A stretch of DNA of 64,000 nucleotides, from NCBI GenBank assembly GCA_964017235.1, contig OZ024933.1, positions 58,076,255 through 58,140,254 of the forward strand. The letters run 5' to 3'. Source of the stretch: Sabellastarte sp. h YS-2021. Taxonomy: Eukaryota; Annelida; Polychaeta; Sabellida; Sabellidae. How positions within the stretch are numbered: the stretch's first letter is position 1; the number at the start of each line of letters is the position of its first letter. The position numbers and the translations under genes were made by a program. Shown in pieces: positions 1-64,000 of the stretch. Under the pieces are notes generated by a model. That model ran no database searches and had not been told where the DNA came from. It saw only the letters and a list, made by a program, of their open reading frames with translations.

Positions 1-285
1 CTAAATACACGCAGAATTCAGTACTTGCATGAAAAGAACATCTAAAATAGTACTGATACAGATTGACAAGGTTTGAAATTAATTTGGAATTTGTAACAAT
101 ATATTTTTGTATGAATAAAAATGTTTAAATTGAAATTTCTAACACATATGACTGCTTTCACTTTTATAACTGCATGAATTTATACAGCAGTGTGTTCAAA
201 AGAAATATGTGCACGAGTACATTGTGGTCTCATCTCCCATACAGAACACTCTTGTCTTTCTCACAACAAAAATATTGATCAATTT

Positions 286-293
286 TGATGTCA
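286..293 (+). promoter_or_regulatory. Possible CRE/ATF-like upstream element of the SRP gene
   Basis: TGATGTCA lies 28-35 bp before the predicted RNA start and recurs at that place in nearly all units (AGATGTCA in copies 5 and 7, CGATGTCA in copy 10). It is one base from the CRE core TGACGTCA. Vertebrate 7SL genes use an upstream ATF/CRE-type site, but there it lies further upstream. The sequence match is seen; the function is inference. Confidence 0.35.
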
Positions 294-332
294 AAGACCA
301 GTCAGACAGCACTGTCTAATGGCTGGGAGTTG

Positions 333-390
333 TGGCGTGCTCCTGTAATCCAGTTACTTGGAAGCCTGAGTTGAAGGACATGTTGAGGGT
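333..390 (+). promoter_or_regulatory. Putative internal Pol III promoter region (weak A- and B-box-like)
   Basis: The segment around 333-343 aligns with the internal A-box region of human 7SL, and TGTTGAGGGT at 381-390 aligns with its weak B-box-like segment. Neither is a strong tRNA-type consensus, as is usual for 7SL genes, which also need upstream elements. The same region occurs in each gene copy. Confidence 0.35.
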
Positions 391-616
391 AGGAGCTCTG
401 TTGGTTACCTTCCTATGTTGATCAGGTGTCTGCACTAAGCTGTGCATCAATATGGTGGCCCTGGTGGAGACTTGGGTCACCAGGTTGTATAATGAGGGAC
501 GTACAGGCTCAGGGTGGAAACACAGCAGGCAGAAGTCTCCGTGTACAGCAGTAGTGAGATTGCACTTGTGAATAGGAGATATCTGGTAGCCTACTCAATA
601 CAGACGGACTCAACTC

Positions 617-620
617 TTTT
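617..620 (+). terminator. Pol III T4 terminator of SRP gene copy 1
   Basis: TTTT directly follows CAACTC, the strand that closes helix 5. All copies share this site; in nine copies a C-to-T change lengthens the run to six T. Confidence 0.8.
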
Positions 621-765
621 ACCCTTTCTCAGTAATTTGTTTTTATTTGCAGAGATGCTGATGTTTAATTCACATTCTTATTGCTGTCATATACAGTTCA
701 CACAAATGTCATTCCAATTAAATAGCCTACAAATGCATGAACATCATTAGTTTTATTTGTACTCG

Positions 766-1484
766 CTAAATACACGCAGAATTCAGTACTTGCATGAAAA
801 GAACATCTAAAATAGTACTGATACAGATTGACAAGGTTTGAAATTAATTTGAAAATTCTAACACATATGACTGCTTTCACTTTTATAACTGCATGAATTT
901 ATATAGCAGTGTGTTCAAAAGAAATATGTGCACGAGTACATTGTGGTCTCATCTCCCATACAGAACACTCTTGTCTTTCTCACAACAAAAATATTGATCA
1001 ATTTTGATGTCAAAGACCAGTCAGACATCACTGTCTAATGGCTGGGAGTTGTGGCGTGCTCCTGTAATCCAGTTACTTGGAAGCCTGAGTTGAAGGACAT
1101 CTTGAGGGTAGGAGCTCTGTTGGTTACCTTCCTATGTTGATCAGGTGTCTGCACTAAGCTGTGCATCAATATGGTGGTCCTGGTGGAGACTTGGTTCACC
1201 AGATTGTATAATGAGGGACGTACAGGCTCAGATTGGAAACACAGCAGGCAGAAGTCTCCATGTACAGCAGTAGTGAGATTGCACTTGTGAATAGGAGATA
1301 TCTGGTAGCCTACTCAATACAGACGGACTCAACTCTTTTACCCTTTCTCAGTAATTTGTTTTTATTTGCAGAGATGCTGATGTTTAATTCACATTCTTAT
1401 TGCTGTCATATACAGTTCACACAAATGTCATTCCAATTAAATAGCCTACAAATGCATGAACATCATTAGTTTTATTTGTACTCG
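766..1484 (+). repeat. Short unit (719 bp) with a spacer deletion
   Basis: Unit 2 lacks 46 bp of the AT-rich spacer around 851-856, where other units carry the segment with TATATTTTTG and GAATAAAAATG. Short TTG-type homology flanks the gap. The deleted part lies about 180 bp upstream of gene copy 2, so the proximal upstream region and the RNA gene are intact. No other complete unit is short. Confidence 0.9.
1040..1339 (+). ncRNA. 7SL: SRP RNA gene, copy 2 (class A variant)
   Basis: Helix 8 apex reads CAGATTG instead of CAGGGTG, so the SRP54 loop is CAGA/AGCA and one stem pair becomes U opposite C. Helix 6 has GGTGGTCC with GGTTCACC, which leaves one U-U mismatch. CCATG replaces CCGTG after helix 8. 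Confidence 0.85.
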
Positions 1485-1804
1485 CTAAATACACGCAGAA
1501 TTCAGTACTTGCATGAAAAGAACATCTAAAATAGTACTGATACAGATTGACAAGGTTTGAAATTAATTTGGAATTTGTAACAATATATTTTTGTATGAAT
1601 AAAAATGTTTAAATTGAAATTTCTAACACATATGACTGCTTTCACTTTTATAACTGCATGAATTTATATAGCAGTGTGTTCAAAAGAAATATGTGCACGA
1701 GTACATTGTGGTCTCATCTCCCATACAGAACACTCTTGTCTTTCTCACAACAAAAATATTGATCTATTTTGATGTCAAAGACCAGTCAGACAGCACTGTC
1801 TAAT
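1340..1804. other. Intergenic spacer between SRP genes (exemplar, 465 bp)
   Basis: This spacer type separates all gene copies. It is AT-rich. I recognise no tRNA, 5S rRNA, snRNA or protein gene in it. It holds a 7-bp inverted repeat CAGTACT...AGTACTG with a 23-nt loop near the unit start, an AT-rich block that differs between units (GTAACAATATATTTTTG versus GTAGCAATATATCTTTG), and a conserved block just before the RNA gene that probably contains upstream promoter elements. Confidence 0.75.
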
Positions 1805-2104
1805 GGCTGGGAGTTGTGGCGCGCTCCTGTAATCCAGTTACTTGGAAGCCTGAGTTGAAGGACATCTTGAGGGTAGGAGCTCTGCTGGTTACCTTCCTAT
1901 GTTGATCAGGTGTCTGCACTAAGCTGTGCATCAATATGGTGGCCCTGGTGGAGACTTGGGTCACCAGGTTGTATAATGAGGGACGTACAGGCTCAGGGTG
2001 GAAACACAGCAGGCAGAAGTCTCCGTGTACAGCAGTAGTGAGATTGCACTTGTGAATAGGAGATATCTGGTAGCCTACTCAATACAGACGGACTCAACTC
2101 TTTT
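1805..2104 (+). ncRNA. 7SL: SRP RNA gene, copy 3 (class G)
   Basis: SRP54 and SRP19 sites intact. Has GCGCGCTCC in place of GCGTGCTCC in the Alu domain. Confidence 0.92.
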
Positions 2105-2569
2105 ACCCTTTCTCAGTAATTTGTTTTTATTTGCAGAGATGCTGATGTTTAATTCACATTCTTATTGCTGTCATATACAGTTCACACAAATGTCATTCCA
2201 ATTAAATAGCCTACAAATGCATGAACATCATTAGTTTTATTTGTACTCGCTAAATACACGCAGAATTCAGTACTTGCATGAAAAGAACATCTAAAATAGT
2301 ACTGATACAGATTGACAAGGTTTGAAATTAATTTGGAATTTGTAACAATATATTTTTGTATGAATAAAAATGTTTAAATTGAAATTTCTAACACATATGA
2401 CTGCTTTCACTTTTATAACTGCATGAATTTATATAGCAGTGTGTTCAAAAGAAATATGTGCACGAGTACATTGTGGTCTCATCTCCCATACAGAACACTC
2501 TTGTCTTTCTCACAACAAAAATATTGATCTATTTTGATGTCAAAGACCAGTCAGACAGCACTGTCTAAT

Positions 2570-2869
2570 GGCTGGGAGTTGTTGCGCGCTCCTGTAATCC
2601 AGTTACTTGGAAGCCTGAGTTGAAGGACATCTTGAGGGTAGGAGCTCTGTTGGTTACCTTCCTATGTTGATCAGGTGTCTGCACTAAGCTGTGCATCAAT
2701 ATGGTGGTCCTGGTGGAGACTTGGTTCACCAGATTGTATAATGAGGGACGTGCAGGCTCAGATTGGAAACACAGCAGGCAGAAGTCTCCATGTACAGCAG
2801 TAGTGAGATTGCACTTGTGAATAGGAGATATCTGGTAGCCTACTCAATACAGACGGACTCAACTCTTTT
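2570..2869 (+). ncRNA. 7SL: SRP RNA gene, copy 4 (class A variant)
   Basis: Helix 8 apex CAGATTG. The Alu-domain loop GTGGCG is changed to GTTGCG, a private substitution in the SRP9/14-binding region, with GCGCGCTCC next to it. Helix 6 carries GGTGGTCC/GGTTCACC with one mismatch; GTGCAGG replaces GTACAGG. Several changes in functional sites make this a likely non-functional copy. Confidence 0.8.
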
Positions 2870-3334
2870 ACCCTTTCTCAGTAATTTGTTTTTATTTGCA
2901 GAGATGCTGATGTTTAATTCACATTCTTATTGCTGTCATATACAGTTCACACAAATGTCATTCCAATTAAATAGCCTACAAATGCATGAACATCATTAGT
3001 TTTATTTGTACTCGCTAAATACACGCAGAATTCAGTACTTGCATGAAAAGAACATCTAAAATAGTACTGATACAGATTGACAAGGTTTGAAATTAATTTG
3101 GAATTTGTAACAATATATTTTTGTATGAATAAAAATGTTTAAATTGAAATTTCTAACACATATGACTGCTTTCACTTTTATAACTGCATGAATTTATATA
3201 GCAGTGTGTTCAAAAGAAATATGTGCACGAGTACATTGTGGTCTCATCTCCCATACAGAACACTCTTGTCTTTCTCACAACAAAAATATTGATCAATTTA
3301 GATGTCAAAGACCAGTCAGACAGCACTGTCTAAT

Positions 3335-3634
3335 GGCTGGGAGTTGTGGCGTGCTCCTGTAATCCAGTTACTTGGAAGCCTGAGTTGAAGGACATGTTGA
3401 GGGTAGGAGCTCTGTTGGTTACCTTCCTATGTTGATCAGGTGTCTGCACTAAGCTGTGCATCAATATGGTGGCCCTGGTGGAGACTTGGGTCACCAGGTT
3501 GTATAATGAGGGACGTACAGGCTCAGGGTGGAAACACAGCAGGCAGAAGTCTCCGTGTACAGCAGTAGTGAGATTGCACTTGTGAATAGGAGATATCTGG
3601 TAGCCTACTCAATACAGACGGACTCAACTCTTTT
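3335..3634 (+). ncRNA. 7SL: SRP RNA gene, copy 5 (class G)
   Basis: Same RNA sequence type as copy 1, with intact SRP54 and SRP19 sites. The last gene before the LINE, which lies 298 bp downstream of its terminator. Confidence 0.92.
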
Positions 3635-3918
3635 ACCCTTTCTCAGTAATTTGTTTTTATTTGCAGAGATGCTGATGTTTCATTCACATTCTTATTGCTG
3701 TCATATACAGTTCACACAAATGTCATTCCAATTAAATAGCCTACAAATGCATGAACATCATTAGTTTTATTTGTACTCGCTAAATACACGCAGAATTCAG
3801 TACTTGCATGAAAAGAACATCTAAAATAGTACTGATACAGATTGACAAGGTTTGAAATTAATTTGGAATTTGTAACAATATATTTTTGTATGAATAAAAA
3901 TGTTTAAATTGAAATTTC

Positions 3919-3932
3919 TAACACATATGACT
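3919..3932. repeat. Target-site duplication of the LINE, left copy
   Basis: TAACACATATGACT, identical to 9749-9762. Uninterrupted units contain this sequence once, in the spacer. Confidence 0.95.
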
Positions 3933-4462
3933 CCCCCTGTGGGTCCGGGGATGTAGAATAGGCCCAACGTATCCTCCTGCGTGTCGTAAGAGGCGACTAA
4001 TTGGAGGCAGCCTGTTTGCCGTGGGTTGCGATCCGTGTCAGTGGAAGAGAGGGTCCTGGCTGTTGAGCCAATACTTTGTTGCGGCATTGAGGAGGCAATA
4101 CACAGCTTTGGCCTCAATTTCACTTAGTCGGAAGGTTAAGATGGCCTGGCTTAATCAATCGGCTGGTAGTGCCAAGCCCTAATACTCCAAATTAGTGATG
4201 GCTTGTTGTTTGTAATGGTTTATACTGTTGTACTTGATTGTTGTATTCTGATGGTGTTTGGTCTGTGCTTTGGTTTGGAGTATCTAGAAGGCGGCTGCTT
4301 AACAGGTCAATCAAGGTTCACTTTTTATGTGTTCTTTGAGTATATTGCTAATGTATCTCTGATATCAGTGTGCAGGGCTCAGCTCCACACTATTATGATA
4401 TCCCCTTATTGGGCTCGAAGGGTGGGTGGAGAGCATTGGCAACGAAAAATCTTTACTACATT
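3933..4462 (+). other. LINE 5' untranslated region
   Basis: GC-rich start CCCCCTGTGGGTCCGGGG, which can fold CCCC against GGGG, followed by AGAATAGGCCCAACG and GTCGTAAGAGGCGACTAA. I recall such 5' ends from many mollusc LINEs but cannot verify it here. LINEs of this type carry an internal promoter in the 5' UTR. Short open frames at 4203-4487 show no family features. Confidence 0.65.
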
Positions 4463-5692
4463 ATGGCAACTCAACACTCTCTACTGATTGATAGGAAAAG
4501 ATCTAGACCTGATATTACGACTACGGACTTTGATTCTGCTCAGATTTGCTCATGGCCACGTTTCCTGCTTATTAAAGGTACAAATGATGAAAGACCTTTA
4601 TACAAACTGTCACCATTTGCTGTTAACAAAGCCATTGTTGCTATACTTGGTTCTGATCCATTTAACATAAAGAAGTTAAGGAATGGAAGCATTTTGGTGG
4701 AAGTGGACAAGGAAACACAGAGCCAGAAATTACTGAAAACTACAAAATTGAATCTGACAATGGACAATGCTATCCCAATCGATGTTTCACCACATTACAG
4801 TTTAAACACTAAGAAAGGGGTCATTAGATGCCCAGACATAAAAGACTGTACTGATGACGAAATATTAGAAGGCCTGAAAACTGAAGGTGTCATCAAACTA
4901 GACAGGATTTCGGTATTTAGAGATGGACAGAGAAAACCAACAGGGACCTTTATATTGACATTTCAAAGCCAGACCTTACCTAAATACATCAGGGTGGGTT
5001 ACTATAGGGTGGCTGTGTCACAATTTATCCCAAATCCTGTGAGGTGCTACAAGTGTCAAAAGTTTGGTCATACTAAATTCAACTGCAGAAAGAATGAAGT
5101 TTGCACTAAATGTGGGCAAGAAGATCACACAGACCATCAAGAATGCAAGAATGAAGCAAAATGTGTCAATTGCCAAGGTAAGCATGAATCAAATAATAAA
5201 GAATGTCCAAAATGGAAAGAAGAAAAGGAAATTCAAAGAATCAAGACAGAAAGAGGAATTTCATACATAGAAGCGAAGAAACAGATGGACATATTTAATT
5301 CTGTGAAAACAACATATGCCCAGGCAGCTGCAGCAACCAAACCTGTGGTGAAAACAGCAACAGTGGAAACACAAACAGAAATGACTTGGCCAGAAGGCAC
5401 AAAACAACCAAAAAAGTGTGCAGTTGAAAAACAGACACCTAAAGTGACTAAAACAAGTTCATCAAGTCAGACAAGTGCATCTCAAAATGACCCTATTAAA
5501 CTGAAAATAAGTCAAAGCAAAGTATATTTGACGAAACAACATAAGGGATCTAATGACCCTATTAAACAATACAACAAATATGATGTTTTGAGTGATAGTG
5601 ACAGTGAAATGAGTGTCGAAGAATCCCCAATCACAAGTTCACAAGGGCGGAGTGGCAATAAAAGTGTAAATAATGGAACCAAACAAAAATAA
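4463..5692 (+). CDS. LINE ORF1: gag-like nucleic-acid-binding protein with three zinc knuckles
   Basis: A 409-residue protein from ATG 4463 (MATQHS). The frame stays open upstream to a GTG at 4370, but the first ATG is the likelier start. It probably coats the element RNA and acts as a nucleic acid chaperone. Residues about 30-190 form the gag-like region that precedes zinc knuckles in I and jockey elements and may have an RRM-like fold (inference). Three knuckles follow: CX2CX4HX4C at about 195-208, CX2CX4HX5C at 214-228 and CX2CX3HX6C at 234-248. Then comes a charged, Lys/Glu-rich stretch (250-275) and a low-complexity Thr/Ser/Gln/Lys-rich tail, probably disordered. The 3' end overlaps ORF2 by 20 nt in another frame. 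Confidence 0.9.
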   Translation: MATQHSLLIDRKRSRPDITTTDFDSAQICSWPRFLLIKGTNDERPLYKLSPFAVNKAIVAILGSDPFNIKKLRNGSILVEVDKETQSQKLLKTTKLNLTMDNAIPIDVSPHYSLNTKKGVIRCPDIKDCTDDEILEGLKTEGVIKLDRISVFRDGQRKPTGTFILTFQSQTLPKYIRVGYYRVAVSQFIPNPVRCYKCQKFGHTKFNCRKNEVCTKCGQEDHTDHQECKNEAKCVNCQGKHESNNKECPKWKEEKEIQRIKTERGISYIEAKKQMDIFNSVKTTYAQAAAATKPVVKTATVETQTEMTWPEGTKQPKKCAVEKQTPKVTKTSSSSQTSASQNDPIKLKISQSKVYLTKQHKGSNDPIKQYNKYDVLSDSDSEMSVEESPITSSQGRSGNKSVNNGTKQK

Positions 5693-8600
5693 AAGTATAA
5701 TACAGTGGAACTGTCGTGGCTTTAGGCCAAATTTTGAAGAAATTAAAAATTTAATTTCCAATTTTAGACCCTACATTTTAGCATTACAGGAAACTCATTT
5801 TAAAGAAACAGATAATGTAAATATTAGAGGATTTGATCATTATTTTAAAACTTGTATGTCTGAAGTAGATGGGAGAGCCACTGGTGGCTGCTCTATTTTT
5901 GTTAAGAAAGGTATACCCCATGAGGTACTTGAGTTAGATACAGAACTGCAGACAGTTGCTGTAAAAGTATCTCTGCATAAAACTATAACTGTATGTAATG
6001 TATATATTCCACCACGTTTTAATGTTGCACAAAGTGATATTGATAATCTAGTCAACCAGTTACCTGCACCTTTTCTATTTATTGGAGATTTTAATGCACA
6101 TAGTGATTTGTGGGGTTGTTCCTCGTCTAATAGTTTAGGCTATAAGGTGGAACATCTTCTTGAATCCTCAAATATTTGTTTACTTAATGATAAGTCACCT
6201 ACCTACTTTCATCCTGCATCAGGTTCATTCACCTCAATAGATTTGTCTTTATGTTCTGCATCTGTTTTTCTTGATTTTACATGGCAGGTCCATTCAGATC
6301 AGTGTGGTAGTGACCATTTTCCTATTTTAATTGATATAGTTAAGAGTATGCCTAAGGACAATGTTCCTCGTTGGAATCTTAAAAAGGCTGATTGGCCAAA
6401 ATTCAAACTTCAGTGTTCTCTGGATATTAATAGACATAATTTTACTGACTCTACAGAAAAGTTTCCTGCATTTTTAAATAAGTTAAATGACATAGCAACA
6501 AAATGTGTGCCAAAGTCAACTGGACAGTCCACTGGTAGCTACAAACCATGGTTCAACAGTGAATGCAAAAAAGCTGTTAAGGCTCGTCAAAATGCAATGG
6601 ATAAATGCCGTATAAATCCTACATCGGATAACATAAATGCATATAAAACCTGTCGAGCTAATGCTCGTAAAATAATTAAAGAAAATAAAAGGAAATCGTG
6701 GCATGAATATGTATCAAAACTAAATGTAAAGACACCAGCAAAGAAGGTATGGGAAATGATAAGGAAAATAAGTGGCAAACAAAGTAACACCACAATACAC
6801 CATCTGGAAAATAATGATGGGACAAAAGTAACAGAAAGAGTTGATATAGCAAATAGGTTGGCCGAAGAAATCCACAAGAATTCTAGCAGCAACAATTACC
6901 GTACAGAGTTTCAAAAATATAAAGAGAAAACTGAAAAAGAACACTTGGATTTTGACACAGACAACTCTGAAAACTACAATGTACCATTTACAATTAGAGA
7001 ACTATGTGATGCTATGAAAAAGTCTCATGATACAGCCACTGGTCCAGATGAGATCCATTATCAGCTGCTAAAACATCTACCAAGAGACTCACTTATGGTG
7101 TTACTTGATGTATTTAATGATATATGGGCTTCAGGTGAAATTCCTGAATGCTGGAAAGAGGCCACTGTAATACCTATTTCTAAACCAGGCAAAGACCCAA
7201 AAAACCCGTCCAATTACCGCCCCATATCTCTGACGAGCTGTTTATGCAAAACCATGGAAAGAATGAGTAATACTAGACTAGTTTGGTTCCTTGAGAAAAA
7301 TAATATTTTAACAAAATATCAAAGTGGTTTTAGAAAAGGTCGAACTACAACAGACCAATTAATAAGACTTGAATCTTTTATTAGAGATTCCTTTTTAAAA
7401 GGCAACCATGTAGTCTCTGTATTTTTTGATTTAGAAAAAGCCTACGATACAGTATGGAAGTATGGCGTTATAAGAGATCTACATAAAGTAGGCCTAAGGG
7501 GGCGAATGCCCATGTTTATTCAGAATTTTTTATCAAACAGAGTTTTTAGAGTTCGTTTAGGATCCGTTTATTCAGATATACATGGGCAAGAGATGGGTGT
7601 TCCCCAGGGCAGCATCCTCTCTGTTACATTATTTATTTTAAAGATTAACAGTATTGCTGATGTGATTCCAGCTAGCTTTGAAAAGTCTCTTTTTGTTGAT
7701 GATTTCTCAATCACTTGTTCTTCTAGAAATATGGCTTCAATAGAAAGGCAACTTCAATTGTGTTTGAATAAAGTAGAGAAATGGGCTGATGAAAATGGTT
7801 TTAAATTTTCTAAAACCAAAACTGTTTGCATGCATTTCTGTAATAAAAGAAAACTTCATCCAGACCCAACATTGACAATATATAACTCACAAATCCCTGT
7901 TGTGTCACAAACTAAGTTCCTTGGTGTTATATTTGACAGTAAACTGAATTTTAAGGCACACATTGATTATATTCGCCAGAAATGTGAAAAAGCCATGAAC
8001 TTACTGAAAGTAGTTGCCAAAATGGATTGGGGAGCAGATAGAAGTGTTTTAATGAGACTTTATCGTTCATTTGTTCGTTCTAGATTGGACTATGGTTGTG
8101 CTGTTTTTAGTTCTGCTCGTAAGTCTTATCTTAAGAAATTGGAACCCATTCAAAACCAGGGCTTGAGAATATGCCTGGGAGCCTTCAGGACTTCTCCAAT
8201 GCAAAGCTTGTATGTAGAGGCAAATGAGCCACCCTTGTATTTAAGGTTTGATAAATTATGTATTCAGTATGCTTTGAAATTGAGAAGTAATCCTGACAAT
8301 CCAGCTTACGATGTTGTTTTTAACCCTCAGTTATATGATCTGTATGATAAGAAACCATCTGCAATAAGATCTTTTGGGCATCGAGTAGAGGAAGATTTTT
8401 CTGTTGTCTGTCCTCAGCTGGATCTAATTCAGACTGTGTCATTGCCAGATGACCCACCCTGGACTATACAGAAACCTCACATAGACTTATATCTCACACA
8501 TCAAAAGAAACATCTTGGTGATGATTGTATGTTTCAAAGTCTATTTGCTGAGTTAAGAAGCTATTACTCTGACCATAGGGCTATATATACTGATGGATCG

Positions 8601-9377
8601 AAAACAGAAAATAGGGTTGCTGCAGCTGCTACATCTGATGGCCTCAGTGCCCAGGTCAGACTTCCTGGCAATGCTAGCATATTCACAGCTGAATTACAGG
8701 CTCTGAAAATGGCTTTTAATATAGTTAAAAATTGTGATGAGGATCGTTTTATCATATTTTGTGACTCTTTATCTAGTCTTCAAGCTCTTGATAGCAACAA
8801 CTGTGATCATCCTTTTATTCAAGATATTTTAAAGCTTTTTAATGATTGTTGTTCAGTAAATAAGAAAGTTGTTTTAGCTTGGGTTCCTAGTCATGTAGGC
8901 ATAAAGGGCAATGAAAAAGCAGATGAGCTTGCCAAACAGGCCTTGAATTTTAATGTTTTAGACTTGAAAGTCCCCTATACAGACTTGAAAGTAAATGTAA
9001 ATAGTGTTTTTAAACAGAAGTGGCAAGCTCAATGGAATGCGTGTCCTGATAATAAACTATTCCAAATAAACCCTACTGTTGGAGATTTTTATTTTTGGAC
9101 GGATTTATCTCGTAGGGAAGAAATAGTTATAACACGAGCCCGTATAGGACACACTTATTTCACCCATAGTTATCTGTTGAAAGGTGAAGATATGCCCTGG
9201 TGCATTCCATGTCATTGTCCTGATACAGTGAAACACATATTACTAGACTGTATCGACCTACGTGACACAAGAATTAAATACTATAGAAACATAAATAATT
9301 TAAAAGACTTACTATATGGAAACATTAAAGTTATATGTAATTATTTAAAAGAATGTGGATTATTTTATAAATTTTAG
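5673..9377 (+). CDS. LINE ORF2: APE endonuclease, reverse transcriptase, RNase H polyprotein
   Basis: A 1234-residue protein that nicks target DNA, primes reverse transcription there and can degrade the RNA strand. Endonuclease, about 8-222: QWNCRG (Asn13), LQET (Glu40), GDFNAH (Asp139, Asn141), GSDHFP (Asp214, His215). Reverse transcriptase, about 490-765: NYRPISL, SGFRKGRTTTDQL, FFDLEKAYD (catalytic Asp586), GVPQGS (642-647), FVDD (catalytic Asp676, Asp677). RNase H, about 968-1090: YTDGS (Asp974), TAELQAL (Glu1007), CDSLSSLQAL (Asp1031), WVPSHVGIKGNEKADELA (His1074, Asp1084). C-terminal knuckle CX2CX7HX4C at 1177-1193. All catalytic residues are present and no frameshift or stop interrupts it. 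ATG 5673 lies 20 nt upstream of the ORF1 stop end, which suggests termination-reinitiation or a +1 shift for translation. The length is typical of RNase H-bearing I-group elements. Confidence 0.95.
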   Translation: MEPNKNKSIIQWNCRGFRPNFEEIKNLISNFRPYILALQETHFKETDNVNIRGFDHYFKTCMSEVDGRATGGCSIFVKKGIPHEVLELDTELQTVAVKVSLHKTITVCNVYIPPRFNVAQSDIDNLVNQLPAPFLFIGDFNAHSDLWGCSSSNSLGYKVEHLLESSNICLLNDKSPTYFHPASGSFTSIDLSLCSASVFLDFTWQVHSDQCGSDHFPILIDIVKSMPKDNVPRWNLKKADWPKFKLQCSLDINRHNFTDSTEKFPAFLNKLNDIATKCVPKSTGQSTGSYKPWFNSECKKAVKARQNAMDKCRINPTSDNINAYKTCRANARKIIKENKRKSWHEYVSKLNVKTPAKKVWEMIRKISGKQSNTTIHHLENNDGTKVTERVDIANRLAEEIHKNSSSNNYRTEFQKYKEKTEKEHLDFDTDNSENYNVPFTIRELCDAMKKSHDTATGPDEIHYQLLKHLPRDSLMVLLDVFNDIWASGEIPECWKEATVIPISKPGKDPKNPSNYRPISLTSCLCKTMERMSNTRLVWFLEKNNILTKYQSGFRKGRTTTDQLIRLESFIRDSFLKGNHVVSVFFDLEKAYDTVWKYGVIRDLHKVGLRGRMPMFIQNFLSNRVFRVRLGSVYSDIHGQEMGVPQGSILSVTLFILKINSIADVIPASFEKSLFVDDFSITCSSRNMASIERQLQLCLNKVEKWADENGFKFSKTKTVCMHFCNKRKLHPDPTLTIYNSQIPVVSQTKFLGVIFDSKLNFKAHIDYIRQKCEKAMNLLKVVAKMDWGADRSVLMRLYRSFVRSRLDYGCAVFSSARKSYLKKLEPIQNQGLRICLGAFRTSPMQSLYVEANEPPLYLRFDKLCIQYALKLRSNPDNPAYDVVFNPQLYDLYDKKPSAIRSFGHRVEEDFSVVCPQLDLIQTVSLPDDPPWTIQKPHIDLYLTHQKKHLGDDCMFQSLFAELRSYYSDHRAIYTDGSKTENRVAAAATSDGLSAQVRLPGNASIFTAELQALKMAFNIVKNCDEDRFIIFCDSLSSLQALDSNNCDHPFIQDILKLFNDCCSVNKKVVLAWVPSHVGIKGNEKADELAKQALNFNVLDLKVPYTDLKVNVNSVFKQKWQAQWNACPDNKLFQINPTVGDFYFWTDLSRREEIVITRARIGHTYFTHSYLLKGEDMPWCIPCHCPDTVKHILLDCIDLRDTRIKYYRNINNLKDLLYGNIKVICNYLKECGLFYKF

Positions 9378-9683
9378 CAATCTAATTTATTTGGTATTGT
9401 CGTAATTTTTGTTAAGTTATTGTGTGTTTTCTAGTTTTCTTGTTTTATCTGTGATATATGTATATCTATTTTGTGTAGTCTAGTCGTATTTGTATTCTAT
9501 TGTATTATGATATATTTTATATTTTCTATGTTATTTTTACTTTCCTTATCTAGTCATTTATTTTGGTTTTTTGACCAGTAAAGTGTATTGTATTTCTATT
9601 GATTGTTTTTTGTATAGTTCTCCATTTTACTTGTATTTATTGATGTTGTATATATTTTAGTTAATGTACTTATTAGTTTTAAT

Positions 9684-9715
9684 GGTGCTGTATGACACCA
9701 AGGTGTTTAAGCACC
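9684..9715 (+). promoter_or_regulatory. Paired 3' hairpins of the LINE, probable RT recognition structure
   Basis: Two consecutive short hairpins: GGTG...CACC (9684-9699) and GGTG...CACC (9702-9715), which can also pair across the pair as GGTGCT with AGCACC. They sit just before the terminal repeats, the usual place where a LINE reverse transcriptase recognises its own RNA. The folding is visible; the role is inferred. Confidence 0.5.
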
Positions 9716-9723
9716 AAAATTTT

Positions 9724-9748
9724 TTAACTTAACTTAACTTAACTTAAC
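9724..9748 (+). repeat. LINE terminal microsatellite (TTAAC)5
   Basis: Five perfect TTAAC units form the 3' end instead of poly(A). I-group elements commonly end in short simple repeats. Confidence 0.95.
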
Positions 9749-9762
9749 TAACACATATGACT
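9749..9762. repeat. Target-site duplication of the LINE, right copy
   Basis: TAACACATATGACT, identical to 3919-3932. One C further left could be counted in the duplication because the TTAAC tail also ends in C. Confidence 0.95.
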
Positions 9763-9929
9763 GCTTTCACTTTTATAACTGCATGAATTTATATAGCAGT
9801 GTGTTCAAAAGAAATATGTGCACGAGTACATTGTGGTCTCATCTCCCATACAGAACACTCTTGTCTTTCTCACAACAAAAATATTGATCAATTTTGATGT
9901 CAAAGACCAGTCAGACAGCACTGTCTAAT

Positions 9930-10229
9930 GGCTGGGAGTTGTGGCGTGCTCCTGTAATCCAGTTACTTGGAAGCCTGAGTTGAAGGACATCTTGAGGGTA
10001 GGAGCTCTGTTGGTTACCTTCCTATGTTGATCAGGTGTCTGCACTAAGCTGTGCATCAATATGGTGGTCCTGGTGGAGACTTGGGTCACCAGATTGTATA
10101 ATGAGGGATGTACAGGCTCAGATTGGAAACACAGCAGGCAGAAGTCTCCGTGTACAGCAGTAGTGAGATTGCACTTGTGAATAGGAGATATCTGGTAGCC
10201 TACTCAATACAGACGGACTCAACTCTTTT
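9930..10229 (+). ncRNA. 7SL: SRP RNA gene, copy 6 (class A variant)
   Basis: Helix 8 apex CAGATTG (altered SRP54 loop). Helix 6 GGTGGTCC pairs with GGGTCACC through wobble. GATGTAC replaces GACGTAC. The LINE lies 181 bp upstream, so the proximal upstream region is retained. Confidence 0.85.
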
Positions 10230-10694
10230 ACCCTTTCTCAGTAATTTGTTTTTATTTGCAGAGATGCTGATGTTTAATTCACATTCTTATTGCTGCCATA
10301 TACAGTTCACACAAATGTCATTCCAATTAAATAGCCTACAAATGCATGAACATCATTAGTTTTATTTGTACTCGCTAAATACACGCAGAATTCAGTACTT
10401 GCATGAAAAGAACATCTAAAATAGTACTGATACAGATTGACAAGGTTTGAAATTAATTTGGAATTTGTAACAATATATTTTTGTATGAATAAAAATGTTT
10501 AAATTGAAATTTCTAACACATATGACTGCTTTCACTTTTATAACTGCATGAATTTATATAGCAGTGTGTTCAAAAGAAATATGTGCACGAGTACATTGTG
10601 GTCTCATCTCCCATACAGAACACTCTTGTCTTTCTCACAACAAAAATATTGATCAATTTAGATGTCAAAGACCAGTCAGACAGCACTGTCTAAT

Positions 10695-10994
10695 GGCTGG
10701 GAGTTGTGGCGTGCTCCTGTAATCCAGTTACTTGGAAGCCTGAGTTGAAGGACATCTTGAGGGTAGGAGCTCTGTTGGTTACCTTCCTATGTTGATCAGG
10801 TGTCTGCACTAAGCTGTGCATCAATATGGTGGCCCTGGTGGAGACTTGGGTCACCAGGTTGTATAATGAGGGACGTACAGGCTCAGGGTGGAAACACAGC
10901 AGGCAGAAGTCTCCGTGTACAGCAGTAGTGAGATTGCACTTGTGAATAGGAGATATCTGGTAGCCTACTCAATACAGACGGACTCAACTCTTTT
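10695..10994 (+). ncRNA. 7SL: SRP RNA gene, copy 7 (class G)
   Basis: SRP54 and SRP19 sites intact. Carries CTGTTGG in helix 5, like copy 1. Confidence 0.92.
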
Positions 10995-11459
10995 ACCCTT
11001 TCTCAGTAATTTGTTTTTATTTGCAGAGATGCTGATGTTTCATTCACATTCTTATTGCTGTCATATACAGTTCACACAAATGTCATTCCAATTAAATAGC
11101 CTACAAATGCATGAACATCATTAGTTTTATTTGTACTCGCTAAATACACGCAGAATTCAGTACTTGCATGAAAAGAACATCTAAAATAGTACTGATACAG
11201 ATTGACAAGGTTTGAAATTAATTTGGAATTTGTAACAATATATTTTTGTATGAATAAAAATGTTTAAATTGAAATTTCTAACACATATGACTGCTTTCAC
11301 TTTTATAACTGCATGAATTTATATAGCAGTGTGTTCAAAAGAAATATGTGCACGAGTACATTGTGGTCTCATCTCCCATACAGAACACTCTTGTCTTTCT
11401 CACAACAAAAATATTGATCAATTTTGATGTCAAAGACCAGTCAGACAGCACTGTCTAAT

Positions 11460-11759
11460 GGCTGGGAGTTGTGGCGTGCTGCTGTAATCCAGTTACTTGG
11501 AAGCCTGAGTTGAAGGACATCTTAAGGGTAGGAGCTCTGTTGGTTACCTTCCTATGTTGATCAGGTGTCTGCACTAAGCTGTGCATCAATATGGTGGTCC
11601 TGGTGGAGACTTGGGTCACCAGATTGTATAATGAGGGACGTACAGGCTCAGATTGGAAACACAGCAGGCAGAAGTCTCCGTGTACAGCAGTAGTGAGATT
11701 GCACTTGTGAATAGGAGATATCTGGTAGCCTACTCAATACAGACGGACTCAACTCTTTT
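11460..11759 (+). ncRNA. 7SL: SRP RNA gene, copy 8 (class A variant, Alu-domain change)
   Basis: Helix 8 apex CAGATTG. A private C-to-G change gives GTGCTGCTG in place of GTGCTCCTG and breaks a pair of Alu-domain helix 3. CTTAAGGG replaces CTTGAGGG in the B-box-like segment. Probably non-functional. Confidence 0.8.
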
Positions 11760-12224
11760 ACCCTTTCTCAGTAATTTGTTTTTATTTGCAGAGATGCTGA
11801 TGTTTAATTCACATTCTTATTGCTGTCATATACAGTTCACACAAATGTCATTCCAATTAAATAGCCTACAAATGCATGAACATCATTAGTTTTATTTGTA
11901 CTCGCTAAATACACGCAGAATTCAGTACTTGCATGAAAAGAACATCTAAAATAGTACTGATACAGATTGACAAGGTTTGAAATTAATTTGAAATTTGTAA
12001 CAATATATTTTTGTATGAATAAAAATGTTTAAATTGAAATTTCTAACACATATGACTGCTTTCACTTTTATAACTGCATGAATTTATATAGCAGTGTGTT
12101 CAAAAGAAATATGTGCACGAGTACATTGTGGTCTCATCTCCCATACAGAACACTCTTGTCTTTCTCACAACAAAAATATTGATCTATTTTGATGTCAAAG
12201 ACCAGTCAGACAGCACTGTCTAAT

Positions 12225-12524
12225 GGCTGGGAGTTGTGGCGCGCTCCTGTAATCCAGTTACTTGGAAGCCTGAGTTGAAGGACATCTTGAGGGTAGGAGC
12301 TCTGTTGGTTACCTTCCTATGTTGATCAGGTGTCTGCACTAAGCTGTGCATCAATATGGTTGGCCTGGTGGAGACTTGGTTCACCAGATTGTATAATGAG
12401 GGATGTACAGGCTCAGATTGGAAACACAGCAGGCAGAAGTCTCCATGTACAGCAGTAGTGAGATTGCACTTGTGAATAGGAGATATCTGGTAGCCTACTC
12501 AATACAGACGGACTCAACTCTTTT
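12225..12524 (+). ncRNA. 7SL: SRP RNA gene, copy 9 (class A variant, helix 6 altered)
   Basis: Helix 8 apex CAGATTG. The helix 6 5' strand reads GGTTGGCC instead of GGTGGCCC, opposite GGTTCACC, so the SRP19 stem pairs poorly. GCGCGCTCC in the Alu domain and GATGTAC before helix 8. Probably non-functional. Confidence 0.8.
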
Positions 12525-13124
12525 ACCCTTTCTCAGTAATTTGTTTTTATTTGCAGAGATGCTGATGTTTAATTCACATTCTTATTGCTGTCATATACAG
12601 TTCACACAAATGTCATTCCAATTAAATAGCCTACAAATGCATGAACATCATTAGTTTTATTTGTACTCGCTAAATACACGCAGAATTCAGTACTTGCATG
12701 AAAAGAACATCTAAAATAGTACTGATACAGATTGACAAGGTTTGAAATTAATTTAGAATTTGTAACAATATATTTTTGTATGAATAAAAATGTTTAAATT
12801 GAAATTTCTAACACATATGACTGCTTTCACTTTTATAACTGCATGAATTTATATAGCAGTGTGTTCAAAAGAAATATGTGCATGAGTACATTGTGGTCTC
12901 ATCTCCCATACAGAACACTCTTGTCTTTCTCACAACAAAAATATTGATCAATTTCGATGTCAAAGACCAGTCAGACAGCACTGTCTAATGGCTGGGAGTT
13001 GTGGCGTGCTCCTGTAATCCAGTTACTTGGAAGCCTGAGTTGAAGGACATCTTGAGGGTAGGAGCTCTGTTGGTTACCTTCCTATGTTGATCAGGTGTCT
13101 GCACTAAGCTGTGCATCAATATGG

Positions 13125-13137
13125 TGGCCCTGGTGGA
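13125..13137. repeat. Target-site duplication of the SINE, left copy
   Basis: TGGCCCTGGTGGA, repeated at 13299-13311. Intact class G genes have it once, in helix 6. Confidence 0.95.
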
Positions 13138-13298
13138 CAAAGGTCAAAGGTCAAAGTTGGGGTTTTACGTCCCGTTCAACAGCCAGGGTCATATTGGGAC
13201 AGGTCCTCAGAATTGCCACTTGTGGGACTCGAACTCACAGAGGTGACAGCCTATGATTAGATGCCAAACTTGCTAACCACTAGGCCACTGAGGACCTC
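13138..13298 (-). mobile_element. tRNA-derived SINE, 161 bp
   Basis: Read on the minus strand from 13298: a tRNA-like head with an A box TGGCCTAGTGG (13277-13287) and a B box GTTCGAGTCCC (13224-13234), a body with TGACCCTGGCTG and GGGACGTAAAACCCC, and a 3' tail of a 7-bp repeat CTTTGAC ending at 13138. A 13-bp target-site duplication flanks it. The segment GGGGTTTTACGTCCC (plus strand) resembles a core I recall from mollusc SINEs, unverified. The tail does not match the TTAAC tail of the LINE in this window. Confidence 0.9.
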
Positions 13299-13311
13299 TG
13301 GCCCTGGTGGA
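13299..13311. repeat. Target-site duplication of the SINE, right copy
   Basis: TGGCCCTGGTGGA, identical to 13125-13137. Confidence 0.95.
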
Positions 13312-13928
13312 GACTTGGGTCACCAGGTTGTATAATGAGGGACGTACAGGCTCAGGGTGGAAACACAGCAGGCAGAAGTCTCTGTGTACAGCAGTAGTGA
13401 GATTGCACTTGTGAATAGGAGATATCTGGTAGCCTACTCAATACAGACGGACTCAACTCTTTTACCCTTTCTCAGTAATTTGTTTTTATTTGCAGAGATG
13501 CTGATGTTTAATTCACATTCTTATTGCTGTCATATACAGTTCACACAAATGTCATTCCAATTAAATAGCCTACAAATGCATGAACATCATTAGTTTTATT
13601 TGTACTCGCTAAATACACGCAGAATTCAGTACTTGCATGAAAAGAACATCTAAAATAGTACTGATACAGATTGACAAGGTTTGAAATTAATTTGGAATTT
13701 GTAGCAATATATCTTTGTATGAATAAAAATGTTTAAATTGAAATTTCTAACACATATGACTGCTTTCACTTTTATAACTGCATGAATTTATATAGCAGTG
13801 TGTTCAAAAGAAATATGTGCATGAGTACATTGTGGTCTCATCTCCCATACAGAACACTCTTGTCTTTCTCACAACAAAAATATTGATCTATTTTGATGTC
13901 AAAGACCAGTCAGACAGCACTGTCTAAT

Positions 13929-14228
13929 GGCTGGGAGTTGTGGCGTGCTCCTGTAATCCAGTTACTTGGAAGCCCGAGTTGAAGGACATCTTGAGGGTAG
14001 GAGCTCTGCTGGTTACCTTACTATGTTGATCAGGTGTCTGCACTAAGCTGTGCATCAATATGGTGGCCCTGGTGGAGACTTGGGTCACCAGGTTGTATAA
14101 TGAGGGACGTACAGGCTCAGGGTGGAAACACAGCAGGCAGAAGTCTCCGTGTACAGCAGTAGTGAGATTGCACTTGTGAATAGGAGATATCTGGTAGCCT
14201 ACTCAATACAGACGGACTCAACTCTTTT
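13929..14228 (+). ncRNA. 7SL: SRP RNA gene, copy 11 (class G)
   Basis: SRP54 and SRP19 sites intact. AGCCCGAG replaces AGCCTGAG at the Alu/helix 5 junction, and TTACTATG replaces TTCCTATG. Confidence 0.9.
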
Positions 14229-14693
14229 ACCCTTTCTCAGTAATTTGTTTTTATTTGCAGAGATGCTGATGTTTCATTCACATTCTTATTGCTGTCATAT
14301 ACAGTTCACAGAAATGTCATTCCAATTAAATAGCCTACAAATGCATGAACATCATTAGTTTTATTTGTACTCGCTAAATACACGCAGAATTCAGTACTTG
14401 CATGAAAAGAACATCTAAAATAGTACTGATACAGATTGACAAGGTTTGAAATTAATTTGGAATTTGTAACAATATATTTTTGTATGAATAAAAATATTTA
14501 AATTGAAATTTCTAACACATATGACTGCTTTCACTTTTATAACTGCATGAATTTATACAGCAGTGTGTTCAAAAGAAATATGTGCACGAGTACATTGTGG
14601 TCTCATCTCCCATACAGAACACTCTTGTCTTTCTCACAACAAAAATATTGATCTATTTTGATGTCAAAGACCAGTCAGACAGCACTGTCTAAT

Positions 14694-14993
14694 GGCTGGG
14701 AGTTGTGGCATGCTCCTGTAATCCAGTTACTTGGAAGCCTGAGTTGAAGGACATCTTGAGGGTAGGAGCTCTGTTGGTTACCTTCCTATGTTGATCAGGT
14801 GTCTGCACTAAGCTGTGCATCAATATGGTGGCCCTGGTGGAGACTTGGGTCACCAGGTTGTATAATGAGGGACGTACAGGCTCAGGGTGGAAACACAGCA
14901 GGCAGAAGTCTCCGTGTACAGCAGTAGTGAGATTGCACTTGTGAATAGGAGATATCTGGTAGCCTACTCAATACAGACGGACTCAACTCTTTT
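14694..14993 (+). ncRNA. 7SL: SRP RNA gene, copy 12 (class G)
   Basis: Core sites intact. GGCATGCTCC replaces GGCGTGCTCC near the Alu-domain loop. Confidence 0.9.
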
Positions 14994-15458
14994 ACCCTTT
15001 CTCAGTAATTTGTTTTTATTTGCAGAGATGCTGATGTTTAATTCACATTCTTATTGCTGTCATATACAGTTCACACAAATGTCATTCCAATTAAATAGCC
15101 TACAAATGCATGAACATCATTAGTTTTATTTGTACTCGCTAAATACACGCAGAATTCAGTACTTGCATGAAAAGAACATCTAAAATAGTACTGATACAGA
15201 TTGACAAGGTTTGAAATTAATTTGGAATTTGTAACAATATATTTTTGTATGAATAAAAATGTTTAAATTGAAATTTCTAACACATATGACTGCTTTCACT
15301 TTTATAACTGCATGAATTTATACAGCAGTGTGTTCAAAAGAAATATGTGCACGAGTACATTGTGGTCTCATCTCCCATACAGAACACTCTTGTCTTTCTC
15401 ACAACAAAAATATTGATCTATTTTGATGTCAAAGACCAGTCAGACAGCACTGTCTAAT

Positions 15459-15758
15459 GGCTGGGAGTTGTGGCGTGCTCCTGTAATCCAGTTACTTGGA
15501 AGCCTGAGTTGAAGGACATCTTGAGGGTAGGAGCTCTGCTGGTTACCTTCCTATGTTGATCAGGTGTCTGCACTAAGCTGTGCATCAATATGGTGGCCCT
15601 GGTGGAGACTTGGATCACCAGGTTGTATAATGAGGGACGTACAGGCTCAGGGTGGAAACACAGCAGGCAGAAGTCTCCGTGTACAGCAGTAGTGAGATTG
15701 CACTTGTGAATAGGAGATATCTGGTAGCCTACTCAATACAGACGGACTCAACTCTTTT
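15459..15758 (+). ncRNA. 7SL: SRP RNA gene, copy 13 (class G, helix 6 mismatch)
   Basis: SRP54 site intact. Helix 6 3' strand reads GGATCACC instead of GGGTCACC, which puts A opposite C in the SRP19 stem. Confidence 0.88.
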
Positions 15759-16223
15759 ACCCTTTCTCAGTAATTTGTTTTTATTTGCAGAGATGCTGAT
15801 GTTTAATTCACATTCTTATTGCTGTCATATACAGTTCACACAAATGTCATTCCAATTAAATAGCCTACAAATGCATGAACATCATTAGTTTTATTTGTAC
15901 TCGCTAAATACACGCAGAATTCAGTACTTGCATGAAAAGAACATCTAAAATAGTACTGATACAGATTGACAAGGTTTGAAATTAATTTGGAATTTGTAAC
16001 AATATATTTTTGTATGAATAAAAATGTTTAAATTGAAATTTCTAACACATATGACTGCTTTCACTTTTATAACTGCATGAATTTATATAGCAGTGTGTTC
16101 AAAAGAAATATGTGCACGAGTACATTGTGGTCTCATCTCCCATACAGAACACTCTTGTCTTTCTCACAACAAAAATATTGATCTATTTTGATGTCAAAGA
16201 CCAGTCAGACAGCACTGTCTAAT

Positions 16224-16523
16224 GGCTGGGAGTTGTGGCGTGCTCCTGTAATCCAGTTACTTGGAAGCCTGAGTTGAAGGACATCTTGAGGGTAGGAGCT
16301 TTGCTGGTTACCTTCCTATGTTGATCAGGTGTCTGCACTAAGCTGTGCATCAATATGGTGGCCCTGGTGGAGACTTGGGTCACCAGGTTGTATAATGAGG
16401 GACGTACAGGTTCAGGGTGGAAACACAGCAGGCAGAAGTCTCCGTGTACAGCAGTAGTGAGATTGCACTTGTGAATAGGAGATATCTGGTAGCCTACTCA
16501 ATACAGACGGACTCAACTCTTTT
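16224..16523 (+). ncRNA. 7SL: SRP RNA gene, copy 14 (class G)
   Basis: Core sites intact. AGCTTTGCTGG allele in helix 5 (shared with copies 16 and 25) and CAGGTTCAGGG before helix 8. First gene of a 9-unit higher-order repeat. Confidence 0.9.
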
Positions 16524-16988
16524 ACCCTTTCTCAGTAATTTGTTTTTATTTGCAGAGATGCTGATGTTTAATTCACATTCTTATTGCTGTCATATACAGT
16601 TCACACAAATGTCATTCCAATTAAATAGCCTACAAATGCATGAACATCATTAGTTTTATTTGTACTTGCTAAATACACGCAGAATTCAGTACTTGCATGA
16701 AAAGAACATCTAAAATAGTACTGATACAGATTGACAAGGTTTGAAATTAATTTGGAATTTGTAACAATATATTTTTGTATGAATAAAAATGTTTAAATTG
16801 AAATTTCTAACACATATGACTGCTTTCACTTTTATAACTGCATGAATTTATATAGCAGTGTGTTCAAAAGAAATATGTGCACGAGTACATTGTGGTCTCA
16901 TCTCCCATACAGAACACTCTTGTCTTTCTCACAACAAAAATATTGATCAATTATGATGTCAAAGACCAGTCAGACAGCACTGTCTAAT

Positions 16989-17288
16989 GGCTGGGAGTTG
17001 TGGCGTGCTCCTGTAATCCAGTTACTTGGAAGCCTGAGTTGAAGGACATCTTGAGGGTAGGAGCTCTGTTGGTTACCTTCCTATGTTGATCAGGTGTCTG
17101 CACTAAGCTGTGCATCAATATGGTGGTTCTGGTGGAGACTTGGGTCACCAGGTTGTATAATGAGGGACGTACAGGCTCAGATTGGAAACACAGCAGGCAG
17201 AAGTCTCCGTGTACAGCAGTAGTGAGATTGCACTTGTGAATAGGAGATATCTGGTAGCCTACTCAATACAGACGGACTCAACTCTTTT
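16989..17288 (+). ncRNA. 7SL: SRP RNA gene, copy 15 (class A variant, GGTTC type)
   Basis: Helix 8 apex CAGATTG. Helix 6 reads GGTGGTTC opposite GGGTCACC, still paired through two U-G wobbles. The GGTTC haplotype recurs in copies 17, 22, 24, 26, 31, 32 and 37. Confidence 0.85.
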
Positions 17289-17753
17289 ACCCTTTCTCAG
17301 TAATTTGTTTTTATTTGCAGAGATGCTGATGTTTAATTCACATTCTTATTGCTGTCATATACAGTTCACACAAATGTCATTCCAATTAAATAGCCTACAA
17401 ATGCATGAACATCATTAGTTTTATTTGTACTCGCTAAATACACGCAGAATTCAGTACTTGCATGAAAAGAACATCTAAAATAGTACTGATACAGATTGAC
17501 AAGGTTTGAAATTAATTTGGAATTTGTAACAATATATTTTTGTATGAATAAAAATGTTTAAATTGAAATTTCTAACACATATGACTGCTTTCACTTTTAT
17601 AACTGCATGAATTTATATAGCAGTGTGTTCAAAAGAAATATGTGCACGAGTACATTGTGGTCTCATCTCCCATACAGAACACTCTTGTCTTTCTCACAAC
17701 AAAAATATTGATCTATTTTGATGTCAAAGACCAGTCAGACAGCACTGTCTAAT

Positions 17754-18053
17754 GGCTGGGAGTTGTGGCGTGCTCCTGTAATCCAGTTACTTGGAAGCCT
17801 GAGTTGAAGGACATCTTGAGGGTAGGAGCTTTGCTGGTTACCTTCCTATGTTGATCAGGTGTCTGCACTAAGCTGTGCATCAATATGGTGGCCCTGGTGG
17901 AGACTTGGGTCACCAGGTTGTATAATGAGGGACGTACAGGCTCAGGGTGGAAACACAGCAGGCAGAAGTCTCCGTGTACAGCAGTAGTGAGATTGCACTT
18001 GTGAATAGGAGATATCTGGTAGCCTACTCAATACAGACGGACTCAACTCTTTT
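17754..18053 (+). ncRNA. 7SL: SRP RNA gene, copy 16 (class G)
   Basis: Core sites intact, AGCTTTGCTGG allele in helix 5. Confidence 0.92.
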
Positions 18054-18518
18054 ACCCTTTCTCAGTAATTTGTTTTTATTTGCAGAGATGCTGATGTTTA
18101 ATTCACATTCTTATTGCTGTCATATACAGTTCACACAAATGTCATTCCAATTAAATAGCCTACAAATGCATGAACATCATTAGTTTTATTTGTACTTGCT
18201 AAATACACGCAGAATTCAGTACTTGCATGAAAAGAACATCTAAAATAGTACTGATACAGATTGACAAGGTTTGAAATTAATTTGGAATTTGTAACAATAT
18301 ATTTTTGTATGAATAAAAATGTTTAAATTGAAATTTCTAACACATATGACTGCTTTCACTTTTATAACTGCATGAATTTATATAGCAGTGTGTTCAAAAG
18401 AAATATGTGCACGAGTACATTGTGGTCTCATCTCCCATACAGAACACTCTTGTCTTTCTCACAACAAAAATATTGATCAATTATGATGTCAAAGACCAGT
18501 CAGACAGCACTGTCTAAT

Positions 18519-18818
18519 GGCTGGGAGTTGTGGCGTGCTCCTGTAACCCAGTTACTTGGAAGCCTGAGTTGAAGGACATCTTGAGGGTAGGAGCTCTGTT
18601 GGTTACCTTCCTATGTTGATCAGGTGTCTGCACTAAGCTGTGCATCAATATGGTGGTTCTGGTGGAGACTTGGGTCACCAGGTTGTATAATGAGGGACGT
18701 ACAGGCTCAGATTGGAAACACAGCAGGCAGAAGTCTCCGTGTACAGCAGTAGTGAGATTGCACTTGTGAATAGGAGATATCTGGTAGCCTACTCAATACA
18801 GACGGACTCAACTCTTTT
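18519..18818 (+). ncRNA. 7SL: SRP RNA gene, copy 17 (class A variant, GGTTC type)
   Basis: Helix 8 apex CAGATTG, helix 6 GGTGGTTC. A private change makes TGTAACCC out of TGTAATCC in the conserved Alu-domain loop motif. Confidence 0.83.
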
Positions 18819-19283
18819 ACCCTTTCTCAGTAATTTGTTTTTATTTGCAGAGATGCTGATGTTTAATTCACATTCTTATTGCTGTCATATACAGTTCACA
18901 CAAATGTCATTCCAATTAAATAGCCTACAAATGCATGAACATCATTAGTTTTATTTGTACTCGCTAAATACACGCAGAATTCAGTACTTGCATGAAAAGA
19001 ACATCTAAAATAGTACTGATACAGATTGACAAGGTTTGAAATTAATTTGGAATTTGTAGCAATATATCTTTGTATGAATAAAAATGTTTAAATTGAAATT
19101 TCTAACACATATGACTGCTTTCACTTTTATAACTGCATGAATTTATATAGCAGTGTGTTCAAAAGAAATATGTGCATGAGTACATTGTGGTCTCATCTCC
19201 CATACAGAACACTCTTGTCTTTCTCACAACAAAAATATTGATCTATTTTGATGTCAAAGACCAGTCAGACAGCACTGTCTAAT

Positions 19284-19583
19284 GGCTGGGAGTTGTGGCG
19301 TGCTCCTGTAATCCAGTTACTTGGAAGCCTGAGTTGAAGGACATCTTGAGGGTAGGAGCTCTGCTGGTTACCTTCCTATGTTGATCAGGTGTCTGCACTA
19401 AGCTGTGCATCAATATGGTGGCCCTGGTGGAGACTTGGGTCACCAGGTTGTATAATGAGGGACGTACAGGCTCAGGGTGGAAACACAGCAGGCAGAAGTC
19501 TCCGTGTACAGCAGTAGTGAGATTGCACTTGTGAATAGGAGATATCTGGTAGCCTACTCAATACAGACGGACTCAACTCTTTT
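19284..19583 (+). ncRNA. 7SL: SRP RNA gene, copy 18 (class G, consensus)
   Basis: The commonest class G sequence in the array (CATCTTGAG, CTCTGCTGG, GGCCC, CAGGGTG, T4). All protein-binding sites are intact. Confidence 0.93.
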
Positions 19584-20048
19584 ACCCTTTCTCAGTAATT
19601 TGTTTTTATTTGCAGAGATGCTGATGTTTCATTCACATTCTTATTGCTGTCATATACAGTTCACACAAATGTCATTCCAATTAAATAGCCTACAAATGCA
19701 TGAACATCATTAGTTTTATTTGTACTCGCTAAATACACGCAGAATTCAGTACTTGCATGAAAAGAACATCTAAAATAGTACTGATACAGATTGACAAGGT
19801 TTGAAATTAATTTGGAATTTGTAACAATATATTTTTGTATGAATAAAAATGTTTAAATTGAAATTTCTAACACATATGACTGCTTTGACTTTTATAACTG
19901 CATGAATTTATATAGCAGTGTGTTCAAAAGAAATATGTGCACGAGTACATTGTGGTCTCATCTCCCATACAGAACACTCTTGTCTTTCTCACAACAAAAA
20001 TATTGATCTATTTTGATGTCAAAGACCAGTCAGACAGCACTGTCTAAT

Positions 20049-20348
20049 GGCTGGGAGTTGTGGCGTGCTCCTGTAATCCAGTTACTTGGAAGCCTGAGTT
20101 GAAGGACATCTTGAGGGTAGGAGCTCTGCTGGTTACCTTCCTATGTTGATCAGGTGTCTGCACTAAGCTGTGCATCAATATGGTGGTCCTGGTGGAGACT
20201 TGGGTCACCAGGTTGTTTAATGAGGGACGTACAGGCTCAGATTGGAAACACAGCAGGCAGAAGTCTCCGTGTACAGCAGTAGTGAGATTGCACTTGTGAA
20301 TAGGAGATATCTGGTAGCCTACTCAATACAGACGGACTCAACTCTTTT
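20049..20348 (+). ncRNA. 7SL: SRP RNA gene, copy 19 (class A variant, GTTTA type)
   Basis: Helix 8 apex CAGATTG, helix 6 GGTGGTCC with wobble pairing, and GGTTGTTTAATG in place of GGTTGTATAATG. This haplotype recurs in copies 21, 28, 30, 34, 36, 38, 73 and 75. Confidence 0.85.
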
Positions 20349-20813
20349 ACCCTTTCTCAGTAATTTGTTTTTATTTGCAGAGATGCTGATGTTTAATTCA
20401 CATTCTTATTGCTGTCATATACAGTTCACACAAATGTCATTCCAATTAAATAGCCTACAAATGCATGAACATCATTAGTTTTATTTGTACTCGCTAAATA
20501 CACGCAGAATTCAGTACTTGCATGAAAAGAACATCTAAAATAGTACTGATACAGATTGACAAGGTTTGAAATTAATTTGGAATTTGTAGCAATATATCTT
20601 TGTATGAATAAAAATGTTTAAATTGAAATTTCTAACACATATGACTGCTTTCACTTTTATAACTGCATGAATTTATATAGCAGTGTGTTCAAAAGAAATA
20701 TGTGCATGAGTACATTGTGGTCTCATCTCCCATACAGAACACTCTTGTCTTTCTCACAACAAAAATATTGATCTATTTTGATGTCAAAGACCAGTCAGAC
20801 AGCACTGTCTAAT

Positions 20814-21113
20814 GGCTGGGAGTTGTGGCGTGCTCCTGTAATCCAGTTACTTGGAAGCCTGAGTTGAAGGACATCTTGAGGGTAGGAGCTCTGCTGGTTA
20901 CCTTCCTATGTTGATCAGGTGTCTGCACTAAGCTGTGCATCAATATGGTGGCCCTGGTGGAGACTTGGGTCACCAGGTTGTATAATGAGGGACGTACAGG
21001 CTCAGGGTGGAAACACAGCAGGCAGAAGTCTCCGTGTACAGCAGTAGTGAGATTGCACTTGTGAATAGGAGATATCTGGTAGCCTACTCAATACAGACGG
21101 ACTCAACTCTTTT
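20814..21113 (+). ncRNA. 7SL: SRP RNA gene, copy 20 (class G, consensus)
   Basis: Consensus class G over the RNA gene. Pairs with copy 21 in a 1530-bp two-unit repeat. Confidence 0.93.
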
Positions 21114-21578
21114 ACCCTTTCTCAGTAATTTGTTTTTATTTGCAGAGATGCTGATGTTTCATTCACATTCTTATTGCTGTCATATACAGTTCACACAAAT
21201 GTCATTCCAATTAAATAGCCTACAAATGCATGAACATCATTAGTTTTATTTGTACTCGCTAAATACACGCAGAATTCAGTACTTGCATGAAAAGAACATC
21301 TAAAATAGTACTGATACAGATTGAGAAGGTTTGAAATTAATTTGGAATTTGTAACAATATATTTTTGTATGAATAAAAATGTTTAAATTGAAATTTCTAA
21401 CACATATGACTGCTTTGACTTTTATAACTGCATGAATTTATATAGCAGTGTGTTCAAAAGAAATATGTGCACGAGTACATTGTGGTCTCATCTCCCATAC
21501 AGAACACTCTTGTCTTTCTCACAACAAAAATATTGATCTATTTTGATGTCAAAGACCAGTCAGACAGCACTGTCTAAT

Positions 21579-21878
21579 GGCTGGGAGTTGTGGCGTGCTC
21601 CTGTAATCCAGTTACTTGGAAGCCTGAGTTGAAGGACATCTTGAGGGTAGGAGCTCTGCTGGTTACCTTCCTATGTTGATCAGGTGTCTGCACTAAGCTG
21701 TGCATCAATATGGTGGTCCTGGTGGAGACTTGGGTCACCAGGTTGTTTAATGAGGGACGTACAGGCTCAGATTGGAAACACAGCAGGCAGAAGTCTCCGT
21801 GTACAGCAGTAGTGAGATTGCACTTGTGAATAGGAGATATCTGGTAGCCTACTCAATACAGACGGACTCAACTCTTTT
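21579..21878 (+). ncRNA. 7SL: SRP RNA gene, copy 21 (class A variant, GTTTA type)
   Basis: CAGATTG apex with the GGTCC and GTTTAATG alleles. The spacer upstream has a private TTGAGAAGG. Confidence 0.85.
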
Positions 21879-22343
21879 ACCCTTTCTCAGTAATTTGTTT
21901 TTATTTGCAGAGATGCTGATGTTTAATTCACATTCTTATTGCTGTCATATACAGTTCACACAAATGTCATTCCAATTAAATAGCCTACAAATGCATGAAC
22001 ATCATTAGTTTTATTTGTACTCGCTAAATACACGCAGAATTCAGTACTTGCATGAAAAGAACATCTAAAATAGTACTGATACAGATTGACAAGGTTTGAA
22101 ATTAATTTGGAATTTGTAGCAATATATCTTTGTATGAATAAAAATATTTAAATTGAAATTTCTAACACATATGACTGCTTTGACTTTTATAACTGCATGA
22201 ATTTATATAGCAGTGTGTTCAAAAGAAATATGTGCATGAGTACATTGTGGTCTCATCTCCCATACAGAACACTCTTGTCTTTCTCACAACAAAAATATTG
22301 ATCTATTTTGATGTCAAAGACCAGTCAGACAGCACTGTCTAAT

Positions 22344-22643
22344 GGCTGGGAGTTGTGGCGTGCTCCTGTAATCCAGTTACTTGGAAGCCTGAGTTGAAGG
22401 ACATCTTGAGGGTAGGAGCTCTGCTGGTTACCTTACTATGTTGATCAGGTGTCTGCACTAAGCTGTGCATCAATATGGTGGTTCTGGTGGAGACTTGGGT
22501 CACCAGGTTGTATAATGAGGGACGTACAGGCTCAGATTGGAAACACAGCAGGCAGAAGTCTCCGTGTACAGCAGTAGTGAGATTGCACTTGTGAATAGGA
22601 GATATCTGGTAGCCTACTCAATACAGACGGACTCAACTCTTTT
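22344..22643 (+). ncRNA. 7SL: SRP RNA gene, copy 22 (class A variant, GGTTC + TTACTATG)
   Basis: CAGATTG apex, GGTTC helix 6 and TTACTATG. The spacer upstream has AAAATATTTAAATTG. The same combination recurs at copies 31 and 37 and marks the end of a five-unit module. Confidence 0.85.
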
Positions 22644-23108
22644 ACCCTTTCTCAGTAATTTGTTTTTATTTGCAGAGATGCTGATGTTTAATTCACATTC
22701 TTATTGCTGTCATATACAGTTCACACAAATGTCATTCCAATTAAATAGCCTACAAATGCATGAACATCATTAGTTTTATTTGTACTCGCTAAATACACGC
22801 AGAATTCAGTACTTGCATGAAAAGAACATCTAAAATAGTACTGATACAGATTGACAAGGTTTGAAATTAATTTGGAATTTGTAGCAATATATCTTTGTAT
22901 GAATAAAAATGTTTAAATTGAAATTTCTAACACATATGACTGCTTTGACTTTTATAACTGCATGAATTTATATAGCAGTGTGTTCAAAAGAAATATGTGC
23001 ATGAGTACATTGTGGTCTCATCTCCCATACAGAACACTCTTGTCTTTCTCACAACAAAAATATTGATCTATTTTGATGTCAAAGACCAGTCAGACAGCAC
23101 TGTCTAAT

Positions 23109-23408
23109 GGCTGGGAGTTGTGGCGTGCTCCTGTAATCCAGTTACTTGGAAGCCTGAGTTGAAGGACATCTTGAGGGTAGGAGCTCTGCTGGTTACCTTC
23201 CTATGTTGATCAGGTGTCTGCACTAAGCTGTGCATCAATATGGTGGCCCTGGTGGAGACTTGGGTCACCAGGTTGTATAACGAGGGACGTACAGGCTCAG
23301 GGTGGAAACACAGCAGGCAGAAGTCTCCGTGTACAGCAGTAGTGAGATTGCACTTGTGAATAGGAGATATCTGGTAGCCTACTCAATACAGACGGACTCA
23401 ACTCTTTT
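23109..23408 (+). ncRNA. 7SL: SRP RNA gene, copy 23 (class G)
   Basis: Core sites intact. ATAACGAGG replaces ATAATGAGG between helices 6 and 8. Confidence 0.9.
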
Positions 23409-23873
23409 ACCCTTTCTCAGTAATTTGTTTTTATTTGCAGAGATGCTGATGTTTAATTCACATTCTTATTGCTGTCATATACAGTTCACACAAATGTCAT
23501 TCCAATTAAATAGCCTACAAATGCATGAACATCATTAGTTTTATTTGTACTTGCTAAATACACGCAGAATTCAGTACTTGCATGAAAAGAACATCTAAAA
23601 TAGTACTGATACAGATTGACAAGGTTTGAAATTAATTTGGAATTTGTAACAATATATTTTTGTATGAATAAAAATGTTTAAATTGAAATTTCTAACACAT
23701 ATGACTGCTTTCACTTTTATAACTGCATGAATTTATATAGCAGTGTGTTCAAAAGAAATATGTGCACGAGTACATTGTGGTCTCATCTCCCATACAGAAC
23801 ACTCTTGTCTTTCTCACAACAAAAATATTGATCAATTATGATGTCAAAGACCAGTCAGACAGCACTGTCTAAT

Positions 23874-24173
23874 GGCTGGGAGTTGTGGCGTGCTCCTGTA
23901 ATCCAGTTACTTGGAAGCCTGAGTTGAAGGACATCTTGAGGGTAGGAGCTCTGTTGGTTACCTTCCTATGTTGATCAGGTGTCTGCACTAAGCTGTGCAT
24001 CAATATGGTGGTTCTGGTGGAGACTTGGGTCACCAGGTTGTATAATGAGGGACGTACAGGCTCAGATTGGAAACACAGCAGGCAGAAGTCTCCGTGTACA
24101 GCAGTAGTGAGATTGCACTTGTGAATAGGAGATATCTGGTAGCCTACTCAATACAGACGGACTCAACTCTTTT
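23874..24173 (+). ncRNA. 7SL: SRP RNA gene, copy 24 (class A variant, GGTTC type)
   Basis: Same alleles as copy 15: CAGATTG apex, GGTTC helix 6, CTGTTGG. Confidence 0.85.
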
Positions 24174-24638
24174 ACCCTTTCTCAGTAATTTGTTTTTATT
24201 TGCAGAGATGCTGATGTTTAATTCACATTCTTATTGCTGTCATATACAGTTCACACAAATGTCATTCCAATTAAATAGCCTACAAATGCATGAACATCAT
24301 TAGTTTTATTTGTACTCGCTAAATACACGCAGAATTCAGTACTTGCATGAAAAGAACATCTAAAATAGTACTGATACAGATTGACAAGGTTTGAAATTAA
24401 TTTGGAATTTGTAACAATATATTTTTGTATGAATAAAAATGTTTAAATTGAAATTTCTAACACATATGACTGCTTTCACTTTTATAACTGCATGAATTTA
24501 TATAGCAGTGTGTTCAAAAGAAATATGTGCACGAGTACATTGTGGTCTCATCTCCCATACAGAACACTCTTGTCTTTCTCACAACAAAAATATTGATCTA
24601 TTTTGATGTCAAAGACCAGTCAGACAGCACTGTCTAAT

Positions 24639-24938
24639 GGCTGGGAGTTGTGGCGTGCTCCTGTAATCCAGTTACTTGGAAGCCTGAGTTGAAGGACATC
24701 TTGAGGGTAGGAGCTTTGCTGGTTACCTTCCTATGTTGATCAGGTGTCTGCACTAAGCTGTGCATCAATATGGTGGCCCTGGTGGAGACTTGGGTCACCA
24801 GGTTGTATAATGAGGGACGTACAGGCTCAGGGTGGAAACACAGCAGGCAGAAGTCTCCGTGTACAGCAGTAGTGAGATTGCACTTGTGAATAGGAGATAT
24901 CTGGTAGCCTACTCAATACAGACGGACTCAACTCTTTT
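24639..24938 (+). ncRNA. 7SL: SRP RNA gene, copy 25 (class G)
   Basis: Same alleles as copy 16: AGCTTTGCTGG and intact core sites. Confidence 0.92.
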
Positions 24939-25403
24939 ACCCTTTCTCAGTAATTTGTTTTTATTTGCAGAGATGCTGATGTTTAATTCACATTCTTATT
25001 GCTGTCATATACAGTTCACACAAATGTCATTCCAATTAAATAGCCTACAAATGCATGAACATCATTAGTTTTATTTGTACTTGCTAAATACACGCAGAAT
25101 TCAGTACTTGCATGAAAAGAACATCTAAAATAGTACTGATACAGATTGACAAGGTTTGAAATTAATTTGGAATTTGTAACAATATATTTTTGTATGAATA
25201 AAAATGTTTAAATTGAAATTTCTAACACATATGACTGCTTTCACTTTTATAACTGCATGAATTTATATAGCAGTGTGTTCAAAAGAAATATGTGCACGAG
25301 TACATTGTGGTCTCATCTCCCATACAGAACACTCTTGTCTTTCTCACAACAAAAATATTGATCAATTATGATGTCAAAGACCAGTCAGACAGCACTGTCT
25401 AAT

Positions 25404-25703
25404 GGCTGGGAGTTGTGGCGTGCTCCTGTAATCCAGTTACTTGGAAGCCTGAGTTGAAGGACATCTTGAGGGTAGGAGCTCTGTTGGTTACCTTCCTATG
25501 TTGATCAGGTGTCTGCACTAAGCTGTGCATCAATATGGTGGTTCTGGTGGAGACTTGGGTCACCAGGTTGTATAATGAGGGACGTACAGGCTCAGATTGG
25601 AAACACAGCAGGCAGAAGTCTCCGTGTACAGCAGTAGTGAGATTGCACTTGTGAATAGGAGATATCTGGTAGCCTACTCAATACAGACGGACTCAACTCT
25701 TTT
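25404..25703 (+). ncRNA. 7SL: SRP RNA gene, copy 26 (class A variant, GGTTC type)
   Basis: CAGATTG apex and GGTTC helix 6; counterpart of copy 17 in the 9-unit repeat but without its TGTAACC change. Confidence 0.85.
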
Positions 25704-26168
25704 ACCCTTTCTCAGTAATTTGTTTTTATTTGCAGAGATGCTGATGTTTAATTCACATTCTTATTGCTGTCATATACAGTTCACACAAATGTCATTCCAA
25801 TTAAATAGCCTACAAATGCATGAACATCATTAGTTTTATTTGTACTCGCTAAATACACGCAGAATTCAGTACTTGCATGAAAAGAACATCTAAAATAGTA
25901 CTGATACAGATTGACAAGGTTTGAAATTAATTTGGAATTTGTAGCAATATATCTTTGTATGAATAAAAATGTTTAAATTGAAATTTCTAACACATATGAC
26001 TGCTTTCACTTTTATAACTGCATGAATTTATATAGCAGTGTGTTCAAAAGAAATATGTGCATGAGTACATTGTGGTCTCATCTCCCATACAGAACACTCT
26101 TGTCTTTCTCACAACAAAAATATTGATCTATTTTGATGTCAAAGACCAGTCAGACAGCACTGTCTAAT

Positions 26169-26468
26169 GGCTGGGAGTTGTGGCGTGCTCCTGTAATCCA
26201 GTTACTTGGAAGCCTGAGTTGAAGGACATCTTGAGGGTAGGAGCTCTGCTGGTTACCTTCCTATGTTGATCAGGTGTCTGCACTAAGCTGTGCATCAATA
26301 TGGTGGCCCTGGTGGAGACTTGGGTCACCAGGTTGTATAATGAGGGACGTACAGGCTCAGGGTGGAAACACAGCAGGCAGAAGTCTCCGTGTACAGCAGT
26401 AGTGAGATTGCACTTGTGAATAGGAGATATCTGGTAGCCTACTCAATACAGACGGACTCAACTCTTTT
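26169..26468 (+). ncRNA. 7SL: SRP RNA gene, copy 27 (class G, consensus)
   Basis: Consensus class G; counterpart of copies 18 and 33. Confidence 0.93.
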
Positions 26469-26933
26469 ACCCTTTCTCAGTAATTTGTTTTTATTTGCAG
26501 AGATGCTGATGTTTCATTCACATTCTTATTGCTGTCATATACAGTTCACACAAATGTCATTCCAATTAAATAGCCTACAAATGCATGAACATCATTAGTT
26601 TTATTTGTACTCGCTAAATACACGCAGAATTCAGTACTTGCATGAAAAGAACATCTAAAATAGTACTGATACAGATTGACAAGGTTTGAAATTAATTTGG
26701 AATTTGTAACAATATATTTTTGTATGAATAAAAATGTTTAAATTGAAATTTCTAACACATATGACTGCTTTGACTTTTATAACTGCATGAATTTATATAG
26801 CAGTGTGTTCAAAAGAAATATGTGCACGAGTACATTGTGGTCTCATCTCCCATACAGAACACTCTTGTCTTTCTCACAACAAAAATATTGATCTATTTTG
26901 ATGTCAAAGACCAGTCAGACAGCACTGTCTAAT

Positions 26934-27233
26934 GGCTGGGAGTTGTGGCGTGCTCCTGTAATCCAGTTACTTGGAAGCCTGAGTTGAAGGACATCTTGAG
27001 GGTAGGAGCTCTGCTGGTTACCTTCCTATGTTGATCAGGTGTCTGCACTAAGCTGTGCATCAATATGGTGGTCCTGGTGGAGACTTGGGTCACCAGGTTG
27101 TTTAATGAGGGACGTACAGGCTCAGATTGGAAACACAGCAGGCAGAAGTCTCCGTGTACAGCAGTAGTGAGATTGCACTTGTGAATAGGAGATATCTGGT
27201 AGCCTACTCAATACAGACGGACTCAACTCTTTT
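26934..27233 (+). ncRNA. 7SL: SRP RNA gene, copy 28 (class A variant, GTTTA type)
   Basis: CAGATTG apex with GGTCC and GTTTAATG; counterpart of copies 19 and 34. Confidence 0.85.
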
Positions 27234-27698
27234 ACCCTTTCTCAGTAATTTGTTTTTATTTGCAGAGATGCTGATGTTTAATTCACATTCTTATTGCTGT
27301 CATATACAGTTCACACAAATGTCATTCCAATTAAATAGCCTACAAATGCATGAACATCATTAGTTTTATTTGTACTCGCTAAATACACGCAGAATTCAGT
27401 ACTTGCATGAAAAGAACATCTAAAATAGTACTGATACAGATTGACAAGGTTTGAAATTAATTTGGAATTTGTAGCAATATATCTTTGTATGAATAAAAAT
27501 GTTTAAATTGAAATTTCTAACACATATGACTGCTTTCACTTTTATAACTGCATGAATTTATATAGCAGTGTGTTCAAAAGAAATATGTGCATGAGTACAT
27601 TGTGGTCTCATCTCCCATACAGAACACTCTTGTCTTTCTCACAACAAAAATATTGATCTATTTTGATGTCAAAGACCAGTCAGACAGCACTGTCTAAT

Positions 27699-27998
27699 GG
27701 CTGGGAGTTGTGGCGTGCTCCTGTAATCCAGTTACTTGGAAGCCTGAGTTGAAGGACATCTTGAGGGTAGGAGCTCTGCTGGTTACCTTCCTATGTTGAT
27801 CAGGTGTCTGCACTAAGCTGTGCATCAATATGGTGGCCCTGGTGGAGACTTGGGTCACCAGGTTGTATAATGAGGGACGTACAGGCTCAGGGTGGAAACA
27901 CAGCAGGCAGAAGTCTCCGTGTACAGCAGTAGTGAGATTGCACTTGTGAATAGGAGATATCTGGTAGCCTACTCAATACAGACGGACTCAACTCTTTT
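27699..27998 (+). ncRNA. 7SL: SRP RNA gene, copy 29 (class G, consensus)
   Basis: Consensus class G; counterpart of copies 20 and 35. Confidence 0.93.
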
Positions 27999-28463
27999 AC
28001 CCTTTCTCAGTAATTTGTTTTTATTTGCAGAGATGCTGATGTTTCATTCACATTCTTATTGCTGTCATATACAGTTCACACAAATGTCATTCCAATTAAA
28101 TAGCCTACAAATGCATGAACATCATTAGTTTTATTTGTACTCGCTAAATACACGCAGAATTCAGTACTTGCATGAAAAGAACATCTAAAATAGTACTGAT
28201 ACAGATTGACAAGGTTTGAAATTAATTTGGAATTTGTAACAATATATTTTTGTATGAATAAAAATGTTTAAATTGAAATTTCTAACACATATGACTGCTT
28301 TGACTTTTATAACTGCATGAATTTATATAGCAGTGTGTTCAAAAGAAATATGTGCACGAGTACATTGTGGTCTCATCTCCCATACAGAACACTCTTGTCT
28401 TTCTCACAACAAAAATATTGATCTATTTTGATGTCAAAGACCAGTCAGACAGCACTGTCTAAT

Positions 28464-28763
28464 GGCTGGGAGTTGTGGCGTGCTCCTGTAATCCAGTTAC
28501 TTGGAAGCCTGAGTTGAAGGACATCTTGAGGGTAGGAGCTCTGCTGGTTACCTTCCTATGTTGATCAGGTGTCTGCACTAAGCTGTGCATCAATATGGTG
28601 GTCCTGGTGGAGACTTGGGTCACCAGGTTGTTTAATGAGGGACGTACAGGCTCAGATTGGAAACACAGCAGGCAGAAGTCTCCGTGTACAGCAGTAGTGA
28701 GATTGCACTTGTGAATAGGAGATATCTGGTAGCCTACTCAATACAGACGGACTCAACTCTTTT
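28464..28763 (+). ncRNA. 7SL: SRP RNA gene, copy 30 (class A variant, GTTTA type)
   Basis: CAGATTG apex with GGTCC and GTTTAATG; counterpart of copies 21 and 36. Confidence 0.85.
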
Positions 28764-29228
28764 ACCCTTTCTCAGTAATTTGTTTTTATTTGCAGAGATG
28801 CTGATGTTTAATTCACATTCTTATTGCTGTCATATACAGTTCACACAAATGTCATTCCAATTAAATAGCCTACAAATGCATGAACATCATTAGTTTTATT
28901 TGTACTCGCTAAATACACGCAGAATTCAGTACTTGCATGAAAAGAACATCTAAAATAGTACTGATACAGATTGACAAGGTTTGAAATTAATTTGGAATTT
29001 GTAGCAATATATCTTTGTATGAATAAAAATATTTAAATTGAAATTTCTAACACATATGACTGCTTTGACTTTTATAACTGCATGAATTTATATAGCAGTG
29101 TGTTCAAAAGAAATATGTGCATGAGTACATTGTGGTCTCATCTCCCATACAGAACACTCTTGTCTTTCTCACAACAAAAATATTGATCTATTTTGATGTC
29201 AAAGACCAGTCAGACAGCACTGTCTAAT

Positions 29229-29528
29229 GGCTGGGAGTTGTGGCGTGCTCCTGTAATCCAGTTACTTGGAAGCCTGAGTTGAAGGACATCTTGAGGGTAG
29301 GAGCTCTGCTGGTTACCTTACTATGTTGATCAGGTGTCTGCACTAAGCTGTGCATCAATATGGTGGTTCTGGTGGAGACTTGGGTCACCAGGTTGTATAA
29401 TGAGGGACGTACAGGCTCAGATTGGAAACACAGCAGGCAGAAGTCTCCGTGTACAGCAGTAGTGAGATTGCACTTGTGAATAGGAGATATCTGGTAGCCT
29501 ACTCAATACAGACGGACTCAACTCTTTT
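29229..29528 (+). ncRNA. 7SL: SRP RNA gene, copy 31 (class A variant, GGTTC + TTACTATG)
   Basis: Same marker combination as copies 22 and 37, including AAAATATTTAAATTG in the spacer upstream. Confidence 0.85.
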
Positions 29529-29993
29529 ACCCTTTCTCAGTAATTTGTTTTTATTTGCAGAGATGCTGATGTTTAATTCACATTCTTATTGCTGTCATAT
29601 ACAGTTCACACAAATGTCATTCCAATTAAATAGCCTACAAATGCATGAACATCATTAGTTTTATTTGTACTCGCTAAATACACGCAGAATTCAGTACTTG
29701 CATGAAAAGAACATCTAAAATAGTACTGATACAGATTGACAAGGTTTGAAATTAATTTGGAATTTGTAGCAATATATCTTTGTATGAATAAAAATGTTTA
29801 AATTGAAATTTCTAACACATATGACTGCTTTCACTTTTATAACTGCATGAATTTATATAGCAGTGTGTTCAAAAGAAATATGTGCACGAGTACATTGTGG
29901 TCTCATCTCCCATACAGAACACTCTTGTCTTTCTCACAACAAAAATATTGATCAATTATGATGTCAAAGACCAGTCAGACAGCACTGTCTAAT

Positions 29994-30293
29994 GGCTGGG
30001 AGTTGTGGCGTGCTCCTGTAATCCAGTTACTTGGAAGCCTGAGTTGAAGGACATCTTGAGGGTAGGAGCTCTGTTGGTTACCTTCCTATGTTGATCAGGT
30101 GTCTGCACTAAGCTGTGCATCAATATGGTGGTTCTGGTGGAGACTTGGGTCACCAGGTTGTATAATGAGGGACGTACAGGCTCAGATTGGAAACACAGCA
30201 GGCAGAAGTCTCCGTGTACAGCAGTAGTGAGATTGCACTTGTGAATAGGAGATATCTGGTAGCCTACTCAATACAGACGGACTCAACTCTTTT
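29994..30293 (+). ncRNA. 7SL: SRP RNA gene, copy 32 (class A variant, GGTTC type)
   Basis: CAGATTG apex and GGTTC helix 6, like copy 15. A third class A gene in a row (30-32), which breaks the usual alternation. Confidence 0.85.
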
Positions 30294-30758
30294 ACCCTTT
30301 CTCAGTAATTTGTTTTTATTTGCAGAGATGCTGATGTTTAATTCACATTCTTATTGCTGTCATATACAGTTCACACAAATGTCATTCCAATTAAATAGCC
30401 TACAAATGCATGAACATCATTAGTTTTATTTGTACTCGCTAAATACACGCAGAATTCAGTACTTGCATGAAAAGAACATCTAAAATAGTACTGATACAGA
30501 TTGACAAGGTTTGAAATTAATTTGGAATTTGTAGCAATATATCTTTGTATGAATAAAAATGTTTAAATTGAAATTTCTAACACATATGACTGCTTTCACT
30601 TTTATAACTGCATGAATTTATATAGCAGTGTGTTCAAAAGAAATATGTGCATGAGTACATTGTGGTCTCATCTCCCATACAGAACACTCTTGTCTTTCTC
30701 ACAACAAAAATATTGATCTATTTTGATGTCAAAGACCAGTCAGACAGCACTGTCTAAT

Positions 30759-31058
30759 GGCTGGGAGTTGTGGCGTGCTCCTGTAATCCAGTTACTTGGA
30801 AGCCTGAGTTGAAGGACATCTTGAGGGTAGGAGCTCTGCTGGTTACCTTCCTATGTTGATCAGGTGTCTGCACTAAGCTGTGCATCAATATGGTGGCCCT
30901 GGTGGAGACTTGGGTCACCAGGTTGTATAATGAGGGACGTACAGGCTCAGGGTGGAAACACAGCAGGCAGAAGTCTCCGTGTACAGCAGTAGTGAGATTG
31001 CACTTGTGAATAGGAGATATCTGGTAGCCTACTCAATACAGACGGACTCAACTCTTTT
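30759..31058 (+). ncRNA. 7SL: SRP RNA gene, copy 33 (class G, consensus)
   Basis: Consensus class G; starts the third five-unit module. Confidence 0.93.
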
Positions 31059-31523
31059 ACCCTTTCTCAGTAATTTGTTTTTATTTGCAGAGATGCTGAT
31101 GTTTCATTCACATTCTTATTGCTGTCATATACAGTTCACACAAATGTCATTCCAATTAAATAGCCTACAAATGCATGAACATCATTAGTTTTATTTGTAC
31201 TCGCTAAATACACGCAGAATTCAGTACTTGCATGAAAAGAACATCTAAAATAGTACTGATACAGATTGACAAGGTTTGAAATTAATTTGGAATTTGTAAC
31301 AATATATTTTTGTATGAATAAAAATGTTTAAATTGAAATTTCTAACACATATGACTGCTTTGACTTTTATAACTGCATGAATTTATATAGCAGTGTGTTC
31401 AAAAGAAATATGTGCACGAGTACATTGTGGTCTCATCTCCCATACAGAACACTCTTGTCTTTCTCACAACAAAAATATTGATCTATTTTGATGTCAAAGA
31501 CCAGTCAGACAGCACTGTCTAAT

Positions 31524-31823
31524 GGCTGGGAGTTGTGGCGTGCTCCTGTAATCCAGTTACTTGGAAGCCTGAGTTGAAGGACATCTTGAGGGTAGGAGCT
31601 CTGCTGGTTACCTTCCTATGTTGATCAGGTGTCTGCACTAAGCTGTGCATCAATATGGTGGTCCTGGTGGAGACTTGGGTCACCAGGTTGTTTAATGAGG
31701 GACGTACAGGCTCAGATTGGAAACACAGCAGGCAGAAGTCTCCGTGTACAGCAGTAGTGAGATTGCACTTGTGAATAGGAGATATCTGGTAGCCTACTCA
31801 ATACAGACGGACTCAACTCTTTT
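31524..31823 (+). ncRNA. 7SL: SRP RNA gene, copy 34 (class A variant, GTTTA type)
   Basis: CAGATTG apex with GGTCC and GTTTAATG. Confidence 0.85.
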
Positions 31824-32288
31824 ACCCTTTCTCAGTAATTTGTTTTTATTTGCAGAGATGCTGATGTTTAATTCACATTCTTATTGCTGTCATATACAGT
31901 TCACACAAATGTCATTCCAATTAAATAGCCTACAAATGCATGAACATCATTAGTTTTATTTGTACTCGCTAAATACACGCAGAATTCAGTACTTGCATGA
32001 AAAGAACATCTAAAATAGTACTGATACAGATTGACAAGGTTTGAAATTAATTTGGAATTTGTAGCAATATATCTTTGTATGAATAAAAATGTTTAAATTG
32101 AAATTTCTAACACATATGACTGCTTTCACTTTTATAACTGCATGAATTTATATAGCAGTGTGTTCAAAAGAAATATGTGCATGAGTACATTGTGGTCTCA
32201 TCTCCCATACAGAACACTCTTGTCTTTCTCACAACAAAAATATTGATCTATTTTGATGTCAAAGACCAGTCAGACAGCACTGTCTAAT

Positions 32289-32588
32289 GGCTGGGAGTTG
32301 TGGCGTGCTCCTGTAATCCAGTTACTTGGAAGCCTGAGTTGAAGGACATCTTGAGGGTAGGAGCTCTGCTGGTTACCTTCCTATGTTGATCAGGTGTCTG
32401 CACTAAGCTGTGCATCAATATGGTGGCCCTGGTGGAGACTTGGGTCACCAGGTTGTATAATGAGGGACGTACAGGCTCAGGGTGGAAACACAGCAGGCAG
32501 AAGTCTCCGTGTACAGCAGTAGTGAGATTGCACTTGTGAATAGGAGATATCTGGTAGCCTACTCAATACAGACGGACTCAACTCTTTT
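32289..32588 (+). ncRNA. 7SL: SRP RNA gene, copy 35 (class G, consensus)
   Basis: Consensus class G, intact SRP54 and SRP19 sites. Confidence 0.93.
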
Positions 32589-33053
32589 ACCCTTTCTCAG
32601 TAATTTGTTTTTATTTGCAGAGATGCTGATGTTTCATTCACATTCTTATTGCTGTCATATACAGTTCACACAAATGTCATTCCAATTAAATAGCCTACAA
32701 ATGCATGAACATCATTAGTTTTATTTGTACTCGCTAAATACACGCAGAATTCAGTACTTGCATGAAAAGAACATCTAAAATAGTACTGATACAGATTGAC
32801 AAGGTTTGAAATTAATTTGGAATTTGTAACAATATATTTTTGTATGAATAAAAATGTTTAAATTGAAATTTCTAACACATATGACTGCTTTGACTTTTAT
32901 AACTGCATGAATTTATATAGCAGTGTGTTCAAAAGAAATATGTGCACGAGTACATTGTGGTCTCATCTCCCATACAGAACACTCTTGTCTTTCTCACAAC
33001 AAAAATATTGATCTATTTTGATGTCAAAGACCAGTCAGACAGCACTGTCTAAT

Positions 33054-33353
33054 GGCTGGGAGTTGTGGCGTGCTCCTGTAATCCAGTTACTTGGAAGCCT
33101 GAGTTGAAGGACATCTTGAGGGTAGGAGCTCTGCTGGTTACCTTCCTATGTTGATCAGGTGTCTGCACTAAGCTGTGCATCAATATGGTGGTCCTGGTGG
33201 AGACTTGGGTCACCAGGTTGTTTAATGAGGGACGTACAGGCTCAGATTGGAAACACAGCAGGCAGAAGTCTCCGTGTACAGCAGTAGTGAGATTGCACTT
33301 GTGAATAGGAGATATCTGGTAGCCTACTCAATACAGACGGACTCAACTCTTTT
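33054..33353 (+). ncRNA. 7SL: SRP RNA gene, copy 36 (class A variant, GTTTA type)
   Basis: CAGATTG apex with GGTCC and GTTTAATG. Confidence 0.85.
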
Positions 33354-33818
33354 ACCCTTTCTCAGTAATTTGTTTTTATTTGCAGAGATGCTGATGTTTA
33401 ATTCACATTCTTATTGCTGTCATATACAGTTCACACAAATGTCATTCCAATTAAATAGCCTACAAATGCATGAACATCATTAGTTTTATTTGTACTCGCT
33501 AAATACACGCAGAATTCAGTACTTGCATGAAAAGAACATCTAAAATAGTACTGATACAGATTGACAAGGTTTGAAATTAATTTGGAATTTGTAGCAATAT
33601 ATCTTTGTATGAATAAAAATATTTAAATTGAAATTTCTAACACATATGACTGCTTTGACTTTTATAACTGCATGAATTTATATAGCAGTGTGTTCAAAAG
33701 AAATATGTGCATGAGTACATTGTGGTCTCATCTCCCATACAGAACACTCTTGTCTTTCTCACAACAAAAATATTGATCTATTTTGATGTCAAAGACCAGT
33801 CAGACAGCACTGTCTAAT

Positions 33819-34118
33819 GGCTGGGAGTTGTGGCGTGCTCCTGTAATCCAGTTACTTGGAAGCCTGAGTTGAAGGACATCTTGAGGGTAGGAGCTCTGCT
33901 GGTTACCTTACTATGTTGATCAGGTGTCTGCACTAAGCTGTGCATCAATATGGTGGTTCTGGTGGAGACTTGGGTCACCAGGTTGTATAATGAGGGACGT
34001 ACAGGCTCAGATTGGAAACACAGCAGGCAGAAGTCTCCGTGTACAGCAGTAGTGAGATTGCACTTGTGAATAGGAGATATCTGGTAGCCTACTCAATACA
34101 GACGGACTCAACTCTTTT
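33819..34118 (+). ncRNA. 7SL: SRP RNA gene, copy 37 (class A variant, GGTTC + TTACTATG)
   Basis: Same marker combination as copies 22 and 31; closes the third five-unit module. Confidence 0.85.
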
Positions 34119-34583
34119 ACCCTTTCTCAGTAATTTGTTTTTATTTGCAGAGATGCTGATGTTTAATTCACATTCTTATTGCTGTCATATACAGTTCACA
34201 CAAATGTCATTCCAATTAAATAGCCTACAAATGCATGAACATCATTAGTTTTATTTGTACTCGCTAAATACACGCAGAATTCAGTACTTGCATGAAAAGA
34301 ACATCTAAAATAGTACTGATACAGATTGACAAGGTTTGAAATTAATTTGGAATTTGTAGCAATATATCTTTGTATGAATAAAAATGTTTAAATTGAAATT
34401 TCTAACACATATGACTGCTTTCACTTTTATAACTGCATGAATTTATATAGCAGTGTGTTCAAAAGAAATATGTGCATGAGTACATTGTGGTGTCATCTCC
34501 CATACAGAACACTCTTGTCTTTCTCACAACAAAAATATTGATCTATTTTGATGTCAAAGACCAGTCAGACAGCACTGTCTAAT

Positions 34584-34883
34584 GGCTGGGAGTTGTGGCG
34601 TGCTCCTGTAATCCAGTTACTTGGAAGCCTGAGTTGAAGGACATCTTGAGGGTAGGAGCTCTGCTGGTTACCTTCCTATGTTGATCAGGTGTCTGCACTA
34701 AGCTGTGCATCAATATGGTGGTCCTGGTGGAGACTTGGGTCACCAGGTTGTTTAATGAGGGACGTACAGGCTCAGATTGGAAACACAGCAGGCAGAAGTC
34801 TCCGTGTACAGCAGTAGTGAGATTGCACTTGTGAATAGGAGATATCTGGTAGCCTACTCAATACAGACGGACTCAACTCTTTT
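34584..34883 (+). ncRNA. 7SL: SRP RNA gene, copy 38 (class A variant, GTTTA type)
   Basis: CAGATTG apex with GGTCC and GTTTAATG. The spacer upstream has a private GGTGTCATC. Confidence 0.85.
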
Positions 34884-35348
34884 ACCCTTTCTCAGTAATT
34901 TGTTTTTATTTGCAGAGATGCTGATGTTTAATTCACATTCTTATTGCTGTCATATACAGTTCACACAAATGTCATTCCAATTAAATAGCCTACAAATGCA
35001 TGAACATCATTAGTTTTATTTGTACTCGCTAAATACACGCAGAATTCAGTACTTGCATGAAAAGAACATCTAAAATAGTACTGATACAGATTGACAAGGT
35101 TTGAAATTAATTTGGAATTTGTAGCAATATATCTTTGTATGAATAAAAATGTTTAAATTGAAATTTCTAACACATATGACTGCTTTCACTTTTATAACTG
35201 CATGAATTTATATAGCAGTGTGTTCAAAAGAAATATGTGCATGAGTACATTGTGGTCTCATCTCCCATACAGAACACTCTTGTCTTTCTCACAACAAAAA
35301 TATTGATCTATTTTGATGTCAAAGACCAGTCAGACAGCACTGTCTAAT

Positions 35349-35648
35349 GGCTGGGAGTTGTGGCGTGCTCCTGTAATCCAGTTACTTGGAAGCCTGAGTT
35401 GAAGGACATCTTGAGGGTAGGAGCTCTGCTGGTTACCTTACTATGTTGATCAGGTGTCTGCACTAAGCTGTGCATCAATATGGTGGCCCTGGTGGAGACT
35501 TGGGTCACCAGGTTGTATAATGAGGGACGTACAGGCTCAGGGTGGAAACACAGCAGGCAGAAGTCTCCGTGTACAGCAGTAGTGAGATTGCACTTGTGAA
35601 TAGGAGATATCTGGTAGCCTACTCAATACAGACGGACTCAACTCTTTT
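35349..35648 (+). ncRNA. 7SL: SRP RNA gene, copy 39 (class G, TTACTATG type)
   Basis: Core sites intact, TTACTATG in place of TTCCTATG. Begins a run of eight class G genes (39-46). Confidence 0.92.
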
Positions 35649-36113
35649 ACCCTTTCTCAGTAATTTGTTTTTATTTGCAGAGATGCTGATGTTTCATTCA
35701 CATTCTTATTGCTGTCATATACAGTTCACACAAATGTCATTCCAATTAAATAGCCTACAAATGCATGAACATCATTAGTTTTATTTGTACTCGCTAAATA
35801 CACGCAGAATTCAGTACTTGCATGAAAAGAACATCTAAAATAGTACTGATACAGATTGACAAGGTTTGAAATTAATTTGGAATTTGTAACAATATATTTT
35901 TGTATGAATAAAAATGTTTAAATTGAAATTTCTAACACATATGACTGCTTTCACTTTTATAACTGCATGAATTTATATAGCAGTGTGTTCAAAAGAAATA
36001 TGTGCACGAGTACATTGTGGTCTCATCTCCCATACAGAACACTCTTGTCTTTCTCACAACAAAAATATTGATCTATTTTGATGTCAAAGACCAGTCAGAC
36101 AGCACTGTCTAAT

Positions 36114-36413
36114 GGCTGGGAGTTGTGGCGTGCTCCTGTAATCCAGTTACTTGGAAGCCTGAGTTGAAGGACATCTTGAGGGTAGGAGCTCTGCTGGTTA
36201 CCTTCCTATGTTGATCAGGTGTCTGCACTAAGCTGTGCATCAATATGGTGGCCCTGGTGGAGACTTGGGTCACCAGGTTGTATAATGAGGGACGTACAGG
36301 CTCAGGGTGGAAACACAGCAGGCAGAAGTCTCCGTGTACAGCAGTAGTGAGATTGCACTTGTGAATAGGAGATATCTGGTAGCCTACTCAATACAGACGG
36401 ACTCAACTCTTTT
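36114..36413 (+). ncRNA. 7SL: SRP RNA gene, copy 40 (class G, consensus)
   Basis: Consensus class G over the full RNA gene. Confidence 0.93.
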
Positions 36414-36878
36414 ACCCTTTCTCAGTAATTTGTTTTTATTTGCAGAGATGCTGATGTTTCATTCACATTCTTATTGCTGTCATATACAGTTCACACAAAT
36501 GTCATTCCAATTAAATAGCCTACAAATGCATGAACATCATTAGTTTTATTTGTACTCGCTAAATACACGCAGAATTCAGTACTTGCATGAAAAGAACATC
36601 TAAAATAGTACTGATACAGATTGACAAGGTTTGAAATTAATTTGGAATTTGTAACAATATATTTTTGTATGAATAAAAATGTTTAAATTGAAATTTCTAA
36701 CACATATGACTGCTTTCACTTTTATAACTGCATGAATTTATATAGCAGTGTGTTCAAAAGAAATATGTGCACGAGTACATTGTGGTCTCATCTCCCATAC
36801 AGAACACTCTTGTCTTTCTCACAACAAAAATATTGATCTATTTTGATGTCAAAGACCAGTCAGACAGCACTGTCTAAT

Positions 36879-37178
36879 GGCTGGGAGTTGTGGCGTGCTC
36901 CTGTAATCCAGTTACTTGGAAGCCTGAGTTGAAGGACATCTTGAGGGTAGGAGCTCTGCTGGTTACCTTCCTATGTTGATCAGGTGTCTGCACTAAGCTG
37001 TGCATCAATATGGTGGCCCTGGTGGAGACTTGGGTCACCAGGTTGTATAATGAGGGACGTACAGGCTCAGGGTGGAAACACAGCAGGCAGAAGTCTCCGT
37101 GTACAGCAGTAGTGAGATTGCACTTGTGAATAGGAGATATCTGGTAGCCTACTCAATACAGACGGACTCAACTTTTTT
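36879..37178 (+). ncRNA. 7SL: SRP RNA gene, copy 41 (class G, T6 terminator)
   Basis: Core sites intact. CAACTC at the 3' end is CAACTT, so the terminator is six T and the last helix 5 pair becomes G-U. Confidence 0.92.
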
Positions 37179-37643
37179 ACCCTTTCTCAGTAATTTGTTT
37201 TTATTTGCAGAGATGCTGATGTTTAATTCACATTCTTATTGCTGTCATATACAGTTCACACAAATGTCATTCCAATTAAATAGCCTACAAATGCATGAAC
37301 ATCATTAGTTTTATTTGTACTCGCTAAATACACGCAGAATTCAGTACTTGCATGAAAAGAACATCTAAAATAGTACTGATACAGATTGACAAGGTTTGAA
37401 ATTAATTTGTAATTTGTAACAATATATTTTTGTATGAATAAAAATGTTTAAATTGAAATTTCTAACACATATGACTGCTTTCACTTTTATAACTGCATGA
37501 ATTTATACAGCAGTGTGTTCAAAAGAAATATGTGCACGAGTACATTGTGGTCTCATCTCCCATACAGAACACTCTTGTCTTTCTCACAACAAAAATATTG
37601 ATCTATTTTGATGTCAAAGACCAGTGAGACAGCACTGTCTAAT

Positions 37644-37943
37644 GGCTGGGAGTTGTGGCGTGCTCCTGTAATCCAGTTACTTGGAAGCCTGAGTTGAAGG
37701 ACATCTTGAGGGTAGGAGCTCTGCTGGTTACCTTCCTATGTTGATCAGGTGTCTGCACTAAGCTGTGCATCAATATGGTGGCCCTGGTGGAGACTTGGGT
37801 CACCAGGTTGTATAATGAGGGACGTACAGGCTCAGGGTGGAAACACAGCAGGCAGAAGTCTCCGTGTACAGCAGTAGTGAGATTGCACTTGTGAATAGGA
37901 GATATCTGGTAGCCTACTCAATACAGACGGACTCAACTCTTTT
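37644..37943 (+). ncRNA. 7SL: SRP RNA gene, copy 42 (class G, consensus)
   Basis: Consensus over the RNA gene. CCAGTGAGACAG replaces CCAGTCAGACAG just upstream. Confidence 0.92.
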
Positions 37944-38408
37944 ACCCTTTCTCAGTAATTTGTTTTTATTTGCAGAGATGCTGATGTTTCATTCACATTC
38001 TTATTGCTGTCATATACAGTTCACACAAATGTCATTCCAATTAAATAGCCTACAAATGCATGAACATCATTAGTTTTATTTGTACTCGCTAAATACACGC
38101 AGAATTCAGTACTTGCATGAAAAGAACATCTAAAATAGTACTGATACAGATTGACAAGGTTTGAAATTAATTTGGAATTTGTAACAATATATTTTTGTAT
38201 GAATAAAAATGTTTAAATTGAAATTTCTAACACATATGACTGCTTTGACTTTTATAACTGCATGAATTTATATAGCAGTGTGTTCAAAAGAAATATGTGC
38301 ACGAGTACATTGTGGTCTCATCTCCCATACAGAACACTCTTGTCTTTCTCACAACAAAAATATTGATCTATTTTGATGTCAAAGACCAGTCAGACAGCAC
38401 TGTCTAAT

Positions 38409-38708
38409 GGCTGGGAGTTGTGGCGTGCTCCTGTAATCCAGTTACTTGGAAGCCTGAGTTGAAGGACATCTTGAGGGTAGGAGCTCTGCTGGTTACCTTC
38501 CTATGTTGATCAGGTGTCTGCACTAAGCTGTGCATCAATATGGTGGCCCTGGTGGAGACTTGGGTCACCAGGTTGTATAATGAGGGACGTACAGGCTCAG
38601 GGTGGAAACACAGCAGGCAGAAGTCTCCGTGTACAGCAGTAGTGAGATTGCACTTGTGAATAGGAGATATCTGGTAGCCTACTCAATACAGACGGACTCA
38701 ACTTTTTT
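38409..38708 (+). ncRNA. 7SL: SRP RNA gene, copy 43 (class G, T6 terminator)
   Basis: Class G with the C-to-T change that gives a six-T terminator, as in copy 41. Confidence 0.92.
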
Positions 38709-39173
38709 ACCCTTTCTCAGTAATTTGTTTTTATTTGCAGAGATGCTGATGTTTAATTCACATTCTTATTGCTGTCATATACAGTTCACACAAATGTCAT
38801 TCCAATTAAATAGCCTACAAATGCATGAACATCATTAGTTTTATTTGTACTCGCTAAATACACGCAGAATTCAGTACTTGCATGAAAAGAACATCTAAAA
38901 TAGTACTGATACAGATTGACAAGGTTTGAAATTAATTTGGAATTTGTAACAATATATTTTTGTATGAATAAAAATGTTTAAATTGAAATTTCTAACACAT
39001 ATGACTGCTTTCACTTTTATAACTGCATGAATTTATACAGCAGTGTGTTCAAAAGAAATATGTGCACGAGTACATTGTGGTCTCATCTCCCATACAGAAC
39101 ACTCTTGTCTTTCTCACAACAAAAATATTGATCTATTTTGATGTCAAAGACCAGTCAGACAGCACTGTCTAAT

Positions 39174-39473
39174 GGCTGGGAGTTGTGGCGTGCTCCTGTA
39201 ATCCAGTTACTTGGAAGCCTGAGTTGAAGGACATCTTGAGGGTAGGAGCTCTGCTGGTTACCTTCCTATGTTGATCAGGTGTCTGCACTAAGCTGTGCAT
39301 CAATATGGTGGCCCTGGTGGAGACTTGGGTCACCAGGTTGTATAATGAGGGTCGTACAGGCTCAGGGTGGAAACACAGCAGGCAGAAGTCTCCGTGTACA
39401 GCAGTAGTGAGATTGCACTTGTGAATAGGAGATATCTGGTAGCCTACTCAATACAGACGGACTCAACTCTTTT
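39174..39473 (+). ncRNA. 7SL: SRP RNA gene, copy 44 (class G)
   Basis: Core sites intact. GGGTCGTAC replaces GGGACGTAC at the base of helix 8. Confidence 0.9.
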
Positions 39474-39938
39474 ACCCTTTCTCAGTAATTTGTTTTTATT
39501 TGCAGAGATGCTGATGTTTCATTCACATTCTTATTGCTGTCATATACAGTTCACACAAATGTCATTCCAATTAAATAGCCTACAAATGCATGAACATCAT
39601 TAGTTTTATTTGTACTCGCTAAATACACGCAGAATTCAGTACTTGCATGAAAAGAACATCTAAAATAGTACTGATACAGATTGACAAGGTTTGAAATTAA
39701 TTTGGAATTTGTAACAATATATTTTTGTATGAATAAAAATGTTTAAATTGAAATTTCTAACACATATGACTGCTTTCACTTTTATAACTGCATGAATTTA
39801 TATAGCAGTGTGTTCAAAAGACATATGTGCATGAGTACATTGTGGTCTCATCTCCCATACAGAACACTCTTGTCTTTCTCACAACAAAAATATTGATCTA
39901 TTTTGATGTCAAAGACCAGTCAGACAGCACTGTCTAAT

Positions 39939-40238
39939 GGCTGGGAGTTGTGGCGTGCTCCTGTAATCCAGTTACTTGGAAGCCTGAGTTGAAGGACATC
40001 TTGAGGGTAGGAGCTCTGCTGGTTACCTTCCTATGTTGATCAGGTGTCTGCACTAAGCTGTGCATCAATATGGTGGCCCTGGTGGAGACTTGGGTCACCA
40101 GGTTGTATAATGAGGGACGTACAGGCTCAGGGTGGAAACACAGCAGGCAGAAGTCTCCGTGTACAGCAGTAGTGAGATTGCACTTGTGAATAGGAGATAT
40201 CTGGTAGCCTACTCAATACAGACGGACTCAACTCTTTT
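39939..40238 (+). ncRNA. 7SL: SRP RNA gene, copy 45 (class G, consensus)
   Basis: Consensus over the RNA gene. The spacer upstream has a private AAAGACATATG. Confidence 0.93.
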
Positions 40239-40703
40239 ACCCTTTCTCAGTAATTTGTTTTTATTTGCAGAGATGCTGATGTTTCATTCACATTCTTATT
40301 GCTGTCATATACAGTTCACACAAATGTCATTCCAATTAAATAGCCTACAAATGCATGAACATCATTAGTTTTATTTGTACTCGCTAAATACACGCAGAAT
40401 TCAGTACTTGCATGAAAAGAACATCTAAAATAGTACTGATACAGATTGACAAGGTTTGAAATTAATTTGGAATTTGTAACAATATATTTTTGTATGAATA
40501 AAAATGTTTAAATTGAAATTTCTAACACATATGACTGCTTTCACTTTTATAACTGCATGAATTTATATAGCAGTGTGTTCAAAAGAAATATGTGCACGAG
40601 TACATTGTGGTCTCATCTCCCATACAGAACACTCTTGTCTTTCTCACAACAAAAATATTGATCTATTTTGATGTCAAAGACCAGTCAGACAGCACTGTCT
40701 AAT

Positions 40704-41003
40704 GGCTGGGAGTTGTGGCGTGCTCCTGTAATCCAGTTACTTGGAAGCCTGAGTTGAAGGACATCTTGAGGGTAGGAGCTCTGCTGGTTACCTTCCTATG
40801 TTGATCAGGTGTCTGCACTAAGCTGTGCATCAATATGGTGGCCCTGGTGGAGACTTGGGTCACCAGGTTGTATAATGAGGGAGGTACAGGCTCAGGGTGG
40901 AAACACAGCAGGCAGAAGTCTCCGTGTACAGCAGTAGTGAGATTGCACTTGTGAATAGGAGATATCTGGTAGCCTACTCAATACAGACGGACTCAACTTT
41001 TTT
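40704..41003 (+). ncRNA. 7SL: SRP RNA gene, copy 46 (class G, T6 terminator)
   Basis: Core sites intact, GGGAGGTAC in place of GGGACGTAC, and a six-T terminator. The two changes travel together in copies 46, 50, 51, 52 and 57. Confidence 0.9.
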
Positions 41004-41468
41004 ACCCTTTCTCAGTAATTTGTTTTTATTTGCAGAGATGCTGATGTTTAATTCATATTCTTATTGCTGTCATATACAGTTCACACAAATGTCATTCCAA
41101 TTAAATAGCCTACAAATGCATGAACATCATTAGTTTTATTTGTACTCGCTAAATACACGCAGAATTCAGTACTTGCATGAAAAGAACATCTAAAATAGTA
41201 CTGATACAGATTGACAAGGTTTGAAATTAATTTGGAATTTGTAACAATATATTTTTGTATGAATAAAAATGTTTAAATTGAAATTTCTAACACATATGAC
41301 TGCTTTCACTTTTATAACTGCATGAATTTATACAGCAGTGTGTTCAAAAGAAATATGTGCACGAGTACATTGTGGTCTCATCTCCCATACAGAACACTCT
41401 TGTCTTTCTCACAACAAAAATATTGATCTATTTTGATGTCAAAGACCAGTCAGACAGCACTGTCTAAT

Positions 41469-41768
41469 GGCTGGGAGTTGTGGCGTGCTCCTGTAATCCA
41501 GTTACTTGGAAGCCTGAGTTGAAGGACATGTTGAGGGTAGGAGCTCTGTTGGTTACCTTCCTATGTTGATCAGGTGTCTGCACTAAGCTGTGCATCAATA
41601 TGGTGGTCCTGGTGGAGACTTGGGTCACCAGATTGTATAATGAGGGACGTACAGGCTCAGATTGGAAACACAGCAGGCAGAAGTCTCCGTGTACAGCAGT
41701 AGTGAGATTGCACTTGTGAATAGGAGATATCTGGTAGCCTACTCAATACAGACGGACTCAACTCTTTT
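41469..41768 (+). ncRNA. 7SL: SRP RNA gene, copy 47 (class A variant, AGATTG type)
   Basis: CAGATTG apex, GGTCC helix 6, CACCAGATTG after helix 6, and the CATGTTG allele also seen in copies 1 and 5. A single class A gene within a long class G run. Confidence 0.85.
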
Positions 41769-42233
41769 ACCCTTTCTCAGTAATTTGTTTTTATTTGCAG
41801 AGATGCTGATGTTTAATTCACATTCTTATTGCTGTCATATACAGTTCACACAAATGTCATTCCAATTAAATAGCCTACAAATGCATGAACATCATTAGTT
41901 TTATTTGTACTCGCTAAATACACGCAGAATTCAGTACTTGCATGAAAAGAACATCTAAAATAGTACTGATACAGATTGACAAGGTTTGAAATTAATTTGG
42001 AATTTGTAGCAATATATCTTTGTATGAATAAAAATGTTTAAATTGAAATTTCTAACACATATGACTGCTTTCACTTTTATAACTGCATGAATTTATATAG
42101 CAGTGTGTTCAAAAGAAATATGTGCATAAATACATTGTGGTCTCATCTCCCATACAGAACACTCTTGTCTTTCTCACAACAAAAATATTGATCTATTTTG
42201 ATGTCAAAGACCAGTCAGACAGCACTGTCTAAT

Positions 42234-42533
42234 GGCTGGGAGTTGTGGCGTGCTCCTGTAATCCAGTTACTTGGAAGCCTGAGTTGAAGGACATCTTGAG
42301 GGTAGGAGCTCTGCTGGTTACCTTCCTATGTTGATCAGGTGTCTGCACTAAGCTGTGCATCAATATGGTGGCCCTGGTGGAGACTTGGGTCACCAGGTTG
42401 TATAATGAGGGACGTACAGGCTCAGGGTGGAAACACAGCAGGCAGAAGTCTCCGTGTACAGCAGTAGTGAGATTGCACTTGTGAATAGGAGATATCTGGT
42501 AGCCTACTCAATACAGACGGACTCAACTCTTTT
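42234..42533 (+). ncRNA. 7SL: SRP RNA gene, copy 48 (class G, consensus)
   Basis: Consensus over the RNA gene. The spacer upstream has a private TGCATAAATAC. Confidence 0.93.
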
Positions 42534-42998
42534 ACCCTTTCTCAGTAATTTGTTTTTATTTGCAGAGATGCTGATGTTTAATTCACATTCTTATTGCTGT
42601 CATATACAGTTCACACAAATGTCATTCCAATTAAATAGCCTACAAATGCATGAACATCATTAGTTTTATTTGTACTCGCTAAATACACGCAGAATTCAGT
42701 ACTTGCATGAAAAGAACATCTAAAATAGTACTGATACAGATTGACAAGGTTTGAAATTAATTTGGAATTTGTAGCAATATATCTTTGTATGAATAAAAAT
42801 GTTTAAATTGAAATTTCTAACACATATGACTGCTTTCACTTTTATAACTGCATGAATTTATATAGCAGTGTGTTCAAAAGAAATATGTGCATGAGTACAT
42901 TGTGGTCTCATCTCCCATACAGAACACTCTTGTCTTTCTCACAACAAAAATATTGATCTATTTTGATGTCAAAGACCAGTCAGACAGCACTGTCTAAT

Positions 42999-43298
42999 GG
43001 CTGGGAGTTGTGGCGTGCTCCTGTAATCCAGTTACTTGGAAGCCTGAGTTGAAGGACATCTTGAGGGTAGGAGCTCTGCTGGTTACCTTACTATGTTGAT
43101 CAGGTGTCTGCACTAAGCTGTGCATCAATATGGTGGCCCTGGTGGAGACTTGGGTCACCAGGTTGTATAATGAGGGACGTACAGGCTCAGGGTGGAAACA
43201 CAGCAGGCAGAAGTCTCCGTGTACAGCAGTAGTGAGATTGCACTTGTGAATAGGAGATATCTGGTAGCCTACTCAATACAGACGGACTCAACTCTTTT
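42999..43298 (+). ncRNA. 7SL: SRP RNA gene, copy 49 (class G, TTACTATG type)
   Basis: Core sites intact, TTACTATG allele. Confidence 0.92.
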
Positions 43299-43763
43299 AC
43301 CCTTTCTCAGTAATTTGTTTTTATTTGCAGAGATGCTGATGTTTCATTCACATTCTTATTGCTGTCATATACAGTTCACACAAATGTCATTCCAATTAAA
43401 TAGCCTACAAATGCATGAACATCATTAGTTTTATTTGTACTCGCTAAATACACGCAGAATTCAGTACTTGCATGAAAAGAACATCTAAAATAGTACTGAT
43501 ACAGATTGACAAGGTTTGAAATTAATTTGGAATTTGTAACAATATATTTTTGTATGAATAAAAATGTTTAAATTGAAATTTCTAACACATATGACTGCTT
43601 TGACTTTTATAACTGCATGAATTTATATAGCAGTGTGTTCAAAAGAAATATGTGCACGAGTACATTGTGGTCTCATCTCCCATACAGAACACTCTTGTCT
43701 TTCTCACAACAAAAATATTGATCTATTTTGATGTCAAAGACCAGTCAGACAGCACTGTCTAAT

Positions 43764-44063
43764 GGCTGGGAGTTGTGGCGTGCTCCTGTAATCCAGTTAC
43801 TTGGAAGCCTGAGTTGAAGGACATCTTGAGGGTAGGAGCTCTGCTGGTTACCTTCCTATGTTGATCAGGTGTCTGCACTAAGCTGTGCATCAATATGGTG
43901 GCCCTGGTGGAGACTTGGGTCAGCAGGTTGTATAATGAGGGAGGTACAGGCTCAGGGTGGAAACACAGCAGGCAGAAGTCTCCGTGTACAGCAGTAGTGA
44001 GATTGCACTTGTGAATAGGAGATATCTGGTAGCCTACTCAATACAGACGGACTCAACTTTTTT
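43764..44063 (+). ncRNA. 7SL: SRP RNA gene, copy 50 (class G, helix 6 mismatch, T6)
   Basis: SRP54 site intact. GGGTCAGC replaces GGGTCACC in helix 6, so a G-C pair near the stem base becomes G opposite G. GGGAGGTAC and six-T terminator. Confidence 0.88.
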
Positions 44064-44528
44064 ACCCTTTCTCAGTAATTTGTTTTTATTTGCAGAGATG
44101 CTGATGTTTAATTCACATTCTTATTGCTGTCATATACAGTTCACACAAATGTCATTCCAATTAAATAGCCTACAAATGCATGAACATCATTAGTTTTATT
44201 TGTACTCGCTAAATACACGCAGAATTCAGTACTTGCATGAAAAGAACATCTAAAATAGTACTGATACAGATTGACAAGGTTTGAAATTAATTTGGAATTT
44301 GTAACAATATATTTTTGTATGAATAAAAATGTTTAAATTGAAATTTCTAAAACATATGACTGCTTTCACTTTTATAACTGCATGAATTTATACAGCAGTG
44401 TGTTCAAAAGAAATATGTGCACGAGTACATTGTGGTCTCATCTCCCATACAGAACACTCTTGTCTTTCTCACAACAAAAATATTGATCTATTTTGATGTC
44501 AAAGACCAGTCAGACAGCACTGTCTAAT

Positions 44529-44828
44529 GGCTGGGAGTTGTGGCGTGCTCCTGTAATCCAGTTACTTGGAAGCCTGAGTTGAAGGACATCTTGAGGGTAG
44601 GAGCTCTGCTGGTTACCTTCCTATGTTGATCAGGTGTCTGCACTAAGCTGTGCATCAATATGGTGGCCCTGGTGGAGACTTGGGTCAGCAGGTTGTATAA
44701 TGAGGGAGGTACAGGCTCAGGGTGGAAACACAGCAGGCAGAAGTCTCCGTGTACAGCAGTAGTGAGATTGCACTTGTGAATAGGAGATATCTGGTAGCCT
44801 ACTCAATACAGACGGACTCAACTTTTTT
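44529..44828 (+). ncRNA. 7SL: SRP RNA gene, copy 51 (class G, helix 6 mismatch, T6)
   Basis: Same three changes as copy 50. The spacer upstream has CTAAAACATATG, also found before copies 53, 55 and 58. Confidence 0.88.
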
Positions 44829-45293
44829 ACCCTTTCTCAGTAATTTGTTTTTATTTGCAGAGATGCTGATGTTTAATTCACATTCTTATTGCTGTCATAT
44901 ACAGTTCACACAAATGTCATTCCAATTAAATAGCCTACAAATGCATGAACATCATTAGTTTTATTTGTACTCGCTAAATACACGCAGAATTCAGTACTTG
45001 CATGAAAAGAACATCTAAAATAGTACTGATACAGATTGACAAGGTTTGAAATTAATTTGGAATTTGTAACAATATATTTTTGTATGAATAAAAATGTTTA
45101 AATTGAAATTTCTAACACATATGACTGCTTTGACTTTTATAACTGCATGAATTTATATAGCAGTGTGTTCAAAAGAAATATGTGCACGAGTACATTGTGG
45201 TCTCATCTCCCATACAGAACACTCTTGTCTTTCTCACAACAAAAATATTGATCTATTTTGATGTCAAAGACCAGTCAGACAGCACTGTCTAAT

Positions 45294-45593
45294 GGCTGGG
45301 AGTTGTGGCGTGCTCCTGTAATCCAGTTACTTGGAAGCCTGAGTTGAAGGACATCTTGAGGGTAGGAGCTCTGCTGGTTACCTTCCTATGTTGATCAGGT
45401 GTCTGCACTAAGCTGTGCATCAATATGGTGGCCCTGGTGGAGACTTGGGTCAGCAGGTTGTATAATGAGGGAGGTACAGGCTCAGGGTGGAAACACAGCA
45501 GGCAGAAGTCTCCGTGTACAGCAGTAGTGAGATTGCACTTGTGAATAGGAGATATCTGGTAGCCTACTCAATACAGACGGACTCAACTTTTTT
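45294..45593 (+). ncRNA. 7SL: SRP RNA gene, copy 52 (class G, helix 6 mismatch, T6)
   Basis: Same three changes as copies 50 and 51, showing local triplication. Confidence 0.88.
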
Positions 45594-46058
45594 ACCCTTT
45601 CTCAGTAATTTGTTTTTATTTGCAGAGATGCTGATGTTTAATTCACATTCTTATTGCTGTCATATACAGTTCACACAAATGTCATTCCAATTAAATAGCC
45701 TACAAATGCATGAACATCATTAGTTTTATTTGTACTCGCTAAATACACGCAGAATTCAGTACTTGCATGAAAAGAACATCTAAAATAGTACTGATACAGA
45801 TTGACAAGGTTTGAAATTAATTTGGAATTTGTAACAATATATTTTTGTATGAATAAAAATGTTTAAATTGAAATTTCTAAAACATATGACTGCTTTCACT
45901 TTTATAACTGCATGAATTTATACAGCAGTGTGTTCAAAAGAAATATGTGCACGAGTACATTGTGGTCTCATCTCCCATACAGAACACTCTTGTCTTTCTC
46001 ACAACAAAAATATTGATCTATTTTGATGTCAAAGACCAGTCAGACAGCACTGTCTAAT

Positions 46059-46358
46059 GGCTGGGAGTTGTGGCGTGCTCCTGTAATCCAGTTACTTGGA
46101 AGCCTGAGTTGAAGGACATCTTGAGGGTAGGAGCTCTGTTGGTTACCTTCCTATGTTGATCAGGTGTCTGCACTAAGCTGTGCATCAATATGGTGGTCCT
46201 GGTGGAGACTTGGGTCACCAGATTGTATAATGAGGGACGTACAGGCTCAGATTGGAAACACAGCAGGCAGAAGTCTCCGTGTACAGCAGTAGTGAGATTG
46301 CACTTGTGAATAGGAGATATCTGGTAGCCTACTCAATACAGACGGACTCAACTCTTTT
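46059..46358 (+). ncRNA. 7SL: SRP RNA gene, copy 53 (class A variant, AGATTG type)
   Basis: CAGATTG apex, GGTCC helix 6, CACCAGATTG. Recurs as copies 55 and 58. Confidence 0.85.
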
Positions 46359-46823
46359 ACCCTTTCTCAGTAATTTGTTTTTATTTGCAGAGATGCTGAT
46401 GTTTAATTCACATTCTTATTGCTGTCATATACAGTTCACACAAATGTCATTCCAATTAAATAGCCTACAAATGCATGAACATCATTAGTTTTATTTGTAC
46501 TCGCTAAATACACGCAGAATTCAGTACTTGCATGAAAAGAACATCTAAAATAGTACTGATACAGATTGACAAGGTTTGAAATTAATTTGGAATTTGTAGC
46601 AATATATATTTGTATGAATAAAAATGTTTAAATTGAAATTTCTAACACATATGACTGCTTTCACTTTTATAACTGCATGAATTTATATAGCAGTGTGTTC
46701 AAAAGAAATATGTGCATGAGTACATTGTGGTCTCATCTCCCATACAGAACACTCTTGTCTTTCTCACAACAAAAATATTGATCTATTTTGATGTCAAAGA
46801 CCAGTCAGACAGCACTGTCTAAT

Positions 46824-47123
46824 GGCTGGGAGTTGTGGCGTGCTCCTGTAATCCAGTTACTTGCAAGCCTGAGTTGAAGGACATCTTGAGGGTAGGAGCT
46901 CTGCTGGTTACCTTACTATGTTGATCAGGTGTCTGCACTAAGCTGTGCATCAATATGGTGGCCCTGGTGGAGACTTGGGTCACCAGGTTGTATAATGAGG
47001 GACGTACAGGCTCAGGGTGGAAACACAGCAGGCAGAAGTCTCCGTGTACAGCAGTAGTGAGATTGCACTTGTGAATAGGAGATATCTGGTAGCCTACTCA
47101 ATACAGACGGACTCAACTCTTTT
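46824..47123 (+). ncRNA. 7SL: SRP RNA gene, copy 54 (class G, TTACTATG type)
   Basis: Core sites intact. A private TTGCAAGCC replaces TTGGAAGCC and breaks a pair of the Alu-domain TCCAG/TTGGA hairpin. Confidence 0.88.
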
Positions 47124-47588
47124 ACCCTTTCTCAGTAATTTGTTTTTATTTGCAGAGATGCTGATGTTTCATTCACATTCTTATTGCTGTCATATACAGT
47201 TCACACAAATGTCATTCCAATTAAATAGCCTACAAATGCATGAACATCATTAGTTTTATTTGTACTCGCTAAATACACGCAGAATTCAGTACTTGCATGA
47301 AAAGAACATCTAAAATAGTACTGATACAGATTGACAAGGTTTGAAATTAATTTGGAATTTGTAACAATATATTTTTGTATGAATAAAAATGTTTAAATTG
47401 AAATTTCTAAAACATATGACTGCTTTCACTTTTATAACTGCATGAATTTATACAGCAGTGTGTTCAAAAGAAATATGTGCACGAGTACATTGTGGTCTCA
47501 TCTCCCATACAGAACACTCTTGTCTTTCTCACAACAAAAATATTGATCTATTTTGATGTCAAAGACCAGTCAGACAGCACTGTCTAAT

Positions 47589-47888
47589 GGCTGGGAGTTG
47601 TGGCGTGCTCCTGTAATCCAGTTACTTGGAAGCCTGAGTTGAAGGACATCTTGAGGGTAGGAGCTCTGTTGGTTACCTTCCTATGTTGATCAGGTGTCTG
47701 CACTAAGCTGTGCATCAATATGGTGGTCCTGGTGGAGACTTGGGTCACCAGATTGTATAATGAGGGACGTACAGGCTCAGATTGGAAACACAGCAGGCAG
47801 AAGTCTCCGTGTACAGCAGTAGTGAGATTGCACTTGTGAATAGGAGATATCTGGTAGCCTACTCAATACAGACGGACTCAACTCTTTT
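47589..47888 (+). ncRNA. 7SL: SRP RNA gene, copy 55 (class A variant, AGATTG type)
   Basis: Same alleles as copy 53; copies 53-54 and 55-56 form a 1530-bp duplication. Confidence 0.85.
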
Positions 47889-48353
47889 ACCCTTTCTCAG
47901 TAATTTGTTTTTATTTGCAGAGATGCTGATGTTTAATTCACATTCTTATTGCTGTCATATACAGTTCACACAAATGTCATTCCAATTAAATAGCCTACAA
48001 ATGCATGAACATCATTAGTTTTATTTGTACTCGCTAAATACACGCAGAATTCAGTACTTGCATGAAAAGAACATCTAAAATAGTACTGATACAGATTGAC
48101 AAGGTTTGAAATTAATTTGGAATTTGTAGCAATATATATTTGTATGAATAAAAATGTTTAAATTGAAATTTCTAACACATATGACTGCTTTCACTTTTAT
48201 AACTGCATGAATTTATATAGCAGTGTGTTCAAAAGAAATATGTGCATGAGTACATTGTGGTCTCATCTCCCATACAGAACACTCTTGTCTTTCTCACAAC
48301 AAAAATATTGATCTATTTTGATGTCAAAGACCAGTCAGACAGCACTGTCTAAT

Positions 48354-48653
48354 GGCTGGGAGTTGTGGCGTGCTCCTGTAATCCAGTTACTTGGAAGCCT
48401 GAGTTGAAGGACATCTTGAGGGTAGGAGCTCTGCTGGTTACCTTACTATGTTGATCAGGTGTCTGCACTAAGCTGTGCATCAATATGGTGGCCCTGGTGG
48501 AGACTTGGGTCACCAGGTTGTATAATGAGGGACGTACAGGCTCAGGGTGGAAACACAGCAGGCAGAAGTCTCCGTGTACAGCAGTAGTGAGATTGCACTT
48601 GTGAATAGGAGATATCTGGTAGCCTACTCAATACAGACGGACTCAACTCTTTT
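48354..48653 (+). ncRNA. 7SL: SRP RNA gene, copy 56 (class G, TTACTATG type)
   Basis: Core sites intact; lacks the Alu-domain change of its partner copy 54. Confidence 0.92.
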
Positions 48654-49118
48654 ACCCTTTCTCAGTAATTTGTTTTTATTTGCAGAGATGCTGATGTTTC
48701 ATTCACATTCTTATTGCTGTCATATACAGTTCACACAAATGTCATTCCAATTAAATAGCCTACAAATGCATGAACATCATTAGTTTTATTTGTACTCGCT
48801 AAATACACGCAGAATTCAGTACTTGCATGAAAAGAACATCTAAAATAGTACTGATACAGATTGACAAGGTTTGAAATTAATTTGGAATTTGTAGCAATAT
48901 ATATTTGTATGAATAAAAATGTTTAAATTGAAATTTCTAACACATATGACTGCTTTCACTTTTATAACTGCATGAATTTATATAGCAGTGTGTTCAAAAG
49001 AAATATGTGCATGAGTACATTGTGGTCTCATCTCCCATACAGAACACTCTTGTCTTTCTCACAACAAAAATATTGATCTATTTTGATGTCAAAGACCAGT
49101 CAGACAGCACTGTCTAAT

Positions 49119-49418
49119 GGCTGGGAGTTGTGGCGTGCTCCTGTAATCCAGTTACTTGGAAGCCTGAGTTGAAGGACATCTTGAGGGTAGGAGCTCTGCT
49201 GGTTACCTTCCTATGTTGATCAGGTGTCTGCACTAAGCTGTGCATCAATATGGTGGCCCTGGTGGAGACTTGGGTCACCAGGTTGTATAATGAGGGAGGT
49301 ACAGGCTCAGGGTGGAAACACAGCAGGCAGAAGTCTCCGTGTACAGCAGTAGTGAGATTGCACTTGTGAATAGGAGATATCTGGTAGGCTACTCAATACA
49401 GACGGACTCAACTTTTTT
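49119..49418 (+). ncRNA. 7SL: SRP RNA gene, copy 57 (class G, T6 terminator)
   Basis: Core sites intact, GGGAGGTAC, six-T terminator, and a private GGTAGGCTAC for GGTAGCCTAC in the 3' strand of helix 5. Confidence 0.9.
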
Positions 49419-49883
49419 ACCCTTTCTCAGTAATTTGTTTTTATTTGCAGAGATGCTGATGTTTAATTCACATTCTTATTGCTGTCATATACAGTTCACA
49501 CAAATGTCATTCCAATTAAATAGCCTACAAATGCATGAACATCATTAGTTTTATTTGTACTCGCTAAATACACGCAGAATTCAGTACTTGCATGAAAAGA
49601 ACATCTAAAATAGTACTGATACAGATTGACAAGGTTTGAAATTAATTTGGAATTTGTAACAATATATTTTTGTATGAATAAAAATGTTTAAATTGAAATT
49701 TCTAAAACATATGACTGCTTTCACTTTTATAACTGCATGAATTTATACAGCAGTGTGTTCAAAAGAAATATGTGCACGAGTACATTGTGGTCTCATCTCC
49801 CATACAGAACACTCTTGTCTTTCTCACAACAAAAATATTGATCTATTTTGATGTCAAAGACCAGTCAGACAGCACTGTCTAAT

Positions 49884-50183
49884 GGCTGGGAGTTGTGGCG
49901 TGCTCCTGTAATCCAGTTACTTGGAAGCCTGAGTTGAAGGACATCTTGAGGGTAGGAGCTCTGTTGGTTACCTTCCTATGTTGATCAGGTGTCTGCACTA
50001 AGCTGTGCATCAATATGGTGGTCCTGGTGGAGACTTGGGTCACCAGATTGTATAATGAGGGACGTACAGGCTCAGATTGGAAACACAGCAGGCAGAAGTC
50101 TCCGTGTACAGCAGTAGTGAGATTGCACTTGTGAATAGGAGATATCTGGTAGCCTACTCAATACAGACGGACTCAACTCTTTT
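49884..50183 (+). ncRNA. 7SL: SRP RNA gene, copy 58 (class A variant, AGATTG type)
   Basis: CAGATTG apex, GGTCC helix 6, CACCAGATTG, like copies 53 and 55. Confidence 0.85.
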
Positions 50184-50648
50184 ACCCTTTCTCAGTAATT
50201 TGTTTTTATTTGCAGAGATGCTGATGTTTAATTCACATTCTTATTGCTGTCATATACAGTTCACACAAATGTCATTCCAATTAAATAGCCTACAAATGCA
50301 TGAACATCATTAGTTTTATTTGTACTCGCTAAATACACGCAGAATTCAGTACTTGCATGAAAAGAACATCTAAAATAGTACTGATACAGATTGACAAGGT
50401 TTGAAATTAATTTGGAATTTGTAGCAATATATATTTGTATGAATAAAAATGTTTAAATTGAAATTTCTAACACATATGACTGCTTTCACTTTTATAACTG
50501 CATGAATTTATATAGCAGTGTGTTCAAAAGAAATATGTGCATGAGTACATTGTGGTCTCATCTCCCATACAGAACACTCTTGTCTTTCTCACAACAAAAA
50601 TATTGATCTATTTTGATGTCAAAGACCAGTCAGACAGCACTGTCTAAT

Positions 50649-50948
50649 GGCTGGGAGTTGTGGCATGCTCCTGTAATCCAGTTACTTGGAAGCCTGAGTT
50701 GAAGGACATCTTGAGGGTAGGAGCTCTGCTGGTTACCTTCCTATGTTGATCAGGTGTCTGCACTAAGCTGTGCATCAATATGGTGGCCCTGGTGGAGACT
50801 TGGGTCACCAGGTTGTATAATGAGGGACGTACAGGCTCAGGGTGGAAACACAGCAGGCAGAAGTCTCCGTGTACAGCAGTAGTGAGATTGCACTTGTGAA
50901 TAGGAGATATCTGGTAGCCTACTCAATACAGACGGACTCAACTCTTTT
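50649..50948 (+). ncRNA. 7SL: SRP RNA gene, copy 59 (class G)
   Basis: Core sites intact, with GGCATGCTCC in the Alu domain as in copy 12. Confidence 0.9.
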
Positions 50949-51413
50949 ACCCTTTCTCAGTAATTTGTTTTTATTTGCAGAGATGCTGATGTTTAATTCA
51001 CATTCTTATTGCTGTCATATACAGTTCACACAAATGTCATTCCAATTAAATAGCCTACAAATGCATGAACATCATTAGTTTTATTTGTACTCGCTAAATA
51101 CACGCAGAATTCAGTACTTGCATGAAAAGAACATCTAAAATAGTACTGATACAGATTGACAAGGTTTGAAATTAATTTGGAATTTGTAGCAATATATCTT
51201 TGTATGAATAAAAATGTTTAAATTGAAATTTCTAACACATATGACTGCTTTCACTTTTATAACTGCATGAATTTATATAGCAGTGTGTTCAAAAGAAATA
51301 TGTGCATGAGTACATTGTGGTCTCATCTCCCATACAGAACACTCTTGTCTTTCTCACAACAAAAATATTGATCTATTTTGATGTCAAAGACCAGTCAGAC
51401 AGCACTGTCTAAT

Positions 51414-51713
51414 GGCTGGGAGTTGTGGCGTGCTCCTGTAATCCAGTTACTTGGAAGCCTGAGTTGAAGGACATCTTGAGGGTAGGAGCTCTGCTGGTTA
51501 CCTTCCTATGTTGATCAGGTGTCTGCACTAAGCTGTGCATCAATATGGTGGCCCTGGTGGAGACTTGGGTCACCAGGTTGTATAATGAGGGACGTACAGG
51601 CTCAGGGTGGAAAGACAGCAGGCAGAAGTCTCCGTGTACAGCAGTAGTGAGATTGCACTTGTGAATAGGAGATATCTGGTAGCCTACTCAATACAGACGG
51701 ACTCAACTCTTTT
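51414..51713 (+). ncRNA. 7SL: SRP RNA gene, copy 60 (class G, helix 8 closing pair broken)
   Basis: GTGGAAAGAC replaces GTGGAAACAC: the base closing the GAAA tetraloop changes from C to G, so the closing G-C pair is lost. CAGG/AGCA is otherwise intact. Only copy with this change. Confidence 0.87.
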
Positions 51714-52178
51714 ACCCTTTCTCAGTAATTTGTTTTTATTTGCAGAGATGCTGATGTTTAATTCACATTCTTATTGCTGTCATATACAGTTCACACAAAT
51801 GTCATTCCAATTAAATAGCCTACAAATGCATGAACATCATTAGTTTTATTTGTACTCGCTAAATACACGCAGAATTCAGTACTTGCATGAAAAGAACATC
51901 TAAAATAGTACTGATACAGATTGACAAGGTTTGAAATTAATTTGGAATTTGTAACAATATATTTTTGTATGAATAAAAATGTTTAAATTGAAATTTCTAA
52001 CACATATGACTGCTTTCACTTTTATAACTGCATGAATTTATACAGCAGTGTGTTCAAAAGAAATATGTGCACGAGTACATTGTGGTCTCATCTCCCATAC
52101 AGAACACTCTTGTCTTTCTCACAACAAAAATATTGATCTATTTTGATGTCAAAGACCAGTCAGACAGCACTGTCTAAT

Positions 52179-52478
52179 GGCTGGGAGTTGTGGCGTGCTC
52201 CTGTAATCCAGTTACTTGGAAGCCTGAGTTGAAGGACATCTTGAGGGTAGGAGCTCTGCTGGTTACCTTCCTATGTTGATCAGGTGTCTGCACTAAGCTG
52301 TGCATCAATATGGTGGCCCTGGTGGAGACTTGGGTCACCAGGTTGTATAATGAGGGACGTACAGGCTCAGGGTGGAAACACAGCAGGCAGAAGTCTCCGT
52401 GTACAGCAGTAGTGAGATTGCACTTGTGAATAGGAGATATCTGGTAGCCTACTCAATACAGACGGACTCAACTCTTTT
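52179..52478 (+). ncRNA. 7SL: SRP RNA gene, copy 61 (class G, consensus)
   Basis: Consensus class G over the full RNA gene. Confidence 0.93.
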
Positions 52479-52943
52479 ACCCTTTCTCAGTAATTTGTTT
52501 TTATTTGCAGAGATGCTGATGTTTAATTCACATTCTTATTGCTGTCATATACAGTTCACACAAATGTCATTCCAATTAAATAGCCTACAAATGCATGAAC
52601 ATCATTAGTTTTATTTGTACTCGCTAAATACACGCAGAATTCAGTACTTGCATGAAAAGAACATCTAAAATAGTACTGATACAGATTGACAAGGTTTGAA
52701 ATTAATTTGTAATTTGTAACAATATATTTTTGTATGAATAAAAATGTTTAAATTGAAATTTCTAACACATATGACTGCTTTCACTTTTATAACTGCATGA
52801 ATTTATACAGCAGTGTGTTCAAAAGAAATATGTGCACGAGTACATTGTGGTCTCATCTCCCATACAGAACACTCTTGTCTTTCTCACAACAAAAATATTG
52901 ATCTATTTTGATGTCAAAGACCAGTCAGACAGCACTGTCTAAT

Positions 52944-53243
52944 GGCTGGGAGTTGTGGCGTGCTCCTGTAATCCAGTTACTTGGAAGCCTGAGTTGAAGG
53001 ACATCTTGAGGGTAGGAGCTCTGCTGGTTACCTTCCTATGTTGATCAGGTGTCTGCACTAAGCTGTGCATCAATATGGTGGCCCTGGTGGAGACTTGGGT
53101 CACCAGGTTGTATAATGAGGGACGTACAGGCTCAGGTTGGAAACACAGCAGGCAGAAGTCTCCGTGTACAGCAGTAGTAAGATTGCACTTGTGAATAGGA
53201 GATATCTGGTAGCCTACTCAATACAGACGGACTCAACTCTTTT
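52944..53243 (+). ncRNA. 7SL: SRP RNA gene, copy 62 (intermediate helix 8)
   Basis: The apex reads CAGGTTG: one of the two class A changes (G to T in the stem) without the other, so the CAGG loop is kept but the stem has a U-C mismatch. AGTAGTAAG replaces AGTAGTGAG. Rest is class G. Confidence 0.88.
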
Positions 53244-53708
53244 ACCCTTTCTCAGTAATTTGTTTTTATTTGCAGAGATGCTGATGTTTAATTCACATTC
53301 TTATTGCTGTCATATACAGTTCACACAAATGTCATTCCAATTAAATAGCCTACAAATGCATGAACATCATTAGTTTTATTTGTACTCGCTAAATACACGC
53401 AGAATTCAGTACTTGCATGAAAAGAACATCTAAAATAGTACTGATACAGATTGACAAGGTTTGAAATTAATTTGTAAATTGTAACAATATATTTTTGTAT
53501 GAATAAAAATGTTTAAATTGAAATTTCTAACACATATGACTGCTTTCACTTTTATAACTGCATGAATTTATACAGCAGTGTGTTCAAAAGAAATATGTAC
53601 ACGAGTACATTGTGGTCTCATCTCCCACACAGAACACTCTTGTCTTTCTCACAACAAAAATATTGATCTATTTTGATGTCAAAGACCAGTCAGACAGCAC
53701 TGTCTAAT

Positions 53709-54008
53709 GGCTGGGAGTTGTGGCGTGCTCCTGTAATCCAGTTACTTGGAAGCCTGAGTTGAAGGACATCTTGAGGGTAGGAGCTCTGCTGGTTACCTTC
53801 CTATGTTGATCAGGTGTCTGCACTAAGCTGTGCATCAATATGGTGGCCCTGGTGGAGACTTGGGTTACCAGGTTGTATAATGACGGATGTACAGGCTCAG
53901 GGTGGAAACACAGCAGGCAGAAGTCTCCGTGTACAGCAGTAGTGAGATTGCACTTGTGAATAGGAGATATCTGGTAGCCTACTCAATACAGACGGACTCA
54001 ACTCTTTT
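53709..54008 (+). ncRNA. 7SL: SRP RNA gene, copy 63 (class G)
   Basis: SRP54 site intact. GGGTTACC in helix 6 keeps pairing by wobble; GACGGATGTAC replaces GAGGGACGTAC. Confidence 0.89.
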
Positions 54009-54473
54009 ACCCTTTCTCAGTAATTTGTTTTTATTTGCAGAGATGCTGATGTTTAATTCACATTCTTATTGCTGTCATATACAGTTCACACAAATGTCAT
54101 TCCAATTAAATAGCCTACAAATGCATGAACATCATTAGTTTTATTTGTACTCGCTAAATACATGCAGAATTCAGTACTTGCATGAAAAGAACATCTAAAA
54201 TAGTACTGATACAGATTGACAAGGTTTGAAATTAATTTGGAATTTGTAACAATATATTTTTGTATGAATAAAAATGTTTAAATTGAAATTTCTTTCACAT
54301 ATGACTGCTTTCACTTTTATAACTGCATGAATTTATATAGCAGTGTGTTCAAAAGAAATATGTGCACGAGTACATTGTGGTCTCATCTCCCATACAGAAC
54401 ACTCTTGTCTTTCTCACAACAAAAATATTGATCTATTTTGATGTCAAAGACCAATCAGACAGCACTGTCTAAT

Positions 54474-54773
54474 GGCTGGGAGTTGTGGCGTGCTCCTGTA
54501 ATCCAGTTACTTGGAAGCCTGAGTTGAAGGACATCTTGAGGGTAGGAGCTCTGCTGGTTACCTTCCTATGTTGATCAGGTGTCTGCACTAAGCTGTGCAT
54601 CAATATGGTGGCCCTGGTGGAGACTTGGGTCACCAGGTTGTATAATGAGGGACGTACAGGCTCAGGGTGGAAACACAGCAGGCAGAAGTCTCCGTGTACA
54701 GCAGTAGTGAGATTGCACTTGTGAATAGGAGATATCTGGTAGCCTACTCAATACAGACGGACTCAACTCTTTT
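54474..54773 (+). ncRNA. 7SL: SRP RNA gene, copy 64 (class G, consensus)
   Basis: Consensus over the RNA gene. The upstream region has CCAATCAGACAG in place of CCAGTCAGACAG. Confidence 0.92.
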
Positions 54774-55238
54774 ACCCTTTCTCAGTAATTTGTTTTTATT
54801 TGCAGAGATGCTGATGTTTCATTCACATTCTTATTGCTGTCATATACAGTTCACACAAATGTCATTCCAATTAAATAGCCTACAAATGCATGAACATCAT
54901 TAGTTTTATTTGTACTCGCTAAATACACGCAGAATTCAGTACTTGCATGAAAAGAACATCTAAAATAGTACTGATACAGATTGACAAGGTTTGAAATTAA
55001 TTTGGAATTTGTAACAATATATTTTTGTATGAATAAAAATGTTTAAATTGAAATTTCTAACACATATGACTGCTTTCACTTTTATAACTGCATGAATTTA
55101 TATAGCAGTGTGTTCAAAAGAAATATGTGCACGAGTACATTGTGGTCTCATCTCCCATACAGAACACTCTTGTCTTTCTCACAACAAAAATATTGATCTA
55201 TTTTGATGTCAAAGACCAGTCAGACAGCACTGTCTAAT

Positions 55239-55538
55239 GGCTGGGAGTTGTGGCGTGCTCCTGTAATCCAGTTACTTGGAAGCCTGAGTTGAAGGACATC
55301 TTGAGGGTAGGAGCTCTGCTGGTTACCTTCCTATGTTGATCAGGTGTCTGCACTAAGCTGTGCATCAATATGGTGGCCCTGGTGGAGACTTGGGTCACCA
55401 GGTTGTATAATGAGGGACGTACAGGCTCAGGGTGGAAACACAGCAGGCAGAAGTCTCCGTGTACAGCAGTAGTGAGATTGCACTTGTGAATAGGAGATAT
55501 CTGGTAGCCTACTCAATACAGACGGACTCAACTTTTTT
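55239..55538 (+). ncRNA. 7SL: SRP RNA gene, copy 65 (class G, T6 terminator)
   Basis: Core sites intact, six-T terminator, and ATTAGCTTTATT in the spacer downstream. Duplicated as copy 69. Confidence 0.92.
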
Positions 55539-56003
55539 ACCCTTTCTCAGTAATTTGTTTTTATTTGCAGAGATGCTGATGTTTAATTCACATTCTTATT
55601 GCTGTCATATACAGTTCACACAAATGTCATTCCAATTAAATAGCCTACAAATGCATGAACATCATTAGCTTTATTTGTACTCGCTAAATACACGCAGAAT
55701 TCAGTACTTGCATGAAAAGAACATCTAAAATAGTACTGATACAGATTGACAAGGTTTGAAATTAATTTGGAATTTGTAGCAATATATCTTTGTATGAATA
55801 AAAATGTTTAAATTGAAATTTCTAACACATATGACTGCTTTCACTTTTATAACTGCATGAATTTATATAGCAGTGTGTTCAAAAGAAATATGTGCATGAG
55901 TACATTGTGGTCTCATCTCCCATACAGAACACTCTTGTCTTTCTCACAACAAAAATATTGATCTATTTTGATGTCAAAGACCAGTCAGACAGCACTGTCT
56001 AAT

Positions 56004-56303
56004 GGCTGGGAGTTGTGGCGTGCTCCTGTAATCCAGTTACTTGGAAGCCTGAGTTGAAGGACATCTTGAGGGTAGGAGCTCTGCTGGTTACCTTACTATG
56101 TTGATCAGGTGTGTGCACTAAGCTGTGCATCAATATGGTGGCCCTGGTGGAGACTTGGGTCACCAGGTTGTATAATGAGGGACGTACAGGCTCAGGGTGA
56201 AAACACAGCAGGCAGAAGTCTCCGTGTACAGCAGTAGTGAGATTGCACTTGTGAATAGGAGATATCTGGTAGCCTGCTCAATACAGACGGACTCAACTCT
56301 TTT
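56004..56303 (+). ncRNA. 7SL: SRP RNA gene, copy 66 (helix 8 tetraloop mutated)
   Basis: GTGAAAACAC replaces GTGGAAACAC: the GAAA tetraloop becomes AAAA while CAGG/AGCA stays. Also GTGTGTGCAC for GTGTCTGCAC, TTACTATG, and GCCTGCTC for GCCTACTC. Same set in copy 70. Confidence 0.87.
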
Positions 56304-56768
56304 ACCCTTTCTCAGTAATTTGTTTTTATTTGCAGAGATGCTGATGTTTTATTTACATTCTTATTGCTGTCATATACAGTTCACACAAATGTCATTCCAA
56401 TTAAATAGCCTACAAATGCATGAACATCATTAGTTTTATTTGTACTCGCTAAATACACGCAGAATTCAGTACTTGCATGAAAAGAACATCTAAAATAGTA
56501 CTGATACAGATTGACAAGGTTTGAAATTAATTTGGAATTTGTAACAATATATTTTTGTATGAATAAAAATGTTTAAATTGAAATTTCTAACACATATGAC
56601 TGCTTTCACTTTTATAACTGCATGAATTTATATAGCAGTGTGTTCAAAAGAAATATGTGCACGAGTACATTGTGGTCTCATCTCCCATACAGAACACTCT
56701 TGTCTTTCTCACAACAAAAATATTGATCAATTTTGATGTCAAAGACCAGTCAGACAGCACTGTCTAAT

Positions 56769-57068
56769 GGCTGGGAGTTGTGGCGTGCTCCTGTAATCCA
56801 GTTACTTGGAAGCCTGAGTTGAAGGACATCTTGAGGGTAGGAGCTCTGTTGGTTACCTTCCTATGTTGATCAGGTGTCTGCACTAACCTGTGCATCAATA
56901 TGGTGGTCCTGGTGGAGACTTGGGTCACCAGATTGTATAATGAGGGACGTACAGGCTCAGATTGGAAACACAGCAGGCAGAAGTCTCCGTGTACAGCAGT
57001 AGTGAGATTGCACTTGTGAATAGGAGATATCTGGTAGCCTACTCAATACAGACGGACTCAACTCTTTT
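56769..57068 (+). ncRNA. 7SL: SRP RNA gene, copy 67 (class A variant)
   Basis: CAGATTG apex, GGTCC, CACCAGATTG, and CACTAACCTG in place of the conserved CACTAAGCTG. Same set in copy 71. Confidence 0.83.
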
Positions 57069-57533
57069 ACCCTTTCTCAGTAATTTGTTTTTATTTGCAG
57101 AGATGCTGATGTTTAATTCACATTCTTATTGCTGTCATATACAGTTCACACAAATGTCATTCCAATTAAATAGCCTACAAATGCATGAACATCATTAGTT
57201 TTATTTGTACTCGCTAAATACACGCAGAATTCAGTACTTGCATGAAAAGAACATCTAAAATAGTACTGATACAGATTGACAAGGTTTGAAATTAATTTGG
57301 AATTTGTAGCAATATATCTTTGTATGAATAAAAATGTTTAAATTGAAATTTCTAACACATATGACTGCTTTCACTTTTATAACTGCATGAATTTATATAG
57401 CAGTGTGTTCAAAAGAAATATGTGCATGAGTACATTGTGGTCTCATCTCCCACACAGAACACTCTTGTCTTTCTTACAACAAAAATATTGATCTATTTTG
57501 ATGTCAAAGACCAGTCAGACAGCACTGTCTAAT

Positions 57534-57833
57534 GGCTGGGAGTTGTGGCGTGCTCCTGTAATCCAGTTACTTGGAAGCCTGAGTTGAAGGACATCTTGAG
57601 GGTAGGAGCTCTGCTGGTTACCTTCCTATGTTGATCAGGTGTCTGCACTAAGCTGTGCATCAATATGGTGGCCCTGGTGGAGACTTGGGTCACCAGGTTG
57701 TATAATGAGGGACGTACAGGCTCAGGGTGGAAACACAGCAGGCAGAAGTCTCCGTGTACAGCAGTAGTGAGATTGCACTTGTGAATAGGAGATATCTGGT
57801 AGCCTACTCAATACAGACGGACTCAACTCTTTT
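57534..57833 (+). ncRNA. 7SL: SRP RNA gene, copy 68 (class G, consensus)
   Basis: Consensus over the RNA gene. The upstream spacer has private CCCACACAG and TTCTTACAAC changes. Confidence 0.93.
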
Positions 57834-58298
57834 ACCCTTTCTCAGTAATTTGTTTTTATTTGCAGAGATGCTGATGTTTCATTCACATTCTTATTGCTGT
57901 CATATACAGTTCACACAAATGTCATTCCAATTAAATAGCCTACAAATGCATGAACATCATTAGTTTTATTTGTACTCACTAAATACACGCAGAATTCAGT
58001 ACTTGCATGAAAAGAACATCTAAAATAGTACTGATACAGATTGACAAGGTTTGAAATTAATTTGGAATTTGTAACAATATATTTTTGTATGAATAAAAAT
58101 GTTTAAATTGAAATTTCTAACACATATGACTGCTTTCACTTTTATAACTGCATGAATTTATATAGCAGTGTGTTCAAAAGAAATATGTGCACGAGTACAT
58201 TGTGGTCTCATCTCCCATACAGAACACTCTTGTCTTTCTCACAACAAAAATATTGATCTATTTTGATGTCAAAGACCAGTCAGACAGCACTGTCTAAT

Positions 58299-58598
58299 GG
58301 CTGGGAGTTGTGGCGTGCTCCTGTAATCCAGTTACTTGGAAGCCTGAGTTGAAGGACATCTTGAGGGTAGGAGCTCTGCTGGTTACCTTCCTATGTTGAT
58401 CAGGTGTCTGCACTAAGCTGTGCATCAATATGGTGGCCCTGGTGGAGACTTGGGTCACCAGGTTGTATAATGAGGGACGTACAGGCTCAGGGTGGAAACA
58501 CAGCAGGCAGAAGTCTCCGTGTACAGCAGTAGTGAGATTGCACTTGTGAATAGGAGATATCTGGTAGCCTACTCAATACAGACGGACTCAACTTTTTT
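58299..58598 (+). ncRNA. 7SL: SRP RNA gene, copy 69 (class G, T6 terminator)
   Basis: Duplicate of copy 65, 3060 bp downstream, with the same T6 terminator and ATTAGCTTTATT. Confidence 0.92.
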
Positions 58599-59063
58599 AC
58601 CCTTTCTCAGTAATTTGTTTTTATTTGCAGAGATGCTGATGTTTAATTCACATTCTTATTGCTGTCATATACAGTTCACACAAATGTCATTCCAATTAAA
58701 TAGCCTACAAATGCATGAACATCATTAGCTTTATTTGTACTCGCTAAATACACGCAGAATTCAGTACTTGCATGAAAAGAACATCTAAAATAGTACTGAT
58801 ACAGATTGACAAGGTTTGAAATTAATTTGGAATTTGTAGCAATATATCTTTGTATGAATAAAAATGTTTAAATTGAAATTTCTAACACATATGACTGCTT
58901 TCACTTTTATAACTGCATGAATTTATATAGCAGTGTGTTCAAAAGAAATATGTGCATGAGTACATTGTGGTCTCATCTCCCATACAGAACACTCTTGTCT
59001 TTCTCACAACAAAAATATTGATCTATTTTGATGTCAAAGACCAGTCAGACAGCACTGTCTAAT

Positions 59064-59363
59064 GGCTGGGAGTTGTGGCGTGCTCCTGTAATCCAGTTAC
59101 TTGGAAGCCTGAGTTGAAGGACATCTTGAGGGTAGGAGCTCTGCTGGTTACCTTACTATGTTGATCAGGTGTGTGCACTAAGCTGTGCATCAATATGGTG
59201 GCCCTGGTGGAGACTTGGGTCACCAGGTTGTATAATGAGGGACGTACAGGCTCAGGGTGAAAACACAGCAGGCAGAAGTCTCCGTGTACAGCAGTAGTGA
59301 GATTGCACTTGTGAATAGGAGATATCTGGTAGCCTGCTCAATACAGACGGACTCAACTCTTTT
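59064..59363 (+). ncRNA. 7SL: SRP RNA gene, copy 70 (helix 8 tetraloop mutated)
   Basis: Duplicate of copy 66 with the AAAA tetraloop, GTGTGTGCAC and GCCTGCTC. Confidence 0.87.
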
Positions 59364-59828
59364 ACCCTTTCTCAGTAATTTGTTTTTATTTGCAGAGATG
59401 CTGATGTTTTATTTACATTCTTATTGCTGTCATATACAGTTCACACAAATGTCATTCCAATTAAATAGCCTACAAATGCATGAACATCATTAGTTTTATT
59501 TGTACTCGCTAAATACACGCAGAATTCAGTACTTGCATGAAAAGAACATCTAAAATAGTACTGATACAGATTGACAAGGTTTGAAATTAATTTGGAATTT
59601 GTAACAATATATTTTTGTATGAATAAAAATGTTTAAATTGAAATTTCTAACACATATGACTGCTTTCACTTTTATAACTGCATGAATTTATATAGCAGTG
59701 TGTTCAAAAGAAATATGTGCACGAGTACATTGTGGTCTCATCTCCCATACAGAACACTCTTGTCTTTCTCACAACAAAAATATTGATCAATTTTGATGTC
59801 AAAGACCAGTCAGACAGCACTGTCTAAT

Positions 59829-60128
59829 GGCTGGGAGTTGTGGCGTGCTCCTGTAATCCAGTTACTTGGAAGCCTGAGTTGAAGGACATCTTGAGGGTAG
59901 GAGCTCTGTTGGTTACCTTCCTATGTTGATCAGGTGTCTGCACTAACCTGTGCATCAATATGGTGGTCCTGGTGGAGACTTGGGTCACCAGATTGTATAA
60001 TGAGGGACGTACAGGCTCAGATTGGAAACACAGCAGGCAGAAGTCTCCGTGTACAGCAGTAGTGAGATTGCACTTGTGAATAGGAGATATCTGGTAGCCT
60101 ACTCAATACAGACGGACTCAACTCTTTT
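59829..60128 (+). ncRNA. 7SL: SRP RNA gene, copy 71 (class A variant)
   Basis: Duplicate of copy 67, with CACTAACCTG and the CAGATTG apex. Confidence 0.83.
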
Positions 60129-60593
60129 ACCCTTTCTCAGTAATTTGTTTTTATTTGCAGAGATGCTGATGTTTAATTCACATTCTTATTGCTGTCATAT
60201 ACAGTTCACACAAATGTCATTCCAATTAAATAGCCTACAAATGCATGAACATCATTAGTTTTATTTGTACTCGCTAAATACACGCAGAATTCAGTACTTG
60301 CATGAAAAGAACATCTAAAATAGTACTGATACAGATTGACAAGGTTTGAAATTAATTTGGAATTTGTAGCAATATATCTTTGTATGAATAAAAATGTTTA
60401 AATTGAAATTTCTAACACATATGACTGCTTTCACTTTTATAACTGCATGAATTTATATAGCAGTGTGTTCAAAAGAAATATGTGCATGAGTACATTGTGG
60501 TCTCATCTCCCATACAGAACACTCTTGTCTTTCTCACAACAAAAATATTGATCTATTTTGATGTCAAAGACCAGTCAGACAGCACTGTCTAAT

Positions 60594-60893
60594 GGCTGGG
60601 AGTTGTGGCGTGCTCCTGTAATCCAGTTACTTGGAAGCCTGAGTTGAAGGACATCTTGAGGGTAGGAGCTCTGCTGGTTACCTTACTATGTTGATCAGGT
60701 GTCTGCACTAAGCTGTGCATCAATATGGTGGCCCTGGTGGAGACTTGGGTCACCAGGTTGTATAATGAGGGACGTACAGGCTCAGGGTGGAAACACAGCA
60801 GGCAGAAGTCTCCGTGTACAGCAGTAGTGAGATTGCACTTGTGAATAGGAGATATCTGGTAGCCTACTCAATACAGACGGACTCAACTCTTTT
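60594..60893 (+). ncRNA. 7SL: SRP RNA gene, copy 72 (class G, TTACTATG type)
   Basis: Core sites intact, TTACTATG allele. The spacer after it carries CAGTTCTTGC, shared with the spacer after copy 74. Confidence 0.92.
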
Positions 60894-61358
60894 ACCCTTT
60901 CTCAGTAATTTGTTTTTATTTGCAGAGATGCTGATGTTTCATTCACATTCTTATTGCTGTCATATACAGTTCACACAAATGTCATTCCAATTAAATAGCC
61001 TACAAATGCATGAACATCATTAGTTTTATTTGTACTCGCTAAATACACGCAGAATTCAGTTCTTGCATGAAAAGAACATCTAAAATAGTACTGATACAGA
61101 TTGACAAGGTTTGAAATTAATTTGGAATTTGTAACAATATATTTTTGTATGAATAAAAATGTTTAAATTGAAATTTCTAACACATATGACTGCTTTGACT
61201 TTTATAACTGCATGAATTTATATAGCAGTGTGTTCAAAAGAAATATGTGCACGAGTACATTGTGGTCTCATCTCCCATACAGAACACTCTTGTCTTTCTC
61301 ACAACAAAAATATTGATCTATTTTGATGTCAAAGACCAGTCAGACAGCACTGTCTAAT

Positions 61359-61658
61359 GGCTGGGAGTTGTGGCGTGCTCCTGTAATCCAGTTACTTGGA
61401 AGCCTGAGTTGAAGGACATCTTGAGGGTAGGAGCTCTGCTGGTTACCTTCCTATGTTGATCAGGTGTCTGCACTAAGCTGTGCATCAATATGGTGGTCCT
61501 GGTGGAGACTTGGGTCACCAGGTTGTTTAATGAGGGACGTACAGGCTCAGATTGGAAACACAGCAGGCAGAAGTCTCCGTGTACAGCAGTAGTGAGATTG
61601 CACTTGTGAATAGGAGATATCTGGTAGCCTACTCAATACAGACGGACTCAACTCTTTT
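61359..61658 (+). ncRNA. 7SL: SRP RNA gene, copy 73 (class A variant, GTTTA type)
   Basis: CAGATTG apex with GGTCC and GTTTAATG. The spacer downstream has the TTTCATTC allele usually linked to class G, suggesting a conversion tract. Confidence 0.85.
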
Positions 61659-62123
61659 ACCCTTTCTCAGTAATTTGTTTTTATTTGCAGAGATGCTGAT
61701 GTTTCATTCACATTCTTATTGCTGTCATATACAGTTCACACAAATGTCATTCCAATTAAATAGCCTACAAATGCATGAACATCATTAGTTTTATTTGTAC
61801 TCGCTAAATACACGCAGAATTCAGTACTTGCATGAAAAGAACATCTAAAATAGTACTGATACAGATTGACAAGGTTTGAAATTAATTTGGAATTTGTAGC
61901 AATATATCTTTGTATGAATAAAAATGTTTAAATTGAAATTTCTAACACATATGACTGCTTTCACTTTTATAACTGCATGAATTTATATAGCAGTGTGTTC
62001 AAAAGAAATATGTGCATGAGTACATTGTGGTCTCATCTCCCATACAGAACACTCTTGTCTTTCTCACAACAAAAATATTGATCTATTTTGATGTCAAAGA
62101 CCAGTCAGACAGCACTGTCTAAT

Positions 62124-62423
62124 GGCTGGGAGTTGTGGCGTGCTCCTGTAATCCAGTTACTTGGAAGCCTGAGTTGAAGGACATCTTGAGGGTAGGAGCT
62201 CTGCTGGTTACCTTACTATGTTGATCAGGTGTCTGCACTAAGCTGTGCATCAATATGGTGGCCCTGGTGGAGACTTGGGTCACCAGGTTGTATAATGAGG
62301 GACGTACAGGCTCAGGGTGGAAACACAGCAGGCAGAAGTCTCCGTGTACAGCAGTAGTGAGATTGCACTTGTGAATAGGAGATATCTGGTAGCCTACTCA
62401 ATACAGACGGACTCAACTCTTTT
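62124..62423 (+). ncRNA. 7SL: SRP RNA gene, copy 74 (class G, TTACTATG type)
   Basis: Core sites intact, TTACTATG allele. Confidence 0.92.
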
Positions 62424-62888
62424 ACCCTTTCTCAGTAATTTGTTTTTATTTGCAGAGATGCTGATGTTTCATTCACATTCTTATTGCTGTCATATACAGT
62501 TCACACAAATGTCATTCCAATTAAATAGCCTACAAATGCATGAACATCATTAGTTTTATTTGTACTCGCTAAATACACGCAGAATTCAGTTCTTGCATGA
62601 AAAGAACATCTAAAATAGTACTGATACAGATTGACAAGGTTTGAAATTAATTTGGAATTTGTAACAATATATTTTTGTATGAATAAAAATGTTTAAATTG
62701 AAATTTCTAACACATATGACTGCTTTGACTTTTATAACTGCATGAATTTATATAGCAGTGTGTTCAAAAGAAATATGTGCACGAGTACATTGTGGTCTCA
62801 TCTCCCATACAGAACACTCTTGTCTTTCTCACAACAAAAATATTGATCTATTTTGATGTCAAAGACCAGTCAGACAGCACTGTCTAAT

Positions 62889-63188
62889 GGCTGGGAGTTG
62901 TGGCGTGCTCCTGTAATCCAGTTACTTGGAAGCCTGAGTTGAAGGACATCTTGAGGGTAGGAGCTCTGCTGGTTACCTTCCTATGTTGATCAGGTGTCTG
63001 CACTAAGCTGTGCATCAATATGGTGGTCCTGGTGGAGACTTGGGTCACCAGGTTGTTTAATGAGGGACGTACAGGCTCAGATTGGAAACACAGCAGGCAG
63101 AAGTCTCCGTGTACAGCAGTAGTGAGATTGCACTTGTGAATAGGAGATATCTGGTAGCCTACTCAATACAGACGGACTCAACTCTTTT
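62889..63188 (+). ncRNA. 7SL: SRP RNA gene, copy 75 (class A variant, GTTTA type)
   Basis: CAGATTG apex with GGTCC and GTTTAATG; 1530 bp after copy 73. Confidence 0.85.
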
Positions 63189-63653
63189 ACCCTTTCTCAG
63201 TAATTTGTTTTTATTTGCAGAGATGCTGATGTTTAATTCACATTCTTATTGCTGTCATATACAGTTCACACAAATGTCATTCCAATTAAATAGCCTACAA
63301 ATGCATGAACATCATTAGTTTTATTTGTACTCGCTAAATACACGCAGAATTCAGTACTTGCATGAAAAGAACATCTAAAATAGTACTGATACAGATTGAC
63401 AAGGTTTGAAATTAATTTGGAATTTGTAACAATATATTTTTGTATGAATAAAAATGTTTAAATTGAAATTTCTAACACATATGACTGCTTTCACTTTTAT
63501 AACTGCATGAATTTATATAGCAGTGTGTTCAAAAGAAATATGTGCATGAGTACATTGTGGTCTCATCTCCCATACAGAACACTCTTGTCTTTCTCACAAC
63601 AAAAATATTGATCTATTTTGATGTCAAAGACCAGTCAGACAGCACTGTCTAAT

Positions 63654-63953
63654 GGCTGGGAGTTGTGGCGTGCTCCTGTAATCCAGTTACTTGGAAGCCT
63701 GAGTTGAAGGACATCTTGAGGGTAGGAGCTCTGCTGGTTACCTTACTATGTTGATCAGGTGTCTGCACTAAGCTGTGCATCAATATGGTGGCCCTGGTGG
63801 AGACTTGGGTCACCAGGTTGTATAATGAGGGACGTACAGGCTCAGGGTGGAAACACAGCAGGCAGAAGTCTCCGTGTACAGCAGTAGTGAGATTGCACTT
63901 GTGAATAGGAGATATCTGGTAGCCTACTCAATACAGACGGACTCAACTCTTTT
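63654..63953 (+). ncRNA. 7SL: SRP RNA gene, copy 76 (class G, TTACTATG type)
   Basis: Core sites intact. Complete to its TTTT, with 47 bp of spacer before the window ends. Confidence 0.92.
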
Positions 63954-64000
63954 ACCCTTTCTCAGTAATTTGTTTTTATTTGCAGAGATGCTGATGTTTC

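Follow-up and report, generated by a model that had tools for sequence, protein, structure and literature searches.

SRP RNA gene array and its insertions

SRP RNA directs newly made proteins to the export machinery of the cell, and its gene (7SL) usually occupies few loci in animals and is regarded as low-copy. The window, which is the whole analysed stretch of 64,000 nucleotides, contains this gene as a tandem array. A covariance-model check (cmscan) of the window produced 76 matches to RF00017 (Metazoa_SRP), all on the + strand, with scores of 229.8-260.7 bits over model positions 1-299, all 76 copies being full-length matches above the gathering score of 70 bits. This confirmed the initial annotation, which had proposed at least 76 SRP RNA gene copies. 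The copies are spaced by 765 bp, save one 719-bp unit, one 939-bp interval and one 6595-bp interval; the second unit of the first block lacks 46 bp of spacer, the 939-bp interval contains a SINE within a gene, and the 6595-bp interval a 5.8-kb non-LTR element. The features are as follows:

1..3932, +, array block 1 of 765-bp units, with 298-nt genes starting at 322, 1041, 1806, 2571 and 3336
286..293, +, CRE-like TGATGTCA, at -36 to -29 relative to the gene
617..620, +, TTTT at the 3' end of the gene (Pol III terminator)
1041..1338, +, representative B-class copy, helix 8 with CAGATT in place of CAGGGT
3933..9747, +, full-length-looking non-LTR retrotransposon in a spacer, with a (TTAAC)n tail and a 15-bp target duplication
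4463..5692, +, ORF1 of this element, first ATG to stop (open frame from 4352)
5673..9377, +, ORF2 of this element, first ATG to stop (open frame 5670-9377, 1235 aa)
9748..13137, +, array block 2, with genes starting at 9931, 10696, 11461, 12226 and 12991 (the last one split by the SINE)
13138..13298, -, 161-bp SINE in the gene copy 12991-13462, with a 13-bp target duplication TGGCCCTGGTGGA
13299..64000, +, array block 3, with genes starting at 13930, 14695 and 15460, then each 765 bp from 16225 to 63655
19285..19582, +, representative SRP RNA gene copy of the consensus type (260.7 bits, RF00017 1-299)

The target duplication of the non-LTR element (CTAACACATATGACT) is found at 3918-3932 and 9748-9762, and joining the two flanks restores the empty site. 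Its ORF1 appears CCHC-knuckle-like by eye and gave no Pfam match in a scan from 4466, and ORF2 contains endonuclease, reverse transcriptase and RNase H domains. The SINE looks tRNA-like by eye; ARAGORN reported no tRNA genes in the window.

In the window's own assembly, the whole array covers C7:57,986,253-58,181,468 (195,216 bp) and is bounded at both sides, so the earlier description of an array open at both ends is correct for the window edges and not for the assembly. It comprises 244 copies, all on the + strand and head-to-tail. Outside the window the array was scanned with RF00017 in 10-kb pieces; copies truncated at the end of a piece or by an insertion score lower there (for example 162.7 bits for the copy at L023:676). 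A search of the whole assembly for the helix-8 motifs at up to 3 mismatches revealed 244 + 1 occurrences. Below, units are counted among the 227 complete ones of the array as a whole. These show a mean pairwise identity of 98.8%, and the single-stranded, head-to-tail and homogenised arrangement corresponds to an rDNA-like layout. Thus, the rDNA-like organisation proposed initially was upheld and proved larger than claimed (244 copies over ~195 kb).

Gene features and variation among copies

The SRP RNA gene is 298-299 nt long, with an Alu domain, a GGAG tip on helix 6, a helix 8 and a Pol III terminator. A run of at least four Ts ends the gene in 226/227 units, an early TTTT occurs within it in seven of the 227, and no test points to selection for these terminators. 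The CRE-like TGATGTCA, exact in 221/227 units, is suggestive only as a candidate promoter element; human 7SL has a CRE at -50/-43 (PMC7279448). Internal A and B boxes produced weak matches in the array genes and in the C2 gene described below, and are hence uninformative.

The initial annotation had credited every unit with a full-length gene and all SRP RNA features. The identity of the gene stood, whereas the CAGG loop of helix 8 is altered in many window copies (G192A in 28/76, G193T in 29/76) and the copy 12991-13462 is interrupted by the SINE. Across the whole array, G192A, located in the SRP54-binding loop of helix 8, is present in 74/227 units, the exact consensus helix-8 tip in 144, and the exact consensus gene sequence in 42. 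By a criterion of our own (tips as in the consensus and 98 or more pairs) 111 of the 227 units qualify, and about half of the array copies seem capable of producing a normal SRP RNA.

Variation among copies is similar in the gene and in the spacer (77 variable sites in the gene with 78.1 expected, z -0.21; pi = 0.0147 in the gene and 0.0096 in the spacer), and pair-breaking variants occur at chance level (46/90, null 43.5 ± 3.8). Neither comparison detected constraint among the array copies. With regard to compensation among copies, the pair 138-155 alone had changed on both sides to other standard pairs (TA in four units, GT in one), and it had one two-sided non-standard change as well. The CpG observed/expected ratio is 0.22 in the array gene versus 0.83 in the C2 gene, with CpG loss being strong in array gene and spacer alike.

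The single-copy C2 gene and dispersed gene-start fragments

A separate 7SL locus supplying all SRP RNA, together with no reads from any array copy, had been named at the outset as a finding that would count against the array, and one further intact SRP RNA gene does exist, on C2. The array consensus differs from it at 79/298 sites (26% divergence). Both form 99 of 120 pairs, with 24 pairs altered on both sides, whereas random placement of the differences leaves 78.4 ± 3.6 pairs and reached 99 in 0/20,000 placements. Therefore, array and C2 gene both evolved as structured RNA; as judged from their sequences, the array founder and the C2 gene were each under selection as structured SRP RNA in their history, and a satellite without a functional past is ruled out. 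The array departs from the Rfam capital-letter consensus at 3/68 positions and C2 at 6/68; C2 matches the Rfam consensus at 206/298 positions overall and the array at 195/298, including 34 and 23, respectively, of the 79 differing sites. Folded alone, C2 is the more stable RNA (-124.3 versus -106.0 kcal/mol).

Fragments of the gene start were found outside the array at 67 places (at up to 2 mismatches). The 3' ends of 27/36 fetched fragments lie at nt 54-58 (19/27 in the first set, 8/9 in the further one), a preferred truncation point as in tailless retropseudogenes. Twelve diagnostic bases in the stretch nt 30-60 (gene positions 30, 33, 42 and 46-60) distinguish array and C2 types. Among the first 27 fetched, 26 fragments are of array type, one is undecided and none is of C2 type, and five have zero mismatches; a search with the C2-type gene start returned C2 itself and no C2-type fragment. 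The single spacer 29-mer tested is confined to the array, and the gene 3' end occurs no more often than in the array. The first search pattern favoured 5' ends at the RNA start, and without that pattern ~5/9 fragments look 5'-truncated. Words shared at the target sites averaged 4.63 versus 3.78 with shuffled partners (0/1000), with clear duplications in few cases (e.g. L050). These observations suggest that SRP-type RNA was transcribed and that copies of it re-entered the genome. Since the dispersed fragments are array-type gene starts and the spacer 29-mer is array-only, germline production of array-type RNA is probable. The fragments speak for transcription of such sequence in the past and not for transcription of the array at present.

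Origin of the array and comparison with known systems

On balance, we consider it probable that the array is a genuine multicopy SRP RNA (7SL) locus of ~244 units, with a founder long diverged from C2, expendable copies, and RNA that is still made. Its starting point would have been one functional SRP RNA gene, already long diverged from the C2 gene, from which it would have grown, presumably by unequal exchange, to ~244 head-to-tail 765-bp units, each with a single gene of Pol III type for SRP RNA. With the load spread over many copies each copy would be expendable, and therefore damaged variants would pile up. The fragments suggest that the array was transcribed in the germline, and its RNA may still be made today and assembled into SRP. 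The initial annotation had left the choice between high-dosage supply and a satellite open; the sequence carries signs of both, pointing to a selected, germline-transcribed founder followed by freely drifting copies.

The array might instead be a (nearly) silent satellite derived from a once-working SRP RNA paralogue, with C2 now supplying the SRP RNA. The lack of detectable constraint among copies, the altered SRP54 site in one third of the units, the marked CpG depletion of both gene and spacer, and an intact, more stably folding C2 gene that could supply all SRP RNA agree with this proposal. However, 26/27 fragments are array-type, some of them unmutated, and none is C2-type, so that RNA of array type was still available in the recent past; in addition, the array has an intact consensus, with exact copies of it, and terminators are present. 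We regard such a satellite as unlikely, though a serious competitor. It is doubtful that there are two ancient SRP RNA systems, in which the 244-copy array would serve bulk germline or egg supply and the single divergent gene would act elsewhere, with array RNA or a 56-nt 5' piece of it feeding the small family of retro-inserted fragments. Xenopus has separate oocyte and somatic 5S genes, and oocyte 5S arrays have AT-rich spacers and many defective copies. An analogous division here, array for germline or oocyte and C2 for somatic cells, would account for structure kept in both lineages across 26% divergence, for resolved germline fragments of array type only, and for similarly AT-rich spacers and defective copies, but an array used everywhere would also leave germline fragments, and we find this division improbable. 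Tandem repeats are easily mis-assembled and the copy count may not be exact, but an assembly artefact is hardly credible given 159 different sequences among the 227 units, TE insertions of several kinds and non-array DNA on either flank. A check for contaminant relatives gave 0 matches among viral contigs and 0 among genome contigs.

The array demonstrates that SRP RNA genes can take a 5S- or rDNA-like organisation, here over 195 kb and alongside an intact single-copy paralogue that differs by 26%. SRP dosage, copy-number tolerance and possible sub-specialisation become testable by ordinary RNA-seq, because the 12 diagnostic bases separate the two types. No tandem SRP RNA gene array was found in the literature searched, whose coverage mostly excludes subscription journals.

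The array genes share with other animal 7SL genes the full-length RNA, Alu domain, helix 6 GGAG tip, helix 8 and terminator, but ~244 tandem copies contrast with the few loci usual in animals. For Schistosoma mansoni, PMC2770079 gives eight probable SRP RNA candidates, one of them almost canonical. The same Sabellastarte genome has a 5S rRNA tandem array (C1, from 43.72 Mb), which resembles the SRP array in its short units and many head-to-tail Pol III genes, but is far more uniform (59/67 genes identical in a 40-kb piece versus 42/227). In functional arrays of rDNA type, the gene is better conserved than the spacer among copies. The SRP array does not show this feature, and is therefore classed as working like an rDNA-type array rather than as a member; the test is weak, because the 5S array, with too few variants for a decision, did not show the feature either (z 0.67 and -1.22).

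Tailless retropseudogenes are mammalian and L1-dependent, described for therian genomes in PMC5322556. Like them, the present fragments are dispersed, many seemingly with a (nearly) complete 5' end, and have a preferred 3' cut and, by eye, no A tail; in contrast to the therian cases (PMC5322556), they derive from one RNA and have one main end near nt 56, in a model-paired stretch rather than a loop. The 4.5SH RNA of mouse-like rodents, as presented in PMC10137851, is a 7SL-related Pol III RNA with hundreds of gene copies, each in a tandem repeat, as in the array. However, 4.5SH originated from a B1 SINE and has a 4-5 kb unit (PMC10137851), whereas each 765-bp unit here is built around a complete SRP RNA gene.

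Extent and composition of the array

The initial annotation's count of at least 76 SRP RNA genes was confirmed by cmscan against Rfam, which returned 76 plus-strand Metazoa_SRP matches in the window, each covering the 299-position model, with scores of 229.8 to 260.7 bits (gathering score 70). The proposed 765-bp spacing, which corresponds to an AT-rich spacer of 467 bp (30.6% GC) plus a 298-nt gene (50% GC), holds as a rule and breaks at a 719-bp unit with a 46-bp deletion in its spacer, at a non-LTR element and at a SINE. The window corresponds to C7:58,076,255-58,140,254 in an assembly of 1.786 Gb, and the locus was examined as C7:57,970,001-58,210,000 plus the window. The array runs from C7:57,986,253 to 58,181,468 (195,216 bp), has no units on the minus strand and is bounded by other DNA on the left and right. 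29-mers of the gene start, helix 8 and the spacer (up to three mismatches) gave 244 matches each in the array; blast found an unbroken gene span in 240 copies, and 227 units are complete.

Features interrupting or bordering the units
Window 3933-9747: non-LTR element, 5815 bp, perfect 15-bp target duplication; interrupts the unit spacing
Window 13138-13298: SINE, 161 bp, 13-bp duplication; splits the gene copy at 12991-13462
C7:58170910-58172615 and C7:58173438-58173570: LINE-like fragment and short element, inside array genes (by eye)
C7:58180037-58180829: 793-bp segment between the last units, near the right array end

The perfect duplication around the non-LTR element suggests that its insertion is probably recent. 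This element looks full-length with two open frames, and its (TTAAC)n tail abuts a target starting with CTAAC. By eye, one SINE family is present in the array at least three times (window 13138-13298, C7:58160138-58160289 and the short piece C7:58004804-58004839), with target duplications at SINE insertions. The LINE-like fragment has a (TTCTA)n tail, and that of the short element is (AAATA)n-like. In the 793-bp segment, the beginning is similar to the right flank (91.7% over 145 bp) and a later part to the left flank (69-79%), which suggests that the segment may be a relic of an older, longer unit at the array edge. The flanks contain a Gypsy-like element approximately 7 kb to the left (from a reading of open frames), a 7tm_3 match in a frame approximately 22 kb to the right, and a match to the histone 3' UTR stem-loop (RF00032; 35.1 bits, gathering score 34) approximately 7 kb to the right, at 8106-8151 of the fetched stretch L024.

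Divergence from the C2 gene and variation among copies

Across the whole assembly, the helix-8 29-mer (up to three mismatches) had 245 matches, 244 forward and one reverse, the latter belonging to the single other intact SRP RNA gene found (C2:99,381,779-99,382,076; 263.9 bits). Because only part of the candidates were scored (26 of 13,294 in the family search and 40 of 292 in the C2 DNA search), genes deviating by more than three mismatches in the helix-8 motif could be missed. An ungapped alignment of the array consensus with the C2 gene shows differences at 79 of 298 sites, yet each sequence forms 99 of the 120 model pairs as standard pairs. Both sides changed in 24 pairs and one side in 21, with five pairs broken only in the array and five only in C2. 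Random placement of the same changes on same-base sites left 78.4 ± 3.6 pairs, with 0 of 20,000 trials reaching 99 (79.2 ± 3.6 and none in the reverse direction), under a null that leaves out CpG context and neighbour effects. Since pairing was kept despite this divergence, both lineages appear to have been evolving as SRP RNA during much of the time since they split. Of the 68 capital-letter positions in the Rfam consensus, the array consensus deviates at 3 and C2 at 6. The results favouring C2 are its overall identity to the Rfam consensus (206/298 versus 195/298) and its more stable folding alone (−124.3 versus −106.0 kcal/mol).

Among the 227 complete units, variation occurs at 77 of the 298 positions in the gene and at 102 of the 467 in the spacer (gaps excluded), with π values of 0.0147 and 0.0096, respectively. 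A base-stratified comparison gave an expectation of 78.1 variable gene sites (z = −0.21), and 46 of the 90 distinct gene variants break pairs against 43.5 ± 3.8 under random placement. The variable fraction is alike at conserved positions (16/65) and elsewhere (61/233). The CAGG helix-8 loop had been ascribed to every copy, which does not hold: G192A is found in 28 of the 76 window copies and in 74 of the 227 units, and G193T in 77. Both changes alter the SRP54-binding loop, where we take these two bases to matter for binding, and open its closing pair. B-class units, with CAGATT replacing CAGGGT, are concentrated mid-array (by eye). Consensus-identical genes number 42 of 227, while 111 of 227 units have the consensus Alu, helix-6 and helix-8 tips together with at least 98 pairs. 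As a control, a 40-kb piece of the 5S array (C1:43720001-43760000, L065-L068) contains 67 full genes, of which 59 are identical, with 6 of 119 columns varying. Its two main unit lengths are 219 and 982 bp, and gene versus spacer variants are so few that the control is weak (5/119 versus 2/100 and 0/119 versus 8/863, respectively).

Dispersed gene-start fragments

The first 29 nt of the gene were searched for behind a prefix chosen to differ from the sequence upstream of the array genes. This yielded 29 matches, namely C2, a single copy at the array end and 27 dispersed sites; all 27 were fetched, and none carries a full gene. The reversed-pattern control gave 0 matches. In 19 of the 27 fragments the match ends at nt 54-58, and in the other eight at 35-52, 59 and 65. 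Diagnostic bases are array-type in 26, undecided in one (L048) and C2-type in none; differences from the array consensus total 54 of 1458 bases, and five fragments have none. Gene positions 27-55 (up to two mismatches) match 311 places in the assembly (271 + 40) versus 244 in the array, giving 67 dispersed matches, some of them among the 27 fragments. Nine further fragments, taken as exact matches on C1-C3 beyond those already fetched and thus not a random sample, all end at nt 55-60, and about five look 5'-truncated; L059, L062 and L063 continue past a small break. Considered together, these 36 loci (L029-L064) look like a small family of inserts, approximately 56 nt long, from the beginning of array-type SRP RNA. 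They favour one 3' end point, some are truncated at the 5' end, and no A tail is seen by eye.

The C2 equivalent of positions 27-55 (up to three mismatches) was found in the whole assembly at C2 only, and a spacer 29-mer (−64 to −36, one spacer stretch) and the gene 3' end gave 244 matches each, all in the array. Immediately upstream of the gene start, 20 of 27 fragments share the G of the array, and one position further 15 of 27 share its T, though the search pattern disfavoured that T; these retained bases would place the RNA 5' end there. Short flanking duplications exceed chance as a set (4.63 shared bases versus 3.78, 0 of 1000 shuffles) but are clear in only a few cases. Because the fragments start at or near the gene start, share one stop point and lack the tested spacer stretch, they are as expected from reverse transcription of RNA, a pattern that pieces of array DNA would hardly show.

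Proposed history and comparison with known genes

The CpG observed/expected ratio is depleted in the array gene (0.22) and spacer (0.28), compared with 0.83 in the C2 gene and 0.29 to 0.65 in other fetched DNA. This depletion fits germline methylation of the array and does not tell an active array from a silent one. Judged from sequence, the simplest account using all results is that the array arose by amplification of one member of a pair of old SRP RNA genes, that the germline would have produced array RNA, and so recently that some fragments still carry no mutation, and that hundreds of copies would leave each nearly free to drift. Our full-text literature searches turned up no tandem SRP RNA array in an animal. 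The array genes carry TGATGTCA at −36 to −29, a site not seen by eye in the 120 nt upstream of the C2 gene. Human 7SL genes have a CRE at −50/−43 and a TATA-like box at approximately −30 (PMC7279448).
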